Origin: Mycobacteroides immunogenum
Lineage (GTDB): Bacteria; Actinomycetota; Actinomycetes; Mycobacteriales; Mycobacteriaceae
Direction: 5' to 3'
Length of the DNA: 64,000 bases
Assembly: GCF_001605725.1 (NCBI RefSeq)
Contig: NZ_CP011530.1
Location: 1 to 64,000, forward strand
Made by a program: the position numbers and the translations under genes
The notes under the pieces: generated by a model
What the model saw: only the letters and a program-made list of their open reading frames with translations
What the model was told of the DNA's origin: nothing
The model's database searches: none
Shown: positions 1-64,000 of the stretch, one piece after another
Layout: each line of letters opens with the position of its first letter
Numbering within the stretch: position 1 is the stretch's first letter

Positions 1-1476
1 TTGACTGATGAACTGAATTCCCAGTTCACGGCGGTATGGAATACCGTCGTCGCAGAGCTCAACGGTGACGACAACCAATATCTGTCGAGTTTTCCGCCGT
101 TGACGCCGCAGCAGCGCGCCTGGCTCACTCTGGTCAAACCGCTCACCATGGCCGAGGGCTTCGCGCTCCTCTCCGTGCCCTCCAGCTTCGTCCAAAACGA
201 GATCGAGCGACATCTGCGCGGTCCCATCGTCGAGGCACTTTCCCGACGGCTCGGCGAGAATGTCGAGCTCGGTGTGCGGATCGCGGCACCGGCTCCTGGC
301 GAAGATTCTGACGTCGCCGGAGCCGCCCCCGAACTCGAGCTCGACGAGGTCGATGAGACCACCGAGGCGCTTGCCAGCGCACACGAATCGTGGCCTTCCT
401 ACTTCATCAATCGCCCGGGCGGCGCCGACAAGGCTGAGACCCCTGATACGAGTCTCAACGCGCGGTACACCTTCGAGTCGTTCGTCATCGGCGCTTCGAA
501 CCGGTTCTCTCATGCCGCAGCCGTCGCCGTATCCGAGGCGCCCGCGCGCGCCTACAACCCCCTGTTCATCTGGGGCGAGTCCGGCCTGGGCAAGACGCAC
601 CTGCTGCACGCCGCGGGGAACTATGCACAGCGTCTCTTCCCCGGTATGCGTGTCAAATACGTCTCCACCGAAGAGTTCACCAACGACTTCATCAATTCTT
701 TGCGCGATGACCGCCGGGTCGCCTTCAAGCGCAGCTACCGCGACATCGACGTTCTCCTGGTCGACGACATTCAGTTCATCGAAGGCAAGGAAGGTATCCA
801 GGAGGAGTTCTTCCACACCTTCAACACCTTGCACAACGCCAACAAACAGATCGTGATCTCCTCGGACCGCCCGCCGAAGGGCCTGGCCACTCTGGAAGAT
901 CGTCTGCGGACCCGCTTCGAGTGGGGCTTGATCACCGATGTCCAGCCGCCTGAGCTGGAGACCCGCATCGCCATCCTGCGTAAAAAAGCTCAGATGGATC
1001 GGCTCGACGTCCCCGACGACGTGCTGGAGCTCATCGCGAGTCGCATCGAGCGGAACATCCGTGAGCTTGAAGGTGCCCTGATCCGGGTAACCGCGTTCGC
1101 GTCACTGAACAAGTCCCCCATTGAGCTCTCGCTGGCCGAGATCGTGCTGCGCGACCTCATCCCGGATGCCAACTCCATCCAGATCAGTGCCGCCACCATC
1201 ATGGCTGTCACGGCGGAGTACTTCGACACCACCGTCGAGGAGCTTCGTGGGCCCGGTAAGACGCGCGCGCTGGCACAAGCCCGTCAGATCGCCATGTACC
1301 TGTGCCGAGAGCTCACCGACCTCTCGCTGCCCAAGATCGGGCAGACGTTCGGCCGTGACCACACCACGGTCATGTACGCGGACAAGAAGGTGCGCGGCGA
1401 AATGGCGCAACGGCGTGAGGTTTTCGATCACGTCAAGGAGCTCACCGCCCGGATACGCCAACGTTCCCGTCACTGA
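1..1476 (+). CDS. dnaA: Chromosomal replication initiator DnaA
   Basis: DnaA binds oriC, melts the AT-rich element and loads the replicative helicase. The 491-residue protein has the usual domain order: an N-terminal interaction domain, an acidic linker (about residues 95-140), an AAA+ domain with Walker A GESGLGKT at 192-199 and Walker B LLVDDIQF near 252-259, and a C-terminal DNA-binding domain with the family signature [14 protein letters not shown] near the end. The start is TTG at base 1 of the window, so its promoter is not visible. A strong terminator follows directly and oriC lies downstream. Confidence 0.98.
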
Positions 1477-1491
1477 CGCACCCGTCCCCCA

Positions 1492-1517
1492 CCCGGCCCG
1501 CGCGGCCGGGTTTTTTT
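1492..1517 (+). terminator. Rho-independent terminator of dnaA
   Basis: A 7-bp perfect GC stem (CCCGGCC / GGCCGGG) with a 5-nt loop is followed by seven T residues. It lies 16 nt after the dnaA stop codon and separates dnaA transcription from the origin. Confidence 0.9.
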
Positions 1518-2167
1518 GTGTCGCGACACCGCCACGCCGTCTCAACACACGGGAATTTCAAGACTTTTGGAGATTTTTCTCGACGATTTTTTGTCACCTC
1601 GTGGGGCTCACACGTCACATCCACAACATCGGCGGGTTGTGCACAGGACTGTGGACTGATGTTGACCGAACCGATGATCGCTTGGGGGTTGCTGAACGAA
1701 CGACGCGGCGTCCACATCCACCGGCGCTCAGTCACATCCGAATCCACAAATTCCTGACAGCTCTGGCAGCGCGCTGTGGTGCGATAACAGTTGTCTGTCC
1801 ACAGATTCCACAGCACCTACTAATACTGCTCAAATCTCTATCTATTCTTTCTCTCTAAAAGCAGCTGTGTGGATGGACGCGTCAACATGGCCCGTCCAAC
1901 CGGTAACCCAGCGATGGACGACAGGGGTCTTACAAGAAACCGATCCGCTTTCCCGACGCGGCGAAAGCATCTACGGTTGTGCTTCGGAAGCCGCATGGCC
2001 TGACGGCTTCCCGCTCCGAGTGACAAGACCTGTGCACGGTGCCCCCGGTGATGCCGGATGGCGACCCGATGCGCTGTCAGCCTTGTCAGCCGGACGTGCC
2101 ACGATGGCCATCACGGATTTTTGTGTGCAACCGTCCGACCTGGACATCGAGGAAGCGAAGGGTATTC
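1518..2167. other. oriC: Chromosomal origin of replication (oriC), dnaA-dnaN intergenic region
   Basis: This 650-bp stretch holds no convincing gene and sits where the mycobacterial oriC is found. DnaA-box-like nonamers are seen at 1637-1645 (TTGTGCACA), 1795-1803 (CTGTCCACA) and 1804-1812 (GATTCCACA), with a weaker reverse-orientation candidate at 1650-1658. All differ from the mycobacterial consensus TTGTCCACA, as is usual for this genus. The stretch 1815-1862 is strikingly AT- and pyrimidine-rich and is the best candidate for the unwinding element. The rest is presumably the dnaN promoter and leader. The box assignments are my reading and were not scored. Confidence 0.85.
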
Positions 2168-3367
2168 ATGGATCTCGCGAGCCCCACTGCCGCAGACACC
2201 AGCCTGAAGTTCAGGGTCGCGCGTGACGATTTCGCCGATTCGGTGGCGTGGGTTGCGCGCAGTCTGCCTTCCAGGCCGACGGTCCCGGTGTTGGCGGGCG
2301 TGCTGCTCACAGCGCACGACACGGGCTTGACCTTGTCCGGCTTTGATTACGAGGTTTCCGCGCAGGTGAAGGTTCCTGCCGAAGTGGCCGCGGCGGGCAG
2401 TGCGCTGGTTTCGGGCCGGCTGTTGTCGGATATCACCCGGTCATTGCCCAACAAGCCCGTCGATGTGGCGCTGGAGGGCACGCGCTTGCTGCTCAGCTGT
2501 GGAAGCGCGAAGTTCTCGCTACCCAGCATGCCAGTGGAGGACTATCCCGCCCTGCCGTCGTTGCCGGAGGAAACCGGTGCGCTGGGCGCCGATGTGTTTT
2601 CCGAAGCAATCGGTCAGGTCGCGGTCGCTGCCGGTAAGGACGACACGTTGCCCATGCTGACCGGTATTCGTGTCGAAATCAACGGTGACACAGTGGTTTT
2701 GGCCGCAACAGACCGGTTCCGCCTGGCGGTGCGCGAGCTCAAGTGGACCTCGGGATCCAGCGAAACCAACGCCGCGGTGTTGGTACCGGCCAAGACGTTG
2801 TCCGAAGCGGCGAAGTCCGCATCCAGTGGTTCGGATGTGCAGTTGGCACTGGGCGCGGGTTCGGCCATCGGTTCCGAAGGTCTGCTCGGCATCGTCAGCG
2901 ACGGTAAGCGCAGCACGACACGTCTGCTCGATGCGGAATTCCCCAAGTTCCGCCAGCTGCTGCCGACCGAGCACACCGCGTTGGCAACGATTGCGATCTC
3001 GGAGCTGGTCGAGGCCATCAAACGTGTCGCGCTGGTGGCCGATCGTGGTGCCCAGATCCGTCTGGAGTTTGAACCGGGGTTGCTGCGCCTATCGGCTGGC
3101 GCCGACGACGTGGGTCGCGCGGAAGAAGAACTCGAGGTGGAGTTCGTCGGTGAGCCCCTCACGATCGCGTTCAACCCGACCTACCTGACCGACGGGCTGG
3201 GGTCGCTGCATTCGAATCGGGTGACCTTTGGATTCACCACTCCGAGCCGTCCGGCCGTGCTGCGTCCTGCGGATGACGATCAAAGCTCGCCGGAAGGCTC
3301 CGGGCCGTTTACGGCAGCGCAAACTGACTATGTCTATCTATTGATGCCGGTGCGCCTGCCCGGCTAG
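2168..3367 (+). CDS. dnaN: DNA polymerase III beta subunit (sliding clamp)
   Basis: DnaN is the ring-shaped processivity clamp that tethers DNA polymerase III to DNA. The product is 399 residues, the usual length, with three repeated clamp domains; it ends in [12 protein letters not shown], the typical C-terminus. An in-frame extension back to 2039 exists, but the ATG at 2168 is preceded by a GAGGAAGCGAAG ribosome-binding stretch and gives the family N-terminus ([17 protein letters not shown]). It follows oriC, and gnd and recF lie downstream in the same direction. Confidence 0.97.
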
Positions 3368-3416
3368 GGCGTGCGTTCCTATCGGCATACAGACGGGTCT
3401 TCGGAGGTTATAGGTC

Positions 3417-4310
3417 ATGCAGCTGGGTTTGGTTGGTCTGGGCAAGATGGGTTTCAACATGCGCGACCGGCTGCGGGCCGGCGGGCATGAGGTCATCGGA
3501 TACGACCCTCGTCCCGAGGTCACCGATGTGCCGTCGCTGAAAGGGTTGGCCGACGCGCTCGACGCGCCTCGGGTGGTGTGGGTGATGGTGCCTTCGGGTC
3601 CGATCACGCAGCAGACGATCGCTGATCTCGCGGCCGAATTGTCCGAGGGCGACCTGGTGATCGATGGCGGTAACTCGCGGTTCACTGAGGATCAGCCGAA
3701 CGCGGATCTATTGGCTGCCAAGGGAATTGGATATATCGACGCGGGTGTTTCCGGTGGCGTGTGGGGCAAGGAAAATGGCTACGGGTTGATGGTCGGCGGC
3801 AGCGACGACGATGTGGCGCGGGCTATGCCGATCTTCGACACGCTGCGTCCCGAAGGCGATCGGGCCGATGGTTTCGTACACGCGGGCCCCGTGGGCGCCG
3901 GACATTACGCCAAGATGATCCACAACGGTATCGAGTATGGGCTCATGCATGCGTACGCCGAAGGCTATGAACTGCTGGCCGCGGAACCGCTGATCACCGA
4001 TGTGCAGGCGGTACTGCAGGCCTGGACCAAGGGCACCGTGGTGCGGTCGTGGCTGTTGGACCTGCTGGCCAAGGCCCTCAAAGAAGACCCCGGCTTCGAC
4101 GCGATCTCCGGGTACACCGAGGATTCCGGTGAGGGTCGCTGGACCGTCGAAGAGGCTATCAATCATCGGGTACCCGCCCCCGTTATCGCGGCGTCCCTTT
4201 TCGCGAGATTTGCTTCACGCCAAGAGGATTCGCCCGCGATGAAGGCGGTTTCGGCATTGCGCAATCAGTTCGGCGGCCACGCGGTTAAGCGCGTCGGCCT
4301 TTCCGGCTGA
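3417..4310 (+). CDS. gnd: 6-phosphogluconate dehydrogenase (decarboxylating), short form
   Basis: It oxidatively decarboxylates 6-phosphogluconate to ribulose 5-phosphate in the pentose phosphate pathway. Visible features are the N-terminal nucleotide-binding motif GLVGLGKMG (about 4-12), the DGGNSRF substrate-binding stretch and the [10 protein letters not shown] motif containing the catalytic lysine. At 297 residues it belongs to the short class, often NAD-dependent, rather than the 470-residue class. A GGAGGTTATAGG ribosome-binding site precedes the ATG. Its place between dnaN and recF is conserved in mycobacteria although its function is unrelated to replication. Confidence 0.93.
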
Positions 4311-4329
4311 GGGAGGTGCGCGCGCCGAG

Positions 4330-5478
4330 GTGTACGTACGACAGCTGGGATTGCGTGACTTCCGGTCATGGGAGCGTGTCGACTTGGAGCTTGCACCCGG
4401 TCGGACCGTTTTCGTAGGTCCTAACGGCTACGGGAAGACGAATCTCGTTGAGGCTCTTTGGTATTCGTCAACCTTGGGGTCGCATCGGGTGGCCACCGAT
4501 GCGCCCCTGATCCGGACCGGGGCCGAGCGCGCGGTGGTGTCGACGATTGTCGTCAATGACGGTCGTGAGCTGGGGATTGATCTGGAAATCGCCGCGGGCC
4601 GCGCGAACAAGGCGAGGATCAATCGTTCGCCAGTACGTAGCCCCCGGGAAGTCGTCGGGATTCTTCACGCGGTGCTCTTCGCGCCAGAAGATCTGTCGTT
4701 GGTGCGGGGCGACCCGTCTGATAGGCGCCGTTTCCTGGATGATCTGCTGATTCAACGCAGGCCGCGGATGGCCGGGGTACGTGCCGACTATGACAAGGTA
4801 CTGCGGCAGCGGACGGCGCTACTCAAGACCGCCGGCGCGGCGTTACGGCAACGCAACGACCAGAGTGTGCTGGACACCTTGGATGTGTGGGATGGGCATC
4901 TGGTGGCCCACGGTGCCGAATTACTTTCCGCGCGTATCGAACTGGTCGGAGAGTTGCGCCCGCTGGTGGAAAAGTCGTATCAGCTGCTGGCCCCCGCGTC
5001 GCGGCCGGCGGATATCGCGTACCGCAGCAGTGTCGAGGGTGTGGAGGCCGAGCTGTCGGTTGAACGCCTTGCGGAGGCGCTGCACGCTGGGCTGGTGGCC
5101 AAACGGTCCGCGGAGATAGAACGTGGGGTCTGTTTGGTGGGCCCGCACCGCGATGACGTGGAATTGCGTCTTGGCGATGGCCCGGCGAAAGGGTTCGCGA
5201 GCCACGGCGAATCCTGGTCTTTCGCGTTGGCGCTGCGACTGGCGGCATTCGATCTGCTGCGGGCGGAGGGGACGGATCCCGTGTTAATGCTGGATGACGT
5301 TTTCGCCGAATTGGACGGCGCCAGACGGCGGTCACTGGCCACGGTTGCCGCCGATGCCGAACAGGTCTTGGTGACGGCGGCGGTCCCGGACGATGTGCCC
5401 GAGGAATTGTCGGCACGCACGGTTACCGTCGAGGTACAGGAAGATCCCGCGGGACGAAAGTCGGTGGCACATGAGTGA
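4330..5478 (+). CDS. recF: DNA replication/repair protein RecF
   Basis: RecF is an SMC-like ATPase that helps load RecA at gaps behind stalled forks. The 382-residue protein has Walker A GPNGYGKT (about 30-37), and near the C-terminus the signature and Walker B region [11 protein letters not shown]. The start is GTG, 19 nt after gnd and preceded by GAGGGAGG. The 3' end overlaps the next gene by 8 nt, which suggests translational coupling. Confidence 0.96.
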
Positions 5479-6022
5479 GGATGAGGCGTGGCCGCCGGAG
5501 CACTTGGCGGGGATGAAGGGTATGGACCTGGTGCGCCGGGTCTTGGAGGAAGCCCGTGGCGCGGCCAAGCAGCAAGGGAAAGACATTGGTCGTGGCGGCA
5601 GATCGCCGGAGCAGCGCCGACGTGTCGCTGGTGGCCGCCGTACCTGGTCGGGCCCGGGGCCGGATGCCCGTGATCCACAGTTGTTGGGAAGGGCGGCAGG
5701 GGATTTAGCGAAACGCCGTGGGTGGTCAGGGCGTGTTTCGGAAGGCGCGGTCTTCGGACGGTGGGAGGCCGTTGTCGGTGAGCAGATCGCCGCACATGCG
5801 ACGCCGACGGCACTGAATGAGGGAGTGCTCACGGTCGCGGCCGAGTCGACGGCATGGGCGACACAGTTGCGGCTGGTGCAGGCTCAGCTGCTGGCGAAGA
5901 TCGCGGCCGCCGTCGGCGACGGTGTGGTGACCAGTTTGAAGATCTCCGGTCCGACGGCGCCGTCGTGGCGCAAGGGACCACGGCATATCGCGGGACGCGG
6001 CCCGCGGGACACCTACGGCTGA
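5471..6022 (+). CDS. DUF721 family protein
   Basis: A 183-residue protein whose C-terminal half (about residues 85-165) matches the DUF721/DciA-like fold found between recF and gyrB in actinobacteria (core motif [19 protein letters not shown]). DciA proteins in this family act as helicase loaders or operators in many bacteria; whether that holds here is inference. The N-terminal half is basic, rich in Gly and Arg and probably disordered. The ATG at 5471 overlaps the recF stop by 8 nt; an upstream in-frame ATG at 5393 lies inside recF and is less likely. The following gap, 6023-6246, shows no gene and should hold the gyrB promoter. Confidence 0.88.
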
Positions 6023-6195
6023 GCGCTCATCGCCGCGTCGCGACGTGGAACACGCGTCTAGACCGTCATGACACAAGGTGATCCGAGATACGCGACGGAC
6101 GGCGTAAATAGAGGGGACGAAACATGCCCTGAAACTAGGTGCCGTCGGTGCAGACCAGTAGGATGGTCATAAGACGGATCGCTGGGTCCCTGTAG

Positions 6196-8274
<2,079 letters not shown>

Positions 8275-8290
8275 CGGCTAGTTGGTTATT

Positions 8291-8315
8291 GAATCTTCAA
8301 CTGAACTAAAGATTC
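8291..8315. terminator. Inverted repeat after gyrB
   Basis: Perfect 7-bp arms GAATCTT and AAGATTC are separated by 11 nt, 16 nt downstream of the gyrB stop. There is no T-tract, so it may be a weak terminator, an RNA-stabilising hairpin or an operator for the adjacent module promoter. Confidence 0.4.
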
Positions 8316-8328
8316 ATTCGTCGGCTGT

Positions 8329-8355
8329 GGAACCGATTCCGGCGCTGTCCCGTCC
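8329..8355 (+). promoter_or_regulatory. ECF-sigma-type promoter of module 1
   Basis: GGAAC at 8329-8333 and CGTCC at 8351-8355 are separated by 17 nt, which fits the mycobacterial SigM-like consensus GGAAC-N16-18-CGTC. The same elements with the same spacing lie upstream of the third module at 14777-14803. The position, 37 nt before the start codon, is suitable. The sigma factor is an inference. Confidence 0.55.
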
Positions 8356-8391
8356 TACATACAGGTAGGAGAACAGGAGGGGATTGTTTGC

Positions 8392-9609
8392 ATGGCCGAG
8401 AAGTTCAGCGTTGACACAAACGAGCTCGCTGGTCTGGGTGCGGGAACCGAGGACCTTGCTGCGTATGTAGGCAAGGTAGAAGCGTTCGTAAATGCCGAAG
8501 CCGGACCGAAGGACGGCTGGAACGGGCTTATGTCGCAGATTAAGGCGCCGTTCGAAGGTATGAGGACGGCAACCGCTAACCGTTACAACCAGCGTCAAAC
8601 GGTGATGTATATGACGGGCAACGAGCTCATCTCGTTAGCCAATCTCTACCGCGATCAGGAGCAACGGCGAAGTGAACGCATCCGCCAGGTGTCTGATACC
8701 CCGGTTACCGCGCACGACTCTTTTCAGCAAGGTGATGCCACTACTGCGGCTGCGCACTACACCTCGGACGGTCAACCAGATCTGACTCCACCGGCTCATG
8801 AGGAAGCCGACGTTGTTGGGATCGTGCGTGAGGCGGCCTCATGGGTTGCAGATGCTGATGACGCCATCAAATGGGGAACCGGATGGAGCCCCATCAACGA
8901 CACCTTCAATAAATTGGTAGGCAACTGGGCCGAACTAACGCGAATTGGCAACGCTTACTCGAAGGCGGGGGAAGGCATAGCTGGAGCTGGTGAGGATTTC
9001 CAGACCATGGCCAACCGGGTGAAGTCGCATTGGGATGGTGATGCTGCCAAGGGATTTGATGGATGGGCGCCTAAGCTCGCGAAGGCCTTCCAGGCCGAGA
9101 AACCACTGACCAAGGTGGTCAAGGACTGCCTGGATCTGCTGGTCGCAGAGATCAAGAAGTTGATCAAAAAGATCGTCGAGCTGATCAAGAAGAAGCTCGA
9201 AGAACATGTGCAGATCAAAAGTTGGTCGGGCGCACTGAAGGCCCTCGCGCGCCGAGTTCCCTTCGCAGGCAATGCATATGAGGCAGGCGAAGTCATCAAG
9301 ATGCTGTACGACGTCTACAACGAAGCGCAGAAGCTTGTGGAGGAAGTGCAGAAAGCTGTGGACCTCGTCAAATCAGTGGTGGACTTCTTCTCAAACCCAG
9401 TAGATTTCTTGAAGGACGCGGGTGAGAAGAAATTGAAAGAAAAGTTGGACGAAGCCGAGAAGAAGGCCGGCGGCGGTGGTAGCGATGAGTTCAGGCAACT
9501 CAAGAAAGACTTGCCCGCTGCGTTTGGCGGAGCGTTCGATGTAGCCCAGACACCGGGCGGCGCCTACTCCGGTGGCAAGGACGGGCATCCGTGGGCGGAC
9601 GCACAATGA
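8392..9609 (+). CDS. ESX-type (WXG-like) secreted effector candidate with cationic helix
   Basis: A 405-residue protein of unknown function with two WXG-like segments. The first has W43-N-G45 and a YxxxE type VII export motif at Y86-E90; the second has W214-D-G216. Residues 251-271 form a lysine-rich amphipathic helix (IKKLIKKIVELIKKK), then come long predicted helices to residue 360, a glycine linker, and a tail without cysteines. There is no Sec signal peptide. A strong CAGGAGGGG site precedes the ATG. It overlaps the next gene by 4 nt (ATGA). An ESX substrate acting on membranes or a partner cell is plausible, but that is inference. Confidence 0.8.
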   Translation: MAEKFSVDTNELAGLGAGTEDLAAYVGKVEAFVNAEAGPKDGWNGLMSQIKAPFEGMRTATANRYNQRQTVMYMTGNELISLANLYRDQEQRRSERIRQVSDTPVTAHDSFQQGDATTAAAHYTSDGQPDLTPPAHEEADVVGIVREAASWVADADDAIKWGTGWSPINDTFNKLVGNWAELTRIGNAYSKAGEGIAGAGEDFQTMANRVKSHWDGDAAKGFDGWAPKLAKAFQAEKPLTKVVKDCLDLLVAEIKKLIKKIVELIKKKLEEHVQIKSWSGALKALARRVPFAGNAYEAGEVIKMLYDVYNEAQKLVEEVQKAVDLVKSVVDFFSNPVDFLKDAGEKKLKEKLDEAEKKAGGGGSDEFRQLKKDLPAAFGGAFDVAQTPGGAYSGGKDGHPWADAQ

Positions 9610-9827
9610 CAGAAGACGATCTGCTGCAAGACGGGATTTCCGCGTTGTACAGCAAGGTAATTGATGGAATCGAAGAGATGGAACTCGCGCTGCATGCCGC
9701 CGACGAGTTCATAGAAACTCCTTTCCATCAGGTCGAAGACGAGACCAGTATGCCGCCGCAGCCGCGCACGCTCTCAGATCTCGAAGAGGACGATGTGTAC
9801 CAGTTCAAGCGCTTCGGCCCGAAATGA
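9606..9827 (+). CDS. Small acidic protein with C-terminal YQFxR[F/Y]G motif (paralog 1)
   Basis: A 73-residue hypothetical protein whose ATG overlaps the previous stop (ATGA) and whose own stop overlaps the next gene's ATG. It ends in LEEDDVYQFKRFGPK. The equally long protein at 14852-15073 ends in FDEDDYYQFQRYGR. The N-terminus is helical and acidic with no signal peptide or membrane segment. Tight coupling between a WXG-type protein and a lipoprotein suggests a role in effector folding, export or recognition; the actual function is unknown. Confidence 0.78.
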   Translation: MTEDDLLQDGISALYSKVIDGIEEMELALHAADEFIETPFHQVEDETSMPPQPRTLSDLEEDDVYQFKRFGPK

Positions 9828-10444
9828 AGGAACGCAACTTGAAAAGCACAGTGCTAGCCAGTGGGTTCGCAGTAGTACTCGGGCTTGCCCTCGCCGGGTG
9901 TCATCAGCAGCCAGCCGAAACGGCGGCGCCAAGCGCCAAGTCCGAGACGGCCACGGGTACCGCAGCACCGACTTCGTCGATGGTTGACGCTCCGCCGCGG
10001 GGGGCATTCACACCGTTCACCCCAGAAACGAAGCCGTGCACCCTCGTCCTCCCAGACTCGCTGAGCAACCAGGGTGCCACGCCGATCAAGGAAAGCGACA
10101 TATCCACCCGTGAGACCGCAATCCAGGAGTGCAACTACGAGGAATCGGGATATTCAAACGTCCTTGACATCAAGTTGTCCAAAAATCCTGACGCGGCAAG
10201 CAATTTCAAAGATTTCAATCTACGTGTCATCAAGGCAGAAGGCGCGGATATCTATGTGGGGGTGGATGAACCGGCGAAATGCTCGGCCTCGCTCCTAGGA
10301 CCAGATAACAACATTGTGCAGCTGGAGTTCACGCCTACCTCGGCGGCGGTATCGGCGGCCGCACTACCGACCGGACAAACGTGGTGCGACTTCTCCGCGC
10401 CAATCATCGCAGAGGCCAACAAGAAGCTGGGGTGGACCAAGTAG
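9824..10444 (+). CDS. Lipoprotein, DUF3558-like
   Basis: A 206-residue protein with a Sec signal peptide and lipobox LALAGC (Cys about residue 26), then a Ser/Thr/Ala-rich linker and a mature domain with paired cysteines (CTLVLP, QECNYE, KCSAS, TWCDF). The layout resembles DUF3558 mycobacterial lipoproteins, though I cannot confirm the family. It is translationally coupled to the small acidic gene upstream. It could be an accessory or immunity-like partner of the module 1 effector; that is inference. Confidence 0.75.
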   Translation: MKERNLKSTVLASGFAVVLGLALAGCHQQPAETAAPSAKSETATGTAAPTSSMVDAPPRGAFTPFTPETKPCTLVLPDSLSNQGATPIKESDISTRETAIQECNYEESGYSNVLDIKLSKNPDAASNFKDFNLRVIKAEGADIYVGVDEPAKCSASLLGPDNNIVQLEFTPTSAAVSAAALPTGQTWCDFSAPIIAEANKKLGWTK

Positions 10445-10567
10445 CAATGACTACTTTGGGGTGACTCGGTGGCCCGTTCGATGAGAGTTCGGTAAAGCGA
10501 CTGAGGATGTTTTCTCGACGAGGGGATGTTGCGGCATGAGGCAGTTCAGTCGCTCACGGCCTCAAAT

Positions 10568-10630
10568 GACGTGCGCTTCTTCAACGTGTGTGGGCGGGCA
10601 GCCGCAGGTGTGATTATTGCAGATTCAACT
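10568..10630 (+). pseudogene. Vestige of the gyrB 3' end and its downstream region
   Basis: Bases 10568-10590 match the last codons of gyrB (8251-8273) at 20 of 23 positions and encode DVRFFNV against DVRFLDV. Colinear further on, TTATTG and TTCAACT at 10614-10630 match 8286-8302. It lies in the 277-bp gap 10445-10721, which otherwise holds no gene. It looks like an old duplication or insertion scar between modules 1 and 2. Confidence 0.5.
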
Positions 10631-10721
10631 ATTTGCAAAATTCCTGTGCTCTGAGGGGAACCAAACGGCCAGCATCCGCCTCGTATCTCTGTAGATAGGG
10701 ACGCTGGAAGAGGGAGGGAAC

Positions 10722-11261
10722 GTGACGGGACCTGTCAGTGTGGTTGTGGACGATCGCAATCTGCCAACCGATGTTCAGATCAGCCAAGGACTCCGTGCGG
10801 AGGACTACGAGCGCCAGTTTGCGAAGGGATACGGTGAGGCGCTGAAGAAGCGGATTGAGGTGCGAATAGAAAGCGGAGACAAAGGTGTATCAACCGTTCC
10901 GTCGCGCCGGAACAGCGTGCTCGAGTTTTTAACGGCCCGTTCTTGGGACGAATATATGGACCTGCTGTCTGAATCGTTCGGACGTACTTTTCGAGCAGAG
11001 AGTAAGCAGCGCGACGAAGCCGGCAGACCGGGAGTGGTTCTCCTCGCGGATGGATCTGCACTAACCAAACTGGATGTTTCTATTAGTTGGGCTAAGCAGG
11101 TCGGGCCGGGTGTTGTCGCCCATGCGATCGTGGAGTGTGCCGACGAAATCCGGAACGCGAAGAATTCCAAAAAATTCAACAGAGATGACGGACAACTATC
11201 CGATGAACAATTGGAAGAAATGCTTCGCACCCATCTTCCGTCGCTACTCGCAGAAAGTTAG
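10722..11261 (+). CDS. Hypothetical protein, possibly YbaB/EspD-like
   Basis: A 179-residue soluble protein starting at GTG after AGGGAGGGAA. The N-terminus (VSVVVDDRNLPTDVQIS, then a helix YERQFAKGYGEALKKRIE) recalls the beta-hairpin-plus-helix pattern of YbaB-fold ESX accessory proteins such as EspD/EspH. I see no catalytic motif. It opens module 2, with an EspC-like and a WXG-like gene directly downstream, so an ESX chaperone or accessory role is the best guess. An upstream GGAACC at 10657 resembles the other module promoters but lacks a well-spaced CGTC. Confidence 0.65.
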   Translation: MTGPVSVVVDDRNLPTDVQISQGLRAEDYERQFAKGYGEALKKRIEVRIESGDKGVSTVPSRRNSVLEFLTARSWDEYMDLLSESFGRTFRAESKQRDEAGRPGVVLLADGSALTKLDVSISWAKQVGPGVVAHAIVECADEIRNAKNSKKFNRDDGQLSDEQLEEMLRTHLPSLLAES

Positions 11262-11270
11262 GTGAGAACG

Positions 11271-11588
11271 ATGCCCAACCCAGATGCCGGCCGGATCAGC
11301 GTGTCGTTAGACAGCATGCAGAAGGTTGCACAAACTTGGTACAACATGGCGACTTCAATGGATGGTGCCGCCAGTAAAGCGGCAGCACTTAAGGATATTT
11401 CGCGCTTAGAGGCAGGCCCATTCCAGTATTCCCACCAAGCCTACATTAATTGCGCAACGTATTGGTGGACCCGCATGTGCGAGGCCCATACTGAATTCGA
11501 CGCAATTGGAGACACCCTCGCCGCAGTTGCCGCGACATACAAGCGCGAAGAAGACGAGGGTGTCCACAGATTCAAGAATCTCTACTAG
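11271..11588 (+). CDS. EspC-like ESX secretion-associated protein
   Basis: A 105-residue helical hairpin protein of EspC/DUF2580 size and pattern (two helices; turn around LEAGPFQYS). It has a YKREEDE motif near the C-terminus that fits the YxxxD/E type VII export signal. The ATG at 11271 has AGGTGAG upstream; a GTG at 11262 would add three residues. It lies 9 nt after the YbaB-like gene and 8 nt before the WXG-like gene, which suggests it is the secretion partner of the latter. Confidence 0.75.
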   Translation: MPNPDAGRISVSLDSMQKVAQTWYNMATSMDGAASKAAALKDISRLEAGPFQYSHQAYINCATYWWTRMCEAHTEFDAIGDTLAAVAATYKREEDEGVHRFKNLY

Positions 11589-11596
11589 GAGCAGCG

Positions 11597-12430
11597 GTGG
11601 CAGATAAAGCGGCGTTAGAAAAAGCGATTGGCGACTTCGAGAAAGTACGGGACGGAGCCAATGAGGCCATCGGTAGTAAGCAGCATGTAAAGGATGAGAT
11701 TCAGCATTGGTGCGAACAGGCTGACCGTTTCAGTTTCATGCTCGACATCGACGATCTCTGGGGTAATCGCGACAAAATGATGGAGCAAGCAGAAAAAGTC
11801 TGGGACAAGCTTGTCGAGGCGAGCGAAGGGATTGCAGCACCATTTACCTACTTGGGGCACGCAAGTGACTGGGATCCCGAACTTGCCGGCATCATCACCC
11901 CCATTGTCACCACCGGTACGGGCGCTGATACCAATCTCAGTGTCGATTGGCAGGGGCTGGGAGCCGATTCGTATGCGATCGCCAGAGAAGATCAAAAGAC
12001 GGCACTGGCGAACATCAAATCGGTATCTAAACTGATTGCGGCTGAACTTAATTCGATGGCGGACCGCGGATGGAAACTGTACACAGATTTATTCAACAAA
12101 ATAACAGATTTCATGGCGAAGTTTTACGATGAGATTGGTAAGTTTGGTAATCCGTTCAGGCTAATTGATGCGATTCCTTCGGCAGTCACCATAATAACAA
12201 ATGGTGCACTGGCCTTGCGGGATATATTGGAGTCCTACGTTGAATTCTTTCGAGGTGAGTACAAATCGCGGCAAAACTTCAAATCTTTGGAGAAGACGGT
12301 CGAGGGCTTCGAAAAGGTGGGGCAACCAGCCCAGTGGCCGGTGTCGGCAAAGGATAGGTATAAGGACGGTTCGGTGAAGGGCGGCCATAACGATTGGTCA
12401 GTCAAACCGGGAGTGATTACCAATTCGTAG
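11597..12430 (+). CDS. WXG-like ESX effector candidate
   Basis: A 277-residue, largely helical protein starting at GTG after AGGAGCAG. It has an SVDWQGLGADSY segment (W118-Q-G120) typical of WXG100-like helix turns, preceded by a helix-rich domain and followed by an amphipathic stretch (about 160-215). The C-terminal 50 residues are polar. No signal peptide or enzymatic motif is seen. Its location after an EspC-like gene and before a lipoprotein repeats the module pattern. Function unknown. Confidence 0.72.
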   Translation: MADKAALEKAIGDFEKVRDGANEAIGSKQHVKDEIQHWCEQADRFSFMLDIDDLWGNRDKMMEQAEKVWDKLVEASEGIAAPFTYLGHASDWDPELAGIITPIVTTGTGADTNLSVDWQGLGADSYAIAREDQKTALANIKSVSKLIAAELNSMADRGWKLYTDLFNKITDFMAKFYDEIGKFGNPFRLIDAIPSAVTIITNGALALRDILESYVEFFRGEYKSRQNFKSLEKTVEGFEKVGQPAQWPVSAKDRYKDGSVKGGHNDWSVKPGVITNS

Positions 12431-12467
12431 CTGCGTAGGCCCGGCAATCTATGAGAGGTTATGCTGA

Positions 12468-13133
12468 ATGTCATCGCGTGTGAGAAACCGTTGCGTCTTG
12501 TCCGGTGTGTCCGCTGCGGTCGCCGTGCTCTTAGCCGCATGTCCGGCACCTAGCCCTAATTCGAACCCAGGATTGACGACACCGTCCTCGAGTACCTCAA
12601 CCCGGCCGATTTCTGCTGCGCCCGAAGCCGCAAGTATTCCGGTCTTGCAGGTTTGTGACGACATCTTGAAGTCCCTGATGATGACATGGCCCGGTACAAA
12701 GGGTGGCGAACCCAGGATCAATGGCGAGAGTCGGCCCTCGAAATTCAACGCAGACCTCAAGCTGGCGTACTGCTTGTTCGATGTCTCCGACCCGACCTTT
12801 GCGGGGCACCCTCACGAGGATAATAACAAGAGGCAGTTTGTCGCTGAATACAGGATTGATACAGCGGAATCGTCGATATCGAACTACCCGCAGGACCGGC
12901 GCATGTTTGTGGATGCAGAGGGCTTCAAGGTGCTCGTCGGATTCGGTCAACAAGACTGGACTGTGGCCAACGAACTGTTTTTAGAAGTCAAGCTCGATGC
13001 GTGGCGTGGGACGCTCAGACTTCCGACACGTTCTGAATGGGTGGCGGGACAGGCCACGACTATCGACGAGTTGCGGCAGGCGGCAGACGCCCTGGTGACG
13101 GTGACAAAACGGTCGATAGCGGCCATTAACTAG
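12468..13133 (+). CDS. Putative lipoprotein
   Basis: A 221-residue protein with a signal peptide and lipobox (VLLAAC), a Pro/Ser/Thr-rich linker to about residue 55, and a mature domain with two further cysteines (LQVCDD, LAYCLFD). Size and cysteine pattern resemble the module 1 lipoprotein and DUF3558-type proteins. It ends module 2 and lies 25 nt from the convergent methyltransferase gene. The role is unknown; a surface partner or protective protein for the module is possible. Confidence 0.7.
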   Translation: MSSRVRNRCVLSGVSAAVAVLLAACPAPSPNSNPGLTTPSSSTSTRPISAAPEAASIPVLQVCDDILKSLMMTWPGTKGGEPRINGESRPSKFNADLKLAYCLFDVSDPTFAGHPHEDNNKRQFVAEYRIDTAESSISNYPQDRRMFVDAEGFKVLVGFGQQDWTVANELFLEVKLDAWRGTLRLPTRSEWVAGQATTIDELRQAADALVTVTKRSIAAIN

Positions 13134-13157
13134 GGGACTTGTCTTGAAGGCGGGCGG

Positions 13158-13862
13158 TCACCACACGCCAGGCACCAGGCGGTACCGGACCCTCGCCGCA
13201 TATTCGGGATAGCCGTCAAGCTCCTGGGTGAGTAGCCGCTCCTCCCCCACCGCTCGAAACCCAAGCGCCACAATGGTTACCGCTGATCCAATCAACCCAT
13301 ACCACGAGTCGAGCAGTAGCGGCATGCCGATCAAGAACGGGATGGCTCCCGCGTACATCGGATGCCGCACATACGCGTAGGGCCCAGTGTCCGCGATCGA
13401 ATGTCCGCGGTCGGCTTGTACTTTCACGACCGGCGCCGCGAAGCTATTGGCGCGGAACACAGACACCATGGATAGCAGCGACACCGCGATCAGCACCGCG
13501 CCGGCAGCCTGGACCCAGATAGGAACGCTCGACCAGCCCCAGCGGCGGTCGAATCCGGGCAGCGCGAACCAAAGTGGCATTCCGATGATCGCGAAGATCA
13601 TGAACACCTTGTCCCAGCCTGTTTGGGTGGCCTGACGAGGTGATCCGAGTCGTTCGGCTAGTAGCGCGGGATTCTCGTTCAACAACCAAAGGTGCACACC
13701 GAGGTTGAGAACGGTCACCTCGATGCCCAGGATCCACAACTGGGGCCAATGCCATGTGCCGGCGGCGAGGATCAGCAATCCACCCAGCGCGATAGTCGAG
13801 ACAACATTGGTGACGAGCAGCTTGACCAGTAGCCGCGATTTCGACGGAATGGTCTTAGTCAT
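13158..13862 (-). CDS. Isoprenylcysteine carboxyl methyltransferase-like membrane protein
   Basis: A 234-residue integral membrane protein with about five membrane segments. The C-terminal catalytic signature of the ICMT/PEMT-type family is present: GPYAYVRHPMYAG, and later RAVGEERLLTQELDGYPEYA and VRYRLVPGVW. These enzymes bind S-adenosylmethionine at the membrane interface; the bacterial substrate is not predictable. It is transcribed just downstream of nat on the minus strand with a 9-nt gap, so the two probably share a transcript. Confidence 0.85.
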   Translation of the reverse strand: MTKTIPSKSRLLVKLLVTNVVSTIALGGLLILAAGTWHWPQLWILGIEVTVLNLGVHLWLLNENPALLAERLGSPRQATQTGWDKVFMIFAIIGMPLWFALPGFDRRWGWSSVPIWVQAAGAVLIAVSLLSMVSVFRANSFAAPVVKVQADRGHSIADTGPYAYVRHPMYAGAIPFLIGMPLLLDSWYGLIGSAVTIVALGFRAVGEERLLTQELDGYPEYAARVRYRLVPGVW

Positions 13863-13871
13863 GGGTTGACG

Positions 13872-14708
13872 CTACTGCTCGGTGAGCCTCTGCAATAGCA
13901 ATCGGGAATCATCAACGCCCAGCTCGATACCGAAGATTTCTCGGAGCGTGACCAGCACTTCCTCGGGGCTCAGCCGCTGGGTATCTCGCCCCACGCCGGG
14001 CCGGATGTCGTGGAGCTCGCGGTGATCCAGGATGTACGCATGATCGGGTGCGATTTTCTGTACGAAAACCCTTGTACTGAAGGGTGAATGGGGACTCGAG
14101 GCGACGAAGTAACTCGCGGCGCGATAGTCGATCGGGTACTGCGGTTCAAGCACGAAGGTGTATCTGCTCATCCACCCTGGCTGCGTCCCGTCCCCGGCGG
14201 CCTCGGACAGGGTCCAGCCGTCGGCTCTGGGTGTGACCTCGCCGCGCAGCAGTTGGTACGTCCACGATCCGTCGTTGATGGTGTCCTCGTCGACGATGCG
14301 GATTGGGGCAAGCGGGCTGGTCCCGAATCCGACATCGCAGAGCCACTGTTGTCCGTCCAGCCGGACCACGAGCATGCCGTGCGTCGCCGGCCGAATGGTG
14401 GTGGCGCCCATCTGCACGCGCCCTTGAATTCCGAAGAAGTCGAAGCCGAGGCGTTCTAGAACGGCGGCGAACAGGGCGACATGTTCATAGCAGTAGCCGC
14501 CGCGGGGCTCGCGCAGCAGCTTGGCCTGAACCGCCGGGATATCCAATGCGACGTGCTTGTGCAGCACCGCATCGAGGTTCTCCCACTTGATATTCAGGAC
14601 GTGCCCACGCTGCAGACGCCGCAAGGTGTCCAGGGACGGCGACCGATCGCCGTCGAAACCGATGAAGGCCAGATATTCGCCGAGTTTGAGCTCATCGCCG
14701 TTCCACAT
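13872..14708 (-). CDS. nat: Arylamine N-acetyltransferase
   Basis: It transfers an acetyl group from acetyl-CoA to arylamines and hydrazines; mycobacterial NATs can acetylate isoniazid and affect cell-wall lipids. The 278-residue protein has the Cys-His-Asp triad: C73 in RGGYCYEH, H110 in THGMLVV and D125 in CDVGFG. It is encoded divergently from module 3, whose promoter lies within the 143-bp intergenic region. Confidence 0.93.
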   Translation of the reverse strand: MWNGDELKLGEYLAFIGFDGDRSPSLDTLRRLQRGHVLNIKWENLDAVLHKHVALDIPAVQAKLLREPRGGYCYEHVALFAAVLERLGFDFFGIQGRVQMGATTIRPATHGMLVVRLDGQQWLCDVGFGTSPLAPIRIVDEDTINDGSWTYQLLRGEVTPRADGWTLSEAAGDGTQPGWMSRYTFVLEPQYPIDYRAASYFVASSPHSPFSTRVFVQKIAPDHAYILDHRELHDIRPGVGRDTQRLSPEEVLVTLREIFGIELGVDDSRLLLQRLTEQ

Positions 14709-14776
14709 GGTGTGGACAACGTACTAGCAGCGCTGAGTATCGATGTAGTGCTGCGGACCATATCTGGCAAAAGGGT

Positions 14777-14803
14777 GGAACCGAATGGCCGGTCCATGCG
14801 TCG
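14777..14803 (+). promoter_or_regulatory. ECF-sigma-type promoter of module 3
   Basis: GGAAC at 14777-14781 and CGTCG at 14799-14803 with a 17-nt spacer match the SigM-type consensus GGAAC-N16-18-CGTC(R). The arrangement is identical to that before module 1 (8329-8355), including the extended GTGGAACCGA. Located 49 nt upstream of the first gene of the module. Confidence 0.6.
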
Positions 14804-14851
14804 GAGCACAATAAGAAGGGAAATCTGGCTGCGATAGGGAGGTGAGTGTGG

Positions 14852-15073
14852 ATGAGCGACGAGCTTCAGCGTGATCTGGACCTAATCCGTAGTGTGGCCG
14901 ATCGCAGCGTGATGGACATTGAAGCCGCGGGTCGTGAGGCCGCCGCCGAGGTCAAGAGGCAGCTCAGCACGACGCAGTCGGCCGATCCTCAACAGCAAGT
15001 GAAATCAGCCGCTCCGCTACCGACAGAGTTCGACGAAGACGACTACTACCAATTTCAGCGATACGGACGATGA
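14852..15073 (+). CDS. Small acidic protein with C-terminal YQFxR[F/Y]G motif (paralog 2)
   Basis: A 73-residue protein, exactly the length of the one at 9606-9827. Its end, FDEDDYYQFQRYGR, matches LEEDDVYQFKRFGPK. I chose the ATG at 14852 because AGGGAGG lies 9 nt upstream; a GTG at 14846 would be only 3 nt from that site. The N-terminal two thirds are helical and charged and have diverged. It starts module 3, ahead of an EspC-like gene and the DUF4185 fusion. Function unknown. Confidence 0.75.
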   Translation: MSDELQRDLDLIRSVADRSVMDIEAAGREAAAEVKRQLSTTQSADPQQQVKSAAPLPTEFDEDDYYQFQRYGR

Positions 15074-15101
15074 CGAAAAATATGGAGTCAGGAGTCCCAG
15101 C

Positions 15102-15425
15102 GTGCCTGCGGTGACTCCAAGTAGCGGCGCAGGTGGTCAGGGCCTCCAAGTTGATGTCACTCTTGCGCGCCAGGTGGCACAGCGGCTGAAGCAACTGGGT
15201 GACAGTTTGATTCCGGGTGCGCCTAGGCCGTCAGAGAGCCCAGGGCCGGAGAAATCCATAGCGGCTATTGGGGCCATGTACGCAGCCAGCGAGCACTTTT
15301 CTAAGCAGTGCGGCTCATTCCTTCAAAGGGAGGGCGCAACGCTGGATAGCGCGGTCCAGGCGTTCGAAAGTACGGATCAACAAAACGCCGGGAACATCGG
15401 TGCCGCTGAGCGCCGGGGCATGTAG
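15102..15425 (+). CDS. EspC-like ESX secretion-associated protein
   Basis: A 107-residue protein with a short flexible start and two helices separated by a proline-rich turn (PGAPRPSESPGPE), the size and shape of EspC/WXG100-type proteins. It starts at GTG with a weak purine stretch upstream. It lies between the small acidic gene and the large DUF4185 fusion, 9 nt before the latter, so it is probably the export partner of the fusion protein. I do not see a clear YxxxD/E signal in it. Confidence 0.68.
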   Translation: MPAVTPSSGAGGQGLQVDVTLARQVAQRLKQLGDSLIPGAPRPSESPGPEKSIAAIGAMYAASEHFSKQCGSFLQREGATLDSAVQAFESTDQQNAGNIGAAERRGM

Positions 15426-15434
15426 GAGGACCGG

Positions 15435-16982
15435 ATGGGGGATCCGACGCGGGCACAGATTGAACAATGGCGGACCGACCAGCTCAGCGCTGCCGCAAAG
15501 AACTGGGGAGAGGTAGCCGACCACGTCGAGTTCATCCTTAACGCAGCGAGAGACGCGATAAAATCACCCATCGGAAAGGGCCAGTTCCTAGACAAGTTCA
15601 AGGAAACAGCTGAAGCAGTCATCGCCAGAACGCCGCACCAGATTGAAAGAATCCGGGCGGCTAAGACAGCGGCTGAGACGTCAGAAGCGGACCTGAAGGA
15701 CGCCAAAAACTCAGCTGTGTCAGCCATTAATGATGCCGAGAGCGATGATTTCACAGTCAATCAGGATCTCTCGCTGACTGATAGAAAGACGAACGCTTCC
15801 TTTGTCGACCGCGCATTCCGCAAGATCACAAAATTCGTCTACGAGGGAATCATCCGGGCACGCGCAAGAGCACTTGTTGGCGTCGATAACCGCATTGCCT
15901 CAGAGCTGCACAAGATCGCTGAGGAGGTAAGCGCCTTCCACGTAGGTGGATCCGATGGCACGACGGTGTTGACAGGTGGGCCGCTGCCACAGGGGCAGAG
16001 TAGAAACCTGGGCCCCGTCGCTGGCACGAACGCGCCTCCGATCTCCGGCGTCAAGGGCACCGATCTCGGGGAGGTTCTAGAGATCCCCGATGGTAAGGGC
16101 GGCAAGAAGCTGATCGCGGTCTTCGGCGACTCATTCTCCGAGGATCGGCTTGGAGGTAACCACTACAAGTCAGTTGCGGTGGAAATCAAGGGGTTTGATG
16201 AACAAGGCAAGCCGATTTGGGGTGATGTCCTGACGGGCTATGACGGACAACAGGGTCGGGCCCCGCTCTTTCCGACAGCTTTCCAAGACCCCAGGGTGGC
16301 TGCTGAGGTTGGGAAGGGCCCTAACACTCTGCCGGCGGGAAGCATTGTGATGAATAACGGCGACGTGTACACGATGGTGGCAGCCACGAAGGATCTGCAC
16401 CCGGACGGCGGAACGTGGTTCACGAAGGCGACCGGCGACTTTTCGAATGGATGGCCGCCAATCGAGTCCAGTTATCGTACGGCTCAAGATTCGTCGCTAT
16501 CGCAGGTCAGCGGTTACCAGGCCAAAGATGGCTCGACTTACATAGCCGCGAACGGGTTCGATCGCGGACAAGGCGTAACCATGTATCGGGTACCCGATGG
16601 CGTGGACGTCACGGATCGCAAAAACTGGCAGCCGTGGACTGGGAACGGTTGGGGCCAAAACGGGCAGGAGGCCGTCAGCCTCAGCGGGCGGCAGTCGTAC
16701 GGGGAAATCAGCCTGCGTGAGGTCCAAGGCAGGCCCGTATTGTCTGGGTTCAATGTCGATACGGGAAATGTTGAAGTGCGCGTGGGTGGGGGTGAGCCCA
16801 ACAAGATATTCGCGGGTCCGCCAACGACAGTGATTAATAGCGGACAGTTGCCGCAGCCCTACGGCGGGTACATTCTCCCGAATTCAACACTGGACCGGCT
16901 GCTGATTATGGGTAGTCAGTGGGACACCACAACGAACGATACTTATCATTCCAGCATATTTGAGGTGAACCCTAACAAGTAG
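15435..16982 (+). CDS. ESX-like helical domain fused to DUF4185 (GH183-type) domain
   Basis: A 515-residue protein. Residues 1-170 are helical without a Sec signal and resemble the N-terminal export domain of ESX/LXG-type effectors. A Gly/Pro-rich linker (170-200) follows, then a DUF4185 domain from about 200 to the end, with the VFGDSFSED signature at 229-237 and repeated beta-strand blocks. DUF4185 members include endo-D-arabinanases (GH183) that cut mycobacterial arabinan. Activity on arabinogalactan or lipoarabinomannan is therefore a reasonable hypothesis. A GGAGGACC site precedes the ATG. Two paralogous exported proteins follow. Confidence 0.82.
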   Translation: MGDPTRAQIEQWRTDQLSAAAKNWGEVADHVEFILNAARDAIKSPIGKGQFLDKFKETAEAVIARTPHQIERIRAAKTAAETSEADLKDAKNSAVSAINDAESDDFTVNQDLSLTDRKTNASFVDRAFRKITKFVYEGIIRARARALVGVDNRIASELHKIAEEVSAFHVGGSDGTTVLTGGPLPQGQSRNLGPVAGTNAPPISGVKGTDLGEVLEIPDGKGGKKLIAVFGDSFSEDRLGGNHYKSVAVEIKGFDEQGKPIWGDVLTGYDGQQGRAPLFPTAFQDPRVAAEVGKGPNTLPAGSIVMNNGDVYTMVAATKDLHPDGGTWFTKATGDFSNGWPPIESSYRTAQDSSLSQVSGYQAKDGSTYIAANGFDRGQGVTMYRVPDGVDVTDRKNWQPWTGNGWGQNGQEAVSLSGRQSYGEISLREVQGRPVLSGFNVDTGNVEVRVGGGEPNKIFAGPPTTVINSGQLPQPYGGYILPNSTLDRLLIMGSQWDTTTNDTYHSSIFEVNPNK

Positions 16983-17033
16983 AAGAATTCAGTTGGAGCT
17001 ACTGCTTTGAACCACGTACCGACAGGACACGCT

Positions 17034-17537
17034 ATGTATTTTAAAACCGCAACGGCGATTCTCCTGAGTCACGTAGTCGGACTTTTGGGGGCCTGCACCG
17101 CTAAAGCGGAGCCGCCGAAGTTTCCCGATATGAGTAGCTATACACCCGTCAACGCGGACGATTATGTGATCTCGCTTCCCAACGTGGGCCGGGAACCGAT
17201 TAAGAAGGTGTATTTCGTGACCCCGGACGGTATTCACTGCAGCTTTCTAGGGCAGTCCGCTGGCTGCACGGGTAACATCCCGGGAGTATCGGCAAAGGAC
17301 AAGAGCCCGTACACAGATATTGGCACCGACTCGGGGGTGCAACCAATGGGCTCCACACCATTTGTTGACGGGAAAATTCAAGGGCATGAACTAAAAGCAC
17401 TTCCGCCGCTTCACTCACTAACGTCTGGCGGAGTGACATGTGGTGTGGACGGCAAAGGGACTACCGCGTGTAAGGATTCGAAACAGCGCGGTTTCGTCAT
17501 CTCGCAGGACGGCACTAGCTGGTTCCCCCAGGTCTAG
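17034..17537 (+). CDS. Exported protein, AEPPKFPD family (tandem copy 1)
   Basis: A 167-residue protein with a signal peptide. It has a possible lipobox (LLGAC) but also a clean signal peptidase I site (AKA before EPPKFPD), so the mode of anchoring is uncertain. The mature part has a PDM..YTPVNADDYVISLPN start and conserved cysteines (HCSF, GCTGNIPG, TCGVDG, TACKD). I chose the ATG at 17034, 8 nt after AGGA; a TTG at 17007 is in frame. It follows the DUF4185 fusion by 51 nt. A close paralog is at 17751-18272 and a more distant one at 47877-48404. Confidence 0.75.
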   Translation: MYFKTATAILLSHVVGLLGACTAKAEPPKFPDMSSYTPVNADDYVISLPNVGREPIKKVYFVTPDGIHCSFLGQSAGCTGNIPGVSAKDKSPYTDIGTDSGVQPMGSTPFVDGKIQGHELKALPPLHSLTSGGVTCGVDGKGTTACKDSKQRGFVISQDGTSWFPQV

Positions 17538-17648
17538 TACTTTCGCGCCGTGGTCCGGGACACGTTGGCGTTATCGGCAGTGATTCGACGGGAACATTTC
17601 CTAGCTCGCCGAGCCCAGTTTTCAAGGGTAGTCGGGTTAGGGGTGCAT

Positions 17649-17705
17649 TTTCCGACGGAAGACGACATCTATCATTCGAATATAATTGAGGTCAAACCCG
17701 ATTCG
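17649..17705 (+). pseudogene. Remnant of a second DUF4185 gene 3' end
   Basis: Translation in the frame of the downstream gene gives FPTEDDIYHSNIIEVKPDS, which matches the C-terminus of the DUF4185 fusion (TTTNDTYHSSIFEVNPNK). The 17538-17750 gap thus holds the debris of a duplicated DUF4185 gene just before the second copy of the exported protein. Upstream of 17649 the similarity fades and stops appear in other frames. Confidence 0.6.
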
Positions 17706-17750
17706 ATAATTGTAAACAGTACTGGCCGAAAAGAAAGCGGCCCTAGTACG

Positions 17751-18272
17751 ATGATGCAAAAGATGTCTACACGGGCAATGGCCATTGCAGTGTCGATGAC
17801 GTCCGCTCTCGCGGTTCTGTGTGCGTGCCACGCGAATGCCGAGCCCCCAAAATTTCCCGACCTGAACGCCTATGTAGCGGCGAATGTTGACGAGTACGTA
17901 ATTTTGCTTCCAAATGTCGGCCGCGAAGCCAATAAAAGAGTGTATTTTGTAACGCCCGATGGTGTTCGATGCAACTTTCTGATGGATTCTGCCGGATGCA
18001 CGGGAGACAACATCCCGGGAATATCGGATAAGGATAAGAACCCGTATACATACGTCGCTACCGGGACGGGAATTCGGCCTACTGCATCTACGCCATTTGT
18101 GGATGGCAAGATCCAAGGGCATGAACTAAAGGTCCTGCCCGTACTTCACTCGATCACGGTTAATGGCGTTGTCTGTGGCGTCGATGATGCAGGCACAACT
18201 GCGTGTAAGGACACCGATGGTCGCGGATTCGTACTGTCCAAGCGTGGGTCGATATGGTTTCCGAAGGTGTAA
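17751..18272 (+). CDS. Exported protein, AEPPKFPD family (tandem copy 2)
   Basis: A 173-residue paralog of 17034-17537: the shared blocks include NAEPPKFPDLNAY, LLPNVGRE, VYFVTPDG, STPFVDGKIQGHELK and TTACKD. It has a signal peptide ending in ANA before EPPKFPD. The start could be ATG 17751, 17754 or 17763; none has a strong ribosome-binding site. The open frame extends far upstream only because it reads through the DUF4185 remnant. The tandem arrangement after an enzyme-like effector would suit an immunity or binding protein, but that is inference. Confidence 0.72.
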   Translation: MMQKMSTRAMAIAVSMTSALAVLCACHANAEPPKFPDLNAYVAANVDEYVILLPNVGREANKRVYFVTPDGVRCNFLMDSAGCTGDNIPGISDKDKNPYTYVATGTGIRPTASTPFVDGKIQGHELKVLPVLHSITVNGVVCGVDDAGTTACKDTDGRGFVLSKRGSIWFPKV

Positions 18273-18304
18273 CCGCTGTCACCACCCACCCCTAGAGTGA
18301 CCGC

Positions 18305-18877
18305 ATGGCCGTCGACCGTCCCACCATCTACTTTGCCTCCCAACAAGACTGGGAAGCATGGCTGGAAGACAACCATGAGGACTCCCCCGGTGTCTGGATC
18401 AAGATGGCGAAGAAAGCCGCCGGCATCCCCAGCATCAACCACAAAGAAGCCCTGGAAGAAGCGCTGTGCTTTGGGTGGATCGACGGGCAAGCCAAGTCGC
18501 TCGATGAGCAGTACACCCTGCGCATGTTCACTCCCCGACGCGCGCGCAGCACCTGGTCCAAGATCAATGTCGGCCACATCGAGCGGCTCACCAATGAGGG
18601 TCGCGTCAGGCCGGCAGGTCAACGAGAGGTGGATGCCGCCAAGGCCGATGGCCGCTGGGATGCCGCCTACAGCTCGCAGGCCACCATCGAGGTGCCTGAG
18701 GATTTCGCGCAGGCACTCAAGGCTAAGCCGGAAGCCTTGACATTCTTCGATTCTCTCACCAAGACGGCACGCTGGCCGTTCTTGTTCCGGCTTGCCACCA
18801 TCAAGAAACCAGAGACCCGGACTCGTCGCATAACGCAGTACGTGGAACTACTCGGCGAAGGAAAGACGTTGCACTAA
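18305..18877 (+). CDS. YdeI/OmpD-associated family protein
   Basis: A 190-residue cytoplasmic protein with the family pattern: IYFASQQDWEAWLEDNH at the start, EALEEALCFGWIDGQAKSLD in the middle, TPRRARSTWSKIN, and a C-terminal segment with KPETRTRRITQYV. Members are conserved, have been linked to stress and peptide resistance in some bacteria, and lack a known catalytic activity. Its gene lies 32 nt after the tandem exported proteins and converges with the methyltransferase gene. Confidence 0.85.
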   Translation: MAVDRPTIYFASQQDWEAWLEDNHEDSPGVWIKMAKKAAGIPSINHKEALEEALCFGWIDGQAKSLDEQYTLRMFTPRRARSTWSKINVGHIERLTNEGRVRPAGQREVDAAKADGRWDAAYSSQATIEVPEDFAQALKAKPEALTFFDSLTKTARWPFLFRLATIKKPETRTRRITQYVELLGEGKTLH

Positions 18878-18883
18878 AGGCCG

Positions 18884-19804
18884 TTACGCCTTGTGTGCCA
18901 CCGCCACGATGTAGTCCGAATGCAGTGAGAACAGCCGCATGCCCACCGAGTTGAATTGGGCCCGCAACAACGGATTGACGTGCTTCATGTCCGGCTGGCG
19001 CAGCCGCTTGGCAAGGAACCGCGATAGCGGTGGATAGACGTCGTTGGCGATAGACCATGTCTCCGAACGCGCGAAGCCCATATCCAACAGCAGATCCCGG
19101 TAGCCCTGCACATCGACGGCCCAGGGCACCGCGTTGGCCGGGGCACCTTGCCAACCGCGCCGTGCCACCTGGTTGCGCGCGATCGCGGTGAGGGCGGTGC
19201 GTCGCGGAACGATGTCTGCCGTCACCAATCGCCCGCCGGGTTTGAGCACGCGCAACGCCTCGCGGAAGAAGTCGATACGCGACGGGAAGTGGAACGCCGA
19301 TTCCAGCGCCACCACCTTGGTGCAGGACTCATTCTCGAACGGCAGGTCGGTCGCCGACGCCTTGACGTAGGAGATGGTGCCGGACAGACCCGCGGCCGCG
19401 ACACGTTCGGTGGAGATCGCGATCTGCTCCTCGGCGATGTTGACCCCGGTGATCTTCTTCACCTTGAACTCATTGGCCCAGAGAATGTCCTGATCGCCGT
19501 ATCCACAGCCGCAATCCACCACCACGTCCGTCGCGGTGAATCCGGCACTGGAAGCAACCAGGCGGGCAAGATCGCGGCTGGCCTCGTCCAAGGTCGTCGG
19601 ATGGTCGCGCCAGTAGCCGAAGTTGATGAAGAGCGATTCCTCGCCGAACAGATTCTGCGGTCCGACGATGTCGTACACCATCCCAGTCTTGGGGCCGTCG
19701 GCATTGGATACCGCGACGGCCGCCATGCGCCGCCACTCGTCGGCCCAGCGCCGTAGGCGCTCGCCGGTGGATTCATCGGTGAAATCAGACGTCAGAGTGG
19801 TCAT
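18884..19804 (-). CDS. Class I SAM-dependent methyltransferase
   Basis: A 306-residue methyltransferase with motif I VVDCGCGYGDQD and motif II/III regions (ITGVNIAEEQI, LKPGGRLVTADIVPR) of the small-molecule class related to antibiotic and lipid O-methyltransferases. The ATG at 19804 has AAAGGGAG 9 nt upstream; an upstream extension of 29 residues is less likely. The substrate cannot be deduced. It is divergent from gyrA, with inverted repeats in between. Confidence 0.85.
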   Translation of the reverse strand: MTTLTSDFTDESTGERLRRWADEWRRMAAVAVSNADGPKTGMVYDIVGPQNLFGEESLFINFGYWRDHPTTLDEASRDLARLVASSAGFTATDVVVDCGCGYGDQDILWANEFKVKKITGVNIAEEQIAISTERVAAAGLSGTISYVKASATDLPFENESCTKVVALESAFHFPSRIDFFREALRVLKPGGRLVTADIVPRRTALTAIARNQVARRGWQGAPANAVPWAVDVQGYRDLLLDMGFARSETWSIANDVYPPLSRFLAKRLRQPDMKHVNPLLRAQFNSVGMRLFSLHSDYIVAVAHKA

Positions 19805-19870
19805 GAGTGGCAGCTCCCTTTCGGTTCTGGCCGCCCCGTTGCGGCTCGCGCATGCGTAACAAACAGTACC

Positions 19871-19900
19871 CGATACTTTAGATATCGGCATCTAATGCCG
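19871..19900. promoter_or_regulatory. Inverted repeats in the methyltransferase-gyrA intergenic region
   Basis: Two adjacent perfect dyads: CGATA/TATCG (19871-19887) and CGGCAT/ATGCCG with a CTA loop (19886-19900). They lie upstream of the methyltransferase start on the minus strand and about 100 nt before gyrA, so they could be an operator of either gene. No regulator gene is adjacent. Confidence 0.4.
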
Positions 19901-20003
19901 CTGAGAACGACGCACGGGGCAGCGTCCGGGAAACCGGCCGGTGAAGTGACTAGGCTGGGGTGGTTGCCCGGCTTTCTGCGGGCGGAGCATGAACGAGGAG
20001 CAC

Positions 20004-22520
20004 ATGACCGACACAACGCTGCCCCCCGGCGGTGACGACGCCGTCGACCGAATCGAACCGGTAGACATCCAGCAGGAGATGCAGCGCAGCTACATCGACT
20101 ACGCCATGAGCGTGATCGTGGGCCGCGCCCTCCCCGAAGTCCGCGATGGCCTCAAGCCAGTACATCGCCGCGTCCTGTACGCGATGTACGACTCCGGCTT
20201 CCGCCCCGACCGGAGCCACGCCAAGTCGGCCCGCTCGGTCGCCGAGACCATGGGTAACTACCACCCCCACGGCGACGCCTCCATCTACGACACGTTGGTG
20301 CGTATGGCGCAGCCGTGGTCGCTGCGTTACCCGCTGGTGGACGGCCAAGGAAACTTCGGCTCACCGGGTAACGATCCTGCCGCCGCCATGCGTTACACCG
20401 AGGCCCGGCTGACGCCGCTGGCCATGGAGATGCTTCGTGAAATCGACGAGGAGACAGTCGATTTCATTCCGAACTACGACGGCCGGGTCATGGAGCCGAC
20501 CGTGCTGCCCAGCCGGTTCCCGAACTTGCTGGCCAACGGTTCGGGCGGCATCGCGGTCGGCATGGCCACCAACATGCCGCCGCACAACCTGCGCGAGCTG
20601 GCCGAGGCCGTCTACTGGGCGCTGGACAACCACGAGGCAGACGAGGAGACCACCCTCAAGGCGGTCTGCGAGAAGATCACCGGCCCTGACTTCCCGACAT
20701 CGGGCTTGATCGTTGGGACGCAAGGCATTCACGACGCCTACACCACGGGACGCGGCTCCATCCGTATGCGCGGTGTGGCCGAGATCGAGGAAGACTCCAA
20801 GGGCAGAACGTCTTTGGTGATCACCGAGCTGCCCTACCAGGTCAACCACGACAACTTCATCACCTCGATCGCCGAGCAGGTGCGCGACGGCAAGATCGCC
20901 GGCATCTCCAACATCGAGGACCAGAGTTCCGACCGTGTCGGTTTGCGAATTGTGGTGGTGCTCAAGCGCGATGCCGTGGCCAAGGTGGTACTGAACAATC
21001 TCTACAAGCACACCCAGCTGCAGACCAGCTTCGGCGCCAACATGCTGTCCATCGTCGACGGTGTGCCGCGCACACTGCGACTGGATCAGCTGATCCGGCT
21101 CTACGTCAATCACCAGTTGGACGTCATCATCCGGCGCACCCGGTACCGGTTGCGCAAGGCGAACGAGCGCGCGCACATCTTGCGCGGTTTGGTGAAAGCC
21201 CTTGACGCTCTAGATGAAGTGATCGCGTTGATCCGCGCGTCGCAGACCGTCGACATTGCCCGCACCGGCCTGATCGAGCTGCTGGACGTCGACGAGATCC
21301 AGGCGCAGGCCATCCTCGATATGCAGCTGCGCCGCCTGGCGGCCCTGGAGCGGCAGAAGATCATCGACGACCTGGCCAAGATCGAGGCCGAGATCGCCGA
21401 TCTCGAGGACATTCTGGCCAAGCCGGAACGTCAGCGCGCCATCGTGAAGGACGAGCTGGCCGAGATCACCGAGAAGTACGGCGACGACCGCCGCACCCGC
21501 ATCATCTCGGCCGACGGCGATGTTGCCGATGAGGATCTCATCGCGCGCGAGGACGTCGTCGTCACCATCACCGAAACCGGATACGCCAAGCGCACCAAGA
21601 CCGACCTCTACCGCAGCCAGAAGCGCGGCGGTAAGGGTGTGCAGGGTGCGGGCCTGAAGCAGGACGACATCGTCAAGCACTTCTTCGTGTGCTCGACGCA
21701 TGACTGGATCCTGTTCTTCACCACCAAGGGCCGTGTCTACCGCGCCAAGGCGTACGACCTGCCCGAAGCGGCTCGTACCGCACGCGGTCAGCACGTCGCC
21801 AACCTGCTGGCCTTCCAGCCGGAGGAGCGCATCGCGCAGGTCATCCAGATCAAGAGCTACGAAGACCAGCCGTACCTGGTGCTCGCCACCAAGAATGGCC
21901 TGGTCAAGAAGTCCAAGCTCACCGAGTTCGATTCCAACCGCAGCGGTGGCCTGGTGGCCGTGAACCTGCGTGACGGCGACGAGCTGGTGGGCGCGGTGCT
22001 GTGCTCGGCCGAGGACGATTTGCTCTTGGTTTCGGCGCACGGGCAGTCCATCCGATTCAGTGCCACCGACGAGGCGTTGCGCCCGATGGGCCGCGCCACC
22101 TCCGGCGTGCAGGGTATGCGCTTCAACGGTGAGGACGATCTGTTGTCGCTCAACGTCGTTCGCGAGGGCACCTACCTGCTGGTGGCCACCTCGGGCGGCT
22201 ACTCCAAGCGCACCGCGATCGAGGAGTACCCGGTGCAGGGCCGCGGCGGTAAGGGTGTGCTGACTGTTCAGTACGACCCGCGCCGTGGCTCCCTGGTCGG
22301 GGCGCTCGTCGTGGACGAGGAATCGGAGCTGTACGCCATCACCTCCGGCGGCGGTGTCATTCGCACCATCGCCAAACAGGTTCGGAAGGCCGGCCGCCAG
22401 ACCAAGGGCGTGCGGTTGATGAACCTCGGCGAGGGCGACACCCTGTTGGCGATCGCGCATAATGCCGATGAGGGGGATGCTGACCCCGATGACGGTACGG
22501 TCGGCGCCGAGAGCGAGTAA
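20004..22520 (+). CDS. gyrA: DNA gyrase subunit A
   Basis: The DNA-breaking subunit of gyrase; with GyrB it introduces negative supercoils and is the fluoroquinolone target. The 838-residue protein has the catalytic tyrosine Y131 (AAMRYTEAR) and the GyrA-box QKRGGKG in its C-terminal beta-pinwheel. The quinolone-resistance region reads [11 protein letters not shown], with alanine at residue 92 and aspartate at 96: the wild-type mycobacterial state. The start MTDTTLPPG at 20004 matches the family; an ATG at 19989 would add five residues. Confidence 0.98.
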
Positions 22521-22530
22521 GGAGCAGTAG

Positions 22531-23496
22531 GTGAGTTCACCGAACGATCCCGGGGATTCTGGCGCGAACGAACGCCCCGTGGAACAGACGGACTTACCTC
22601 CCTGGCAGCGGGCGGAGCGGCGGCGTGGTTCACACGCCGCCGCTACCGGCCCGCAGCGGATTCAGGGCCGCGAACCGCGCCCCGGTGGCGCACCGACGGA
22701 GATCATTCCCATCGTGGACGACGCGTCAGCCCCTCCGACTGCGCCCACATCGGCCCCACGACCCACGAGTCGCCCGTCCGCGGGACTCGATGCCAGGCTC
22801 AGCAGATTCATCTCTGGAACGGCTGCACCGGCCGGATTCACCACCCCGCCCACCCGTCCCGAGCCGGAGCCGGAAGCCGAGCCGGAGGCCTATGACGAGG
22901 TGCCAGAGCTCCCCGACAGACCGGAGCGCTCCGACAGGGCTGAGAGGGCTGAACGGCCGGAGCCGCCGCGTTCGGGCACCCCGTGGGGCGAGTCCAGCGC
23001 GCAGGAGCCGGTACGCGCCCCCAAGAGCGCCCTCAAGAACGAGGACCTCCCGGACCTGTCCGGTCCGGTCCCCCGTCCCCCGCGCCGAAGTGAAGCGGCA
23101 CAAGGTGGCTCCGCAATTACCGTGGGTCCCTCGCGACGGGGGCCATTGCGTGCGTCCATGCAGATCCGGCGCATCGACCCGTGGGCGACGCTGAAGGTGT
23201 CGCTGGTGCTGTCTGTGGTGTTCTTCTTCGTCTGGATGATCGCCGTCGCCATGCTGTACCTGGTGCTGGGCGCGATGGGCGTGTGGTCGAAGCTCAACGA
23301 GAACGTCGGCGAGCTCATCACCAACAGCGGCGGCGGTGAGTTGGTGTCCAGCGGCACCATCTTCGGTACCGCGCTGCTCATCGGTTTGGTGAACATTGTT
23401 CTGATGACCGCCGCCGCCACGATCGGGGCGTTCATCTACAACCTGACCACGGATCTTGTGGGTGGTATCGAGATCACATTGGCCGATCGCGACTAA
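22531..23496 (+). CDS. DUF3566 domain membrane protein
   Basis: A 321-residue protein conserved just after gyrA in mycobacteria (Rv0007-like). The first 200 residues are proline-, arginine- and glutamate-rich and probably disordered. The DUF3566 domain (about 205-320) contains two membrane segments near 220-245 and 275-300. The start is GTG, 10 nt after gyrA and preceded by GGAGCAG, so it is co-transcribed with gyrA. Function unknown; a link to the cell envelope or division is often proposed. Confidence 0.9.
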
Positions 23497-23544
23497 CGGT
23501 TTGGGATGCACCGCATCTGTGCGGTAATCTCTGCGTTCGGTTCA

Positions 23545-23621
23545 GGGGCTATAGCTCAGGCGGTTAGAGCGCTTCGCTGATAACGAAGAGGTCGGAGGTT
23601 CGAGTCCTCCTAGCCCCACCA
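23545..23621 (+). tRNA. tRNA-Ile (anticodon GAT), CCA encoded
   Basis: A complete cloverleaf: the acceptor arms GGGGCTA and TAGCCCC pair perfectly, the anticodon loop CTGATAA is closed by CTTCG/CGAAG, and the T-arm is GGAGG TTCGAGT CCTCC. It is the first gene of the tRNA-Ile/tRNA-Ala pair that follows gyrA in mycobacteria. Confidence 0.97.
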
Positions 23622-23643
23622 CACTTGTTGGGAGGTTCACCAC

Positions 23644-23757
23644 GTGAGAGTGCTGCTGCTGGTGCTCGCACTGCTGGGCGTGGCCTACGCGGCAGCACTC
23701 ACCGTGGCTCGCAGCAACATGGAAGTGTGGCACACAGCAGCAGGTGAGGGGCCTTAG
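23644..23757 (+). CDS. Small membrane protein, DLW-39-like
   Basis: A 37-residue open frame (GTG start) between the two tRNA genes: an N-terminal hydrophobic helix (VLLLVLALLGVAYAAAL) and a short polar tail NMEVWHTAAGEGP. A GGGAGG site lies 8 nt upstream. It resembles the DLW-39 family of tiny actinobacterial proteins found near gyrA. Its last codons and TAG stop lie inside the 5' end of tRNA-Ala (overlap 23748-23757). Confidence 0.55.
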   Translation: MRVLLLVLALLGVAYAAALTVARSNMEVWHTAAGEGP

Positions 23758-23806
23758 CTCAGTTGGTAGAGCGCTACCTTTGCAAGGTAGATGTCAGGAG
23801 TTCGAG
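23748..23806 (+). pseudogene. 5' part of interrupted tRNA-Ala (TGC)
   Basis: The first 59 nt of a tRNA-Ala: acceptor strand GGGGCCT, D-arm, anticodon arm CTACC TTTGCAA GGTAG, and the T-arm up to AGGAG TTCGAG. The sequence then departs (CATTATC...) and cannot close the T-stem or acceptor. The missing 14 nt (TCTCCTAGGCTCCA) are at 47779-47792; joined, they restore a perfect T-stem (AGGAG/CTCCT) and acceptor stem. The gene has been split by the insertion that follows. Confidence 0.88.
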
Positions 23807-23856
23807 CATTATCTCCAGCTGACGGGTTCGATGAGGGGTTGACCGGCAGGGATGCT

Positions 23857-23876
23857 GTGGTGGACATGTCCACCAC
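23857..23876. repeat. 20-bp perfect palindrome near the island's left end
   Basis: GTGGTGGACATGTCCACCAC is fully self-complementary. It lies 50 nt inside the left junction, in a 125-bp noncoding stretch that also holds CCCAC/GTGGG and TGACCG/CGGTCA dyads. It could bind a recombinase or regulator at the transposon end; inference only. Confidence 0.6.
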
Positions 23877-23931
23877 GAGGTCGTAGTTTGGCGGTCAGCC
23901 GGCGCCCACTCGGTGGGTGACAACCGAATAC

Positions 23932-24007
23932 GGGGGCTTAGCTCAGTTGGTAGAGCATCGCCTTTGCAAGGCGAGGGTCAGGGGTTCGAATCCCCTAGCC
24001 TCCACCA
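23932..24007 (+). tRNA. tRNA-Ala (anticodon TGC), intact, carried by the island
   Basis: A complete cloverleaf: acceptor GGGGGCT/AGCCTCC (one G-U pair), anticodon arm TCGCC TTTGCAA GGCGA, T-arm AGGGG TTCGAAT CCCCT, CCA encoded. It has the same anticodon as the split chromosomal gene but differs in the acceptor, anticodon and T stems, so it is not a simple repaired copy. It presumably supplies the essential tRNA-Ala(TGC). Confidence 0.95.
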
Positions 24008-24008
24008 T
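23993..24008 (+). repeat. att-like 16-bp direct repeat, copy 1 (tRNA-Ala 3' end)
   Basis: CCCTAGCCTCCACCAT covers the 3' end of the intact tRNA-Ala and is repeated exactly at 24538-24553. A direct repeat of a tRNA 3' end is the usual footprint of site-specific integration, so these may be attL and attR of a small element or a decayed one. Confidence 0.6.
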
Positions 24009-24036
24009 GTGATGAGTCGCGACATGAGTCACGAGG

Positions 24037-24067
24037 AAGCCCCCGGCCATCGGCCGGGGGGGCTTTC
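24037..24067 (+). terminator. Rho-independent terminator after tRNA-Ala
   Basis: A long GC stem (AGCCCCCGGCC with GGCCGGGGGGGCT, 3-nt loop ATC) starts 30 nt after the tRNA and is followed by TTTCT. It should end the tRNA transcript. Confidence 0.8.
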
Positions 24068-24072
24068 TGCGT

Positions 24073-24444
24073 GTTGCGCCAGTAGGCCTTGTCGGGCTGG
24101 ATGTCGTTTGATGCGATGACTTCGCCGGTGTCGAGGTGGATGACGGTGATGGTGTGGTCGTCGGCTACGGCGATGCCGCGTTTGCCGGCATGTTCGATTC
24201 CGATGCCGAGGTGACGCATCCTGCCGGCGTGGCGGAAGCTCATAGGTCGATGATCTTCTCGTGTACCGCTTCTGGTGTAGCTCGGTCGCCGGGAGCGCGG
24301 TTCGACGGCATTGAGGCCGTCGGTGCGGTAGCGGGCGAGCAGGCGGTGGAGCTGGCGGCGTGAGTAGCCGTACTGGCGGGCAGTGTCGGTGACCGAGAGC
24401 TGGTGGGAGACGACCTTCATCACTGCGACGCGTGCACGGGACAT
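24073..24444 (-). pseudogene. IS481-family transposase, internally deleted
   Basis: The frame begins with an IS481-type helix-turn-helix (SVTDTARQYGYSRRQLHRLL, about residues 17-36). After residue 60 it jumps to the C-terminal end typical of the family (MRHLGIGIEHAGKR ... DTGEVIASNDIQPDKAYW). The whole DDE catalytic core is missing, so the product cannot transpose. It lies between the two att-like repeats. Confidence 0.75.
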
Positions 24445-24537
24445 GCACGGTCACTCTCGCCTCCGCGGCAGGGGTGCGACGTATGTCCCGACTCATCAGC
24501 GACGTATCACCTGTGACAGATGTCGTGAACCCAGAAA

Positions 24538-24553
24538 CCCTAGCCTCCACCAT
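24538..24553 (+). repeat. att-like 16-bp direct repeat, copy 2
   Basis: An exact copy of the tRNA-Ala 3' end CCCTAGCCTCCACCAT, 545 bp downstream of copy 1. The sequence upstream of it does not resemble the rest of the tRNA. The stretch from here to 24631 holds no gene. Confidence 0.6.
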
Positions 24554-24647
24554 AGGGTCACTACTAGAACCCAGGGCTGAATGAACGACCTGGAGCAGGA
24601 TCCCTTCTCCTCCCTTCATTCGGGCAGTGCCTGAAGTGCCCTGGGTT

Positions 24648-25568
24648 TCATTCCGGCCCGGTTGGTAGAGCCAGGGTGGGTCGGCTCTCGTACTTGTAGT
24701 GTGCCTCTGTTTCGACGGGGGTGCGATACCCGAGGGCTTCGGGCAGGCGTTCGTGGTTGAACCAGTGCACCCATTCCATTGTTGCGAGCTCGAGTTGCTC
24801 GACGGTTTTCCAGGGGCCGCGGCGGATCAGTTCGGCTTTGTAGGCGGCGTTGACGGCTTCGGCGAGGGCATTGTCGTAGCTGTCGCCGCGGGATCCGACC
24901 GAGGCGGTGATGCCGAGTTCGGCGAGCCGATCGGTGTAGATCACGCTGAGGTATTGGCTGCCGCGGTCGCTGTGGTGGATGAGGTCACGCAGGTCTGCGC
25001 CATCGGTCTGCCAGATCGCGTAGTTGAACGCTTCGAGGGGAAGATCGGCGGTCCGCATGGTCGGTGTGACGGCCCATCCGACGATCTTGCGGGTGCAGAC
25101 GTCGGTGACGAACGCGGTGTAGGCCATCGATTGCCAGGTCCGGGTGTAAGTGATGTCGACGACCCACAACCGGTTCGGGGCGCTCGCGTGGAAGTGGCGT
25201 TCAACGAGATCGGCGGGGCGTTGTTGAGTGGGGTCGGGGTGGGTGGTGAACACCTTCCGTCCTCGCTGAACGCCTTGCAAACCAGCAGCTTTCATCAATC
25301 TCGCGGTTCTGTCGCGGCCGATGTCCCATCCGGTTCGGCGCATCGCGGCGTGCATCTTGCGTACCCCGTAGACGGAGAAGTTGTCCCGATGGATCCGCCG
25401 CAATTCGTCGATCAGTTCCCGGTCCATCAGAGCGCGATCGGATGGCGGCCGGGTCCTGGCGGCGCGGTAGCCGCGGGAGGTGAGAAACCCCGCATCCGTC
25501 GCACGCAGGGTGCGGCAGATGAGCTCGACCCCGAACCGATGCCGATACCGGTCGATGTATCGGATCAT
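24648..25568 (-). CDS. IS3-family transposase OrfB (DDE integrase domain)
   Basis: A 306-residue catalytic part of the IS3 transposase with D138 (VVDITY), D201 (HHSDRGSQY) and E237 (ALAEAVNAAYK), the D-D-35-E spacing of the family, preceded by the HTH_21-like region (VYGVRKMHAAM). The ATG overlaps the orfA stop (ATGA); the active product is normally an OrfAB frameshift fusion. It looks intact. Confidence 0.93.
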   Translation of the reverse strand: MIRYIDRYRHRFGVELICRTLRATDAGFLTSRGYRAARTRPPSDRALMDRELIDELRRIHRDNFSVYGVRKMHAAMRRTGWDIGRDRTARLMKAAGLQGVQRGRKVFTTHPDPTQQRPADLVERHFHASAPNRLWVVDITYTRTWQSMAYTAFVTDVCTRKIVGWAVTPTMRTADLPLEAFNYAIWQTDGADLRDLIHHSDRGSQYLSVIYTDRLAELGITASVGSRGDSYDNALAEAVNAAYKAELIRRGPWKTVEQLELATMEWVHWFNHERLPEALGYRTPVETEAHYKYESRPTLALPTGPE

Positions 25569-25885
25569 CGCTGGGCGGGACGGTCGAGCTCCGCGGCGAA
25601 AAACGCCGACGCCGTCTTCAAGATCTCATTCGCCCTGCGCAGCTCGGCGTTCTCGCGTTTGAGCCGGCGGATCTCCTCATCCCCGGCGGAGGTCACGCCC
25701 GTGCGCTGACCGGTGTCGATCTGACGTTTGCGCACCCAGCGGGTCAATCCCTGCTGACTGCAGCCGCGCTGGGCGGCGACCTTCTGGATCGCCCCGTACT
25801 CGGTCACCTGCGGGTTGTCCTCCCGCGCCTCGGCGACCATCCGGACACCCCGATCACGGAACTCCTGCGGATATTGACGTGGCAT
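25565..25885 (-). CDS. IS3-family transposase OrfA (helix-turn-helix)
   Basis: A 106-residue DNA-binding protein that recognises the element ends. It has the family start MPRQYPQEFRDRGVRMV, an HTH (AIQKVAAQRGCSQQGLTRWV), and a leucine-zipper-like helix (EEIRRLKRENAELRRANEIL). I chose the ATG at 25885; upstream in-frame codons run into the terminal repeat. Confidence 0.9.
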   Translation of the reverse strand: MPRQYPQEFRDRGVRMVAEAREDNPQVTEYGAIQKVAAQRGCSQQGLTRWVRKRQIDTGQRTGVTSAGDEEIRRLKRENAELRRANEILKTASAFFAAELDRPAQR

Positions 25886-26038
25886 GGCTTCGATCCTCTC
25901 CGATAGAGGTCGGAACGGAACCCCGAACACTTCACCTAGTGTTGCGCTACACCCTTGGATCCACCGGTGCTAACAACGCCACTTACACCGAAAATCTGAC
26001 ACTCCCATTCACCGCGGACGGCCCGGGATGGCTCAGCG

Positions 26039-27043
26039 TTACGTGTGCCGGAACTCGCTCGGAGAGCGGCCGGTCCATCGCTTGAAAGCGTGTGAGAAGT
26101 TGGTGAGGTCGCTGTATCCGAGATCTGTGGCGATCTCGCTCACCGACATTGATTGGTCGAGTAGCTGCAGCATCGCGCGCTCGCGCAGGAATGACTGGTG
26201 CAACTCGCGAAAGGTGGTCCCCTCTTCGGCGAGGCGGCGCTTGAGCGTGCTGGCGGATATCGACAGCTCATGTGCGACCCAATGGCTACCTCGCTGTCCG
26301 GAATGCTGCTCCAACAGTCGTCTCACCTTCTCTGAGAACGACGTTGTTCTGCTCCGCTGGTCGAGAGTTCGTTGCAGATCGACGATGGCGAGTCGATAAG
26401 CGAGGGGATCGGAGAACCGGCAGACCTCGTTGAGCGTGTCTGCGGGGATATAGAGAAAGGACGTTGGAGCGTCAAAGCACAGGCGCCCGGCCAGCACGTC
26501 CTTATGGTGGGTCAGAGAGGTCGGCGCTGGCCAGCTCAGGTGGAGTGTGACCGTCGGCATGTCGCCGGCGAGCATGGCAAGCAGCCGCAGGAGCACTGAC
26601 CCGCTGTAGGCAACGACCAGGCAGTCCAGGGCCAGGTCGCTTGTATGCGCGGTGAGCCCGACAGTGAGGCCGTGGTCACTCGGATGGAACTGTGGGCTGA
26701 GTGCTGTCGAGATCAACGGCAAGTAGGTGAGCAGCTCTACGATCTCGGCTACCGAGCCTGCGCTGACCAGCGGAAAACTCAACGGGCCGAAGGACGTCAA
26801 TTGGGCCTGTTCAGCGAATGTGAAGCCGAGCAGGGTTGCCTGGTCGACGTCGAGTTCGGGGTAGACCTCCCGAAACCACCGGATCGGGGCCTGGACGTCA
26901 TGCTGGATCAGCATCGCCTCGTTGGTTCCTTCGCGAGCCATGATGTTGCGAAGCCGCGCTGCAGCGTCTGAGTCGAGTGCTTGGCTCTCGAGCAGTTGCA
27001 CGAACATGAGCGGAGGCACGCCCTCGTCATTGAGGTTCACCAT
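26039..27043 (-). CDS. AraC-family transcriptional regulator
   Basis: A 334-residue regulator with an N-terminal effector-binding domain of the Arabinose_bd type (about 20-205) and a C-terminal double HTH (about 240-334; ISASTLKRRLAEEG, MSVSEIATDLGYSDLTNFSHAFKRWTG). The minus-strand start is preceded by AAAGGGA. It is divergent from the ferredoxin/P450 operon across a 115-bp gap. This is the typical layout for a substrate-responsive activator, as known for CYP153-type alkane oxidation operons. Confidence 0.9.
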   Translation of the reverse strand: MVNLNDEGVPPLMFVQLLESQALDSDAAARLRNIMAREGTNEAMLIQHDVQAPIRWFREVYPELDVDQATLLGFTFAEQAQLTSFGPLSFPLVSAGSVAEIVELLTYLPLISTALSPQFHPSDHGLTVGLTAHTSDLALDCLVVAYSGSVLLRLLAMLAGDMPTVTLHLSWPAPTSLTHHKDVLAGRLCFDAPTSFLYIPADTLNEVCRFSDPLAYRLAIVDLQRTLDQRSRTTSFSEKVRRLLEQHSGQRGSHWVAHELSISASTLKRRLAEEGTTFRELHQSFLRERAMLQLLDQSMSVSEIATDLGYSDLTNFSHAFKRWTGRSPSEFRHT

Positions 27044-27158
27044 AGTCCCTTTGAGCTGAATTCACAAGTTTCTGACTCCGTCGAACATGGTCGCAGCGCC
27101 CATCCTCGACAACACTTTGACCAAGTTCCCGCTGAGGACAACGTATCAGGAGTTGGCT

Positions 27159-27479
27159 ATGGCATTTGTCACCTTTGTCTCCCACGACGGCGAGAAGCAC
27201 GAAGCGCCCTTCGAGGAAGGGCAGTCGCTGATGCAGGTCGCGACCAACAACGCGGTCCCCGGAATCAACGGCGACTGTGGAGGCGAAGCCGCCTGTGGCA
27301 CCTGTCATGTGATCGTCGATTCGCAATGGTCCGAGCAGGTCGGCCTCTCCGGATCCGATGAGGAGGAGATGCTCGCGATGAACCCAGAGCGCCAGCCGAC
27401 CTCTCGGCTGTCCTGCCAGATGGTGGCCTGCGCGGAGTGGGACGGCTTGATCGTCCAACTACCCGAATTCCAGATGTGA
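27159..27479 (+). CDS. [2Fe-2S] ferredoxin
   Basis: A 106-residue adrenodoxin/putidaredoxin-type ferredoxin. The cluster ligands are C40, C46, C49 and C86 (GDCGGEAACGTCH ... LSCQ). It passes electrons from the reductase to the P450. The ATG at 27159 has CAGGAGTT upstream and gives the family start MAFVTFVSHDG; an in-frame upstream start is unlikely. First gene of the oxidation operon, 24 nt before the CYP153-like gene. Confidence 0.95.
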   Translation: MAFVTFVSHDGEKHEAPFEEGQSLMQVATNNAVPGINGDCGGEAACGTCHVIVDSQWSEQVGLSGSDEEEMLAMNPERQPTSRLSCQMVACAEWDGLIVQLPEFQM

Positions 27480-27503
27480 CGACGAGAGACAGAGTAAGAC
27501 CTG

Positions 27504-28892
27504 ATGAAGATTCCTGAAGTGATTACCACCAGAGTTCAGTCGACCATCCCGATGGATCTGCAGATCCGGGGCGCGCATCTGTATGACAAGACCCGGCGAT
27601 GGGTGACCGGGACGAACGGAGAGAAGCTCTTCGTCGAGAGTCCTGTCCCGCCGGTCGAGGACGTCGAGCTCGCCGACATCGACCTCAGCAACCCTTTTCT
27701 CTATCGCCAGGGGCGCTGGCAGTCCTACTTCGAGCGCTTGCGCAACGAGGCGCCAGTCCACTATCAGCCCAACAGTTCGTTCGGTCCGTTCTGGTCTGTC
27801 ACGCGGCATGCCGACATCGTGGCCGTGGACAAGAACCACGAGCTCTTCTCCGCCGAGCCGTTCATTGTCATCGGGGCCCCGCCTCGCTTCCTCGATATCG
27901 CGATGTTCATCGCGATGGATCCGCCACGGCATGACGCGCAGCGGGCCGCTGTCCAAGGCGTGGTCGCGCCGAAGAACCTGCGTGAGATGGAGGGGCTGAT
28001 TCGATCGCGTGTGCAGGAGGTGCTGGACGACCTGCCTGTGGATCAGCCGTTCGACTGGGTGCAGAACGTCTCGATCGAGTTGACCGCTCGGATGCTCGCG
28101 ACTCTCCTGGACTTTCCGTACGAGCAGCGTCGCAAGCTCGTCTACTGGTCAGACCTTGCGACCTCGCTGGAGCAGGCTAACGGCGGGCCCTCGGACAACG
28201 ACGAGGTGTTCCCCGGCATGCGCGACATGGCGCGAGGTCTCAGCGCTCTCTGGCACGACAAGGCAGCCCGGACAGCGGCCGGGGAGGAACCTGGCTTCGA
28301 TCTGATCACCATGTTGCAGAGCAACGAGAGCACCAAGGACCTGATCGACCGCCCGATGGAATTCTTGGGCAACCTTGTGTTGCTGATCGTCGGAGGCAAC
28401 GACACGACCCGGAACTCGATGAGCGGCGGTGTTCTTGCGCTGAACCGCTTCCCCGATCAGTTCGAGAAGCTGAAGGCGAACCCCGACTTGATTCCCAACA
28501 TGGGCTCGGAGATCATCCGGTGGCAAACCCCGCTGGCGTATATGCGCCGGGTCGCCAAGGCCGATACCATTCTGAACGGGCAATTCATCCGCAAGGGCGA
28601 CAAGGTAGTGATGTGGTACGCCTCGGGCAACCGTGACGAGCGCGTGTTCGAACGGCCGGATGAGTTCATCATCGACCGGGCCAACGCCCGCAACCACATC
28701 TCGTTCGGCTTCGGCGTCCACCGCTGCATGGGCAACCGGCTGGCCGAGCTCCAGCTGCGGATCCTGTGGGAGGAGTTGCTTACCCGTTTCGACAACATCG
28801 AGGTCGTCGGGGAGCCAGAGTACGTGCAGTCCAATTTCGTCAGGGGGATCAGTAAAATGATGGTCCGCCTCACCCCGAAGTCCAGCGCATGA
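27504..28892 (+). CDS. Cytochrome P450, CYP153-like (terminal alkane/fatty acid hydroxylase)
   Basis: A 462-residue P450 with the I-helix GGNDTT (298-302 region), K-helix EIIR (336-339) and heme-binding FGFGVHRCMG (401-410, ligand C408). Sequence character (VGGNDTTRNSMSGG, FGFGVHRCMGNRLAELQLRI) and the adjacent ferredoxin and reductase genes match the CYP153 family, which hydroxylates the terminal carbon of medium-chain alkanes, fatty acids or alicyclic compounds. Its stop overlaps the reductase start by 4 nt. Confidence 0.9.
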   Translation: MKIPEVITTRVQSTIPMDLQIRGAHLYDKTRRWVTGTNGEKLFVESPVPPVEDVELADIDLSNPFLYRQGRWQSYFERLRNEAPVHYQPNSSFGPFWSVTRHADIVAVDKNHELFSAEPFIVIGAPPRFLDIAMFIAMDPPRHDAQRAAVQGVVAPKNLREMEGLIRSRVQEVLDDLPVDQPFDWVQNVSIELTARMLATLLDFPYEQRRKLVYWSDLATSLEQANGGPSDNDEVFPGMRDMARGLSALWHDKAARTAAGEEPGFDLITMLQSNESTKDLIDRPMEFLGNLVLLIVGGNDTTRNSMSGGVLALNRFPDQFEKLKANPDLIPNMGSEIIRWQTPLAYMRRVAKADTILNGQFIRKGDKVVMWYASGNRDERVFERPDEFIIDRANARNHISFGFGVHRCMGNRLAELQLRILWEELLTRFDNIEVVGEPEYVQSNFVRGISKMMVRLTPKSSA

Positions 28893-30091
28893 CTTCGCAG
28901 CGGGCCCTCATCGTTGGGGCCGGCCATGCCGGGGTCCAGCTCGCGGCCAGTCTCCGCCAGGAAGGGTGGACCGGTGAGATCGTCCTCATCGGCGAGGAGT
29001 CGGCGCTGCCCTATCAACGCCCGCCGCTGTCGAAGGCTTACCTGGCGGGGAAGAGCACGCTCGACGAACTTGCGATCCGCAGCGCCGAATTCTACAGCAA
29101 GCAGGGAATCCAACTCCTGGACGCGACCGTGGAGGCGATCGACCGCTCGGCCGGTCACCTTGCACTGAGCGCCGGCGACACGCTGCCCTACGACAAGCTC
29201 GCGCTGTGCACTGGGGCCAGCCCTCGACGGCTTTCCATCCCGGGTGCCGACCTGGTCGGCGTCTACTACCTACGCACCGCTGCGGACGTCGAGATGATCC
29301 GAGAGGTCACCAGCCCCGGGTGCCGGGCCGTGATCGTCGGCGGCGGCTACATCGGACTGGAGACGGCCGCTTCGTTGCGTGCGCTGGGTCTGGAGGTCAC
29401 AGTGCTTGAGGCGGCCGAGCGCGTCCTCGAACGGGTCACCGCTCCCGAGGTATCGGCGTTCTTCGAACGGATCCACCGGGAGGAGGGCGTGAACATCAGG
29501 ACGGGCGCGCTGGTCGAGGCTCTGTCCGGTGACGGCAGGGTCCGCGAGGTATTCCTGTCAGGTGGCGAATCAATTCCCGCCGACCTCGTCATTGTCGGCA
29601 TCGGCGTTGAGCCGAACACCGAGCTCGCCGCCGCCGCGGGTCTGGTCGTCGACAACGGCGTCGTGATCGACGACCAGGCCCGGACCAGTGACCCCGACAT
29701 CGTGGCCGCCGGGGACTGCGCCAGCCACGACATGGCCCGTTACGGCCGTCGCATACGCCTGGAGTCCGTGCCGAGTGCGGGTGAGCAGGCCAAGGTGGCC
29801 GCCGCGACCTTCTGCGGCAAGCCCAAGATGATCGCGGCGCTTCCGTGGTTCTGGTCGGATCAATACGATCTCAAGCTCCAGATCGCCGGTCTCAACACCG
29901 AGTACGACGAAGTCGTCTGCAGCGGCGACCCGATCCGGGACCGCGCCTTCGCCTGCTTCTACCTCCGTGCCGGCGAGCTCATTGCTGCCGACTGCGTCAA
30001 CCGGCCCCGGGACTTCGTGTTCAGCAAGCGGGTCATCGCGCAACGACTCCCCGTCGGCCGGGCCGAACTGGTGCTCGCCGGCTCGACCTGA
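28889..30091 (+). CDS. Ferredoxin reductase (FAD, NAD(P)H)
   Basis: A 400-residue putidaredoxin-reductase-like flavoprotein. An FAD-binding GAGHAG motif lies near residue 10 (ALIVGAGHAGVQLA), the NAD(P)H motif is VIVGGGYIGLE, and the second FAD motif is DIVAAGDCA. It reduces the ferredoxin for the P450s. The ATGA overlap with the CYP153-like gene shows translational coupling, so ferredoxin, P450 and reductase form a complete three-component system. Confidence 0.94.
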   Translation: MTSQRALIVGAGHAGVQLAASLRQEGWTGEIVLIGEESALPYQRPPLSKAYLAGKSTLDELAIRSAEFYSKQGIQLLDATVEAIDRSAGHLALSAGDTLPYDKLALCTGASPRRLSIPGADLVGVYYLRTAADVEMIREVTSPGCRAVIVGGGYIGLETAASLRALGLEVTVLEAAERVLERVTAPEVSAFFERIHREEGVNIRTGALVEALSGDGRVREVFLSGGESIPADLVIVGIGVEPNTELAAAAGLVVDNGVVIDDQARTSDPDIVAAGDCASHDMARYGRRIRLESVPSAGEQAKVAAATFCGKPKMIAALPWFWSDQYDLKLQIAGLNTEYDEVVCSGDPIRDRAFACFYLRAGELIAADCVNRPRDFVFSKRVIAQRLPVGRAELVLAGST

Positions 30092-30165
30092 ACTGACTGG
30101 TCCCTGGGGTCGACGGCGGTAGGAAGACATCGAGTGCGGCCCCACATTTTCAGAAAGGAACGTCA

Positions 30166-31626
30166 GTGACGAATATCATCCAGCTCCCGCTGGCGAAGGG
30201 TCGTGAGCGGCTCTCATCGGTACTCCTGGCGCCGCTGCCGAGTCGAGTCGACGCGACCCTGCTTGGGGTCAGCGACCATTGGCCTGTGCGTGAGCTCACC
30301 CCGCCCCCGGCGGGGTCGGGCCTCGAGCCGGTCCGGGGGACCGCGGGCCTGCCTTTGCTCGGTCACACCCTGGACTACATCAGGTTCGGCTCCAACTTCA
30401 CCCGGGCCAGGTACCAACGCTTCGGACCGGTCTGGTGGATGGGCGCCTTCGGTACGAGAATCGTGATGGTGGCCGGCGCGGATGCCACCCAGGAGGCGCT
30501 GACGACCAAGGCGAAGTCGTTCTCCCAGGACGGGTGGACCTATCTCATCGATGCCTTCTTTCACCGGGGCCTGATGCTGATGAGCTTCGACGAGCACAGG
30601 ATGCATCGGCGGATCATGCAGGAAGCGTTCACCCGCGACCGGCTCGCCGGCTATGTCGACCAGCTCGGCCCGACGCTGGAGACCAGCATCCCCGGGTGGA
30701 CAGCGGGCCGGTCCACGCGCATCTACCCACTGCTGAAGGCCTTGACTCTCGACGTCGCAACGGGGGTCTTCATGGCAGGTCGGGGCAGGAGCGAGGACAT
30801 CGACGCCATCAACGACGCCTTCGTGGCCACCGTGCGCGCAGCCAGCTCGATCATCCATTTCCCGCTGCCCGGTACTCGGTGGCGCGCCGGAGTCCGTGGG
30901 CGCACGCTCCTGGAGAACTACTTCACCCGGCATCTGCCGACGGCTCGAAGTGGCCAGGGAGACGACCTCTTCACGGGGTTGTGCCATGCGCGCACGGCCG
31001 ACGGTGAGGCGTTCAACGATGAGGACGTCGTCAACCACATGATCTTCTTGATGATGGCGGCCCACGACACCTCGACCATTACCACCACAGCTGCCGCCTA
31101 CTTCCTCGCCAAGCACCCAGCCTGGCAGGAACGGGCTCGGGCCGAGTCCGACCGACTCGGTGAACGCCGCCCCGACATCGACGACCTGGACTCGCTGGCG
31201 ACTCTCGACCTGGTGATCAAGGAGACGCTGCGCCTCGTAGCGCCCGTGCCGATCGTGATGCGCAAAACGATCGAGAACGTGGAGATTGCCGGACGCCACA
31301 TCCCGGCGGACACCCTGGTGGCCGTGGCTCCTGCGGTGAACCACTTCGACGAGTCGTGCTGGACCGGCCCCGATACCTTCGACCCCGACCGTTTCAGCGA
31401 GCCGCGCCGGGAGGACCAGAATCACCGTTTCGGGTGGATCCCCTTCGGAGGAGGGGTGCACAAGTGCATTGGTCTGCACTTCGGCACTCTCGAGGTCAAG
31501 GCGATCCTGCACTACATGCTGCGCACGTACACCTGGTCGGTCCCGGACCAGTATGAAGTGAGATGGGACAACACTTCGCTCCCCATCCCTGTCGACGGGT
31601 TGCCGATCACCCTGGAGCGCAGATGA
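30166..31626 (+). CDS. Cytochrome P450, CYP136-like
   Basis: A 486-residue P450 with I-helix AAHDTST (298-304), K-helix ETLR (353-356) and heme site FGGGVHKCIG (427-436, ligand C434). Stretches such as FFHRGLMLMSFDEH, HRRIMQEAF and a PIPVDGLPI end closely resemble mycobacterial CYP136 (Rv3059) as I remember it; this needs a database check. It starts at GTG after AAAGGAA. It probably uses the same ferredoxin pair. Substrate unknown. Its stop overlaps the next start. Confidence 0.88.
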   Translation: MTNIIQLPLAKGRERLSSVLLAPLPSRVDATLLGVSDHWPVRELTPPPAGSGLEPVRGTAGLPLLGHTLDYIRFGSNFTRARYQRFGPVWWMGAFGTRIVMVAGADATQEALTTKAKSFSQDGWTYLIDAFFHRGLMLMSFDEHRMHRRIMQEAFTRDRLAGYVDQLGPTLETSIPGWTAGRSTRIYPLLKALTLDVATGVFMAGRGRSEDIDAINDAFVATVRAASSIIHFPLPGTRWRAGVRGRTLLENYFTRHLPTARSGQGDDLFTGLCHARTADGEAFNDEDVVNHMIFLMMAAHDTSTITTTAAAYFLAKHPAWQERARAESDRLGERRPDIDDLDSLATLDLVIKETLRLVAPVPIVMRKTIENVEIAGRHIPADTLVAVAPAVNHFDESCWTGPDTFDPDRFSEPRREDQNHRFGWIPFGGGVHKCIGLHFGTLEVKAILHYMLRTYTWSVPDQYEVRWDNTSLPIPVDGLPITLERR

Positions 31627-32348
31627 ATCAGGCACCGGTGGCGTCGTTGGTGGCGACCGACTTCCTCGACATCGAACACGCGTCCGTCCGGGCATTCACC
31701 GCCGCCGCGATTGGGGATGCGAGCACCGACCGGGACAAGGCCAATCGCCTCTTCACCACCGTCCGTGACCAGATCTGGTACGACCCCTACACAGTGTCGG
31801 ACGATCCCGCCCACTATCGAGCCAGCTTCGTCCTCGAGGCCGGGCGTGCCTATTGCGTCCCGAAGGCGGTGCTCTTGACCGCGGTGTGCCGTGCGGCAGG
31901 GATTCCGGCGCTGCTGGGCTTCGCTGATGTCCGCAATCACCTGCAGACCGAAGCGCTGCGAGCGCTCATGGGCGGCACAGACCTGTTCGTCTATCACGGT
32001 TACAGCCTTCTCTACATCGACGGCCGGTGGTTGAAGGCGACACCTGCGTTCAACACCGAGTTGTGTGCGCGTTTCAGTGTGCCGCCGGTGGAATTCGACG
32101 GCGATCGCGACGCCCTCCTGCACGCCTTCACCGCCGACGGAGCCCAGCATATGGAGTACGTCCGCGAGCGCGGCATCTTCGACGACCTGCCTTTGAACGC
32201 GATCCTGACCGAGCTTCGGCATACCTATGGACCGGTGATGTTCAAACGCGCTGACGTGATCGCTGACGCTTTCACCGACACACCCACCAGACGCACCCCA
32301 CCCAACGGGCTCTCCCGCGGGTTCGACTCACTCCTGGAGGACCGATGA
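31623..32348 (+). CDS. Transglutaminase-like protein
   Basis: A 241-residue protein of the transglutaminase/papain-like fold, with C78 (GRAYCVPKAVL) and H125 (VYHGYSLLYIDGRW). The position where the third triad residue, Asp, is expected reads KATPAFN, with Thr140. Bacterial relatives act as proteases, amidases or acyltransferases; here the enzyme may be specialised or lack full activity. The ATG overlaps the CYP136-like stop and the stop overlaps the aldehyde dehydrogenase start, so it is integral to the pathway operon. Confidence 0.82.
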   Translation: MNQAPVASLVATDFLDIEHASVRAFTAAAIGDASTDRDKANRLFTTVRDQIWYDPYTVSDDPAHYRASFVLEAGRAYCVPKAVLLTAVCRAAGIPALLGFADVRNHLQTEALRALMGGTDLFVYHGYSLLYIDGRWLKATPAFNTELCARFSVPPVEFDGDRDALLHAFTADGAQHMEYVRERGIFDDLPLNAILTELRHTYGPVMFKRADVIADAFTDTPTRRTPPNGLSRGFDSLLEDR

Positions 32349-33874
32349 GCACGGCGACCACAGCGGACGCCTTGGCCGTGTGTAGCCCAGCCGACGGCCG
32401 GCGGATCGCAACCGTCCCCGTGGATGATCGTGAGACCGTGAACCGCATCGCGGCTGACCTCCGCCGCGCCCAGGCAGGGTGGGCCGAAGCTGGCCCGCGG
32501 CAACGCGCAAGATGGTTGCATCGCTGGCGGGACTGGATCCTGGCTCACACCGACGAGCTCACCGACCTGTTGCAAGCCGAAACGGGCAAAGTGCGCCCAG
32601 ACGCTCTCGTGGAGACGACCGCGTCGTGCGAATTCATCACCTACTACGCCGACAATGCCGAGAGGTTTCTCGCTGGCGAGCAGGTCAGGCCCTCGAGTCT
32701 GTTGAGTCTGCCGAAGCGGCTGTCCAAGACCTACCACCCGTACCCTGTTGTCGGGCTCATCACGCCCTGGAACTTCCCGATCACCCTCTTCCTCATGGAT
32801 GCAGCACCCGCGTTGGCTGCCGGGTGCGCGGTCCTGGCGAAGTCCTCGGAAGCGACGCCACTGACGTGTGCGCGGGTCGTCGAAGGCTGGCACGAGATCG
32901 GCGCCCCCCCGGTCCTGGCCCATGTTGTGGGTGCCGGCGAAGCGGGTGCGTCGGTGGTGGACGCAGCTGACTTCGTGCAGTTCACCGGCTCGACAGCCAC
33001 CGGGCGCGCGGTCGCGATCCGCTGTGCCGAGCACCTGAAGCCGGTGAGCCTGGAGCTGGGCGGTAAGGATCCGGCGATAGTGCTGGAGGACGCCGACCTT
33101 GCTCGCGCGGTCGAGGGGATCGCGTGGGGCGGTCTGTTCAACGCAGGGCAGGTCTGCATCTCCGTTGAGCGGGTGTATGTGGTAGCTGAGATCTACGACG
33201 AGTTCGTGGCTCGGCTGACGCAAAGGGTGCGGTCCCTCGCCCACGGTGCAGCGGCAGGTGACGACGTGGGTGCGATGGTCACTGCGAGGCAGGTCGAGAT
33301 CGCCGATCGCCACGTCAACGAGGCGGTGGCGGCGGGTGCACGGGTCTTGGTCGGCGGAACCCGGAGCGCGGCCGGGAACTACTACGCTCCTACCGTCCTG
33401 GTCGGCGTCGACCACACGATGACTTGCATGACCGAGGAGACCTTCGGACCCACGATCCCGGTGATGCTGGTCGCGGATGAAGACGAGGCCGTCCGCTTGG
33501 CCAACGACTCGGTGTACGGCCTGTCCGCGACGGTGTGGACCCGCGATCACGCTCGTGCGCAGCGCATCGCGAAACGCCTGGACGCGGGCGCTGTCAACAT
33601 CAACGACGTCTTCAGTAACCTCTTCGCCACCACACTGCCGCACAGTGGATGGAAGGCATCAGGTATCGGTGCGCGGCTCGGCGGCGCCTATGGGCTGCAC
33701 AAGTACTGCCGGGTCCAGGCGGTGACGGAGCCGCGGATCCCTGTCCTGACACGGGAACTCACGTGGTACCCGTACACCTCTCGGCGTGCGGCCATCGCCG
33801 AAAGAGTATTGCGCGCGGCAGCCGGCCGCGGCCTGTGGCAACGCCTCGGCCTGAACAAGGAGAACAGCAAGTGA
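32345..33874 (+). CDS. Aldehyde dehydrogenase family protein
   Basis: A 509-residue NAD(P)-dependent aldehyde dehydrogenase with PWNF (N143 region), E237 in LELGGKDP and the catalytic C271 in NAGQVCIS, plus EETFGPTIPVM near 365. In this operon it would oxidise the aldehyde formed from the P450-derived alcohol to a carboxylic acid. The start overlaps the transglutaminase-like gene (ATGA) and the end overlaps the SDR gene (GTGA). Confidence 0.94.
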   Translation: MSTATTADALAVCSPADGRRIATVPVDDRETVNRIAADLRRAQAGWAEAGPRQRARWLHRWRDWILAHTDELTDLLQAETGKVRPDALVETTASCEFITYYADNAERFLAGEQVRPSSLLSLPKRLSKTYHPYPVVGLITPWNFPITLFLMDAAPALAAGCAVLAKSSEATPLTCARVVEGWHEIGAPPVLAHVVGAGEAGASVVDAADFVQFTGSTATGRAVAIRCAEHLKPVSLELGGKDPAIVLEDADLARAVEGIAWGGLFNAGQVCISVERVYVVAEIYDEFVARLTQRVRSLAHGAAAGDDVGAMVTARQVEIADRHVNEAVAAGARVLVGGTRSAAGNYYAPTVLVGVDHTMTCMTEETFGPTIPVMLVADEDEAVRLANDSVYGLSATVWTRDHARAQRIAKRLDAGAVNINDVFSNLFATTLPHSGWKASGIGARLGGAYGLHKYCRVQAVTEPRIPVLTRELTWYPYTSRRAAIAERVLRAAAGRGLWQRLGLNKENSK

Positions 33875-34707
33875 CGACGCACAACCCCCGCAATGCCGCC
33901 AAGACCGTGGCAATCACGGGCGGAGCCCGCGGTATCGGATACCAGACCGCGAAGGAGTTGATCCGACGAGGCCACCGCGTCGCTATTGGCGACGTCGACG
34001 AGGCCCGTGCAAAGGAGGCCGCCGTTGATCTCGGGGTGAAGGTCGTCGCCCACTTGGATGTCACCGACCCTGACTCGTTCCGCGATTTTCTCGACCTGGT
34101 CGAGGGGGACCTCGGCCCGCTCGACGTACTGATCAACAACGCGGGCATCATGCCCACCGGGCACGCCCACGAGGAAGACGACGCGGTAACCCGGCGGCAG
34201 GTCGAGATCAACGTCCTGGGAGTTGTCTTCGGCACCAAGCTCGCCCTTCAACGGATGCTGCCGCGGCGTGCTGGGCACATCATCAACACCGCATCACTGG
34301 CCGGTGAGCTCGCCGTACCCGGTCTGGCGACCTATTGCGGCACCAAGTTCGCGGTCATCGGATTCACCGAGGCAGCACGACAAGAATACCGCAAGTCCGG
34401 GGTCCAACTGTCCACGGTCCGGCCCACGTTCACCAACACCGAACTTGTCGCTGGGACGGCTGGGGCCAAGGGAATGCGCAACGCCGAGCCCGAGGAGATC
34501 GCCCGAGCGACAGCCGATTTGATCGAGAACCCGCGTCCCTTCGTGCGCGTCACCCGCCTCGCCGGCGGCATGGTCGCCGCGATGAAGTTCGTCCCCGGTT
34601 GGCTGGCCACCTGGCTCGGCTCGGCCCTGGGCTCGGACTCGGTGTTCCTGGACGACGTCGACATGAGGACCCGCCAGGCCTACCTGGACAGAATCCGGAA
34701 CAACTGA
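33871..34707 (+). CDS. Short-chain dehydrogenase/reductase (SDR)
   Basis: A 278-residue SDR with the cofactor motif TGGARGIG (16-23), NNAG (89-92), and the catalytic S142, Y155 and K159 (TYCGTKF). It starts at GTG overlapping the aldehyde dehydrogenase stop. It is the obvious candidate for oxidation of the hydroxylated product to the aldehyde or ketone. A hydrophobic C-terminal stretch (VAAMKFVPGWLATWLG) may associate with the membrane. Confidence 0.93.
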   Translation: MTTHNPRNAAKTVAITGGARGIGYQTAKELIRRGHRVAIGDVDEARAKEAAVDLGVKVVAHLDVTDPDSFRDFLDLVEGDLGPLDVLINNAGIMPTGHAHEEDDAVTRRQVEINVLGVVFGTKLALQRMLPRRAGHIINTASLAGELAVPGLATYCGTKFAVIGFTEAARQEYRKSGVQLSTVRPTFTNTELVAGTAGAKGMRNAEPEEIARATADLIENPRPFVRVTRLAGGMVAAMKFVPGWLATWLGSALGSDSVFLDDVDMRTRQAYLDRIRNN

Positions 34708-34756
34708 TCATGTCTTCGAACCCCGTCGTGCGCCCATCCACCGAAGAGGAACTCAC

Positions 34757-35824
34757 ATGCCCCGCAGGACCCTGATCGAGGACTACCCGCATCGGATGGG
34801 GGGGCATTGCGGTTCTGGTGCGATGCGGGATCTTCTGCACTGGCATGGTTTGGGGTGGGATGGACCGCCCGATGAAGGCCTCGTGTTCGCGCTCGGTGGC
34901 GCGCTAGGGCTGACCTACCTCCGGTCGAGCGACCTCGTTCCGCCGCTGTACCTGGTGGGACGAGGCGCCGACTTCGAAGTCGACCTACCTCGTCGGCTCG
35001 GCGGACAGGTCCACGTTCTCACCACCGATGATCCCCGCGAGGGGTGGCTGTGGGTTCTCGACGAGATTGACGCAGGCAGACCCAGCCTGGTGTGGGGCGA
35101 CATCGGCGAGCTGCCGTACCTGCGGGTCCAGCTACGGATGAGTCGCCACGACATCGTGGTGATTGGCTATGATGAGGCCAAGGGGATTGCCGTTGTCGTA
35201 GACAATGACCGCGCCGAGGTGCAGGAGGTCCCGCTCGAAGCCCTGGCTCGGGCGCGGTCCTCGACGTCGTTCCCGCAACCGACGCGCCACTGCACGTATC
35301 GCATCACCTGGCCGGGCGCGCTGCCGGATGTGGCGGGAGTGGCGGCAGAGGCATTTCGCCAGTCCGCGGCCAGCATGCGGCGCCCGTCGCGGCCGGGGAT
35401 TGTCGATCTCACGACAGCGGTGCCCGGGGCTGAGGGCTTAGCCGCGGTCGCGCAGCTGGCAGCCGACGTCCAGACCTGGGTCGACCTTCCGGCAGACGAC
35501 CTCGAGATCCTCTTGTTCAGCCTGAGCGCTTTCATTGAGAAGGCAGGCACCGGTGGCGGGCTGTTTCGTCGATTGCTCGCCGATGGCTGCGCGGATGTCG
35601 CACGTCTGACCGGTGACCTTGCCACCGCAGACCTCGCCGTCGTCGCCAGCCGTTGCGCACAGGCATGGACCGACATTGCACGCGCCGGGATCCAGTGCGA
35701 CGTTGATGTGCGAGCCCGCGCGGGCGGGATGGCCTTGGCGGCCAGCCGACTGCCAGAACTCGAGTTGGACCTGGTCGAGTCCTTGGAGTCTGCTTCAAGC
35801 TCGCTTTCGGCTGCAGATCGCTGA
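34757..35824 (+). CDS. BtrH-like N-terminal domain protein (possible acyltransferase)
   Basis: A 355-residue protein whose N-terminus matches BtrH-type domains, with the putative nucleophile C18 in GGHCGSGAMRDLLHWHG and an SRHDIVVIGYD segment carrying the likely histidine (about residue 130). The C-terminal half is a helical DUF4872-like domain. BtrH of butirosin biosynthesis moves an acyl group from a carrier protein to an amine. Its presence next to a transglutaminase-like protein and an acyl-CoA ligase hints at amide formation or cleavage in this pathway; that is inference. Confidence 0.8.
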   Translation: MPRRTLIEDYPHRMGGHCGSGAMRDLLHWHGLGWDGPPDEGLVFALGGALGLTYLRSSDLVPPLYLVGRGADFEVDLPRRLGGQVHVLTTDDPREGWLWVLDEIDAGRPSLVWGDIGELPYLRVQLRMSRHDIVVIGYDEAKGIAVVVDNDRAEVQEVPLEALARARSSTSFPQPTRHCTYRITWPGALPDVAGVAAEAFRQSAASMRRPSRPGIVDLTTAVPGAEGLAAVAQLAADVQTWVDLPADDLEILLFSLSAFIEKAGTGGGLFRRLLADGCADVARLTGDLATADLAVVASRCAQAWTDIARAGIQCDVDVRARAGGMALAASRLPELELDLVESLESASSSLSAADR

Positions 35825-35896
35825 CAGCCCACTCTCCCTGGACGCTCGATCCCGGATCGTGTCGGTTCGACGGCAACTCTCTCAATAAGGAATGTT

Positions 35897-37528
35897 ATGC
35901 AGAGCACGATGATGACCGTCCCGTTGACAACTGCGGCGATTCTGCGCCACGGCTCGAGTGTGCATGGCTCGTCGACCGTGCGGACCTTACAGCCCGACGG
36001 GAGCATAAAGGTCGCCTCGTTCGCCGAGATCGGACGGCGGTCCGCCCAGTTGGCCAACGCGTTGCGCGGTTGTGGGATCACAGGCGATGAGCGTGTCGCG
36101 ACCTTTATGTGGAACAACCAGGAACATGTGGAGGTCTATTGTGCGGTGCCCTCGATGGGCGCGGTATTGCACACTCTCAATCTACGCCTCGCCTCAGATC
36201 AACTCGTCTACGTAGGCAACCACGCCGAGGACCGGGTCGTGATTCTCGATGGAAGCCTGGTCCCGCTGCTGGCCCCCGTGCTGCCGCAGATCACCAGCGT
36301 GCACACCGTCGTCGTGACCGGCGGGGTAGACCTCACCCCGCTGCACCGTGACGGGCTCACAGTCGTGGGTTACGAGGAGTTCATCTCCGCCCAACCCGAG
36401 ACGTTCGACTGGCCCGACCTCGATGAGCAGTCAGCAGCCGCCATGTGCTACACCTCTGGTACCACCGGAACCCCCAAAGGTGTCGCCTATAGCCACCGGT
36501 CGACCTACCTGCACTCGATGGCGGCCTGCGCCGCCGACGGACTGCGAGTCGGCTGTGACGACCGGATCCTCGCCATTGTGCCGATGTTCCATGCCAACGC
36601 CTGGGGACTGGTCTATGCCGCCCTCATGGCCGGTGCCGACCTGCTCATGCCTGACCGGTTCCTGCAGGCCGAGCCGCTGGTACGGCTCATCGATGCCCAG
36701 AAGCCAACCGTCGCAGGCGCGGTCCCGACAATCTGGAACGACGTGCTGAACTTCGTGGAGGCCAACCCCGATTACGACATTTCCTCTCTCGGCCTGGTTG
36801 CCTGCGGTGGCTCCGCCGTGCCCGTTCACCTGATGGAGGTCTTCGAGGAGAAGTACGGCGTGCAGGTCGTCCAGGCGTGGGGAATGACCGAGACCTCGCC
36901 GCTGGCCGCCGTCGCGCGTCCGCCGGCATCGCTCGACGCGCAGGAGCGGTGGCGCCTGCGAGCTACCCAGGGCCGTCCGGTTCCTGGTGTGGAGTTGCGG
37001 ATTGTCGGCGACGCGGGCAATGCGCTCCCGCACGACGGAGAAGCCGTCGGTGAGCTGCAGGTGCGCGGACCTTGGATCACCGGCTCGTACATCGGCGGAG
37101 AGGATGACGGGGAGAAGTTTCAGGACGGTTGGTTGCGCACCGGCGACGTCGGTCGGATCGATGAACGGAGCTTCGTGACGCTGACCGACCGCACCAAGGA
37201 CGTGATCAAGTCTGGTGGGGAGTGGATCTCCTCGGTCGAGCTCGAGCTGCTGCTCGCCGGACACCCCTATGTGCTCGAGGCATCTGTGATCGGGGTGCCG
37301 GACGAGAAGTGGCAGGAACGGCCTCTCGCGGTGATCGTCGTACGTGACGGTCGTGCGCCCACACCTGCTCATCTGCGTGACTTCCTCGTTGGCAAGGTCG
37401 CCAAATGGTGGTTGCCTGAGCGTTGGTGCTTTGTCGACGAGGTGCCCAAGACCTCGGTCGGCAAGTTCGACAAGAAGCGCCTGCGCTCCCTGTATGCTGA
37501 CGGAGAGCTTGCCGTCATTGAAATCTAG
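35897..37528 (+). CDS. Long-chain fatty acid--CoA ligase
   Basis: A 543-residue ANL-superfamily enzyme with the AMP-binding P-loop [11 protein letters not shown] (185-195), the WGMTE motif, TGDVG and the C-terminal lysine region [13 protein letters not shown]. It resembles medium/long-chain acyl-CoA synthetases of the DmdB/AlkK kind. As the last operon gene it would activate the acid made by the dehydrogenases. An AATAAGGAATG-type site precedes the ATG; the gap to the BtrH-like gene is 72 nt. Confidence 0.93.
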
Positions 37529-37649
37529 GAATCTTCTCCTGCCGGAGATCTGGGAGGCAACTCCCGGCTCCGTGTTGGATCTGGCCCAAACTTCTGTCGG
37601 CAGCACGTGAAGGATGGCCACCCTCGAACCCACAGCCGTCAGATGGTCC

Positions 37650-38740
37650 GGTTTGGGGGATCTGTCACGAAGTTGGTGATTCGGTAGGGTGAATTGGTCA
37701 CTCGCTCAGAAGGATTCGTTTGCGCAGTGGGTCGCTCTTCTCGCGGCCGGGCATTCGGCGTTTGAGCATCTTGGTGCGGGGGACGTGGCCTGCGGCGGAG
37801 GCCTCGCACGAACGAGTGCAGCGCCAGCTGGTCGTCGACGTCGACTGTGGCCATCCACCGTTCGAGATCCCGACCGCGCCGCTCGCCCATGATCTCGGCG
37901 AACGCGCGGACGTGCCCGGCCAGCGCGGCCGGTCGCGGACTGAATGCCAGGATCGAATCCAGGCGCGGCCGGTGTCCGGCAGCGAGGGGTGTTGGGGTTG
38001 GTCATGATCCAGCTGATGACTTCGCGGACGATCGGTGGCTGGGCGGCGCGACCGGGAGGTGGGTGAGAGCGAGGAAAGGCTGCAGGTAGTCGCGCACCAA
38101 CATCTCGCTGCCTTGGTAGCTGTGGGCCGTGATCTCCTCGAACGGCCACATTGTGTTGGGTACACGCCACATTCCACCGCCGATGCAGCTCGGGTTTGTA
38201 TGCCTCGAGAATACGGACTCGGTACCCGAGGCAATTGTTGACCGGCAGTTCATCAGGCGCCTCGCGCGGGCAAAGCGGCGTGTGGTACCGCGAGACAGAC
38301 CCAGCTCGCGGCTGATCGCAAGGATGTTAGTCCCCTCGGCCAGCACTGGGCGTGACCCGGCTCCCGAGTGGGTTTCGGCGGCAACCACAGCGGCATCAGG
38401 CCGGTCCTGTGGTTCGGGAGCGATGATCGCGGCGGGCAGGGCCGCCCGGTGGCGTGCCACGGCGCCATCGACCGCCCCGCCGCGATGTGCCAGATGTGCT
38501 ACCGAGCGGCGACTTGCAGCGCGTCCGGTGCTCCGCCGCCGCGCCTTCTGCGTAAGCGCCGATGCGGTCACGATAGAAGATCTCAACGCCCGGATGGACC
38601 CGCAACCAGGCCGTAGGAGTGTGGCGGTCCCGTCTTCCAATACCTCGATCGGACGGTCGGTCTGCATGGCGGTCCGGAGTCGTCCCATAACGGTGCCCGC
38701 GACGGAAGACAAAGTCGTCCACGCCCAACACCCACGGAAC
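37650..38740 (-). pseudogene. ISL3-family transposase, degenerate
   Basis: Fragments of one ISL3 transposase appear in three minus-strand frames: LGVDDFVFRRGHRYGT (38731 downward), LRVHPGVEIFYRDRIGAYAEGA, LAISRELGLSRGTTRRFARA (around 38310), and near the end RRGRDLERWMATVDVDDQLALHSFVRGLR (around 37800-37890), split here only by frameshifts. A terminal-repeat-like GGTTTGGGGGATCTGTCACG lies at 37650-37669. It cannot make an active enzyme. The 37529-38800 stretch holds nothing else I can support. Confidence 0.78.
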
Positions 38741-38805
38741 CGGGTGTCAACGCTCCCTCGCCGAGGCGTACACCCGCGCCTTTCTCACGATCTCCGTCGT
38801 GATGG

Positions 38806-39366
38806 TCATCGTTGCCACCGCGTCGGTCGCCCTACCCAGAGTCGCACTGCGGAATGCGGCCCGATCAACGACGGCGATGTGACGTTCTGCGAACTCGAGA
38901 CCGTGGAGCCCTGCTGTCGCCGCAGAGAGCAGACCGCAGGACTGACGCCAGCGTCACTCAGCGTCCCCGAGTTCGGTACCGGCCACCGACTCGTTGTCCA
39001 GACTCTCGGGAGCACGGGTGATGGTGTCAACGGCGGGTGAAAACTGATCAGCAGACGACGGCTGAACTGCTCAGTGTCGAAGGGACTCGCGGGATCGTCG
39101 AACCAGACCAGTGACTGATCACCGACACGCGGCCACCGGGTCACCCCCGTGATCCGGTGCGCGATGCCGTCGTAGTCAAAGGCCCCCGAGGGGCTGGCGG
39201 GGCCGGGACGGCGCATGTAGGTCAGGGCGTCAAGATCCCACAAGTGCGTAGATCCCTGGGACGCGACCACCCACTTGCCGCGCATACCGCCCGCGAGCTC
39301 ATCCACGTTCTCGGACGGTGGATCGTTGACGTCAGGGGGCTGCCGGACATCCGGCTCATCCGTCAT
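38806..39366 (-). CDS. Hypothetical protein, probably damaged at its C-terminus
   Basis: A 186-residue frame starting at an ATG preceded by GAGGAGT. The first 110 residues look like a real folded protein (GKWVVASQGSTHLWDLDALTYMR, VTRWPRVGDQSLVWFDDP). The remainder is Ser/Pro/Arg-rich and atypical, and runs up to the ISL3 debris, so it may be frameshifted or truncated. No motif of known function is seen. Confidence 0.5.
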   Translation of the reverse strand: MTDEPDVRQPPDVNDPPSENVDELAGGMRGKWVVASQGSTHLWDLDALTYMRRPGPASPSGAFDYDGIAHRITGVTRWPRVGDQSLVWFDDPASPFDTEQFSRRLLISFHPPLTPSPVLPRVWTTSRWPVPNSGTLSDAGVSPAVCSLRRQQGSTVSSSQNVTSPSLIGPHSAVRLWVGRPTRWQR

Positions 39367-39487
39367 GGGGACTCCTCGTATTCGGGGGCGGGCTCGCTGT
39401 CCCGAACGCTAGATGGTGTTCATCTGGTGCCCCTACCGGGCGTGCCCATGATTGGGCCGGGGGTTTCGCGTGCCGTCTTGGGCGGAT

Positions 39488-40258
39488 CTACTCGGCGGGC
39501 TCGAGGACGCGAGGATGGATCAGTTCGATCCGCGGGACGTGGATGTCGGCGCCACCGAGGACCCGCACCCGGGGCCACTCGCCGTCGACCATCGTCAGGC
39601 CGACCTGGGCGGGGGTGAGGCCGTCCTCGGTGGGGATCAGGCACACCTCGCCGGGGCCGGCCTTGCATCCGGGACAACCGGTCTTGACCTCGATGGCGAT
39701 TCGCGACTTCTCGAGCTCGAGCTTCTCGTCGTCGGTGGCGTGACGCCAGCACCCGAAACCTTCTTGGTGGCCGACTCCGGCCTGGTACAGCGGCCGCATC
39801 TGGCACGGTTTCCCGTTCGTCTTCGGCCGCAGGCACTTCTGCTTGAGGCTGCGGTCGAGGTCGTCCTTCTTTGCCTTGATCCGCTCGGCGTTGAGAGCCA
39901 TCTGCGTCAGATAGTCGGCGGTGTTGTCGCCGGCCGCCTCGTACAGGGCGAACACCTGTCGCGGGGACTGGGGGCCTGTCCAGCGCCGGCTGTCCGCCCC
40001 GTACACGGCGACCGGCAGCTTGCGTGCGACGATGCCGATCGCGACCTCGATGTAGTGTGCCAGATCGGTGTGCGTGTTGCCCACCCGTTCTGGATGGATC
40101 GCGATGCCGTACTCGGTCTCGATCCGTGCGGCTTCGCGGTTGAAGCCGTCGACGGCGAGCTCCACCTGCCGCAATGCCGTCATCAGCGGTGTGTGATCCA
40201 GCGGTGCGGGTTCGGGCTTGTGGCGGGGGGTGCGGTTGCGATCTGATCTTCGTGACAT
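39488..40258 (-). CDS. Hypothetical protein with cysteine-rich zinc-ribbon-like segment
   Basis: A 256-residue protein (start MSRRSDRNRTPRHKP; an extension to 40309 is possible). Basic N-terminus, helical middle, then CLRPKTNGKPCQM, GCWRH and CPGCKAGPGEVCLIP, whose spaced Cys/His suggest metal binding. I do not recognise the family. It may be a DNA-associated protein of mobile elements; that is inference. Confidence 0.6.
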   Translation of the reverse strand: MSRRSDRNRTPRHKPEPAPLDHTPLMTALRQVELAVDGFNREAARIETEYGIAIHPERVGNTHTDLAHYIEVAIGIVARKLPVAVYGADSRRWTGPQSPRQVFALYEAAGDNTADYLTQMALNAERIKAKKDDLDRSLKQKCLRPKTNGKPCQMRPLYQAGVGHQEGFGCWRHATDDEKLELEKSRIAIEVKTGCPGCKAGPGEVCLIPTEDGLTPAQVGLTMVDGEWPRVRVLGGADIHVPRIELIHPRVLEPAE

Positions 40259-40434
40259 TGGTGCAAGCGTGCCAGTAACCGGTTTGGAGGTTGCTCGACG
40301 GTGGCGCACTGCTTTGTAGGTGCGGTGTGCGAAATGCGCGCGCGAAATACCAGGGGCATCCCCTCGAACCCAAACGGACAGACCATGCCGGGCCGCTCAT
40401 ACCGCGGTGTGCGTGTCCTGGCAGGCTGGTCCGT

Positions 40435-40821
40435 ATGGCCGATGAGGTGAGTGAGGATGACCTGGCGGGGATCCGCGCGCGGTTCCTTCCCGGGTGGTGC
40501 GGGTCCCTGGATGTCGGGCCGGGCTGGTACCGGCTGATCGTCGATCTCGACCGGGAGCTGGGCGCGATCGACCCCGATTACCAGCTGGTGCAGGTCAAGG
40601 AGAAGTTCGGTGGGCTGCGGTACTACGTGGAGCTCGAACCGGACCGGCCCCGGCCGGGCTTCGACGAGTTGATCCGGGCGGCTGAACGACGGTCGGAGCG
40701 GACCTGCGAGCAGTGCGGCCGCGGTGGCGGCCTCACGCGCCGCGGAAGCTGGGTCCGGACCCTATGTGCCGCGGACGCCGCGGCGAGCGGATTCGTCCCC
40801 GACGAGGCCGCAGCCGACTAG
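40435..40821 (+). CDS. Hypothetical protein with CxxC motif
   Basis: A 128-residue protein with an LDVGPGWYRLIVDLDRELGAIDPDYQ segment, VKEKFGGLRYYVE, and a C-terminal zinc-finger-like stretch CEQCGRGGGLTRRG with a later LCAAD. Similar small proteins occur in actinobacterial accessory regions. The ATG at 40435 is favoured over a long upstream extension. Function unknown. Confidence 0.62.
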   Translation: MADEVSEDDLAGIRARFLPGWCGSLDVGPGWYRLIVDLDRELGAIDPDYQLVQVKEKFGGLRYYVELEPDRPRPGFDELIRAAERRSERTCEQCGRGGGLTRRGSWVRTLCAADAAASGFVPDEAAAD

Positions 40822-40850
40822 AAGATCGGTGCGGGTCTGGTGCACGGTGG

Positions 40851-41207
40851 TCAGTCGCGGGTGTCGCGCAGCGGATGGTCGGCGATCCGGGTCCACGGCA
40901 CCGTCGCGTCGTGATCGTCGAATGTGAGCGTGATGCCGACCTCGCGGACGCCGGCGGCGGTGAGGTGACGCTGGAGTGCGGTGAGGACCTCGGCGGTCGT
41001 GCCGGCGCCGACTTCTGCGGCTGTCGTGGCCACTGCTTCGTCGAGTAGGTGTGCGGCCGTGCGGTACCGCTGATCGATCAGGTCTATCTCGGCGGTGATG
41101 GCGTCCACCCGGGCCCGCCGGTCCGGGTCGGCGAGAATCCGCGCCAGCCGCTCATTGCCGGACACGAACCGCACCTCGTCGCTACTTTCCGTCATGGTCG
41201 TCAGCAT
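40851..41207 (-). CDS. Hypothetical protein
   Basis: A 118-residue (or 114, from ATG 41195) soluble helical protein without recognisable motif; it starts MTESSDEVRFVSGNERLARIL and is acidic. It converges with the gene at 40435 and is divergent from 41234. It may be part of a small gene pair with the latter. Function unknown. Confidence 0.5.
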   Translation of the reverse strand: MLTTMTESSDEVRFVSGNERLARILADPDRRARVDAITAEIDLIDQRYRTAAHLLDEAVATTAAEVGAGTTAEVLTALQRHLTAAGVREVGITLTFDDHDATVPWTRIADHPLRDTRD

Positions 41208-41233
41208 CCACGCTGGGCGCGACGTTTATCCGG

Positions 41234-41683
41234 GTGGACAAGTGCACCGGGCCGCGCGGATCATCGCCTTGCGTGGACGAGACGACTACCGGCACCGATG
41301 TGGGAGCGATACTCGATGAGCTGGTCGGGCCCTTCTACGACGCCGAAGGTGTCACCGGGTACCTCGGTCTGGACGGCGATGACCTGGCGCGGATGGTCGC
41401 GGCGGAGCAGGTGATCTGTGCGCCGCTGGCCGGCGGCACCCCGGTATTCCCTGCGTGGCAGTTCCCCGACGGCCGCCGGGTGGATGAGTGGCTGCTGACC
41501 ATCTGGCAGACCCTGCGGCGCGCCGCCGAGCCGTGGACGGCGGCCGGCTGGATGTGCGCGCCGTCAGCGGACCTCGACGACCAGACGGCGATCACCTACC
41601 TCACCCGCGGCCCGCGTGATCCCCGCCGCCTGGATGTCGTCCTGGCACGGGCATCCGAGGACAGCGCCCACTGGATGCAGTAG
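41234..41683 (+). CDS. Hypothetical protein, possible DNA-binding antitoxin-like
   Basis: A 149-residue protein, GTG start. The central block (DAEGVTGYLGLDGDDLARMVAAEQVICAP, then GGTPVFPAWQFPDGR, then helices) resembles the helix-turn-helix plus C-terminal arrangement of MbcA/ParS- or DUF2384-like antitoxins. A matching toxin is not evident next to it, so the assignment is weak. Confidence 0.5.
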   Translation: MDKCTGPRGSSPCVDETTTGTDVGAILDELVGPFYDAEGVTGYLGLDGDDLARMVAAEQVICAPLAGGTPVFPAWQFPDGRRVDEWLLTIWQTLRRAAEPWTAAGWMCAPSADLDDQTAITYLTRGPRDPRRLDVVLARASEDSAHWMQ

Positions 41684-41692
41684 GGCGCGGCA

Positions 41693-42061
41693 TCAGAGCG
41701 GTTGGTTGATACCGGTTTCGGCGGACTCTTCGGCGAGGACCTTGGCCGTGAGACCGCGGGCGTGTGCTGCGCGCCAGGCGGCGGCGAGGTTGTCGGCGCG
41801 GCTGTGCCAGGTCATCTCGCCGAGGTACTCGGCGTGTTTCTTCGTCGCATCGGTCCACCGCAGCTCCGCGTAGAGCCGCCGGTACTGGCACCGGAGGACC
41901 ACCCGCCCGAGAGCGTCGGGTGCAGTGCGGATGACGCGGTTGTGGCGGCCGCCTGCGGCGTCGTCCTGCTCTTTGGCCTGCACCGCCTTGTTCGAACCGC
42001 GTGGGACTCGCCAGTGGTGGTCTTTGACCGCGTCCTTGCGGTTCCAGCCCCATCGCGACAT
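41693..42061 (-). CDS. Hypothetical protein
   Basis: A 122-residue basic protein (MSRWGWNRKDAVKDHHWRVP...) with a central LRCQYRRLYAELRWTDATKKHAEYLGEMTWHSRADNLAAAW-type helical stretch. It is 18 nt downstream of the ImmA/IrrE gene on the same strand and may be co-transcribed with it. No known function. Confidence 0.5.
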   Translation of the reverse strand: MSRWGWNRKDAVKDHHWRVPRGSNKAVQAKEQDDAAGGRHNRVIRTAPDALGRVVLRCQYRRLYAELRWTDATKKHAEYLGEMTWHSRADNLAAAWRAAHARGLTAKVLAEESAETGINQPL

Positions 42062-42079
42062 CCCCGGCGGCCCGCTGTG

Positions 42080-43195
42080 TTAGACGACGGTCAGGTGCCG
42101 GCTGCCGGCGGTAGCACCTTCGGGTGCACCGAACAGGCTGGTGCGGCGGTCGGGGCTCAGCAGTGTCAGGGCGTCGAGCTCGGTGGTGCTGTATCCGTCG
42201 GTGGCGAGTTGGGCGAGGACATCGCGGGCGAGCTCGGGGGTCTCTGCAGGGACACCGGGCCGGGCGCCGTACATCCGGCCGGTCTCGTTGAGCAGGCGGA
42301 ACATCGCCCGGTACTGCCGGTCGGAGAGCACGCCACGCTCACGGGCACGGACGACGAGCGAGGACTCGCTCACCCCCCAGTCCAGGCGCAGCTCGTCGAG
42401 CTCGTGGACGGTCCGGGTCGAGACCCGGTCCAGCGCCGGGCCGATGTCATCGACCGGCGCGAGGAACTCGGCAGCGAAAACATCCGCCCGTCGTTCGGTT
42501 TCGGCTGGGCTGACCAGGGTCATCGCATCCATCACCAGGTGCCCGAGTTCGTGCGCGAGGGTCATGCGCATCCGGTCCGGCGGCAGGGCAGAGTTGACGT
42601 ACACCAGGTGCGGGTGATGCGCGGTGGCGCGCAGGGTGACCGCGTCGATCTCGCGGTCGTGGAAGTCCTCGACGACGACGAAGACCCCGGCCCCTTCCAG
42701 CAGTTCGACCATTGATCGGATGGGCCCGGCGATCCGCCAGAGCCGGCGTAGAACCTGCGCGACGGTGATCTCGCCGAGCTCGGCGGCGTAGTCCCCGGGG
42801 TCGAGATCCGGCAGCGCCAGCGCCGGATCGAGGTCGGTGTGGGCCACGACCCGACCGAGCCGCATCGCGACCAGGTTGGCGCGCGCCCAGACGCGGTCGC
42901 GCTTCCACTCCGCAGTAGTGGCGTTGGCGCGGAAGTGCGTGCCCTGCGCAGGGGAGCGCTCGAACGCGACGCACAGAGCATCCACTGGGCATTGCAATGC
43001 CCGCGCGTAGTCGTCGAGCGCCTTACCCGCCAAGGGCAGCGCACCGGCCTCGACCCGGGTGACGTGCGATCCGGAGACCCCGGCCTCCTCCGCGAGCCGC
43101 TTCTTCGACCAGCCGTGCGCCAGTCGCGTCAGCGCAACCATCACCGGGTTCGCCTCGGCCTGCGAGAAGAGTGCCGTCACCCAGATCGCCTCCAT
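42080..43195 (-). CDS. XRE-family regulator with ImmA/IrrE metallopeptidase domain
   Basis: A 371-residue protein with an N-terminal XRE HTH (about 17-72; KRLAEEAGVSGSHVTRVEAG) and a zinc-peptidase motif HELGH at 215-219. Such proteins cleave or sense a repressor and switch mobile-element genes on, for example in ICEs and prophages. I chose ATG 43195. It is divergent from the recombinase operon across 43196-43457, so it probably controls transposition genes there. Confidence 0.88.
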   Translation of the reverse strand: MEAIWVTALFSQAEANPVMVALTRLAHGWSKKRLAEEAGVSGSHVTRVEAGALPLAGKALDDYARALQCPVDALCVAFERSPAQGTHFRANATTAEWKRDRVWARANLVAMRLGRVVAHTDLDPALALPDLDPGDYAAELGEITVAQVLRRLWRIAGPIRSMVELLEGAGVFVVVEDFHDREIDAVTLRATAHHPHLVYVNSALPPDRMRMTLAHELGHLVMDAMTLVSPAETERRADVFAAEFLAPVDDIGPALDRVSTRTVHELDELRLDWGVSESSLVVRARERGVLSDRQYRAMFRLLNETGRMYGARPGVPAETPELARDVLAQLATDGYSTTELDALTLLSPDRRTSLFGAPEGATAGSRHLTVV

Positions 43196-43457
43196 ATCCC
43201 TCGATCGGTCCCTGCGCTCCACGCTATCGCGGCAGCACCGCAAATCCGTGCAGAAACACCGTGTGAACTGCGATTTTCCTACCGGCCCGGTTATCTGCAC
43301 CTGAGACGCAAGTGACTGGTGTGACGCCCATCTCGTGCGCGAGATCGAGCCGAGCCGGTGTGGACAATTCTGCAGGTCACGGCGTGTTGTCTACCTGAGA
43401 ACTGTACCACGTTAGGCAAAATTCCACGCAAGTAATTACATCGAGAGGAGACAGATC
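43196..43457. promoter_or_regulatory. Divergent promoter region between regulator and recombinase operon
   Basis: 262 bp without a gene. The right half is unusually AT-rich for the island (TTAGGCAAAATTCC, AAGTAATTACATCG) and ends in GAGAGGAGACAG before the GTG at 43458. It should contain promoters and operators for both directions. I could not define the sites. Confidence 0.5.
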
Positions 43458-44162
43458 GTGACGACACTCATGGACGACCTCAACCCGCTGCAGGGAACGG
43501 TGTCCCGGAAGGAGGCGCAGCGTATCCTGCGTCCGGTGACGATCGGCGTCGGCGCGCTGCTGCTGGCCGCAGTCGATCACTGGAACACGCTCATGGCGGA
43601 GCAGCCGGCGCACCTGCGGACGGTGCTGCAACCGCTGCTGCGGGGCAGCCACGTCGCGGCGTTCGTCTCCGCCGGCACCAACGTCTGGCTGAGCACCCAG
43701 GGGATGCATCCGCCCGGACACCTGGTCAAACGGCCCTACCAGTGGTCGGAGGTGAGCAGTCACGGCCGCACCTACCTGGCGATCCATCACAAGGAGATGG
43801 AGGGCACCAACACCCGGCGCAAGGCGTTCATCAAGCAGGATTCACAGACCCTGCAGCTGGTGGGCGATCCCACGCACTGCGAACTGACCTGGGACTACGA
43901 CGCGGCCACCGATTCGCACGTGCGGCGGATCTGGGTCAGCGCCCCTGGCGTGCACTGGGAACGGTTCGAGGTGCCGATGGATCGGGTGCAGGAGCGGTAC
44001 GCCTCCTGGCGCAAACGGGACGTACGGTGGCTGCCCGGGCGGCTACCCGCCGACGACCTCGTCGGCACCGAGGATCTCGTACGCGATGAGCAGGATCGGC
44101 GGCGCACCGACATCAAGACCCGCCGGCCGCGCCGCGACGACGTCATCGAGGACCAGCGATGA
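43458..44162 (+). CDS. Unknown protein, first gene of the recombinase operon
   Basis: A 234-residue protein, GTG start after GAGAGGAGA. It has helical and mixed segments (RKEAQRILRPVTIGVGALLLAAVDHW; YLAIHHKEMEGTNTRRKAFI) with a basic C-terminus. Its stop overlaps the start of the first recombinase gene (ATGA). Classical Tn554 has no such fourth gene, so it may be an accessory transposition or target-choice factor. Function unknown. Confidence 0.65.
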   Translation: MTTLMDDLNPLQGTVSRKEAQRILRPVTIGVGALLLAAVDHWNTLMAEQPAHLRTVLQPLLRGSHVAAFVSAGTNVWLSTQGMHPPGHLVKRPYQWSEVSSHGRTYLAIHHKEMEGTNTRRKAFIKQDSQTLQLVGDPTHCELTWDYDAATDSHVRRIWVSAPGVHWERFEVPMDRVQERYASWRKRDVRWLPGRLPADDLVGTEDLVRDEQDRRRTDIKTRRPRRDDVIEDQR

Positions 44163-45283
44163 GGGCCGCCGCGGTCACTGTTCACGGGGTCCGGTCGTGG
44201 ACGGTCGTCGACGACCAGGGCCTGCCGGTGCCCGAGATCGAGCAGTTCCTGCACTGGCAGCGGGCGATCGGACGTTCCCAGAACACCGTCCGCTCGTACG
44301 CACGGCACTTGAGTCAGTTCTACCGCTGGCTCGCTGCCCGGGGAATCTCATGGGATGAGCTGGATTTCCATCAGCTGTGCGATTTCGTCGCCGTCCTCAC
44401 CGCAGGACTGCCGCCGCTGCCGTCACGGTGCGGGGGCCGTGCACCCGGCACCGTGAAAGCGGTCAGTGCCGCGGTACGTGAGTTCTACGAGTTCCACCGC
44501 GTCGAGGGCCGGGGACCGCAGAATTTGGTGCTGACCCGCAATCCGTCGAAGTTGCCGCGGCGAGCGCACAGCTTCCTCGCCCACCTCGAGCAGCGCCGTC
44601 CCCGCGAGGTCTCCCGCCTGGCCCGGCCCGACCGGCAGCCGGCCGAGACGGTACAGGTGATCGACTTCGAAACCGACTTCGCCAAGCTGCTCGCCGCGGC
44701 GTCGACCACCCGTGACCGGCTGCTGCTGTCGGCGCAGTACGACCTGGGCCTGCGGGTCGGCCAAGCGCTCGGCCTGCGTCACGGCGACCTGAACCCGATG
44801 CGCCGACAGGTGGTGATCTGCCGGCGCGACGACAACGCCAACGGCGCCCTGTCGAAGCAGAAGACCCAGTTCATCGTCGACGCGCCGCGGCGGTTCTTCG
44901 ACCTGTATGCCGCGTACCTTCTCGGTGAGGTCGCCCACGTCGACAGCGATTACGTGTTCGTCAACCTCTCCCGCCCACCCGTCGGTGGTCCGATGACCTA
45001 CTCCAACGCTTACCAGCTCATCGAACGGATCGGCGCCGCCGCCGGGATCGACGATCTCAACCCGCACATGCTCCGCCACACCCACGCCACCGCCCTGGCC
45101 AAGGCCGGATGGACCTCCGCCGAGATCGCCGCCCGCCTCGGCCAATCCCACTCAGCGAGCGCCGACGTGTACATCCACCTCGCCAGCGACGACCTCGCCG
45201 AAAAGCTCCGTCACACCGAGCATCTGGTCTGGCGTGAACCGCAGCAGCACCGCGTGAAGGGAGACGGCGATGGCACGCGGTAA
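44159..45283 (+). CDS. Tyrosine recombinase, TnpA-like (Tn554 family)
   Basis: A 374-residue site-specific recombinase with an N-terminal SAM-like core-binding domain (about 25-115) and a catalytic domain carrying R199 (LGLRVGQ), H303 and R306 (HMLRHTH), H331 and the nucleophile Y338 (DVYIH). The size is close to the first Tn554 transposase (about 360 residues). The 3' end overlaps the next gene by 14 nt. Together with its neighbours it would cut and join the transposon ends. Confidence 0.9.
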   Translation: MRAAAVTVHGVRSWTVVDDQGLPVPEIEQFLHWQRAIGRSQNTVRSYARHLSQFYRWLAARGISWDELDFHQLCDFVAVLTAGLPPLPSRCGGRAPGTVKAVSAAVREFYEFHRVEGRGPQNLVLTRNPSKLPRRAHSFLAHLEQRRPREVSRLARPDRQPAETVQVIDFETDFAKLLAAASTTRDRLLLSAQYDLGLRVGQALGLRHGDLNPMRRQVVICRRDDNANGALSKQKTQFIVDAPRRFFDLYAAYLLGEVAHVDSDYVFVNLSRPPVGGPMTYSNAYQLIERIGAAAGIDDLNPHMLRHTHATALAKAGWTSAEIAARLGQSHSASADVYIHLASDDLAEKLRHTEHLVWREPQQHRVKGDGDGTR

Positions 45284-47270
45284 CGGCGAGCGCGCCCGGT
45301 CGGGGCGCAACGATATCTCCGCTCTGCAGGTGCCGGACGGGCCCTGGTGCGCGCCGACGTGGCCGGTCGTCGATGTCGCCGGCGACCGCCGCCGCGCCGC
45401 CACCGACCCCTGCGCCGTCATCGAGTGCAACGGCGAACGGTACTGGCTCGGCGGCCCCGGCGGACGCGCCGGCGCCACCTCGGGGCTGTGCTACGCCCAC
45501 TACTTCCAGTGGTTCCGTGCCGGACAGCCCGGCGACTTCGACGCCTGGGCCACCATCAGTGCCTTGCCCGTCGGTGTGCCGCGCGGCCGGCCTGCCACCA
45601 CCCAGGCGGTCGACTTCCGCCGTATCCCAGCGGCGGCCGCCGACGAAATCCGGTTCGTCGCCGCCACCAAGATCGGCCGCGGCGACTGGACCCCCAACGC
45701 CGGACTGCGCCGCGTCCTGATCGTCCTCATCGAGGTCGCCGACGGGCGCATCACCAGCTCCCTGACCGAACGCCCCGTCGACGACTGGCTGCTGCTGTGC
45801 CGGCAATACTGGCCCTACACCAACTTCGACTCCCTGTGCGCCCCCTACATCCGCAGATTCTTCCGGCTCCTGCACGGGGCCACCGACCCCGACCCATGGG
45901 CGGCGGATCACTGGCACTGGCGCGACGGATTCGAGTTCGTCCTCGATACCACCCAAGCCGGGGCGACACGAACCGCTGTCGACTGGGCCACCGTCCCGGT
46001 GCCCTGGCTCAAAGACGCCGTCAAACGCCTCGCCCGCCAACAGCTCTCCACCTCCAGCATGTCCTGGGGAACGCTCACCCAGTGGCTGCGCGCCACCCGC
46101 CAACTCGCCCAGTTCCTCACCCTCGACGGCACCGTCCCCGAACCGCCGGCGGTCACCCGGACGGTGTTCCTCGACTACCTCGAATGGACCCGCCGTCCCG
46201 ACACCACCGCGAACTCTCAGCTCGCGAACACCGCGGCCTACCTGCTGGAAACACTCCGCGACTGCGGACTCGTCGACGACCTCGGATCGGCGGTCTTCCT
46301 GCGCCGCGGCGAGAACGTGCACCGCAAGACCCGCCGCCCGAGGCCCTTCCCTCCCGACGTCATCGAACGCATCGACACCCTGATCGTCGACAACCCGGAC
46401 ACCGATCCCACCCTCCGGGCGATGATCGCGACCACACGGTGGGCAGGGTGCCGCATCTCCGAACTCGTCAGCCTCCCGATCGACTGCCTTCAACACAGCG
46501 AGCAGGGGTACTGGATCGAATACTGGATGACCAAAACCAGTGCCTGGCGCCGGTTTCCCGTCCCCGATGGCCTCGCTACGATCATCCGCGACCAGCAGAC
46601 TCGCGTCCGCGACGCCTACGGGCCCGACGCCGGACACCTCTTCCCCGGCGCCCGGTCCAGCGCCGTCGCCGGCCGCACCCAGCCCTGGTCCACCAGCGGC
46701 CTGCGCCACCGCCTCGCCGCACTCTTCCGCGAGCACGGCATCACCACCTCGATCACCACCGGCGAGAAGATCTCCGGCGGCGACGTCCACCGCTTCCGCC
46801 ACACCATCGGGATGAACCTGCTCAACAACGGATGGACCCAACCGGAAGTCCGCGACTTCCTCGGCCACCACAGCGACACCATGACCGCAACCTACGCCCG
46901 CATCACCGACGACACCCTCGCCCGGAAAGCCCGGCAATTCTGGGACACCAACCCCGACAACGGCGCTGACGCCACCGTCGAGCGACTGCGAGCCCGCTTC
47001 ACCACCGCACTGCCGAACGGGTTCTGCACGCTCCCCGCGACGCAACGCTGCGAATTCCGCCCGAACCCCTGCATCGACTGCTCCTTCCACGACCCCGGCG
47101 GCCGCACCTTCCTCGGCGCGCACATCACCCACCGCGACCAGCTCAAACAACTCGCCGCCCAAGCACAGGAAAACGGCGACAGCCAGGCAGCGGAACTGAA
47201 CAAGAGCATGCTCGACAAGGTCACCAAGCTCATCGACGAAATCAGACCAGACGCGCAGGAACCCAGGTGA
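45270..47270 (+). CDS. Tyrosine recombinase, TnpB-like (Tn554 family)
   Basis: A 666-residue recombinase with a long N-terminal region, R395 (AGCRISELVS), H507 and R510 (HRFRHT), HH at 533-534 and Y542 (ATYARI). The C-terminus has a cysteine-rich segment (FCTLPATQRCEFRPNPC, CSFHDPGG) typical of the Tn554 TnpB-type proteins of about 630 residues. It overlaps the genes on both sides, so it is co-translated with them. Confidence 0.9.
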   Translation: MARGNGERARSGRNDISALQVPDGPWCAPTWPVVDVAGDRRRAATDPCAVIECNGERYWLGGPGGRAGATSGLCYAHYFQWFRAGQPGDFDAWATISALPVGVPRGRPATTQAVDFRRIPAAAADEIRFVAATKIGRGDWTPNAGLRRVLIVLIEVADGRITSSLTERPVDDWLLLCRQYWPYTNFDSLCAPYIRRFFRLLHGATDPDPWAADHWHWRDGFEFVLDTTQAGATRTAVDWATVPVPWLKDAVKRLARQQLSTSSMSWGTLTQWLRATRQLAQFLTLDGTVPEPPAVTRTVFLDYLEWTRRPDTTANSQLANTAAYLLETLRDCGLVDDLGSAVFLRRGENVHRKTRRPRPFPPDVIERIDTLIVDNPDTDPTLRAMIATTRWAGCRISELVSLPIDCLQHSEQGYWIEYWMTKTSAWRRFPVPDGLATIIRDQQTRVRDAYGPDAGHLFPGARSSAVAGRTQPWSTSGLRHRLAALFREHGITTSITTGEKISGGDVHRFRHTIGMNLLNNGWTQPEVRDFLGHHSDTMTATYARITDDTLARKARQFWDTNPDNGADATVERLRARFTTALPNGFCTLPATQRCEFRPNPCIDCSFHDPGGRTFLGAHITHRDQLKQLAAQAQENGDSQAAELNKSMLDKVTKLIDEIRPDAQEPR

Positions 47271-47728
47271 GCGAAGGCGACCGCGATCACCGCACAGCCC
47301 GCCTCACCGCGGCCGCCGCCGCCCGCACAACCAGCGCGACCGCCCGCGCACGCCGAGCCATCACCCGGCTGCACAACACCGGACACCCCGTCACCTTCGT
47401 CGCCGTCGCCCGAGCCGCCGACGTCTCAACCAGCTTCCTCTACAAGCACCCCCAGCTCCGACAGGAAATCGACGCGAAACGCGGCACCGCCCCCACTGGA
47501 ACCGAACGCTCCACCGCCGCCAGCGCGGAATCCCTCCGCACCAAACTCGCCACCGCGATCGACCGCAACCGTCAGTTGACCGAACTGCTCGAGCAACTAC
47601 GCACCGAGAACGAGGCGCTCCGCAGCCGACTCCTCGACCTGGGAACCCGGCCACCGGCCACGCAAGAAGCCCGTCGAGGAGAACCTGCAGATAACCCGAC
47701 CACCACAGGGCCACAACAGCCACGATGA
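47267..47728 (+). CDS. DUF6262/TnpC-like transposition accessory protein
   Basis: A 153-residue protein with the family block NTGHPVTFVAVARAADVSTSFLY followed by a coiled-coil helix (SLRTKLATAIDRNRQLTELLEQLRTENEALRSRL). Small proteins of this type follow the two recombinases in Tn554-like elements and influence orientation or efficiency of transposition. It starts at GTG, overlapping the TnpB-like stop. It is the last gene before the right junction at 47778. Confidence 0.85.
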   Translation: MSEGDRDHRTARLTAAAAARTTSATARARRAITRLHNTGHPVTFVAVARAADVSTSFLYKHPQLRQEIDAKRGTAPTGTERSTAASAESLRTKLATAIDRNRQLTELLEQLRTENEALRSRLLDLGTRPPATQEARRGEPADNPTTTGPQQPR

Positions 47729-47778
47729 CCCCCGTCAGCCACGTCGCGGACAGTCAGGAGGCTCCTATAGATATCGAT

Positions 47779-47792
47779 TCTCCTAGGCTCCA
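47779..47792 (+). pseudogene. 3' part of interrupted tRNA-Ala
   Basis: TCTCCTAGGCTCCA completes the tRNA-Ala begun at 23748-23806: it supplies the T-stem strand CTCCT, the acceptor strand AGGCTCC and the discriminator A. This marks the right boundary of the insertion. The preceding bases (ATATCGAT) share TCGA with the left break point. Confidence 0.85.
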
Positions 47793-47835
47793 CTCAAAGT
47801 TTCCGTTCCACGCAATCTCAGCCGTATCCCTGAGA

Positions 47836-47858
47836 GCAGGCCCTTTCCCGGGCCTTGC
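47836..47858. terminator. Stem-loop between split tRNA end and exported-protein gene
   Basis: GCAGGCCC and GGGCCTTGC pair around a 6-nt loop (TTTCCC) with one bulge. No clear T-tract follows on either strand. It lies 20 nt after the minus-strand stop codon at 47877 and 44 nt after the tRNA end, and probably served as a terminator for one or both. Confidence 0.5.
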
Positions 47859-47876
47859 ACCAACCGATCAGTAGGT

Positions 47877-48404
47877 CTAGAACGTCGAGCTCTCGTTTGG
47901 GCCGAGCACGAACCCGTGCGGGGTCCTTGAGGTTGACTCGCCAGGCCCGGGGACGGTGTCGACAACACAGGCGGTCATCGCCTGGTCCACTGCGCAAGTG
48001 CCCGTCCATACTCCACGGGTAAACACGACCTTGCTACCGGACGGCAACAGTTTCGCCTGTTCGGCACTGGACGAGGCGTCGCCGAACTTGCCGGCCTCCA
48101 AATAGCTCGCGGCCACGCTGGTGTGGCTGCTCCCCGGAATCTGCCCGGTACATGTCGCGATGTCCCACTCACCCCGAACATTGATCACCACACTGCAGTT
48201 CTGGCCGGCAGGGGTGCTGAACTGCACGCTACTCACGGCACCGTTATAGCCGCCGGTGGGGATCGCGACCGTATAGTCGGACGTCTTCACCGCGGTGTAA
48301 CGGTCCAGATCCGGTAATTGGGGCTCAGCGCCGGCTAACGGTGCGAATGACAGGCCGGCGGCTGCCAGCGCTCCGATACATCCCAAAGCCTGAGACGGCG
48401 CCAT
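47877..48404 (-). CDS. Exported protein, AEPPKFPD-related family
   Basis: A 175-residue secreted protein with a signal peptide (ALGCIGALAAAGLSFAPLAGA, cleaved before EPQLPD). The mature start EPQLPDLDRYTAVKTSDYTVAIP and a later CTGQIPG match the two proteins at 17034 and 17751 (EPPKFPDLNAY..., GCTGxIPG), so it is a distant paralog, about 30 kb away. I chose ATG 48404. It is downstream of cwsA by 13 nt on the same strand and probably co-transcribed. Function unknown. Confidence 0.8.
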   Translation of the reverse strand: MAPSQALGCIGALAAAGLSFAPLAGAEPQLPDLDRYTAVKTSDYTVAIPTGGYNGAVSSVQFSTPAGQNCSVVINVRGEWDIATCTGQIPGSSHTSVAASYLEAGKFGDASSSAEQAKLLPSGSKVVFTRGVWTGTCAVDQAMTACVVDTVPGPGESTSRTPHGFVLGPNESSTF

Positions 48405-48417
48405 TTCACGCCCCCGG

Positions 48418-48822
48418 CTACGGCTGAGGCTGCGGAGCCACACTCGGCGCCAGCGGCGAGGGCTCGGGCTGGCCCGAGCGCCGCAACACGCTGAATGCCA
48501 CCGCACCCGCACCCAGCAGGCCCACGACGGCCAGACCGGTCAGCGCGCGCGGCAGCTTGCGCTTGCGGGCGCCGCTGACCACCTCGGGCAGCGTGTCGAC
48601 CACGTCGGCAACGGCGTCCTGCACCTCCGATGACACCGCCTTGCCGCGGCGCAGCAGCTTGCCGGCGACGCTTGTCGCCGATTTCGCCAGCCCGAAGCCC
48701 AGCCCTGCGGTTCCGCGCGACACGTCAATAGGGGCCAGGGCCGCCTCCTTGAGTCCCCGGGCAAGACGCTGTCCGGAGGTCAGCTTGAGGGCAGGTTCAT
48801 CGGACTTGGTGAGCAGGCTCAT
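48418..48822 (-). CDS. cwsA: Cell wall synthesis protein CwsA
   Basis: A 134-residue membrane protein conserved between the tRNA-Ala locus and ppiA in mycobacteria (Rv0008c-like). CwsA interacts with CrgA and Wag31 and helps control polar growth and cell shape. It has a soluble helical N-terminal region, one membrane segment near residues 92-112 (TGLAVVGLLGAGAVAFSVL) and a proline-rich tail. The conserved neighbour order supports the assignment. Confidence 0.85.
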   Translation of the reverse strand: MSLLTKSDEPALKLTSGQRLARGLKEAALAPIDVSRGTAGLGFGLAKSATSVAGKLLRRGKAVSSEVQDAVADVVDTLPEVVSGARKRKLPRALTGLAVVGLLGAGAVAFSVLRRSGQPEPSPLAPSVAPQPQP

Positions 48823-48984
48823 CGTCAGCGGGTCCCTTCGTTGGGCGGTAATTTCAAGACTGGTACCTCAGATTGCCATCTTTGCGCACGGACGGCCATG
48901 CCCCGCCGGAAAAGACCGGTGTGCCGGATGGCTGTTGCGAAACATCCGCATGAATGTCTTTTCCGCGCGGATAAGGTGGTCGTC

Positions 48985-49512
48985 GTGACTTCACCAATCC
49001 AGACACAGACCGCCACCTTGCACACCAACCACGGCGACGTCGTCATCGCTCTCTTCGGCAACCACGCCCCGAAGACCGTCGCCAACTTCGTCGGCCTGGC
49101 CGACGGCAGCAAGGACTACTCCACCAAGAATGCCAAGGGCGAGGCCGCCGGCCCGTTCTACGACGGCGCCATCTTCCACCGCGTCATCGACGGATTCATG
49201 ATCCAGGGCGGTGACCCCACCGGCACCGGCCGCGGTGGCCCCGGATACCAGTTCGCCGACGAGTTCCACCCCGAGCTGCAGTTCGACAAGCCGTACCTGC
49301 TGGCCATGGCCAACGCCGGACCCGGCACCAACGGCTCGCAGTTCTTCATCACCGTGGGCAAGACCCCGCACCTGAACCGGCGCCACACCATCTTCGGTGA
49401 GGTTGTGGACCCGGCCTCGCAGCAGGTTGTCGACGCCATCGCTTCCACCGCCGTCGATCGTGGCGACCGTCCCACCGAGGACGTCGTGATCAACTCCATC
49501 ACCATCAGCTAG
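48985..49512 (+). CDS. ppiA: Peptidyl-prolyl cis-trans isomerase A (cyclophilin)
   Basis: Catalyses proline isomerisation during folding. The 175-residue protein has the cyclophilin core with FHRVIDGFMIQGGDPTGTG, the MANAGPGTNGSQFFIT stretch and LNRRHTIFGEVV. I favour GTG at 48985, with AAGGTGG 5 nt upstream; GTG 48976 is an alternative. It is divergent from cwsA. Confidence 0.95.
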   Translation: MTSPIQTQTATLHTNHGDVVIALFGNHAPKTVANFVGLADGSKDYSTKNAKGEAAGPFYDGAIFHRVIDGFMIQGGDPTGTGRGGPGYQFADEFHPELQFDKPYLLAMANAGPGTNGSQFFITVGKTPHLNRRHTIFGEVVDPASQQVVDAIASTAVDRGDRPTEDVVINSITIS

Positions 49513-49518
49513 GTCTCG

Positions 49519-50382
49519 ATGGCTCATCCCGGTCAGGTCCCGGTCTATGGGTGCGCATGGCACCCGGACCGGGCCACCGCGGTGCGTTGTGTGCGGTGCG
49601 GGCGCCCGGTGTGCCCGGACTGCATGCGGTCGGCACCCGTGGGGCAGCAGTGCGTCGAATGCGTCCAGCAGGGCGCCAAGTCGGTGCGTCAGGTCAAGCC
49701 GTTGCAGCAGGCGCGAGCCTGGATCACCTGGGCGCTGATCGCCGTCAACGTTTTGGTGTACGCGGCGACGGTGTCGGATGGTGTGGACGGCGAGGTCACC
49801 AGCAGCCCGCTGTTCCGGGAACTCGTGCTCTATGTGCCATGGGTTGCCCAGGGCGAATTATGGCGGACCGTCACCACAGGCTTCCTGCATCTGGGCCTGA
49901 TGCACATCGCGGTCAACATGCTGTCGCTGGCGATGATCGGGCCCGGTCTTGAGCGTGCGTTCGGTGGCCAGCGGTACGCCGCGATCTACGGCACCGCGCT
50001 GCTGGGCAGTAGCGCCGCGGCGATGTGGCTCAGTCCACATGCCGTGGTGGCCGGTGCGTCCGGCGCTATCTACGGCCTCTTGGGCGCGGCGCTGGTGCTC
50101 TATCTGCGCGAGCGGTTGAACCCGCAGACCATCATCATTGTGCTGTTGCTCAACATCGGCCTGAGCGTCTCACTGCCGGGCATCTCGCTCGCCGGACATA
50201 TGGGTGGGCTGGTGTTCGGCGCGCTGAGCGCCGGTGCGCTGTTGTACTACCGCGAGGTGTGCCGCGGGATCGGCATGCCCGAACTCGCCCGCAAGCCCTC
50301 GGCACCGTGGGTACTTGCGGCCGTGGCTGCCGCGTTGTCGGTGGCCCTGATCGTGGCGAAGGTGCTCACCTACACGAGCTGA
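49519..50382 (+). CDS. Rhomboid family intramembrane serine protease
   Basis: A 287-residue protein with an N-terminal zinc-binding B-box-like domain (C24, C27, C32, C35, C45 and C48) and a six-helix rhomboid domain. The catalytic pair is S181 in GASGAIYG and H227 in AGHMGG. It cleaves membrane proteins inside the bilayer; substrates are unknown. It starts 6 nt after the ppiA stop and is probably co-transcribed with it. Confidence 0.93.
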   Translation: MAHPGQVPVYGCAWHPDRATAVRCVRCGRPVCPDCMRSAPVGQQCVECVQQGAKSVRQVKPLQQARAWITWALIAVNVLVYAATVSDGVDGEVTSSPLFRELVLYVPWVAQGELWRTVTTGFLHLGLMHIAVNMLSLAMIGPGLERAFGGQRYAAIYGTALLGSSAAAMWLSPHAVVAGASGAIYGLLGAALVLYLRERLNPQTIIIVLLLNIGLSVSLPGISLAGHMGGLVFGALSAGALLYYREVCRGIGMPELARKPSAPWVLAAVAAALSVALIVAKVLTYTS

Positions 50383-50383
50383 G

Positions 50384-51355
50384 TCACGGAAGCCGGGCAG
50401 TCAGGAACTGCAAGTTGGTGTGCTGCACAAGCAATTCCGGGTCGTACGGCCGCCCGTAGTGCGCGGCGATCTGGGCGATGGTCGTTGTCGATGTGTTCCA
50501 GCCATGGCCGGCGAGCCATTCACCAGGACGCATTCGGGCGTCGGGATAGGTCAGCATCCAGATGTTGGCTGCCTTCACCTGTTCCGGCGCCAGCGGCTCG
50601 ACTGCAGCGTCCCATCGGTCCACGGACGGCACGAAATTGTCGGCATCGCAATTGACGACGCTGCCGGGGGCCGACATCTCGATGATCCGCTCGAAGAGCA
50701 CGTCCTGATCCGACCCCGCCAAGCCGGCGATGATGGCCGGCGAGATGAGCCATGCCGTGGGTTGGTCTGGATCAAACCCGGCAGCACACATGTCTTCACC
50801 CCAGGGGTGGGTCATCGACGCCGCGGGCACCTGTCGATGAGTCACCCGTGCAACGGCGCCGTGCTCCTTCAGAACGCCGCTGCCGAATTCGAGGGTATGG
50901 GGGTAGTCCACCTCGTAGACGGTGGTTCCGTCCGGCCAGTCCAGACGATAGACGCGGGTGTCCAATCCCGTCGCGAATAGGACGACCTGCCGGGCACCGG
51001 CCCGAATCTCGGTCAGCAGGAAGTCATCTCCGTATCGAGCCATCAGCCCGGCCGCACTGAGCAGCATGAACATCCGGCCGCCGTCCTCGGTCGCGGTATC
51101 GGGAAAGCCGGCGGCAAGAAGCGCGGTGCTGAGCGGTTCGTTCGCGGCGTTCACCAGTAGTGCCGACAGGGGATCATCGATCAGTGGGTGGCCGCGCCTG
51201 CTTTCCAGGGCGCGGAGGGCGGCGTAGAAGAGGTCGAACTGAAGCTTGTGCGACGGTGTGGACACCGTGCTCTTCTTCTGGCCGTCCAATGGATCACCGG
51301 CTTCCCCTGCTGCGCGGACCTGCTCGATGAATCTCAGGCTATCCACCGCGGGCAA
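50384..51355 (-). CDS. SAM-dependent methyltransferase, TIGR00027 type (variant)
   Basis: A 323-residue member of the mycobacterial LCM-like methyltransferase family, with the SAM motif VVLFATGLDTRVYRLDWP and VYEVDYPHTLEF. The usual EGLLMYL-type motif is replaced by WLISPAIIAGLAG, so it has diverged from its neighbour at 51379. The predicted start is a TTG; a GTG at 51346 is also possible. Substrate unknown. Confidence 0.8.
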   Translation of the reverse strand: MPAVDSLRFIEQVRAAGEAGDPLDGQKKSTVSTPSHKLQFDLFYAALRALESRRGHPLIDDPLSALLVNAANEPLSTALLAAGFPDTATEDGGRMFMLLSAAGLMARYGDDFLLTEIRAGARQVVLFATGLDTRVYRLDWPDGTTVYEVDYPHTLEFGSGVLKEHGAVARVTHRQVPAASMTHPWGEDMCAAGFDPDQPTAWLISPAIIAGLAGSDQDVLFERIIEMSAPGSVVNCDADNFVPSVDRWDAAVEPLAPEQVKAANIWMLTYPDARMRPGEWLAGHGWNTSTTTIAQIAAHYGRPYDPELLVQHTNLQFLTARLP

Positions 51356-51378
51356 ACACCGCGGCGGGACGCGGAAAG

Positions 51379-52278
51379 CTATCGCGTGGCGGTGATGAAG
51401 TACGCGTCAGACCACAGCGATGTGACATCGCTGTGCTCGCTGGGTGCCGGCCGCCCATAAGCAGCGGCCTGCTCCAGCCGATTGGCGGTGTCGACGTGCC
51501 AACCGTGCTCGCGCAGCCACTCGATGGGGTCCTTGCGCTCATCGTCGTAGATGAGGGAGCCGATGCTGAGGTCCTTGATGAACTCCGGCTTCAGCTTGTT
51601 CACGGCGTCCTGCCATTGCCCGGCGGTGGCCAGCTGGCGGCGCCATTCGGTGGCGAGGAAGCTGCCGGGCGCGGAATGAGCGGTGATGTTCTCGAAGAGG
51701 GCGTCCTGCGCCGCCCCGGGAAGGTAGGCCAGCAGACCCTCTGCAAGCCAGGCCGTGGGCTTGGCGGCGTCGAAGCCCGCCGTTTGCAGGGCCGAGATCC
51801 AGTCGTCCCGAAGGTCGACGGCCACCTCCCGGCGATCGGCCAGTGGCGCTGCGTTCTCCGCCCGCAGCACGTGGTCCTTGAATTCGAGGACCTTCGGCTG
51901 ATCGAGTTCGTAGACGACGGTGCCGTCCGGCCAAGGCAGCCGGTAGACCCGCGAGTCCAGGCCCGCGGCCAGGATCACTACCTGTCGGATGCCTGAATCC
52001 GTTGCAGCCGAGAAGAATTCATCAAAATACTTGGTGCGGACGGCGAGGTGGTTCACCAGGTAGACGGTCGCGGTGTCCCATTCGGATTCGGGTCTACCCG
52101 CGGCCAATGCCTCGGTGAGGCGGGGCTCACCCGAGGCCTCGACGAAGGCGCGGGCGTAATCGTCGCGGATGAGCGGTTCTGATCGGGTGGTCTCCAGCGC
52201 CCGGAACGACGACACCATCAGGGCCGTGAACCCGACGCTGCTGACAATGTCCCACTGGTCGCCGTCGGTCCGTGTCAT
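51379..52278 (-). CDS. SAM-dependent methyltransferase, TIGR00027 type
   Basis: A 299-residue family member with the canonical motifs: VVILAAGLDSRVYRLPWPDG, VYELDQPKVLEFK and WLAEGLLAYLP. It lies 23 nt upstream of the variant copy on the same strand, so the pair looks like a tandem duplication and one transcript. Members of this large mycobacterial family have been little characterised. Confidence 0.9.
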   Translation of the reverse strand: MTRTDGDQWDIVSSVGFTALMVSSFRALETTRSEPLIRDDYARAFVEASGEPRLTEALAAGRPESEWDTATVYLVNHLAVRTKYFDEFFSAATDSGIRQVVILAAGLDSRVYRLPWPDGTVVYELDQPKVLEFKDHVLRAENAAPLADRREVAVDLRDDWISALQTAGFDAAKPTAWLAEGLLAYLPGAAQDALFENITAHSAPGSFLATEWRRQLATAGQWQDAVNKLKPEFIKDLSIGSLIYDDERKDPIEWLREHGWHVDTANRLEQAAAYGRPAPSEHSDVTSLWSDAYFITATR

Positions 52279-52337
52279 GTGCCCGCCTCTTTGCCTGGGA
52301 GTAATTACCTAAGGCAACGATACGCGCGTTATCTAGA

Positions 52338-52763
52338 TCACGTCGGGTAGCGCGCGGCACGCAAGGCTTCGTGCACGTCGCGGGGGTCGGTACCCAGATC
52401 CCAGCGGTTCAGCACGATCAGACGATCGCCGGATTCGATCTCCAGCAGCCGGGTGCGCCGGCCCAGGCGTCGGAACTCGGTCACTTTCACCGAGTCGACG
52501 GCGGCGCGTGGCAGGACGGTGTCGCGGGTCAGGCCTTGCATCTGCAGGCCTTCGTCGACGATCCGCAGTTTGGGGCGGCAGCGCCAGGACACCGCGGCGA
52601 AGATCAGCAGGCCGAGGGCTGCCAGCGAGGCCAGCAGCCGACCCGGTGCATCGGTGACGAACAACGCCGAGGCGACACCGAGGGCGATGCCTACGAGCGC
52701 CACGGCCACGATGCCGGCAGGTTTCGGGCCCCATTCGGCGGGGGCGGCAGCTGAGTTATCCAC
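52338..52763 (-). CDS. PH-domain membrane protein (Rv0010c-like)
   Basis: A 141-residue protein with two membrane segments near residues 18-60 and a C-terminal bacterial PH-like domain (LRIVDEGLQMQGL, LLEIESGDRLIVLNRWDLGTDP). It is conserved next to crgA in mycobacteria. Translation starts at a GTG inside the first of two DnaA-box-like sequences. Function unknown. Confidence 0.85.
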   Translation of the reverse strand: MDNSAAAPAEWGPKPAGIVAVALVGIALGVASALFVTDAPGRLLASLAALGLLIFAAVSWRCRPKLRIVDEGLQMQGLTRDTVLPRAAVDSVKVTEFRRLGRRTRLLEIESGDRLIVLNRWDLGTDPRDVHEALRAARYPT

Positions 52764-52777
52764 AGGCGTTATCCACA
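52756..52777 (+). promoter_or_regulatory. Pair of perfect TTATCCACA (DnaA-box) sequences
   Basis: TTATCCACA occurs at 52756-52764 and again at 52769-52777, 13 bp apart in the same orientation, at the start of the PH-domain gene. Both match the classical DnaA-box consensus exactly. No equally good match was seen in oriC. They may titrate DnaA or couple the adjacent gene to replication. Confidence 0.5.
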
Positions 52778-52917
52778 GTGGGGATAAATCACATCGTTGT
52801 GATTGGGTGTCTGACGGGTGGACTCGACGGAAACGGGTACCAACCAGATCGATGTGCCGCCTGCGCGAATAGCAGCGGATAGTGCCGACGGCAACAGGGG
52901 CTCCACCATGCTCTTTG

Positions 52918-53181
52918 TCAGCGCCACCGCATGGTCAGCAACAGCCCCGTGATCATGAAGGCAAAGGCGATGGCGTAGTTCCACGGCCCCAGATCGAGCA
53001 TCCACGTGATGTGCTGTGCGGCGAGCTGGAACACCATGAGCCAGGCCAGGCCGATGAGCATGAGGGTGAGGAAGAACGCGACGAACCAGACGCTCGACGG
53101 GCCGGCTTTCACCTTGACCGGGGTACGGCTAACAGTGGTCGCGTTGAACGCTGACTTCTTACGGACCTTGGACTTGGGCAT
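52918..53181 (-). CDS. crgA: Cell division protein CrgA
   Basis: An 87-residue protein with a basic N-terminus (MPKSKVRKK) and two membrane segments ([20 protein letters not shown] and [17 protein letters not shown]), the standard CrgA layout. CrgA joins the divisome, recruits PBPs and FtsI, and binds CwsA. The 52778-52917 gap holds no gene. Confidence 0.95.
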
Positions 53182-53290
53182 CGACTACCTCGGAAGCATC
53201 TCGGATATGGCGGCACGGCGAGTGGTCGTCGCGGCCGAGTAGTAATGGGTTCTTACGCAGGTTACAGCGCGGTGCTGCGACAATCTTCTG

Positions 53291-54076
53291 GTGACCGCCG
53301 ATGAGCCGCTTGTGCGACCGCGTTCGGGCGCGCGCGGGGGCCTGCTCTGGCGGTTGGGCGTGCCCCTGGTGTGTGCGCTCGCCGGCTTCCTACTGGCCGC
53401 GACGCACACTGTCTCGGGTGGCAATGAGATCCGCCGCGGCGACTCGCCAGCGCCTCGACTCGTGGATCTGGTGCGTGAGACACAGAAGTCGGTCGACAGG
53501 CTGAGCGGCGCGCGCGACGGCCTGGCCAACGAGATGGCGGCCGCGCGAGAGCAGTCAGCCGGCGGCGACAGTCAGGTCGCGGCCGCGCTCGCCGAGACCG
53601 CACAGGTGGCCGATGCCGCAGGGGTGCGGCCCGTCACCGGACCGGGCTTGGTGGTGACGCTCACCGACGCCAAGCGTGACGCGTACGGACGCTTCCCCAG
53701 GGATGCCTCGCCTGACGACCTGGTGGTGCATCAGCAGGACGTGGAGGGCGTACTCAACGCCTTGTGGAGCGCAGGCGCCGAAGCCATCCAGATGCAGGAT
53801 GACCAGCGCCTGGTGGCGAGCTCGGTGCCCCGGTGTGTGGGCAACACCCTGTTGTTGCACGGCCGCACCTACAGCCCGCCCTACGTGATCACGGCGATCG
53901 GCGATGCCGATGCCATGCAAGCGGCCCTCGACGCGGCCCCGCTGGTAATCCTGTACCGGCAGTATGTCGCGCGATTTGGCTTGGGATACACGGTGACTCG
54001 TGGCCATCACCTCGAGGTGGCCGGATACCGTGACGCGGTCGGTCCCGGGCGCGCGGTGCCGCTAGAGGGTCACTGA
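53291..54076 (+). CDS. DUF881 family protein
   Basis: A 261-residue single-pass membrane protein (segment near 25-42), then a coiled-coil stretch and the DUF881 domain (GPGLVVTLTDA, VHQQDVEGVLNALWSAGAEAI). It is conserved between crgA and trpG in mycobacteria (Rv0012-like) and likely acts at the division site, though the biochemical role is unknown. GTG start. Confidence 0.9.
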   Translation: MTADEPLVRPRSGARGGLLWRLGVPLVCALAGFLLAATHTVSGGNEIRRGDSPAPRLVDLVRETQKSVDRLSGARDGLANEMAAAREQSAGGDSQVAAALAETAQVADAAGVRPVTGPGLVVTLTDAKRDAYGRFPRDASPDDLVVHQQDVEGVLNALWSAGAEAIQMQDDQRLVASSVPRCVGNTLLLHGRTYSPPYVITAIGDADAMQAALDAAPLVILYRQYVARFGLGYTVTRGHHLEVAGYRDAVGPGRAVPLEGH

Positions 54077-54132
54077 GCGCTCGCCGGTAAACCGGCTGGG
54101 AAACCGCTGGCGCGGGTCCGTACCCTTGACCT

Positions 54133-54807
54133 GTGCGCATCCTGGTCGTCGACAACTACGACAGCTTCGTGTTCAACCTGGTCCAGTACCTGGGCCAGCT
54201 CGGCGTGGACGCGACAGTGTGGCGCAACGACGACGCGCGGCTGGCCGACACCGACGCGGTGGCCGCCGATTTCGACGGCGTACTGATCAGTCCTGGCCCG
54301 GGCACACCAGAGAGCGCGGGCGCGTCCATCGCCATGGTGCATTCATGCGCCAAGACGGGTACTCCGCTGCTGGGGGTATGCCTGGGGCATCAGGCCATCG
54401 GCGTGGCGTTCGGCGGCACCGTCGATCGCGCACCGGAGCTGTTGCACGGCAAGACCAGCACCGTCGAGCATGAAGATGCCGGAGTGCTGCGCGGTCTGCC
54501 GAACCCGTTCACCGCCACCAGGTATCACTCGTTGACCATCCTGCCGGACACGGTGCCCGACGGGCTTCGGGTGATCGCGCGCACCGCCAGCGGCGTGATC
54601 ATGGGTGTCATGCACACCGAATATCCGATCCACGGGGTGCAGTTCCATCCCGAGTCGATCCTCACCGAGGGCGGACATCGGATGCTCGCCAACTGGCTCA
54701 CCTATTGCGGTGCGTCCCTTGATGAGCCGCTGGTGCGCTCGCTGGAGGCCGAGGTCGCCGCGGCGCTGAACGGAGTCACCGGACGCGTCGCCGCGCTGGG
54801 CGGCTAG
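54133..54807 (+). CDS. trpG: Anthranilate / aminodeoxychorismate synthase glutamine amidotransferase
   Basis: The 224-residue glutaminase subunit that feeds ammonia to TrpE or PabB for tryptophan or folate synthesis. The class I triad is C83 (GVCLGHQA), H172 and E174 (QFHPES). It starts at GTG, 56 nt after the DUF881 gene, and converges with pknB. Confidence 0.93.
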   Translation: MRILVVDNYDSFVFNLVQYLGQLGVDATVWRNDDARLADTDAVAADFDGVLISPGPGTPESAGASIAMVHSCAKTGTPLLGVCLGHQAIGVAFGGTVDRAPELLHGKTSTVEHEDAGVLRGLPNPFTATRYHSLTILPDTVPDGLRVIARTASGVIMGVMHTEYPIHGVQFHPESILTEGGHRMLANWLTYCGASLDEPLVRSLEAEVAAALNGVTGRVAALGG

Positions 54808-54814
54808 GACCTGT

Positions 54815-56700
<1,886 letters not shown>

Positions 56701-56701
<1 letters not shown>

Positions 56702-57963
56702 TACGGTGATTTCGTCCCAGGGATCGAGTCCGGTTGGTCGTCCGGAAGCAGAGCCACGATATTAGCTGGCGCGAGCGCTCCTGGCGAAGCTGAACCTGGG
56801 CTTGAGGGTGTCTCACTGCCGGAAATCGTTGCCGGGGTGCTCGGCGACTGGTTCTTCTTCTCGCTCGCCTGCAACAGAATGAGCGCGGCGATGATGATCG
56901 CGAAGATCCCCAACACGGCCGCCGCCCACATCAGGGCCTTCTGACCCGGTGAGAAGGTGCCGCGCCTGGGCGGGGGTGGCCGGTGCGAGCCCGTGGGTTG
57001 ACGGGTCCGCGAGGTAGGTGGAGCCACCCGGCTGGGCGCCCCCACGGCGGGCCGGACCTGAGTGGCGGGCGGGATGGCGGCCGGCGTGGCCCGGCTGATG
57101 GTGGGCGCCTGATTGGGTCGCGGCGGGCGCCGTCCGGCACGCACGGCGGCCACCGCGTCGGCGAACGGGCCGCCGCTGGTGTACCGGTTCTGCGGGTTTT
57201 TCACGAGGGTGATCTCGATGAGCTCGCGCACGTTCGGTGGCAGATCAGAGGGCAGCGGCGACGGTGTTTCCTTGATGTGTTTCATCGCGACCGTCAGCGC
57301 GCCGTCGCCGGAGAACGGACGCTTACCCGAAACGGCCTCGTAGCCAACGACTCCCAATGAGTAGACGTCGCTGGCGGGGGTGGCGTCGTGGCCCAGCGCC
57401 TGTTCGGGGGCGATGTACTGGGCGGTGCCCATCACCATGCCGGTCTGCGTGACCGGGGCGGCATCAACAGCCTTGGCGATGCCGAAGTCGGTGAGCTTCA
57501 CCTGGCCGGTGGGCGTGATCAGTATGTTGCCCGGTTTGACGTCACGGTGCACCAGACCTGCCGCGTGGGCGATCTGCAAGGCGCGGCCGGTCTGTTCCAG
57601 CATGTCCAGGGAGTGGCGCAGCGACAACCGCCCGGTGCGTTTGAGCACCGAGTTCAGCGGCTCGCCATGGATCAGTTCCATCACCAGATAGGCCGTGCGG
57701 CCCTCGCTGTCGATATCGGTTTCACCGTAGTCATAGACGCTGGCGATCCCGGGGTGGTTGAGCATCGCGACCGTGCGTGCCTCGGCGCGGAACCGCTCGA
57801 TGAACTCGGGATCCGAGGAGAACTCTGCCTTGAGTACCTTCACGGCTACCTTGCGGCCCAGGCGGCTGTCGGTGCCCTCCCAGACCTGGCCCATACCGCC
57901 GGTGGCGATGAGTCGCTGCAACCGGTAGCGACCCGAGAGCGTTTCTCCGACACGAACTGTCAT
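56701..57963 (-). CDS. pknA: Serine/threonine protein kinase PknA
   Basis: A 420-residue kinase acting with PknB on division and morphology proteins such as Wag31. It has K42 (VAVKV), HRDVKPGN, an activation loop with [14 protein letters not shown], a proline-rich linker (about 280-330), one membrane segment ([21 protein letters not shown]) and a short external tail without PASTA repeats. The ATG at 57963 overlaps the pbpA stop; a longer open frame upstream is spurious. Confidence 0.96.
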
Positions 57964-59474
57964 GAGGCCCCCTGTAGTGCTGCGGCGATAACCTGCCGCC
58001 CGATGGGTGCGGCGACGGAGCCGCCGGTGGCCGCCAGGGCGCGGTCGCCGCCGTCTTCGACGAGGACTGCGATGGCCACCTTGGGGGTGACCGCCGTGGT
58101 CTGAGGATCCGTTGTGGTGCCCTGAGCCGGCGCGAACGCGATGTACCACGCGTGCGGCGGGGTGTTGCGTGGATCGGTGCCGTGCTCGGCAGTGCCGGTC
58201 TTGGAAGCGATCTGTACGCCGGGGAGGGCACCCGTCTGTGCGGTGCGCTGTTCTGAGGCAATCATCAGTTCGGTCAATGTGTTCGCGATAGCGGGAGTTA
58301 CGGCTTGGCCTATGTCATCCGGGGTGGTGGTGGACAAATTCGAAAGGTCTGGGCCCTTAAGGCTATCGACCAGGTGCGGCTGCATCAGCACGCCCTTGTT
58401 GGCGACGGCCGCGGCAACCATCGCGTTCTGCAGCGGGGTCATGGCGACATCCTTTTGCCCGATGCTCGACATGGCGACGGCGGCGTCGTCGGACATGGGG
58501 CCGACGGTGGAAGTTGCCACCTGGAGCGGGATGGAGTCCAGCTCGCGGTCCAGACCGAACGCCTGCGCGGCCTTGACCAGCTTGTCGCGCTTGAGTTGTT
58601 CGGCGCCGAGCTTGGCGAAGGCGGTGTTGCAGGAGCGCGCGAATGCCTCCTTCAACGAGGTGGTGTCACCGCCGCCGCAGGAGGCCCGGTTGTAGTTTTC
58701 CAAGGTTGCGTTGCTCCCCGGAAGGAAGATCGTCGGAGACGCGGTCACCTCGGTGTTGACGGTCTTACCGTCGGCCAATGCCGCCGCGGTGGTGATCACC
58801 TTGAAGGTCGATCCCGGCGGGTAGGTCTGCGCGATCGCACGGTTGAGCATCGGCTGCGCCGGATCCTCCGTCAGCTGCTTCCAGGCCCCGTTCTCCTTCT
58901 CCGGGTCCTGACTGGCGAGCAGGTTGGGATCGTAGGAGGGCGTGGAGACCATCGCCAGGATCTTGCCGGTGGATGGCTCCAGGGCCACCACGGCCCCACG
59001 GCAGCCGTTCTTGCAGCCCCGGTGCATGGCGTCGTACGCGGCCTGTTGCACGTCGGGCCGGATGGTCGTCACGACGCTGCCACCGCGTGGGTCACGCCCG
59101 GTGAAGAAGTCCGCGAGGCGCCGTCCGAAGAGGCGCGGGTCCGAGCCGTTGAGCACGGTGTCCTCGGCGCGCTCCAGGCCGGTGCTTGAGTAGTTGAGCG
59201 AATAGAACCCGGTCACCGGGGCGTACACCTCAGGGTCCGCGTACTCCCGCAGAAAGCGGAAGCGGCTGTCGGTGGCCACCGAGGAGGCCAGCAGCTGTCC
59301 ACTGGCCGAGATCTGGCCCCGTTGGCGCGAGTACTCGTCGAGCAGGATGCGCTGATTGCGGGGATCGGCGCGCAGGCCCGACGCCGTGAACACCTGGGTG
59401 ATGGTGGCATTGGCCAGCAGCAGGACGACCAGGCCCATGACAGCCAGCGACACTCGACGGATCGACGTGTTCAT
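57960..59474 (-). CDS. pbpA: Penicillin-binding protein PbpA (class B transpeptidase)
   Basis: Cross-links peptidoglycan at the septum. The 504-residue protein has an N-terminal membrane anchor (about 8-30), a dimerisation domain, and the transpeptidase motifs S222-T-F-K225, S281-C-N283 and K425-T-G427. The ATG at 59474 overlaps the rodA stop. It partners with the SEDS protein RodA. Confidence 0.96.
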
Positions 59475-60928
59475 ACGCGGTCGATCAGTTCGGTGCGGGC
59501 GTCGGCCAGCGGCGCGGCGGGTGATGAGGGGGCATGCGGGCTCAGCGGCCGGCGAGCGATGTGTGAGATGCGCAGCAGGATGGCCAGGAGGACGTAGTTG
59601 GCGACGAGCGAGGAGCCTCCGTAGGACATCCACGGAGTGGTGAGCCCCGTCTGCGGGATGAGCTTGGTGACGCCGCCCACCACGATGAACAACTGCATGG
59701 CCAGCGCGGCCGACAGTCCCACCGCAAGCAGCTTTCCAAAGCTATCGCGCACCGCGAGTGCCGTCCGGAACCCGCGGATGATCACGATCGTGTACAGCAT
59801 GAGCACCCCGGCCAAGCCGACCAGGCCGAGCTCCTCGCCGATCGCCGCGATGATGAAATCCGTTGAGGCAGCAGGGACTGTGCCTGGCTGGCCATTACCC
59901 AGGCCGGTGCCGAAGATGCCCCCGGTGGCGAAGCTGAACAGCGATTGCACCATCTGGTAACCGGCACCGTCGGGATCGGTGAACGGATCCCACCAGTTCT
60001 GCACGCGCACCCGCACATGCCCGAACAGGAAGTAGGCGATCACGCTGCCAGCCGTGAAGAGTGCCAAACCGATGAGCACCCAACTGATTCGGGCGGTTGC
60101 TACGTAGAGCACGATGAGAAACGACGAATAGAACAGCAGCGACGCGCCCAGGTCCTTCTCAAAGACCATGACGCCCACCGAGATTCCCCAGATGGCGAGC
60201 AAGGGCCCGAGATCGCGTGGCCGGGGTAGTTCGATGCCCAGGTAGTTGCGGCCGGCGGTGCGAAACAGCGTGCGCTTGGTCATTAGGAACGCCGCGAAGA
60301 AGATCAGCAGCAGAATCTTGGCTGCCTCGGCGGGCTGAATTGACAAGAACGGCAACTCAATCCAGATCTTGGCGCCGTACTGCTCGGACATTGAAGTGGG
60401 CAGTAGCGCGGGGATGGCCAGCAGCACGCAGCCGACGATGCCGAAGGTGTACCCGTATCGGGCCAGCACGCGATGATCTTTGAGAGTGGCGAGCACGGCG
60501 GCCAGCGCGATGAGACCGACCATGGTCCACAGCATCTGCTGTGTGGCGTTGTTGTCCCCGACCTGATCGGTGTTGCCGTCGTTGTAGGCGTGTACCAGGT
60601 CCAGCCGGTGAATCATTACCAGGCCGAGGCCGTTGAGCAGCGCGACGCACGGCAGCAGCAGCGGATCCGCGTACGGTGCCCAGCGGCGGACCGCCATGTG
60701 CGCCAAGGCAAAAAGTGCGAGGTAGGCAAAGCCGTAACCGAGTAAGTCCCAGGACAGCCCGCGTTCGAGATTGGCCTCGACAAGGACCAGGGCGGTGGTG
60801 GTGATGGCGGCAGCGAAGCCGAGGAGCCCCAACTCCGCGCTGCGTCGTGTTGATTGAGTGGGCGGCGCCGCAACGGCTCCGCTGCCCCTTCCACTGGGTC
60901 CTACCGCGGTTTGGGGCGCCGTCGTCAT
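59471..60928 (-). CDS. rodA: SEDS peptidoglycan glycosyltransferase RodA
   Basis: A 485-residue polytopic protein with about 12 membrane segments and the SEDS signatures (VFEKDLGASLLFYSSF, GNGQPGTVPAASTDFI, LTTPWMSYGGSSLVANY). It polymerises glycan strands together with the class B PBP next to it. The ATG at 60928 overlaps the pstP stop; the upstream extension is not family-like. Confidence 0.95.
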   Translation of the reverse strand: MTTAPQTAVGPSGRGSGAVAAPPTQSTRRSAELGLLGFAAAITTTALVLVEANLERGLSWDLLGYGFAYLALFALAHMAVRRWAPYADPLLLPCVALLNGLGLVMIHRLDLVHAYNDGNTDQVGDNNATQQMLWTMVGLIALAAVLATLKDHRVLARYGYTFGIVGCVLLAIPALLPTSMSEQYGAKIWIELPFLSIQPAEAAKILLLIFFAAFLMTKRTLFRTAGRNYLGIELPRPRDLGPLLAIWGISVGVMVFEKDLGASLLFYSSFLIVLYVATARISWVLIGLALFTAGSVIAYFLFGHVRVRVQNWWDPFTDPDGAGYQMVQSLFSFATGGIFGTGLGNGQPGTVPAASTDFIIAAIGEELGLVGLAGVLMLYTIVIIRGFRTALAVRDSFGKLLAVGLSAALAMQLFIVVGGVTKLIPQTGLTTPWMSYGGSSLVANYVLLAILLRISHIARRPLSPHAPSSPAAPLADARTELIDRV

Positions 60929-62433
60929 GACACGGTCCGGCAGGTGACACCCGGCTCTTGTGGCGGCGACGGCAGCGGGGCCGGCGCAGGAGTGGATGTT
61001 GTGGTCGGCGTGGTGCTGGCGCCTGGAGTGCTCGGGGTCGTCGACGTCGTCGGCGATGGCTTTGCGGTGACGGTGCTCGGGCTGGCCGATGTGGTGGTCG
61101 GAGTGCGCCCCGCGGTGGCCGGAGCGGGCGGCGGCGTCCTGGGCGCGGGCGGCGGGCACGGCGGCAGCGCATTCTTGCTGAGCTGGCGCAGCTGACTGAT
61201 GGCCTCATCGAGAGTGCCGCCCGGCAGGCCGGTTTCCACCTGCTGGCGCTCGGATGGCCGCAGGTCCGAAACCTTCAGGTACTTGCAGGACAGGTTGGAC
61301 GACTCGCCGTAACTCACCAGGGACATGTCGCCCCGGCTGTCGAGGCAGCCGACGAGGTCGGGACGTTGCAGCCGATACCCCAGGAGCGAGCCCTGCACGC
61401 CCTGCATGATGGAGACGTTGCCCTCGTAGGCGCTCACGTAATAGTTATTGAGTACCACCCTGCGGCCGATTGCCAGGCCCGCTACTGCGATGAGCACCAC
61501 GAGCATGGCGGCGATCAGCCAGCGCAGCCGCCGCTTCTTGGGCTTGGAGCCGTCGGATTCATCTGCGGCACTATCGGATTCGTCCTCAGTGGGCTCGGGT
61601 TCCTTCAGTGCGCGCTGGATCGCGGCGGCGCGCCCGGCGGCCGTGTTCGGCGGCGGGGTATCGGTGTCGGCATCGGTGGATACCGCACCGGCCACGATCG
61701 GCCGTGTCTGCCCGTAGTCCAGCTCCACCACGTCGGCCACGACGACGGTGACGTTGTCGGGGCCCCCGCTGCGCAGCGCCAGTTCGATGAGCCGGTCGGC
61801 CGCGGCAGAGACGTCGGCGATCTCCAGCGCTTCGGTGATGGTCTCGTGGCTGACCGGATCGGACAGGCCGTCAGAACACAGCAGGTATCTGTCGCCGGCA
61901 TGTGCCTCGCGCATGATGAGGGTGGGCTCGACCGGCGCCCCGGTGAGCGCACGCATGATGAGCGAGCGCTGCGGATGGTTGTGTGCCTGCTCAGGTGTGA
62001 TGCGACCCTCGTCGACAAGGGTTTGGACGAAGGTGTCGTCCTTGGAAATCTGCGTGAGCTCGCCGTCGCGCATCAGGTACGCGCGCGAATCGCCGATATG
62101 CACCATGCCCAACCGCTTCCCGGCGAACAGGAAGGCCGTCAGGGTGGTGCCCATGCCGTCCAGCTCGGGTTCGGCGCGCACGTGATCGGCGATTGCCCCG
62201 TTGCCCGCGTAGACGGCGTCGGCCAGAGCATCCAGCAGATCGCCGCCGGGCTCGTCGTCGTCGAGTGGTGCCAATGCGGCGATGACCAGCTGAGAGGCGA
62301 CCTCGCCGGCGGCATGCCCGCCCATCCCGTCGGCCAATGCCAAAAGCCGGGCGCCGGCATAGACGGAGTCCTCGTTGTTCGACCGCACCAGTCCGCGGTC
62401 GCTACGCGCGGCGTAGCGAAGTACCAGTGTCAC
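60925..62433 (-). CDS. pstP: PP2C-type Ser/Thr protein phosphatase PstP
   Basis: The phosphatase that counteracts PknA and PknB. The 502-residue protein has a PP2C domain (about 1-235) with metal-binding aspartates in SNNEDSVYAG, ALADGMGGHAAGE, CSDGLSD and GGPDNVTV. A linker, a membrane segment near residues 300-325 and an extracellular Thr/Pro-rich tail follow. It starts at GTG, overlapping the fhaB stop (GTGA). Confidence 0.95.
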   Translation of the reverse strand: MTLVLRYAARSDRGLVRSNNEDSVYAGARLLALADGMGGHAAGEVASQLVIAALAPLDDDEPGGDLLDALADAVYAGNGAIADHVRAEPELDGMGTTLTAFLFAGKRLGMVHIGDSRAYLMRDGELTQISKDDTFVQTLVDEGRITPEQAHNHPQRSLIMRALTGAPVEPTLIMREAHAGDRYLLCSDGLSDPVSHETITEALEIADVSAAADRLIELALRSGGPDNVTVVVADVVELDYGQTRPIVAGAVSTDADTDTPPPNTAAGRAAAIQRALKEPEPTEDESDSAADESDGSKPKKRRLRWLIAAMLVVLIAVAGLAIGRRVVLNNYYVSAYEGNVSIMQGVQGSLLGYRLQRPDLVGCLDSRGDMSLVSYGESSNLSCKYLKVSDLRPSERQQVETGLPGGTLDEAISQLRQLSKNALPPCPPPAPRTPPPAPATAGRTPTTTSASPSTVTAKPSPTTSTTPSTPGASTTPTTTSTPAPAPLPSPPQEPGVTCRTVS

Positions 62434-62894
62434 GAGCGCAGCTCGATCACTGTCTTACCGATCCGTACCGGCGTCCCCTGGGGAACCCGCAGCGCCGTCG
62501 TCACCTTCTCCCTATCCAGATATGTGCCGTTGGTCGATCCTAGATCCTCTACGTACCAATCCGACCCCCGTGGCGATAGCCGCGCGTGCCGCGTCGACGA
62601 GTAGTCGTCGGTGAGGACCAGCGTGGAGTCGTCGGCGCGCCCGATCAAAATCGGCTGGGTACCGAGCGTGATCCGGGTACCTGCCAGGGCACCTTCGGTC
62701 ACGAGTAAGTACTGCATCTGCCTCCGGCTGGTCTTCGCGGGACGGATGGAACGCAGATTCAGTCCGCGATTGGCCATCAGCTGACCGGTCGGCGCGTAGA
62801 TATCTGTGCGCAGGATCCGTAGTACCGACCAGATGAACACCCACAGCAGCAACAGGAACCCACCGCGGGTGAGCTGGAGCACCAGTCCCTGCAT
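62430..62894 (-). CDS. fhaB: FHA-domain protein FhaB (FipA)
   Basis: A 154-residue protein with an N-terminal membrane segment (FLLLLWVFIWSVLRIL) and a phosphothreonine-binding FHA domain (IGRADDSTLVLTDDY, SSTRHARLS, LGSTNGTYLD). In mycobacteria it links PknA signalling to FtsZ and FtsQ. I chose ATG 62894, giving the family start MQGLVLQLTR. It heads the translationally coupled operon down to pknB. Confidence 0.95.
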   Translation of the reverse strand: MQGLVLQLTRGGFLLLLWVFIWSVLRILRTDIYAPTGQLMANRGLNLRSIRPAKTSRRQMQYLLVTEGALAGTRITLGTQPILIGRADDSTLVLTDDYSSTRHARLSPRGSDWYVEDLGSTNGTYLDREKVTTALRVPQGTPVRIGKTVIELRS

Positions 62895-63060
62895 CCGGTT
62901 GTCGTTCCTCTCGCTGGTCCATCGCGCCTCGGCGAGGGTGTCCGGCAGACCGGACATATTCGGCAGGGCAACGATACTTGTCAGACGCACCGGCCGGGGG
63001 CCGATACAGCGGCCTGTGTCGAACGCGGTGTTGCCGATTCGGTCGCTGTTCCTCGGTTAC

Positions 63061-64000
63061 CTACTGGACCCGAACGATGATCTCGGAGTGTCCCAGCCGG
63101 ATGATGTCTCCGTCGGCCAGCTGCCACTCAGTGACCGGAGCGTTGTTGACGGTGGTGCCGTTTGTCGAGTTCAGATCCGACAGCAGTGCGGCGTGTCCGT
63201 CGAAGCGCACCTCGAGGTGGCGCCGCGAAACGCCGGTGTCCGGAAGCCGGAACTGAGCGTCCTGTCCGCGACCGATCACATTGGTGCCCTCACGCAGCTG
63301 GTAGGTGCGGCCACTGCCGTCATCAAGCTGCAGCGTGACGGTGGTGCGACCGGCACCCGGACCGCCCGCGGGGGCGCCGTAGTCGGGGCTGCTCTGGTAG
63401 CCGCCCTGCTCGTAGTCGCCGTACTCGGGCTCGCCGTAGCCACCCTGGGGTGATCCGTAGCCACCCTGCTGCGGCGGAGCGCCGTATCCGCCTTGCTGCG
63501 GGTAGGCGGGGGGACGCCCGTAGTCCTGGCCCGGAGGGGGACCTTGCTGACCGCCGTATTGCCCGCCGCCGTAGCCACTGCCCTGCTCGTACTCGCCGTA
63601 GTTGGGGCGTGGAGGCTCGCCATATCCGCCTTGTTGCGGGGCGCCGTACCCGCCACCCTGCTGGGGCGCGGCGGGGGGCCGACCGTAGTCGGGACCGCCA
63701 CCGTATCCGCCCTGGTCATAACCGCCCTGCTGTGGTGGGCGCTGCTGGTAGCCGCCCTGCTCGTAGCCGGCGGGCGGACGACCATAGTCCTGGCCGTACT
63801 GCTGGCCCTGTCCGTAGCCACCGCCCTCGTAGCCACCCTGACGCGGCGGGTATCCCTGGCCGCCCTGCGGCTGCTGAGCGCGCGGATCCTGGTCGGGACG
63901 CCCGTACCGGTCGTCCTCTCGGCCGTACTCTTCGCCGGGGCGTCCCTGCTGGGGACCTGGGTTGTCAGTCATGGATGCTCCTGGTTGTGGATCCGGGGTC
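63061..64000 (-). CDS. fhaA: FHA-domain protein FhaA, 5' end beyond window
   Basis: At least 313 residues are visible: a long Gly/Tyr/Pro/Gln-rich disordered region with repeated QQGGYG-like units, then a C-terminal FHA domain (NVIGRGQDAQFRLPD, VSRRHLEVR, DLNSTNGT). FhaA binds phosphorylated MviN and regulates peptidoglycan precursor flipping. The reading frame remains open to base 64000 with no stop, so an ATG at 63972 is internal. The N-terminal DUF3662 domain is outside. Confidence 0.92.
   Translation of the reverse strand, partial: TPDPQPGASMTDNPGPQQGRPGEEYGREDDRYGRPDQDPRAQQPQGGQGYPPRQGGYEGGGYGQGQQYGQDYGRPPAGYEQGGYQQRPPQQGGYDQGGYGGGPDYGRPPAAPQQGGGYGAPQQGGYGEPPRPNYGEYEQGSGYGGGQYGGQQGPPPGQDYGRPPAYPQQGGYGAPPQQGGYGSPQGGYGEPEYGDYEQGGYQSSPDYGAPAGGPGAGRTTVTLQLDDGSGRTYQLREGTNVIGRGQDAQFRLPDTGVSRRHLEVRFDGHAALLSDLNSTNGTTVNNAPVTEWQLADGDIIRLGHSEIIVRVQ

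Follow-up and report, generated by a model that had tools for sequence, protein, structure and literature searches.

Transposons of the Tn554 family strongly prefer a single insertion site, cause no target duplication and leave 6-bp junction sequences that are unlike at left and right (PMC7843796, PMC3788773). Their Firmicute members target radC, reported to be dispensable in B. subtilis and S. pneumoniae (PMC3788773), and the available text on them makes no mention of replacing the broken gene. Some temperate actinobacteriophages (Fionnbharth, Gabriela, Gaia and others) follow tRNA-dependent lysogeny, which was demonstrated experimentally for mycobacteriophages in 2024; these phages use a phage tyrosine integrase and common cores of 8-17 bp, and their sites are tRNA-Lys, -Ile2 and -Leu genes (Table 2 of that work, the available text of which does not mention Ala), with secondary sites also used (PMC10865867). 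In the Rhizobium phage vTRX32-1 group, a full tRNA-Leu is carried as the presumed substitute for the interrupted one, and lacks the 12-bp att motif, which is presumed to block self-insertion (PMC8631192). Tycheposons also combine cargo and a tyrosine recombinase at tRNA genes, with a border tRNA and one xerD-type recombinase (PMC10872708).

The window considered here is a stretch of 64,000 nucleotides from Mycobacteroides immunogenum (NZ_CP011530.1, positions 1 to 64,000). The original prediction reported a mobile island in it and did not say what the island was; by homology it is related to the Tn554 family, and it carries cargo. Its tnpA-tnpB-tnpC order, with two tyrosine recombinases (about 360 and 630+ aa in the family) and a small TnpC, is shared with Tn554, Tn558, Tn6188 and the actinobacterial Tn554-like class (PMC3414803). 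Target duplication is absent (56 + 17 nt make up a 73-nt empty site), five nucleotides vary at the left junction, and one site is strongly preferred, here tRNA-Ala and not radC. The element differs from the Firmicute members in its 24-kb size, in two extra conserved module genes and in carrying a putative replacement tRNA. By analogy, its mechanism most likely matches tRNA-dependent lysogeny, as the architecture points to a tyrosine recombinase entering a tRNA gene that is not rebuilt, the carried tRNA has the same isotype and secondary sites are used by both. However, on the island frames scanned the element is not a temperate phage; it has tnpABC and five variable nucleotides in place of an integrase and a longer core, enters the T-loop of tRNA-Ala, and in its family the tRNA lies 69-124 nt within one end. 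The new part thus appears to be tRNA-dependent integration by a Tn554-type transposon, extending this mode from temperate phages to a transposon with cargo. The vTRX32-1 group is alike in its presumed substitution, but the type-1 tRNA carried here has no comparable T-arm change, and tycheposons differ in their border tRNA and single recombinase.

The split tRNA-Ala(TGC) gene and its empty site

The host gene and the element ends are arranged as follows.

23545-23621, + strand: host tRNA-Ile(GAT) (ARAGORN), upstream neighbour and native context of the target
23748-23803, + strand: host tRNA-Ala(TGC), 5' part, 56 nt, cut in the T-loop after GTTC and ending ...GGAGTTC
23804-23808, + strand: junction GAGCA, five variable nucleotides that differ among insertions, both sides being constant
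23809-23931, + strand: left end, with terminus TTATCT followed by the palindrome GTGGTGGACATGTCCACCAC (23857-23876), conserved in relatives
23932-24007, + strand: carried tRNA-Ala(TGC) of type 1, putative replacement (ARAGORN; Infernal, 74.2 bits), also present in relatives at their left end
24036-24066, + strand: G+C-rich hairpin directly after the carried tRNA (fold -22.3 kcal/mol, z -2.6)
47729-47775, + strand: right end, terminus ...CCTATAGATATC, constant in relatives
47776-47792, + strand: host tRNA-Ala(TGC), 3' part, 17 nt, letters GATTCTCCTAGGCTCCA

The two tRNA-Ala pieces, the 24-kb gap and the different, intact tRNA-Ala(TGC) of the original prediction are all present in the window, and the split does lie in the T-loop. 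Its borders of 59 and 14 nt are off by 3 nt: joined in that way the pieces give the T-loop TTCGAGT, whereas 56 + 17 nt give TTCGATT, and it is this 73-nt gene that stands uninterrupted, with 73/73 identity, in seven genomes of the same genus (G147, G317, G206, G167, G197, G390, G052). GAGCA falls outside both tRNA pieces. The gene is therefore split by an element of 23,972 bp, the two parts restore the empty site without a duplicated 3' end, and a different intact gene is supplied from within, as had been proposed. In several other hosts tRNA-Ile is likewise found upstream of the target.

The source genome is a single contig, in which a genome-wide RF00005 scan gave 58 matches, all fetched for ARAGORN. 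Fifty-seven were called as intact genes, the sole Ala-TGC among them being the copy of the element (the left tRNA piece scores only 32.6 bits in Infernal), and the remaining Ala tRNA genes have the anticodons CGC and GGC. The claim that a mobile element breaks the only tRNA-Ala(TGC) of this genome is thereby upheld; neither of the contrary observations named beforehand was found, namely a second intact chromosomal copy, looked for genome-wide, or fragments lying unlinked in relatives, which hold the joined gene in the seven genomes above. GCA codons are in use (31 of the 368 Ala codons in seven open frames), and under established decoding rules GCA is read by the UGC anticodon only. Partial refolding of the T-arm of the broken gene with letters of the element was considered and ruled out, as the fold is no better than that of shuffles (z 0.30).

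Element genes and proposed mechanism

The genes between the two ends are the following.

24648-25930, - strand: IS3-type transposase pair, an rve/HTH_21 protein and an HTH_Tnp_1 protein (Pfam, the latter slightly under cut-off)
26039-37528: cargo (Pfam), comprising an AraC regulator, P450s, a ferredoxin-type reductase, a transglutaminase-like protein, an aldehyde dehydrogenase, an SDR, a BtrH_N/DUF4872 protein and an AMP-binding ligase
42080-43300, - strand: HTH/IrrE-like (M78) regulator (Pfam), member of the conserved module
43458-44162, + strand: 234-aa protein directly upstream of tnpA
44159-45283, + strand: TnpA-like tyrosine recombinase, 374 aa (Pfam; 29% identity with Tn554-family transposase A, E 1e-49)
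45270-47270, + strand: TnpB-like long tyrosine recombinase, 666 aa (Pfam; 24% identity with transposase B, E 1e-33)
47267-47728, + strand: TnpC-like protein, 153 aa, DUF6262 (Pfam; 23% identity with the third Tn554-family protein, E 5e-11)

The Tn554-family proteins used for comparison are those of OL539428, whose TnpC shares DUF6262 with that of the element. Among 19 related loci searched, the M78 regulator is near full length (at least 372 residues) in 13 and partial in a fourteenth, and the 234-aa protein, which had no match in Pfam, NCBIfam or PHROG searches, is present in 14.

It is highly probable, in our judgement, that a Tn554-type transposon breaks the single-copy tRNA-Ala(TGC) at a preferred T-arm site and replaces the lost function with a tRNA of its own. 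TnpA, TnpB and TnpC would join the element ends (AGATATC ... TTATCT) to the T-loop directly past GTTC, the left junction keeping five overlap nucleotides of the site occupied before and the right junction the target's own letters; GAGCA is accordingly read as an overlap or coupling sequence carried over. The insertion ruins the host gene. As the full tRNA-Ala(TGC) lies close within the left end and in the direction of the broken gene, it would come to stand downstream of the host tRNA-Ile/tRNA-Ala transcription unit and take over the lost function, and its conservation, with the sole gene copy, suggests that it is needed for survival after insertion. The left end of the element would hence be indispensable while inserted, in line with the dependence of the host on the element that was originally predicted; this dependence is nevertheless conditional, since precise excision should return the host gene. 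This provides a reason why an apparently essential tRNA gene can look broken in an actinobacterial genome. Where recombination cores are short and the host's tRNA set is minimal, replacing the broken gene seems to be a solution of general use to mobile elements.

A scan around the carried tRNA found no promoter-like or terminator-like site, which counts against the main reading, and we infer that the host unit drives its transcription. The hairpin at 24036-24066, likewise uncalled by the terminator scan, is a possible end of the transcript. A promoter within the element was considered, but the scan was negative; a TGGACA-17-TAGTTT arrangement, visible by eye in type-1 left ends and absent from type 2, is not claimed as one. 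It also counts against the main reading that elements do not insert into the carried tRNA, although the type-1 T-arm (AGGGGTTCGAATCCCCT) is the same, in all but the overlap letters, as in a gene known to be accepted, namely the tRNA-Ala that adjoins the tRNA array of G168. Self-immunity through a changed T-arm was therefore rejected for type 1.

Relatives and alternative explanations

The element family ranges over Mycobacterium sensu lato, Tsukamurella and Gordonia, and 15 distinct insertions split tRNA-Ala(TGC) in the T-loop, all at the same base, which with this number of insertions is more than chance. The view of the insertion as an unusual one-off thus has to be given up, and the principle itself was published for mycobacteriophages in 2024 (PMC10865867). 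A tRNA-Ala(TGC) lies immediately inside the left end in 11 of the 11 insertions readable far enough, and at nine distinct right junctions the element is followed by the 3' part of tRNA-Ala. Left junctions number 15 in tRNA-Ala, one in the tRNA-Ala beside a tRNA array and seven outside tRNA genes, each with five variable nucleotides. Repeat fetches of a single insertion were counted once, and G168 together with T. tyrosinosolvens L138/L137, as both junction pairs are identical. The counts leave out L086, a distant element matching the left-end pattern, and junctions truncated where a contig stops (left, L114/L189 and L124; right, L079/L114/L120, L124 and L078/L113/L121). GANTC, the T-loop letters of tRNA-Ala, is found at the left junction of six of the seven non-tRNA sites and of three of the 15 tRNA-site copies (Fisher p = 0.007, the hosts not being independent). 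The five nucleotides thus seem to preserve the letters of the donor site, and such a scar may serve to trace the previous location of an element. A wider picture is more tentative, and we find it plausible without quite favouring it: the family might alternate between plasmids or other non-tRNA sites and chromosomal tRNA-Ala, the left five nucleotides recording the last site, with the carried tRNA acting as a lock, by which a transposon could occupy an essential gene and would lose its left end only at a cost, a role filled by two very different tRNA-Ala genes.

The carried tRNAs fall into two sequence types, 97-100% identical within a type while the adjoining spacer drops to 52%. They could be ordinary cargo (a translation helper, a counter to tRNA-cutting defence or a decoy site) in a host that copes otherwise, and it would fit that the carried tRNA is also found at non-tRNA sites and on plasmids; counter-defence roles have been discussed for phage tRNAs (PMC10865867). 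We nevertheless regard this as improbable, given that both types match the isotype and anticodon of the broken gene and that the source genome uses GCA codons and has no further Ala-TGC gene.

Less probable still is a phage or conjugative island that integrates at tRNA genes in the classical way, expected to rebuild the tRNA, with the split reflecting decay at one end. In both G342 and G406, extra tRNA-Ala 3' parts of the kind left by classical elements do lie near an intact gene. T. sputi (G198/G410) seemingly holds such a classical element: its tRNA-Ala is apparently intact although a right end of the transposon family joins the tRNA 3' part, a point against the main reading that we explain by a later second element. 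In many genomes, however, the cut at either junction falls on one and the same base without 3' duplication, and the 15 identical cut points largely refute decay. The recombinases are of Tn554 type, no phage structural family was found in 21 distinct island frames scanned with Pfam, the four module proteins gave integrase matches only against PHROGs, and a viral-contig scan gave no relative, with only two phage records matching at about 25%. An assembly artefact or one-off rearrangement is refuted for practical purposes by the independent copies, as nothing in the window supports it, the genome is a single contig, the same arrangement recurs in separately assembled genomes and the right 7.4 kb of the element matches two Tsukamurella copies at 98-99% identity.

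With 15 rows, a tree of TnpB did not tell one acquisition of the two tRNA types from two. Scanning 21 loci with distant TnpB matches (L083-L103), whose flanks are short, gave no replacement tRNA and one tRNA-Arg (L097), and type 2 was not found at E <= 1e-13 in 396 genomes of the phylum, a set without a positive control. Type 1 (E <= 1e-26) is present in 10 of 401 family genomes, nine of which have at least one copy at an element left end; in G376 it stands without a recognisable element end, and G070 (L217) has a second, partial match, both of which count against the main reading. In its favour, G. aichiensis (G406), the one among ten named genomes searched in which a copy was seen only at a non-tRNA site, has an intact tRNA-Ala. 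The T. tyrosinosolvens element contains three blocks from within 26565-35628 of the window, 68-72% identical in DNA and in reversed order.

The split tRNA-Ala(TGC) gene and its probable carried replacement

The mechanism that most likely accounts for the locus is one in which a Tn554-type transposon destroys a host tRNA gene and a tRNA carried by the element substitutes for it, where we infer expression, essentiality and activity. The features concerned are as follows.

23748-23803: 5' part of host tRNA-Ala(TGC), 56 nt, ending GTTC
23804-47775: element, 23,972 bp
23932-24007: carried intact tRNA-Ala(TGC), same direction as the broken gene
43458-44162: 234-aa protein directly before tnpA
47776-47792: 3' part of host tRNA-Ala(TGC), 17 nt, starting GATTCTCC

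With the two flanks joined into a 73-nt query, 399 of the 401 family genomes searched gave some match, and seven same-genus genomes contain the uninterrupted gene (73/73). This bears out the original prediction that the two fragments form one 73-nt tRNA-Ala in related genomes without the island, while comparison with these empty sites places the split at 56+17 nt, three nucleotides away from the 59+14 first proposed.

The genome (5,573,781 bp, single contig) has 58 RF00005 matches, and ARAGORN, run on all 58 extracted places, found 57 intact tRNA genes with an anticodon; the remaining match, at just 32.6 bits, covers the fragment (23755-23817). The alanine anticodon TGC occurs in just one of the 57 intact genes, that at 23932-24007 (74.2 bits), and the two other tRNA-Ala genes read CGC and GGC. 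The census of intact tRNA-Ala(TGC) genes suggested with the original prediction hence returned the element's own copy alone, the second gene being broken in its T-loop into the fragment at 23748 and a piece near 47.78 kb. Elsewhere in the genome, ten tRNA genes lie within 1.7 kb (L029, G000:C1:4645400-4647100) in what looks like a mobile tRNA cluster, every anticodon of which is also present at another place.

In the proposed mechanism, the recombinases would insert a circular form of the element into the tRNA-Ala T-arm, the stem of which is a natural inverted repeat. Insertion would destroy the host gene, and the carried tRNA, downstream within the same transcription unit, would be expressed and take over the lost role; a promoter and terminator scan around it called nothing. 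By established decoding rules GCA codons need the UGC anticodon; they make up 31 of the 368 alanine codons counted in seven open reading frames from the window, and because they are in use the replacement tRNA is expected to be essential. Judging from the 56+17 architecture, excision would give back an intact host gene, so that the host would depend on the element only for as long as it stays inserted.

Junctions and carried tRNA in related copies

The left ends show that tRNA-Ala is interrupted by 15 distinct insertions, all with the order host ...GTTC, five variable letters, TTATCT. In the window these letters, additional to the tRNA part, read GAGCA; three insertions (M9C, T. pseudospumae and M. 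sp. shizuoka-1) have GAATC, and the others have GATCA, GCGGC, GTCGG, GTGTC, GAGGT, GTTCG, GGCGG, GCTCG, GCGCA, AGTAA and GGCCT in one each. A further T. tyrosinosolvens copy (L109; L137:14016-23792), also with GAATC, splits a tRNA-Ala(TGC) adjoining an array of about 25 tRNAs. In nine distinct right junctions (window, M9C, T. tyrosinosolvens, genome G148, T. pseudospumae, M. peregrinum, T. sputi, T. spumae and Gordonia UBA5067), AGATATC is joined to the 17-nt 3' part.

Another seven left ends (L125, L130, L134, L139, L140, L167 and L205) are not in tRNA genes. Six of them have GAATC or GATTC, which are the overlap letters in the T-loop of tRNA-Ala, as against 3/15 tRNA-Ala insertions (Fisher p = 0.007, related hosts not being independent). 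The exception, L134, reads as within another tnpB, where the assembly has an N and a tandem repeat. On the simplest reading of these sequences, the left letters would derive from the donor site and those on the right from the site now occupied. Similarly, Tn558 has differing 6-bp sequences at its two junctions (available text of PMC7843796).

All 11 tRNA-Ala insertions that can be read far enough continue into a tRNA-Ala(TGC) oriented like the broken gene, the other four (L159, L178, L180 and L184) reaching a contig end before it. This tRNA is also present in the array copy and in 7/7 non-tRNA copies. It starts 69-124 nt past the start of TTATCT (14 left ends measured). There are two types, which differ in the D-arm and the anticodon stem and each of which scores well as a tRNA: type 1 (74.2 bits) in the window, Tsukamurella and Gordonia, and type 2 (68.1 bits) in Mycobacterium. 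Identity within each type is 97-100%, whereas that of the adjacent spacer is 52-56% in type-1 pairs with G. aichiensis, 81-100% in the remaining type-1 pairs and 74-100% in type 2. A tRNA this conserved beside a spacer as low as 52% shows selection on the carried tRNA.

The type-1 tRNA (E <= 1e-26) occurs in 10/401 family genomes, nine of which have at least one copy at an element left end. The tenth, G376, has a 99% match with no recognisable element end (L213), perhaps left behind by an element since lost; genome G070 has a second, partial match (L217). The type-2 tRNA gave no match at E <= 1e-13 in 396 phylum genomes, a set without a positive control. Although the T-arm of the type-1 tRNA (window 23932-24007, L162) is that of an accepted target, no carried tRNA is the site of any of the 23 left junctions read.

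Native tRNA-Ala genes across hosts

Of ten named genomes searched, eight contain the split 5' part but lack a native tRNA-Ala gene at full length. Gordonia aichiensis, in which the element was seen at a non-tRNA site alone, is one of the two with a full-length gene, as expected. The other, T. sputi (L208, L209 and L119), is anomalous: on one contig an intact tRNA-Ala has a different kind of element behind it, and two more contigs have the 3' half of the type-1 tRNA and the transposon right end joined to the tRNA 3' part, respectively. From this arrangement, a later tRNA-Ala-targeting element seems to have overwritten the transposon left end and regenerated the tRNA. The other split-gene hosts gave no second full-length match at >= 85% to the 73-nt query, a similarity search, unlike the anticodon census of the window's genome. 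Extra tRNA-Ala 3' parts occur at a distance of 10 kb from the intact gene in genome G342 (C42:110584-110627) and of 2.4 kb in G. aichiensis (G406:C64:79580-79622), resembling what classical integrative elements at tRNA-Ala would leave.

Element identity, precedents and spread

The right part of the element encodes tyrosine recombinases of 374 and 666 aa, then a 153-aa DUF6262 protein, which match Tn554-family TnpA, TnpB and TnpC (also DUF6262) of OL539428 at 29%, 24% and 23% identity (E values 1e-49, 1e-33 and 5e-11). Among 19 related loci searched, some of them truncated contigs, two from a single contig and two belonging to distant elements, the 234-aa protein directly precedes tnpA in all 14 that have it; it has no family match in Pfam, NCBIfam or PHROG. 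An HTH/IrrE-like regulator in the opposite direction is nearly complete in 13 of the 19, and a 14th has part of it. The cargo, between an IS3-type transposase pair and the tnp module, comprises an AraC regulator, P450s, a ferredoxin-type reductase, a transglutaminase-like protein, an aldehyde dehydrogenase, an SDR, a BtrH_N/DUF4872 protein and an AMP-binding ligase. Compared with the window, some Mycobacterium copies (L122, L126 and L139) have the tnp module reversed with respect to the element ends, so ends and module can turn independently.

According to the available text of the sources, the same principle is established in phages as 'tRNA-dependent lysogeny', where integration plasmids without the cognate tRNA fail experimentally and the sites in Table 2 are tRNA-Lys, -Ile2 and -Leu (PMC10865867); a Rhizobium phage group carries a full tRNA-Leu as presumed replacement (PMC8631192), and a mobile element has been proposed to cause archaeal tRNA gene disruption (PMC3293823). 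Integration in bacteria generally reconstitutes the tRNA gene (review, PMC8371274). The definition of actinobacterial Tn554-like elements dates from 2012, and its available text mentions neither tRNA targets nor replacement for them (PMC3414803). The open PMC literature, with few subscription papers covered, yielded no Tn554-type transposon that sits in a tRNA gene and carries a tRNA to replace it, and it is this combination, rather than the principle common with phages, that appears new here.

TnpB has a match at E <= 0.001 in 75/201 family genomes, and at >= 75% identity in nine, the window's among them. A named-genome scan found 18 loci, distributed over Tsukamurella, Gordonia, Mycobacterium sensu lato and a single uncultured actinobacterium. 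A viral-contig scan with two peptide patterns found no relative, and phage records gave just two matches, at ~25%. Plasmid records gave four matches at >= 60%, namely M. farcinogenes and M. avium plasmids and T. tyrosinosolvens 'plasmid 8' and 'plasmid 14', the last two of which look like chromosome pieces since one has gyrB-gyrA and the other a tRNA array. By gyrA, the host is closest to Mycobacteroides chelonae S00154 (92% over 1,501 bases; next 84%; 15 genomes compared). The right 7.4 kb of the element shares 98-99% identity with the copies of Tsukamurella sp. M9C and T. sputi, so the transfer between genera is recent.
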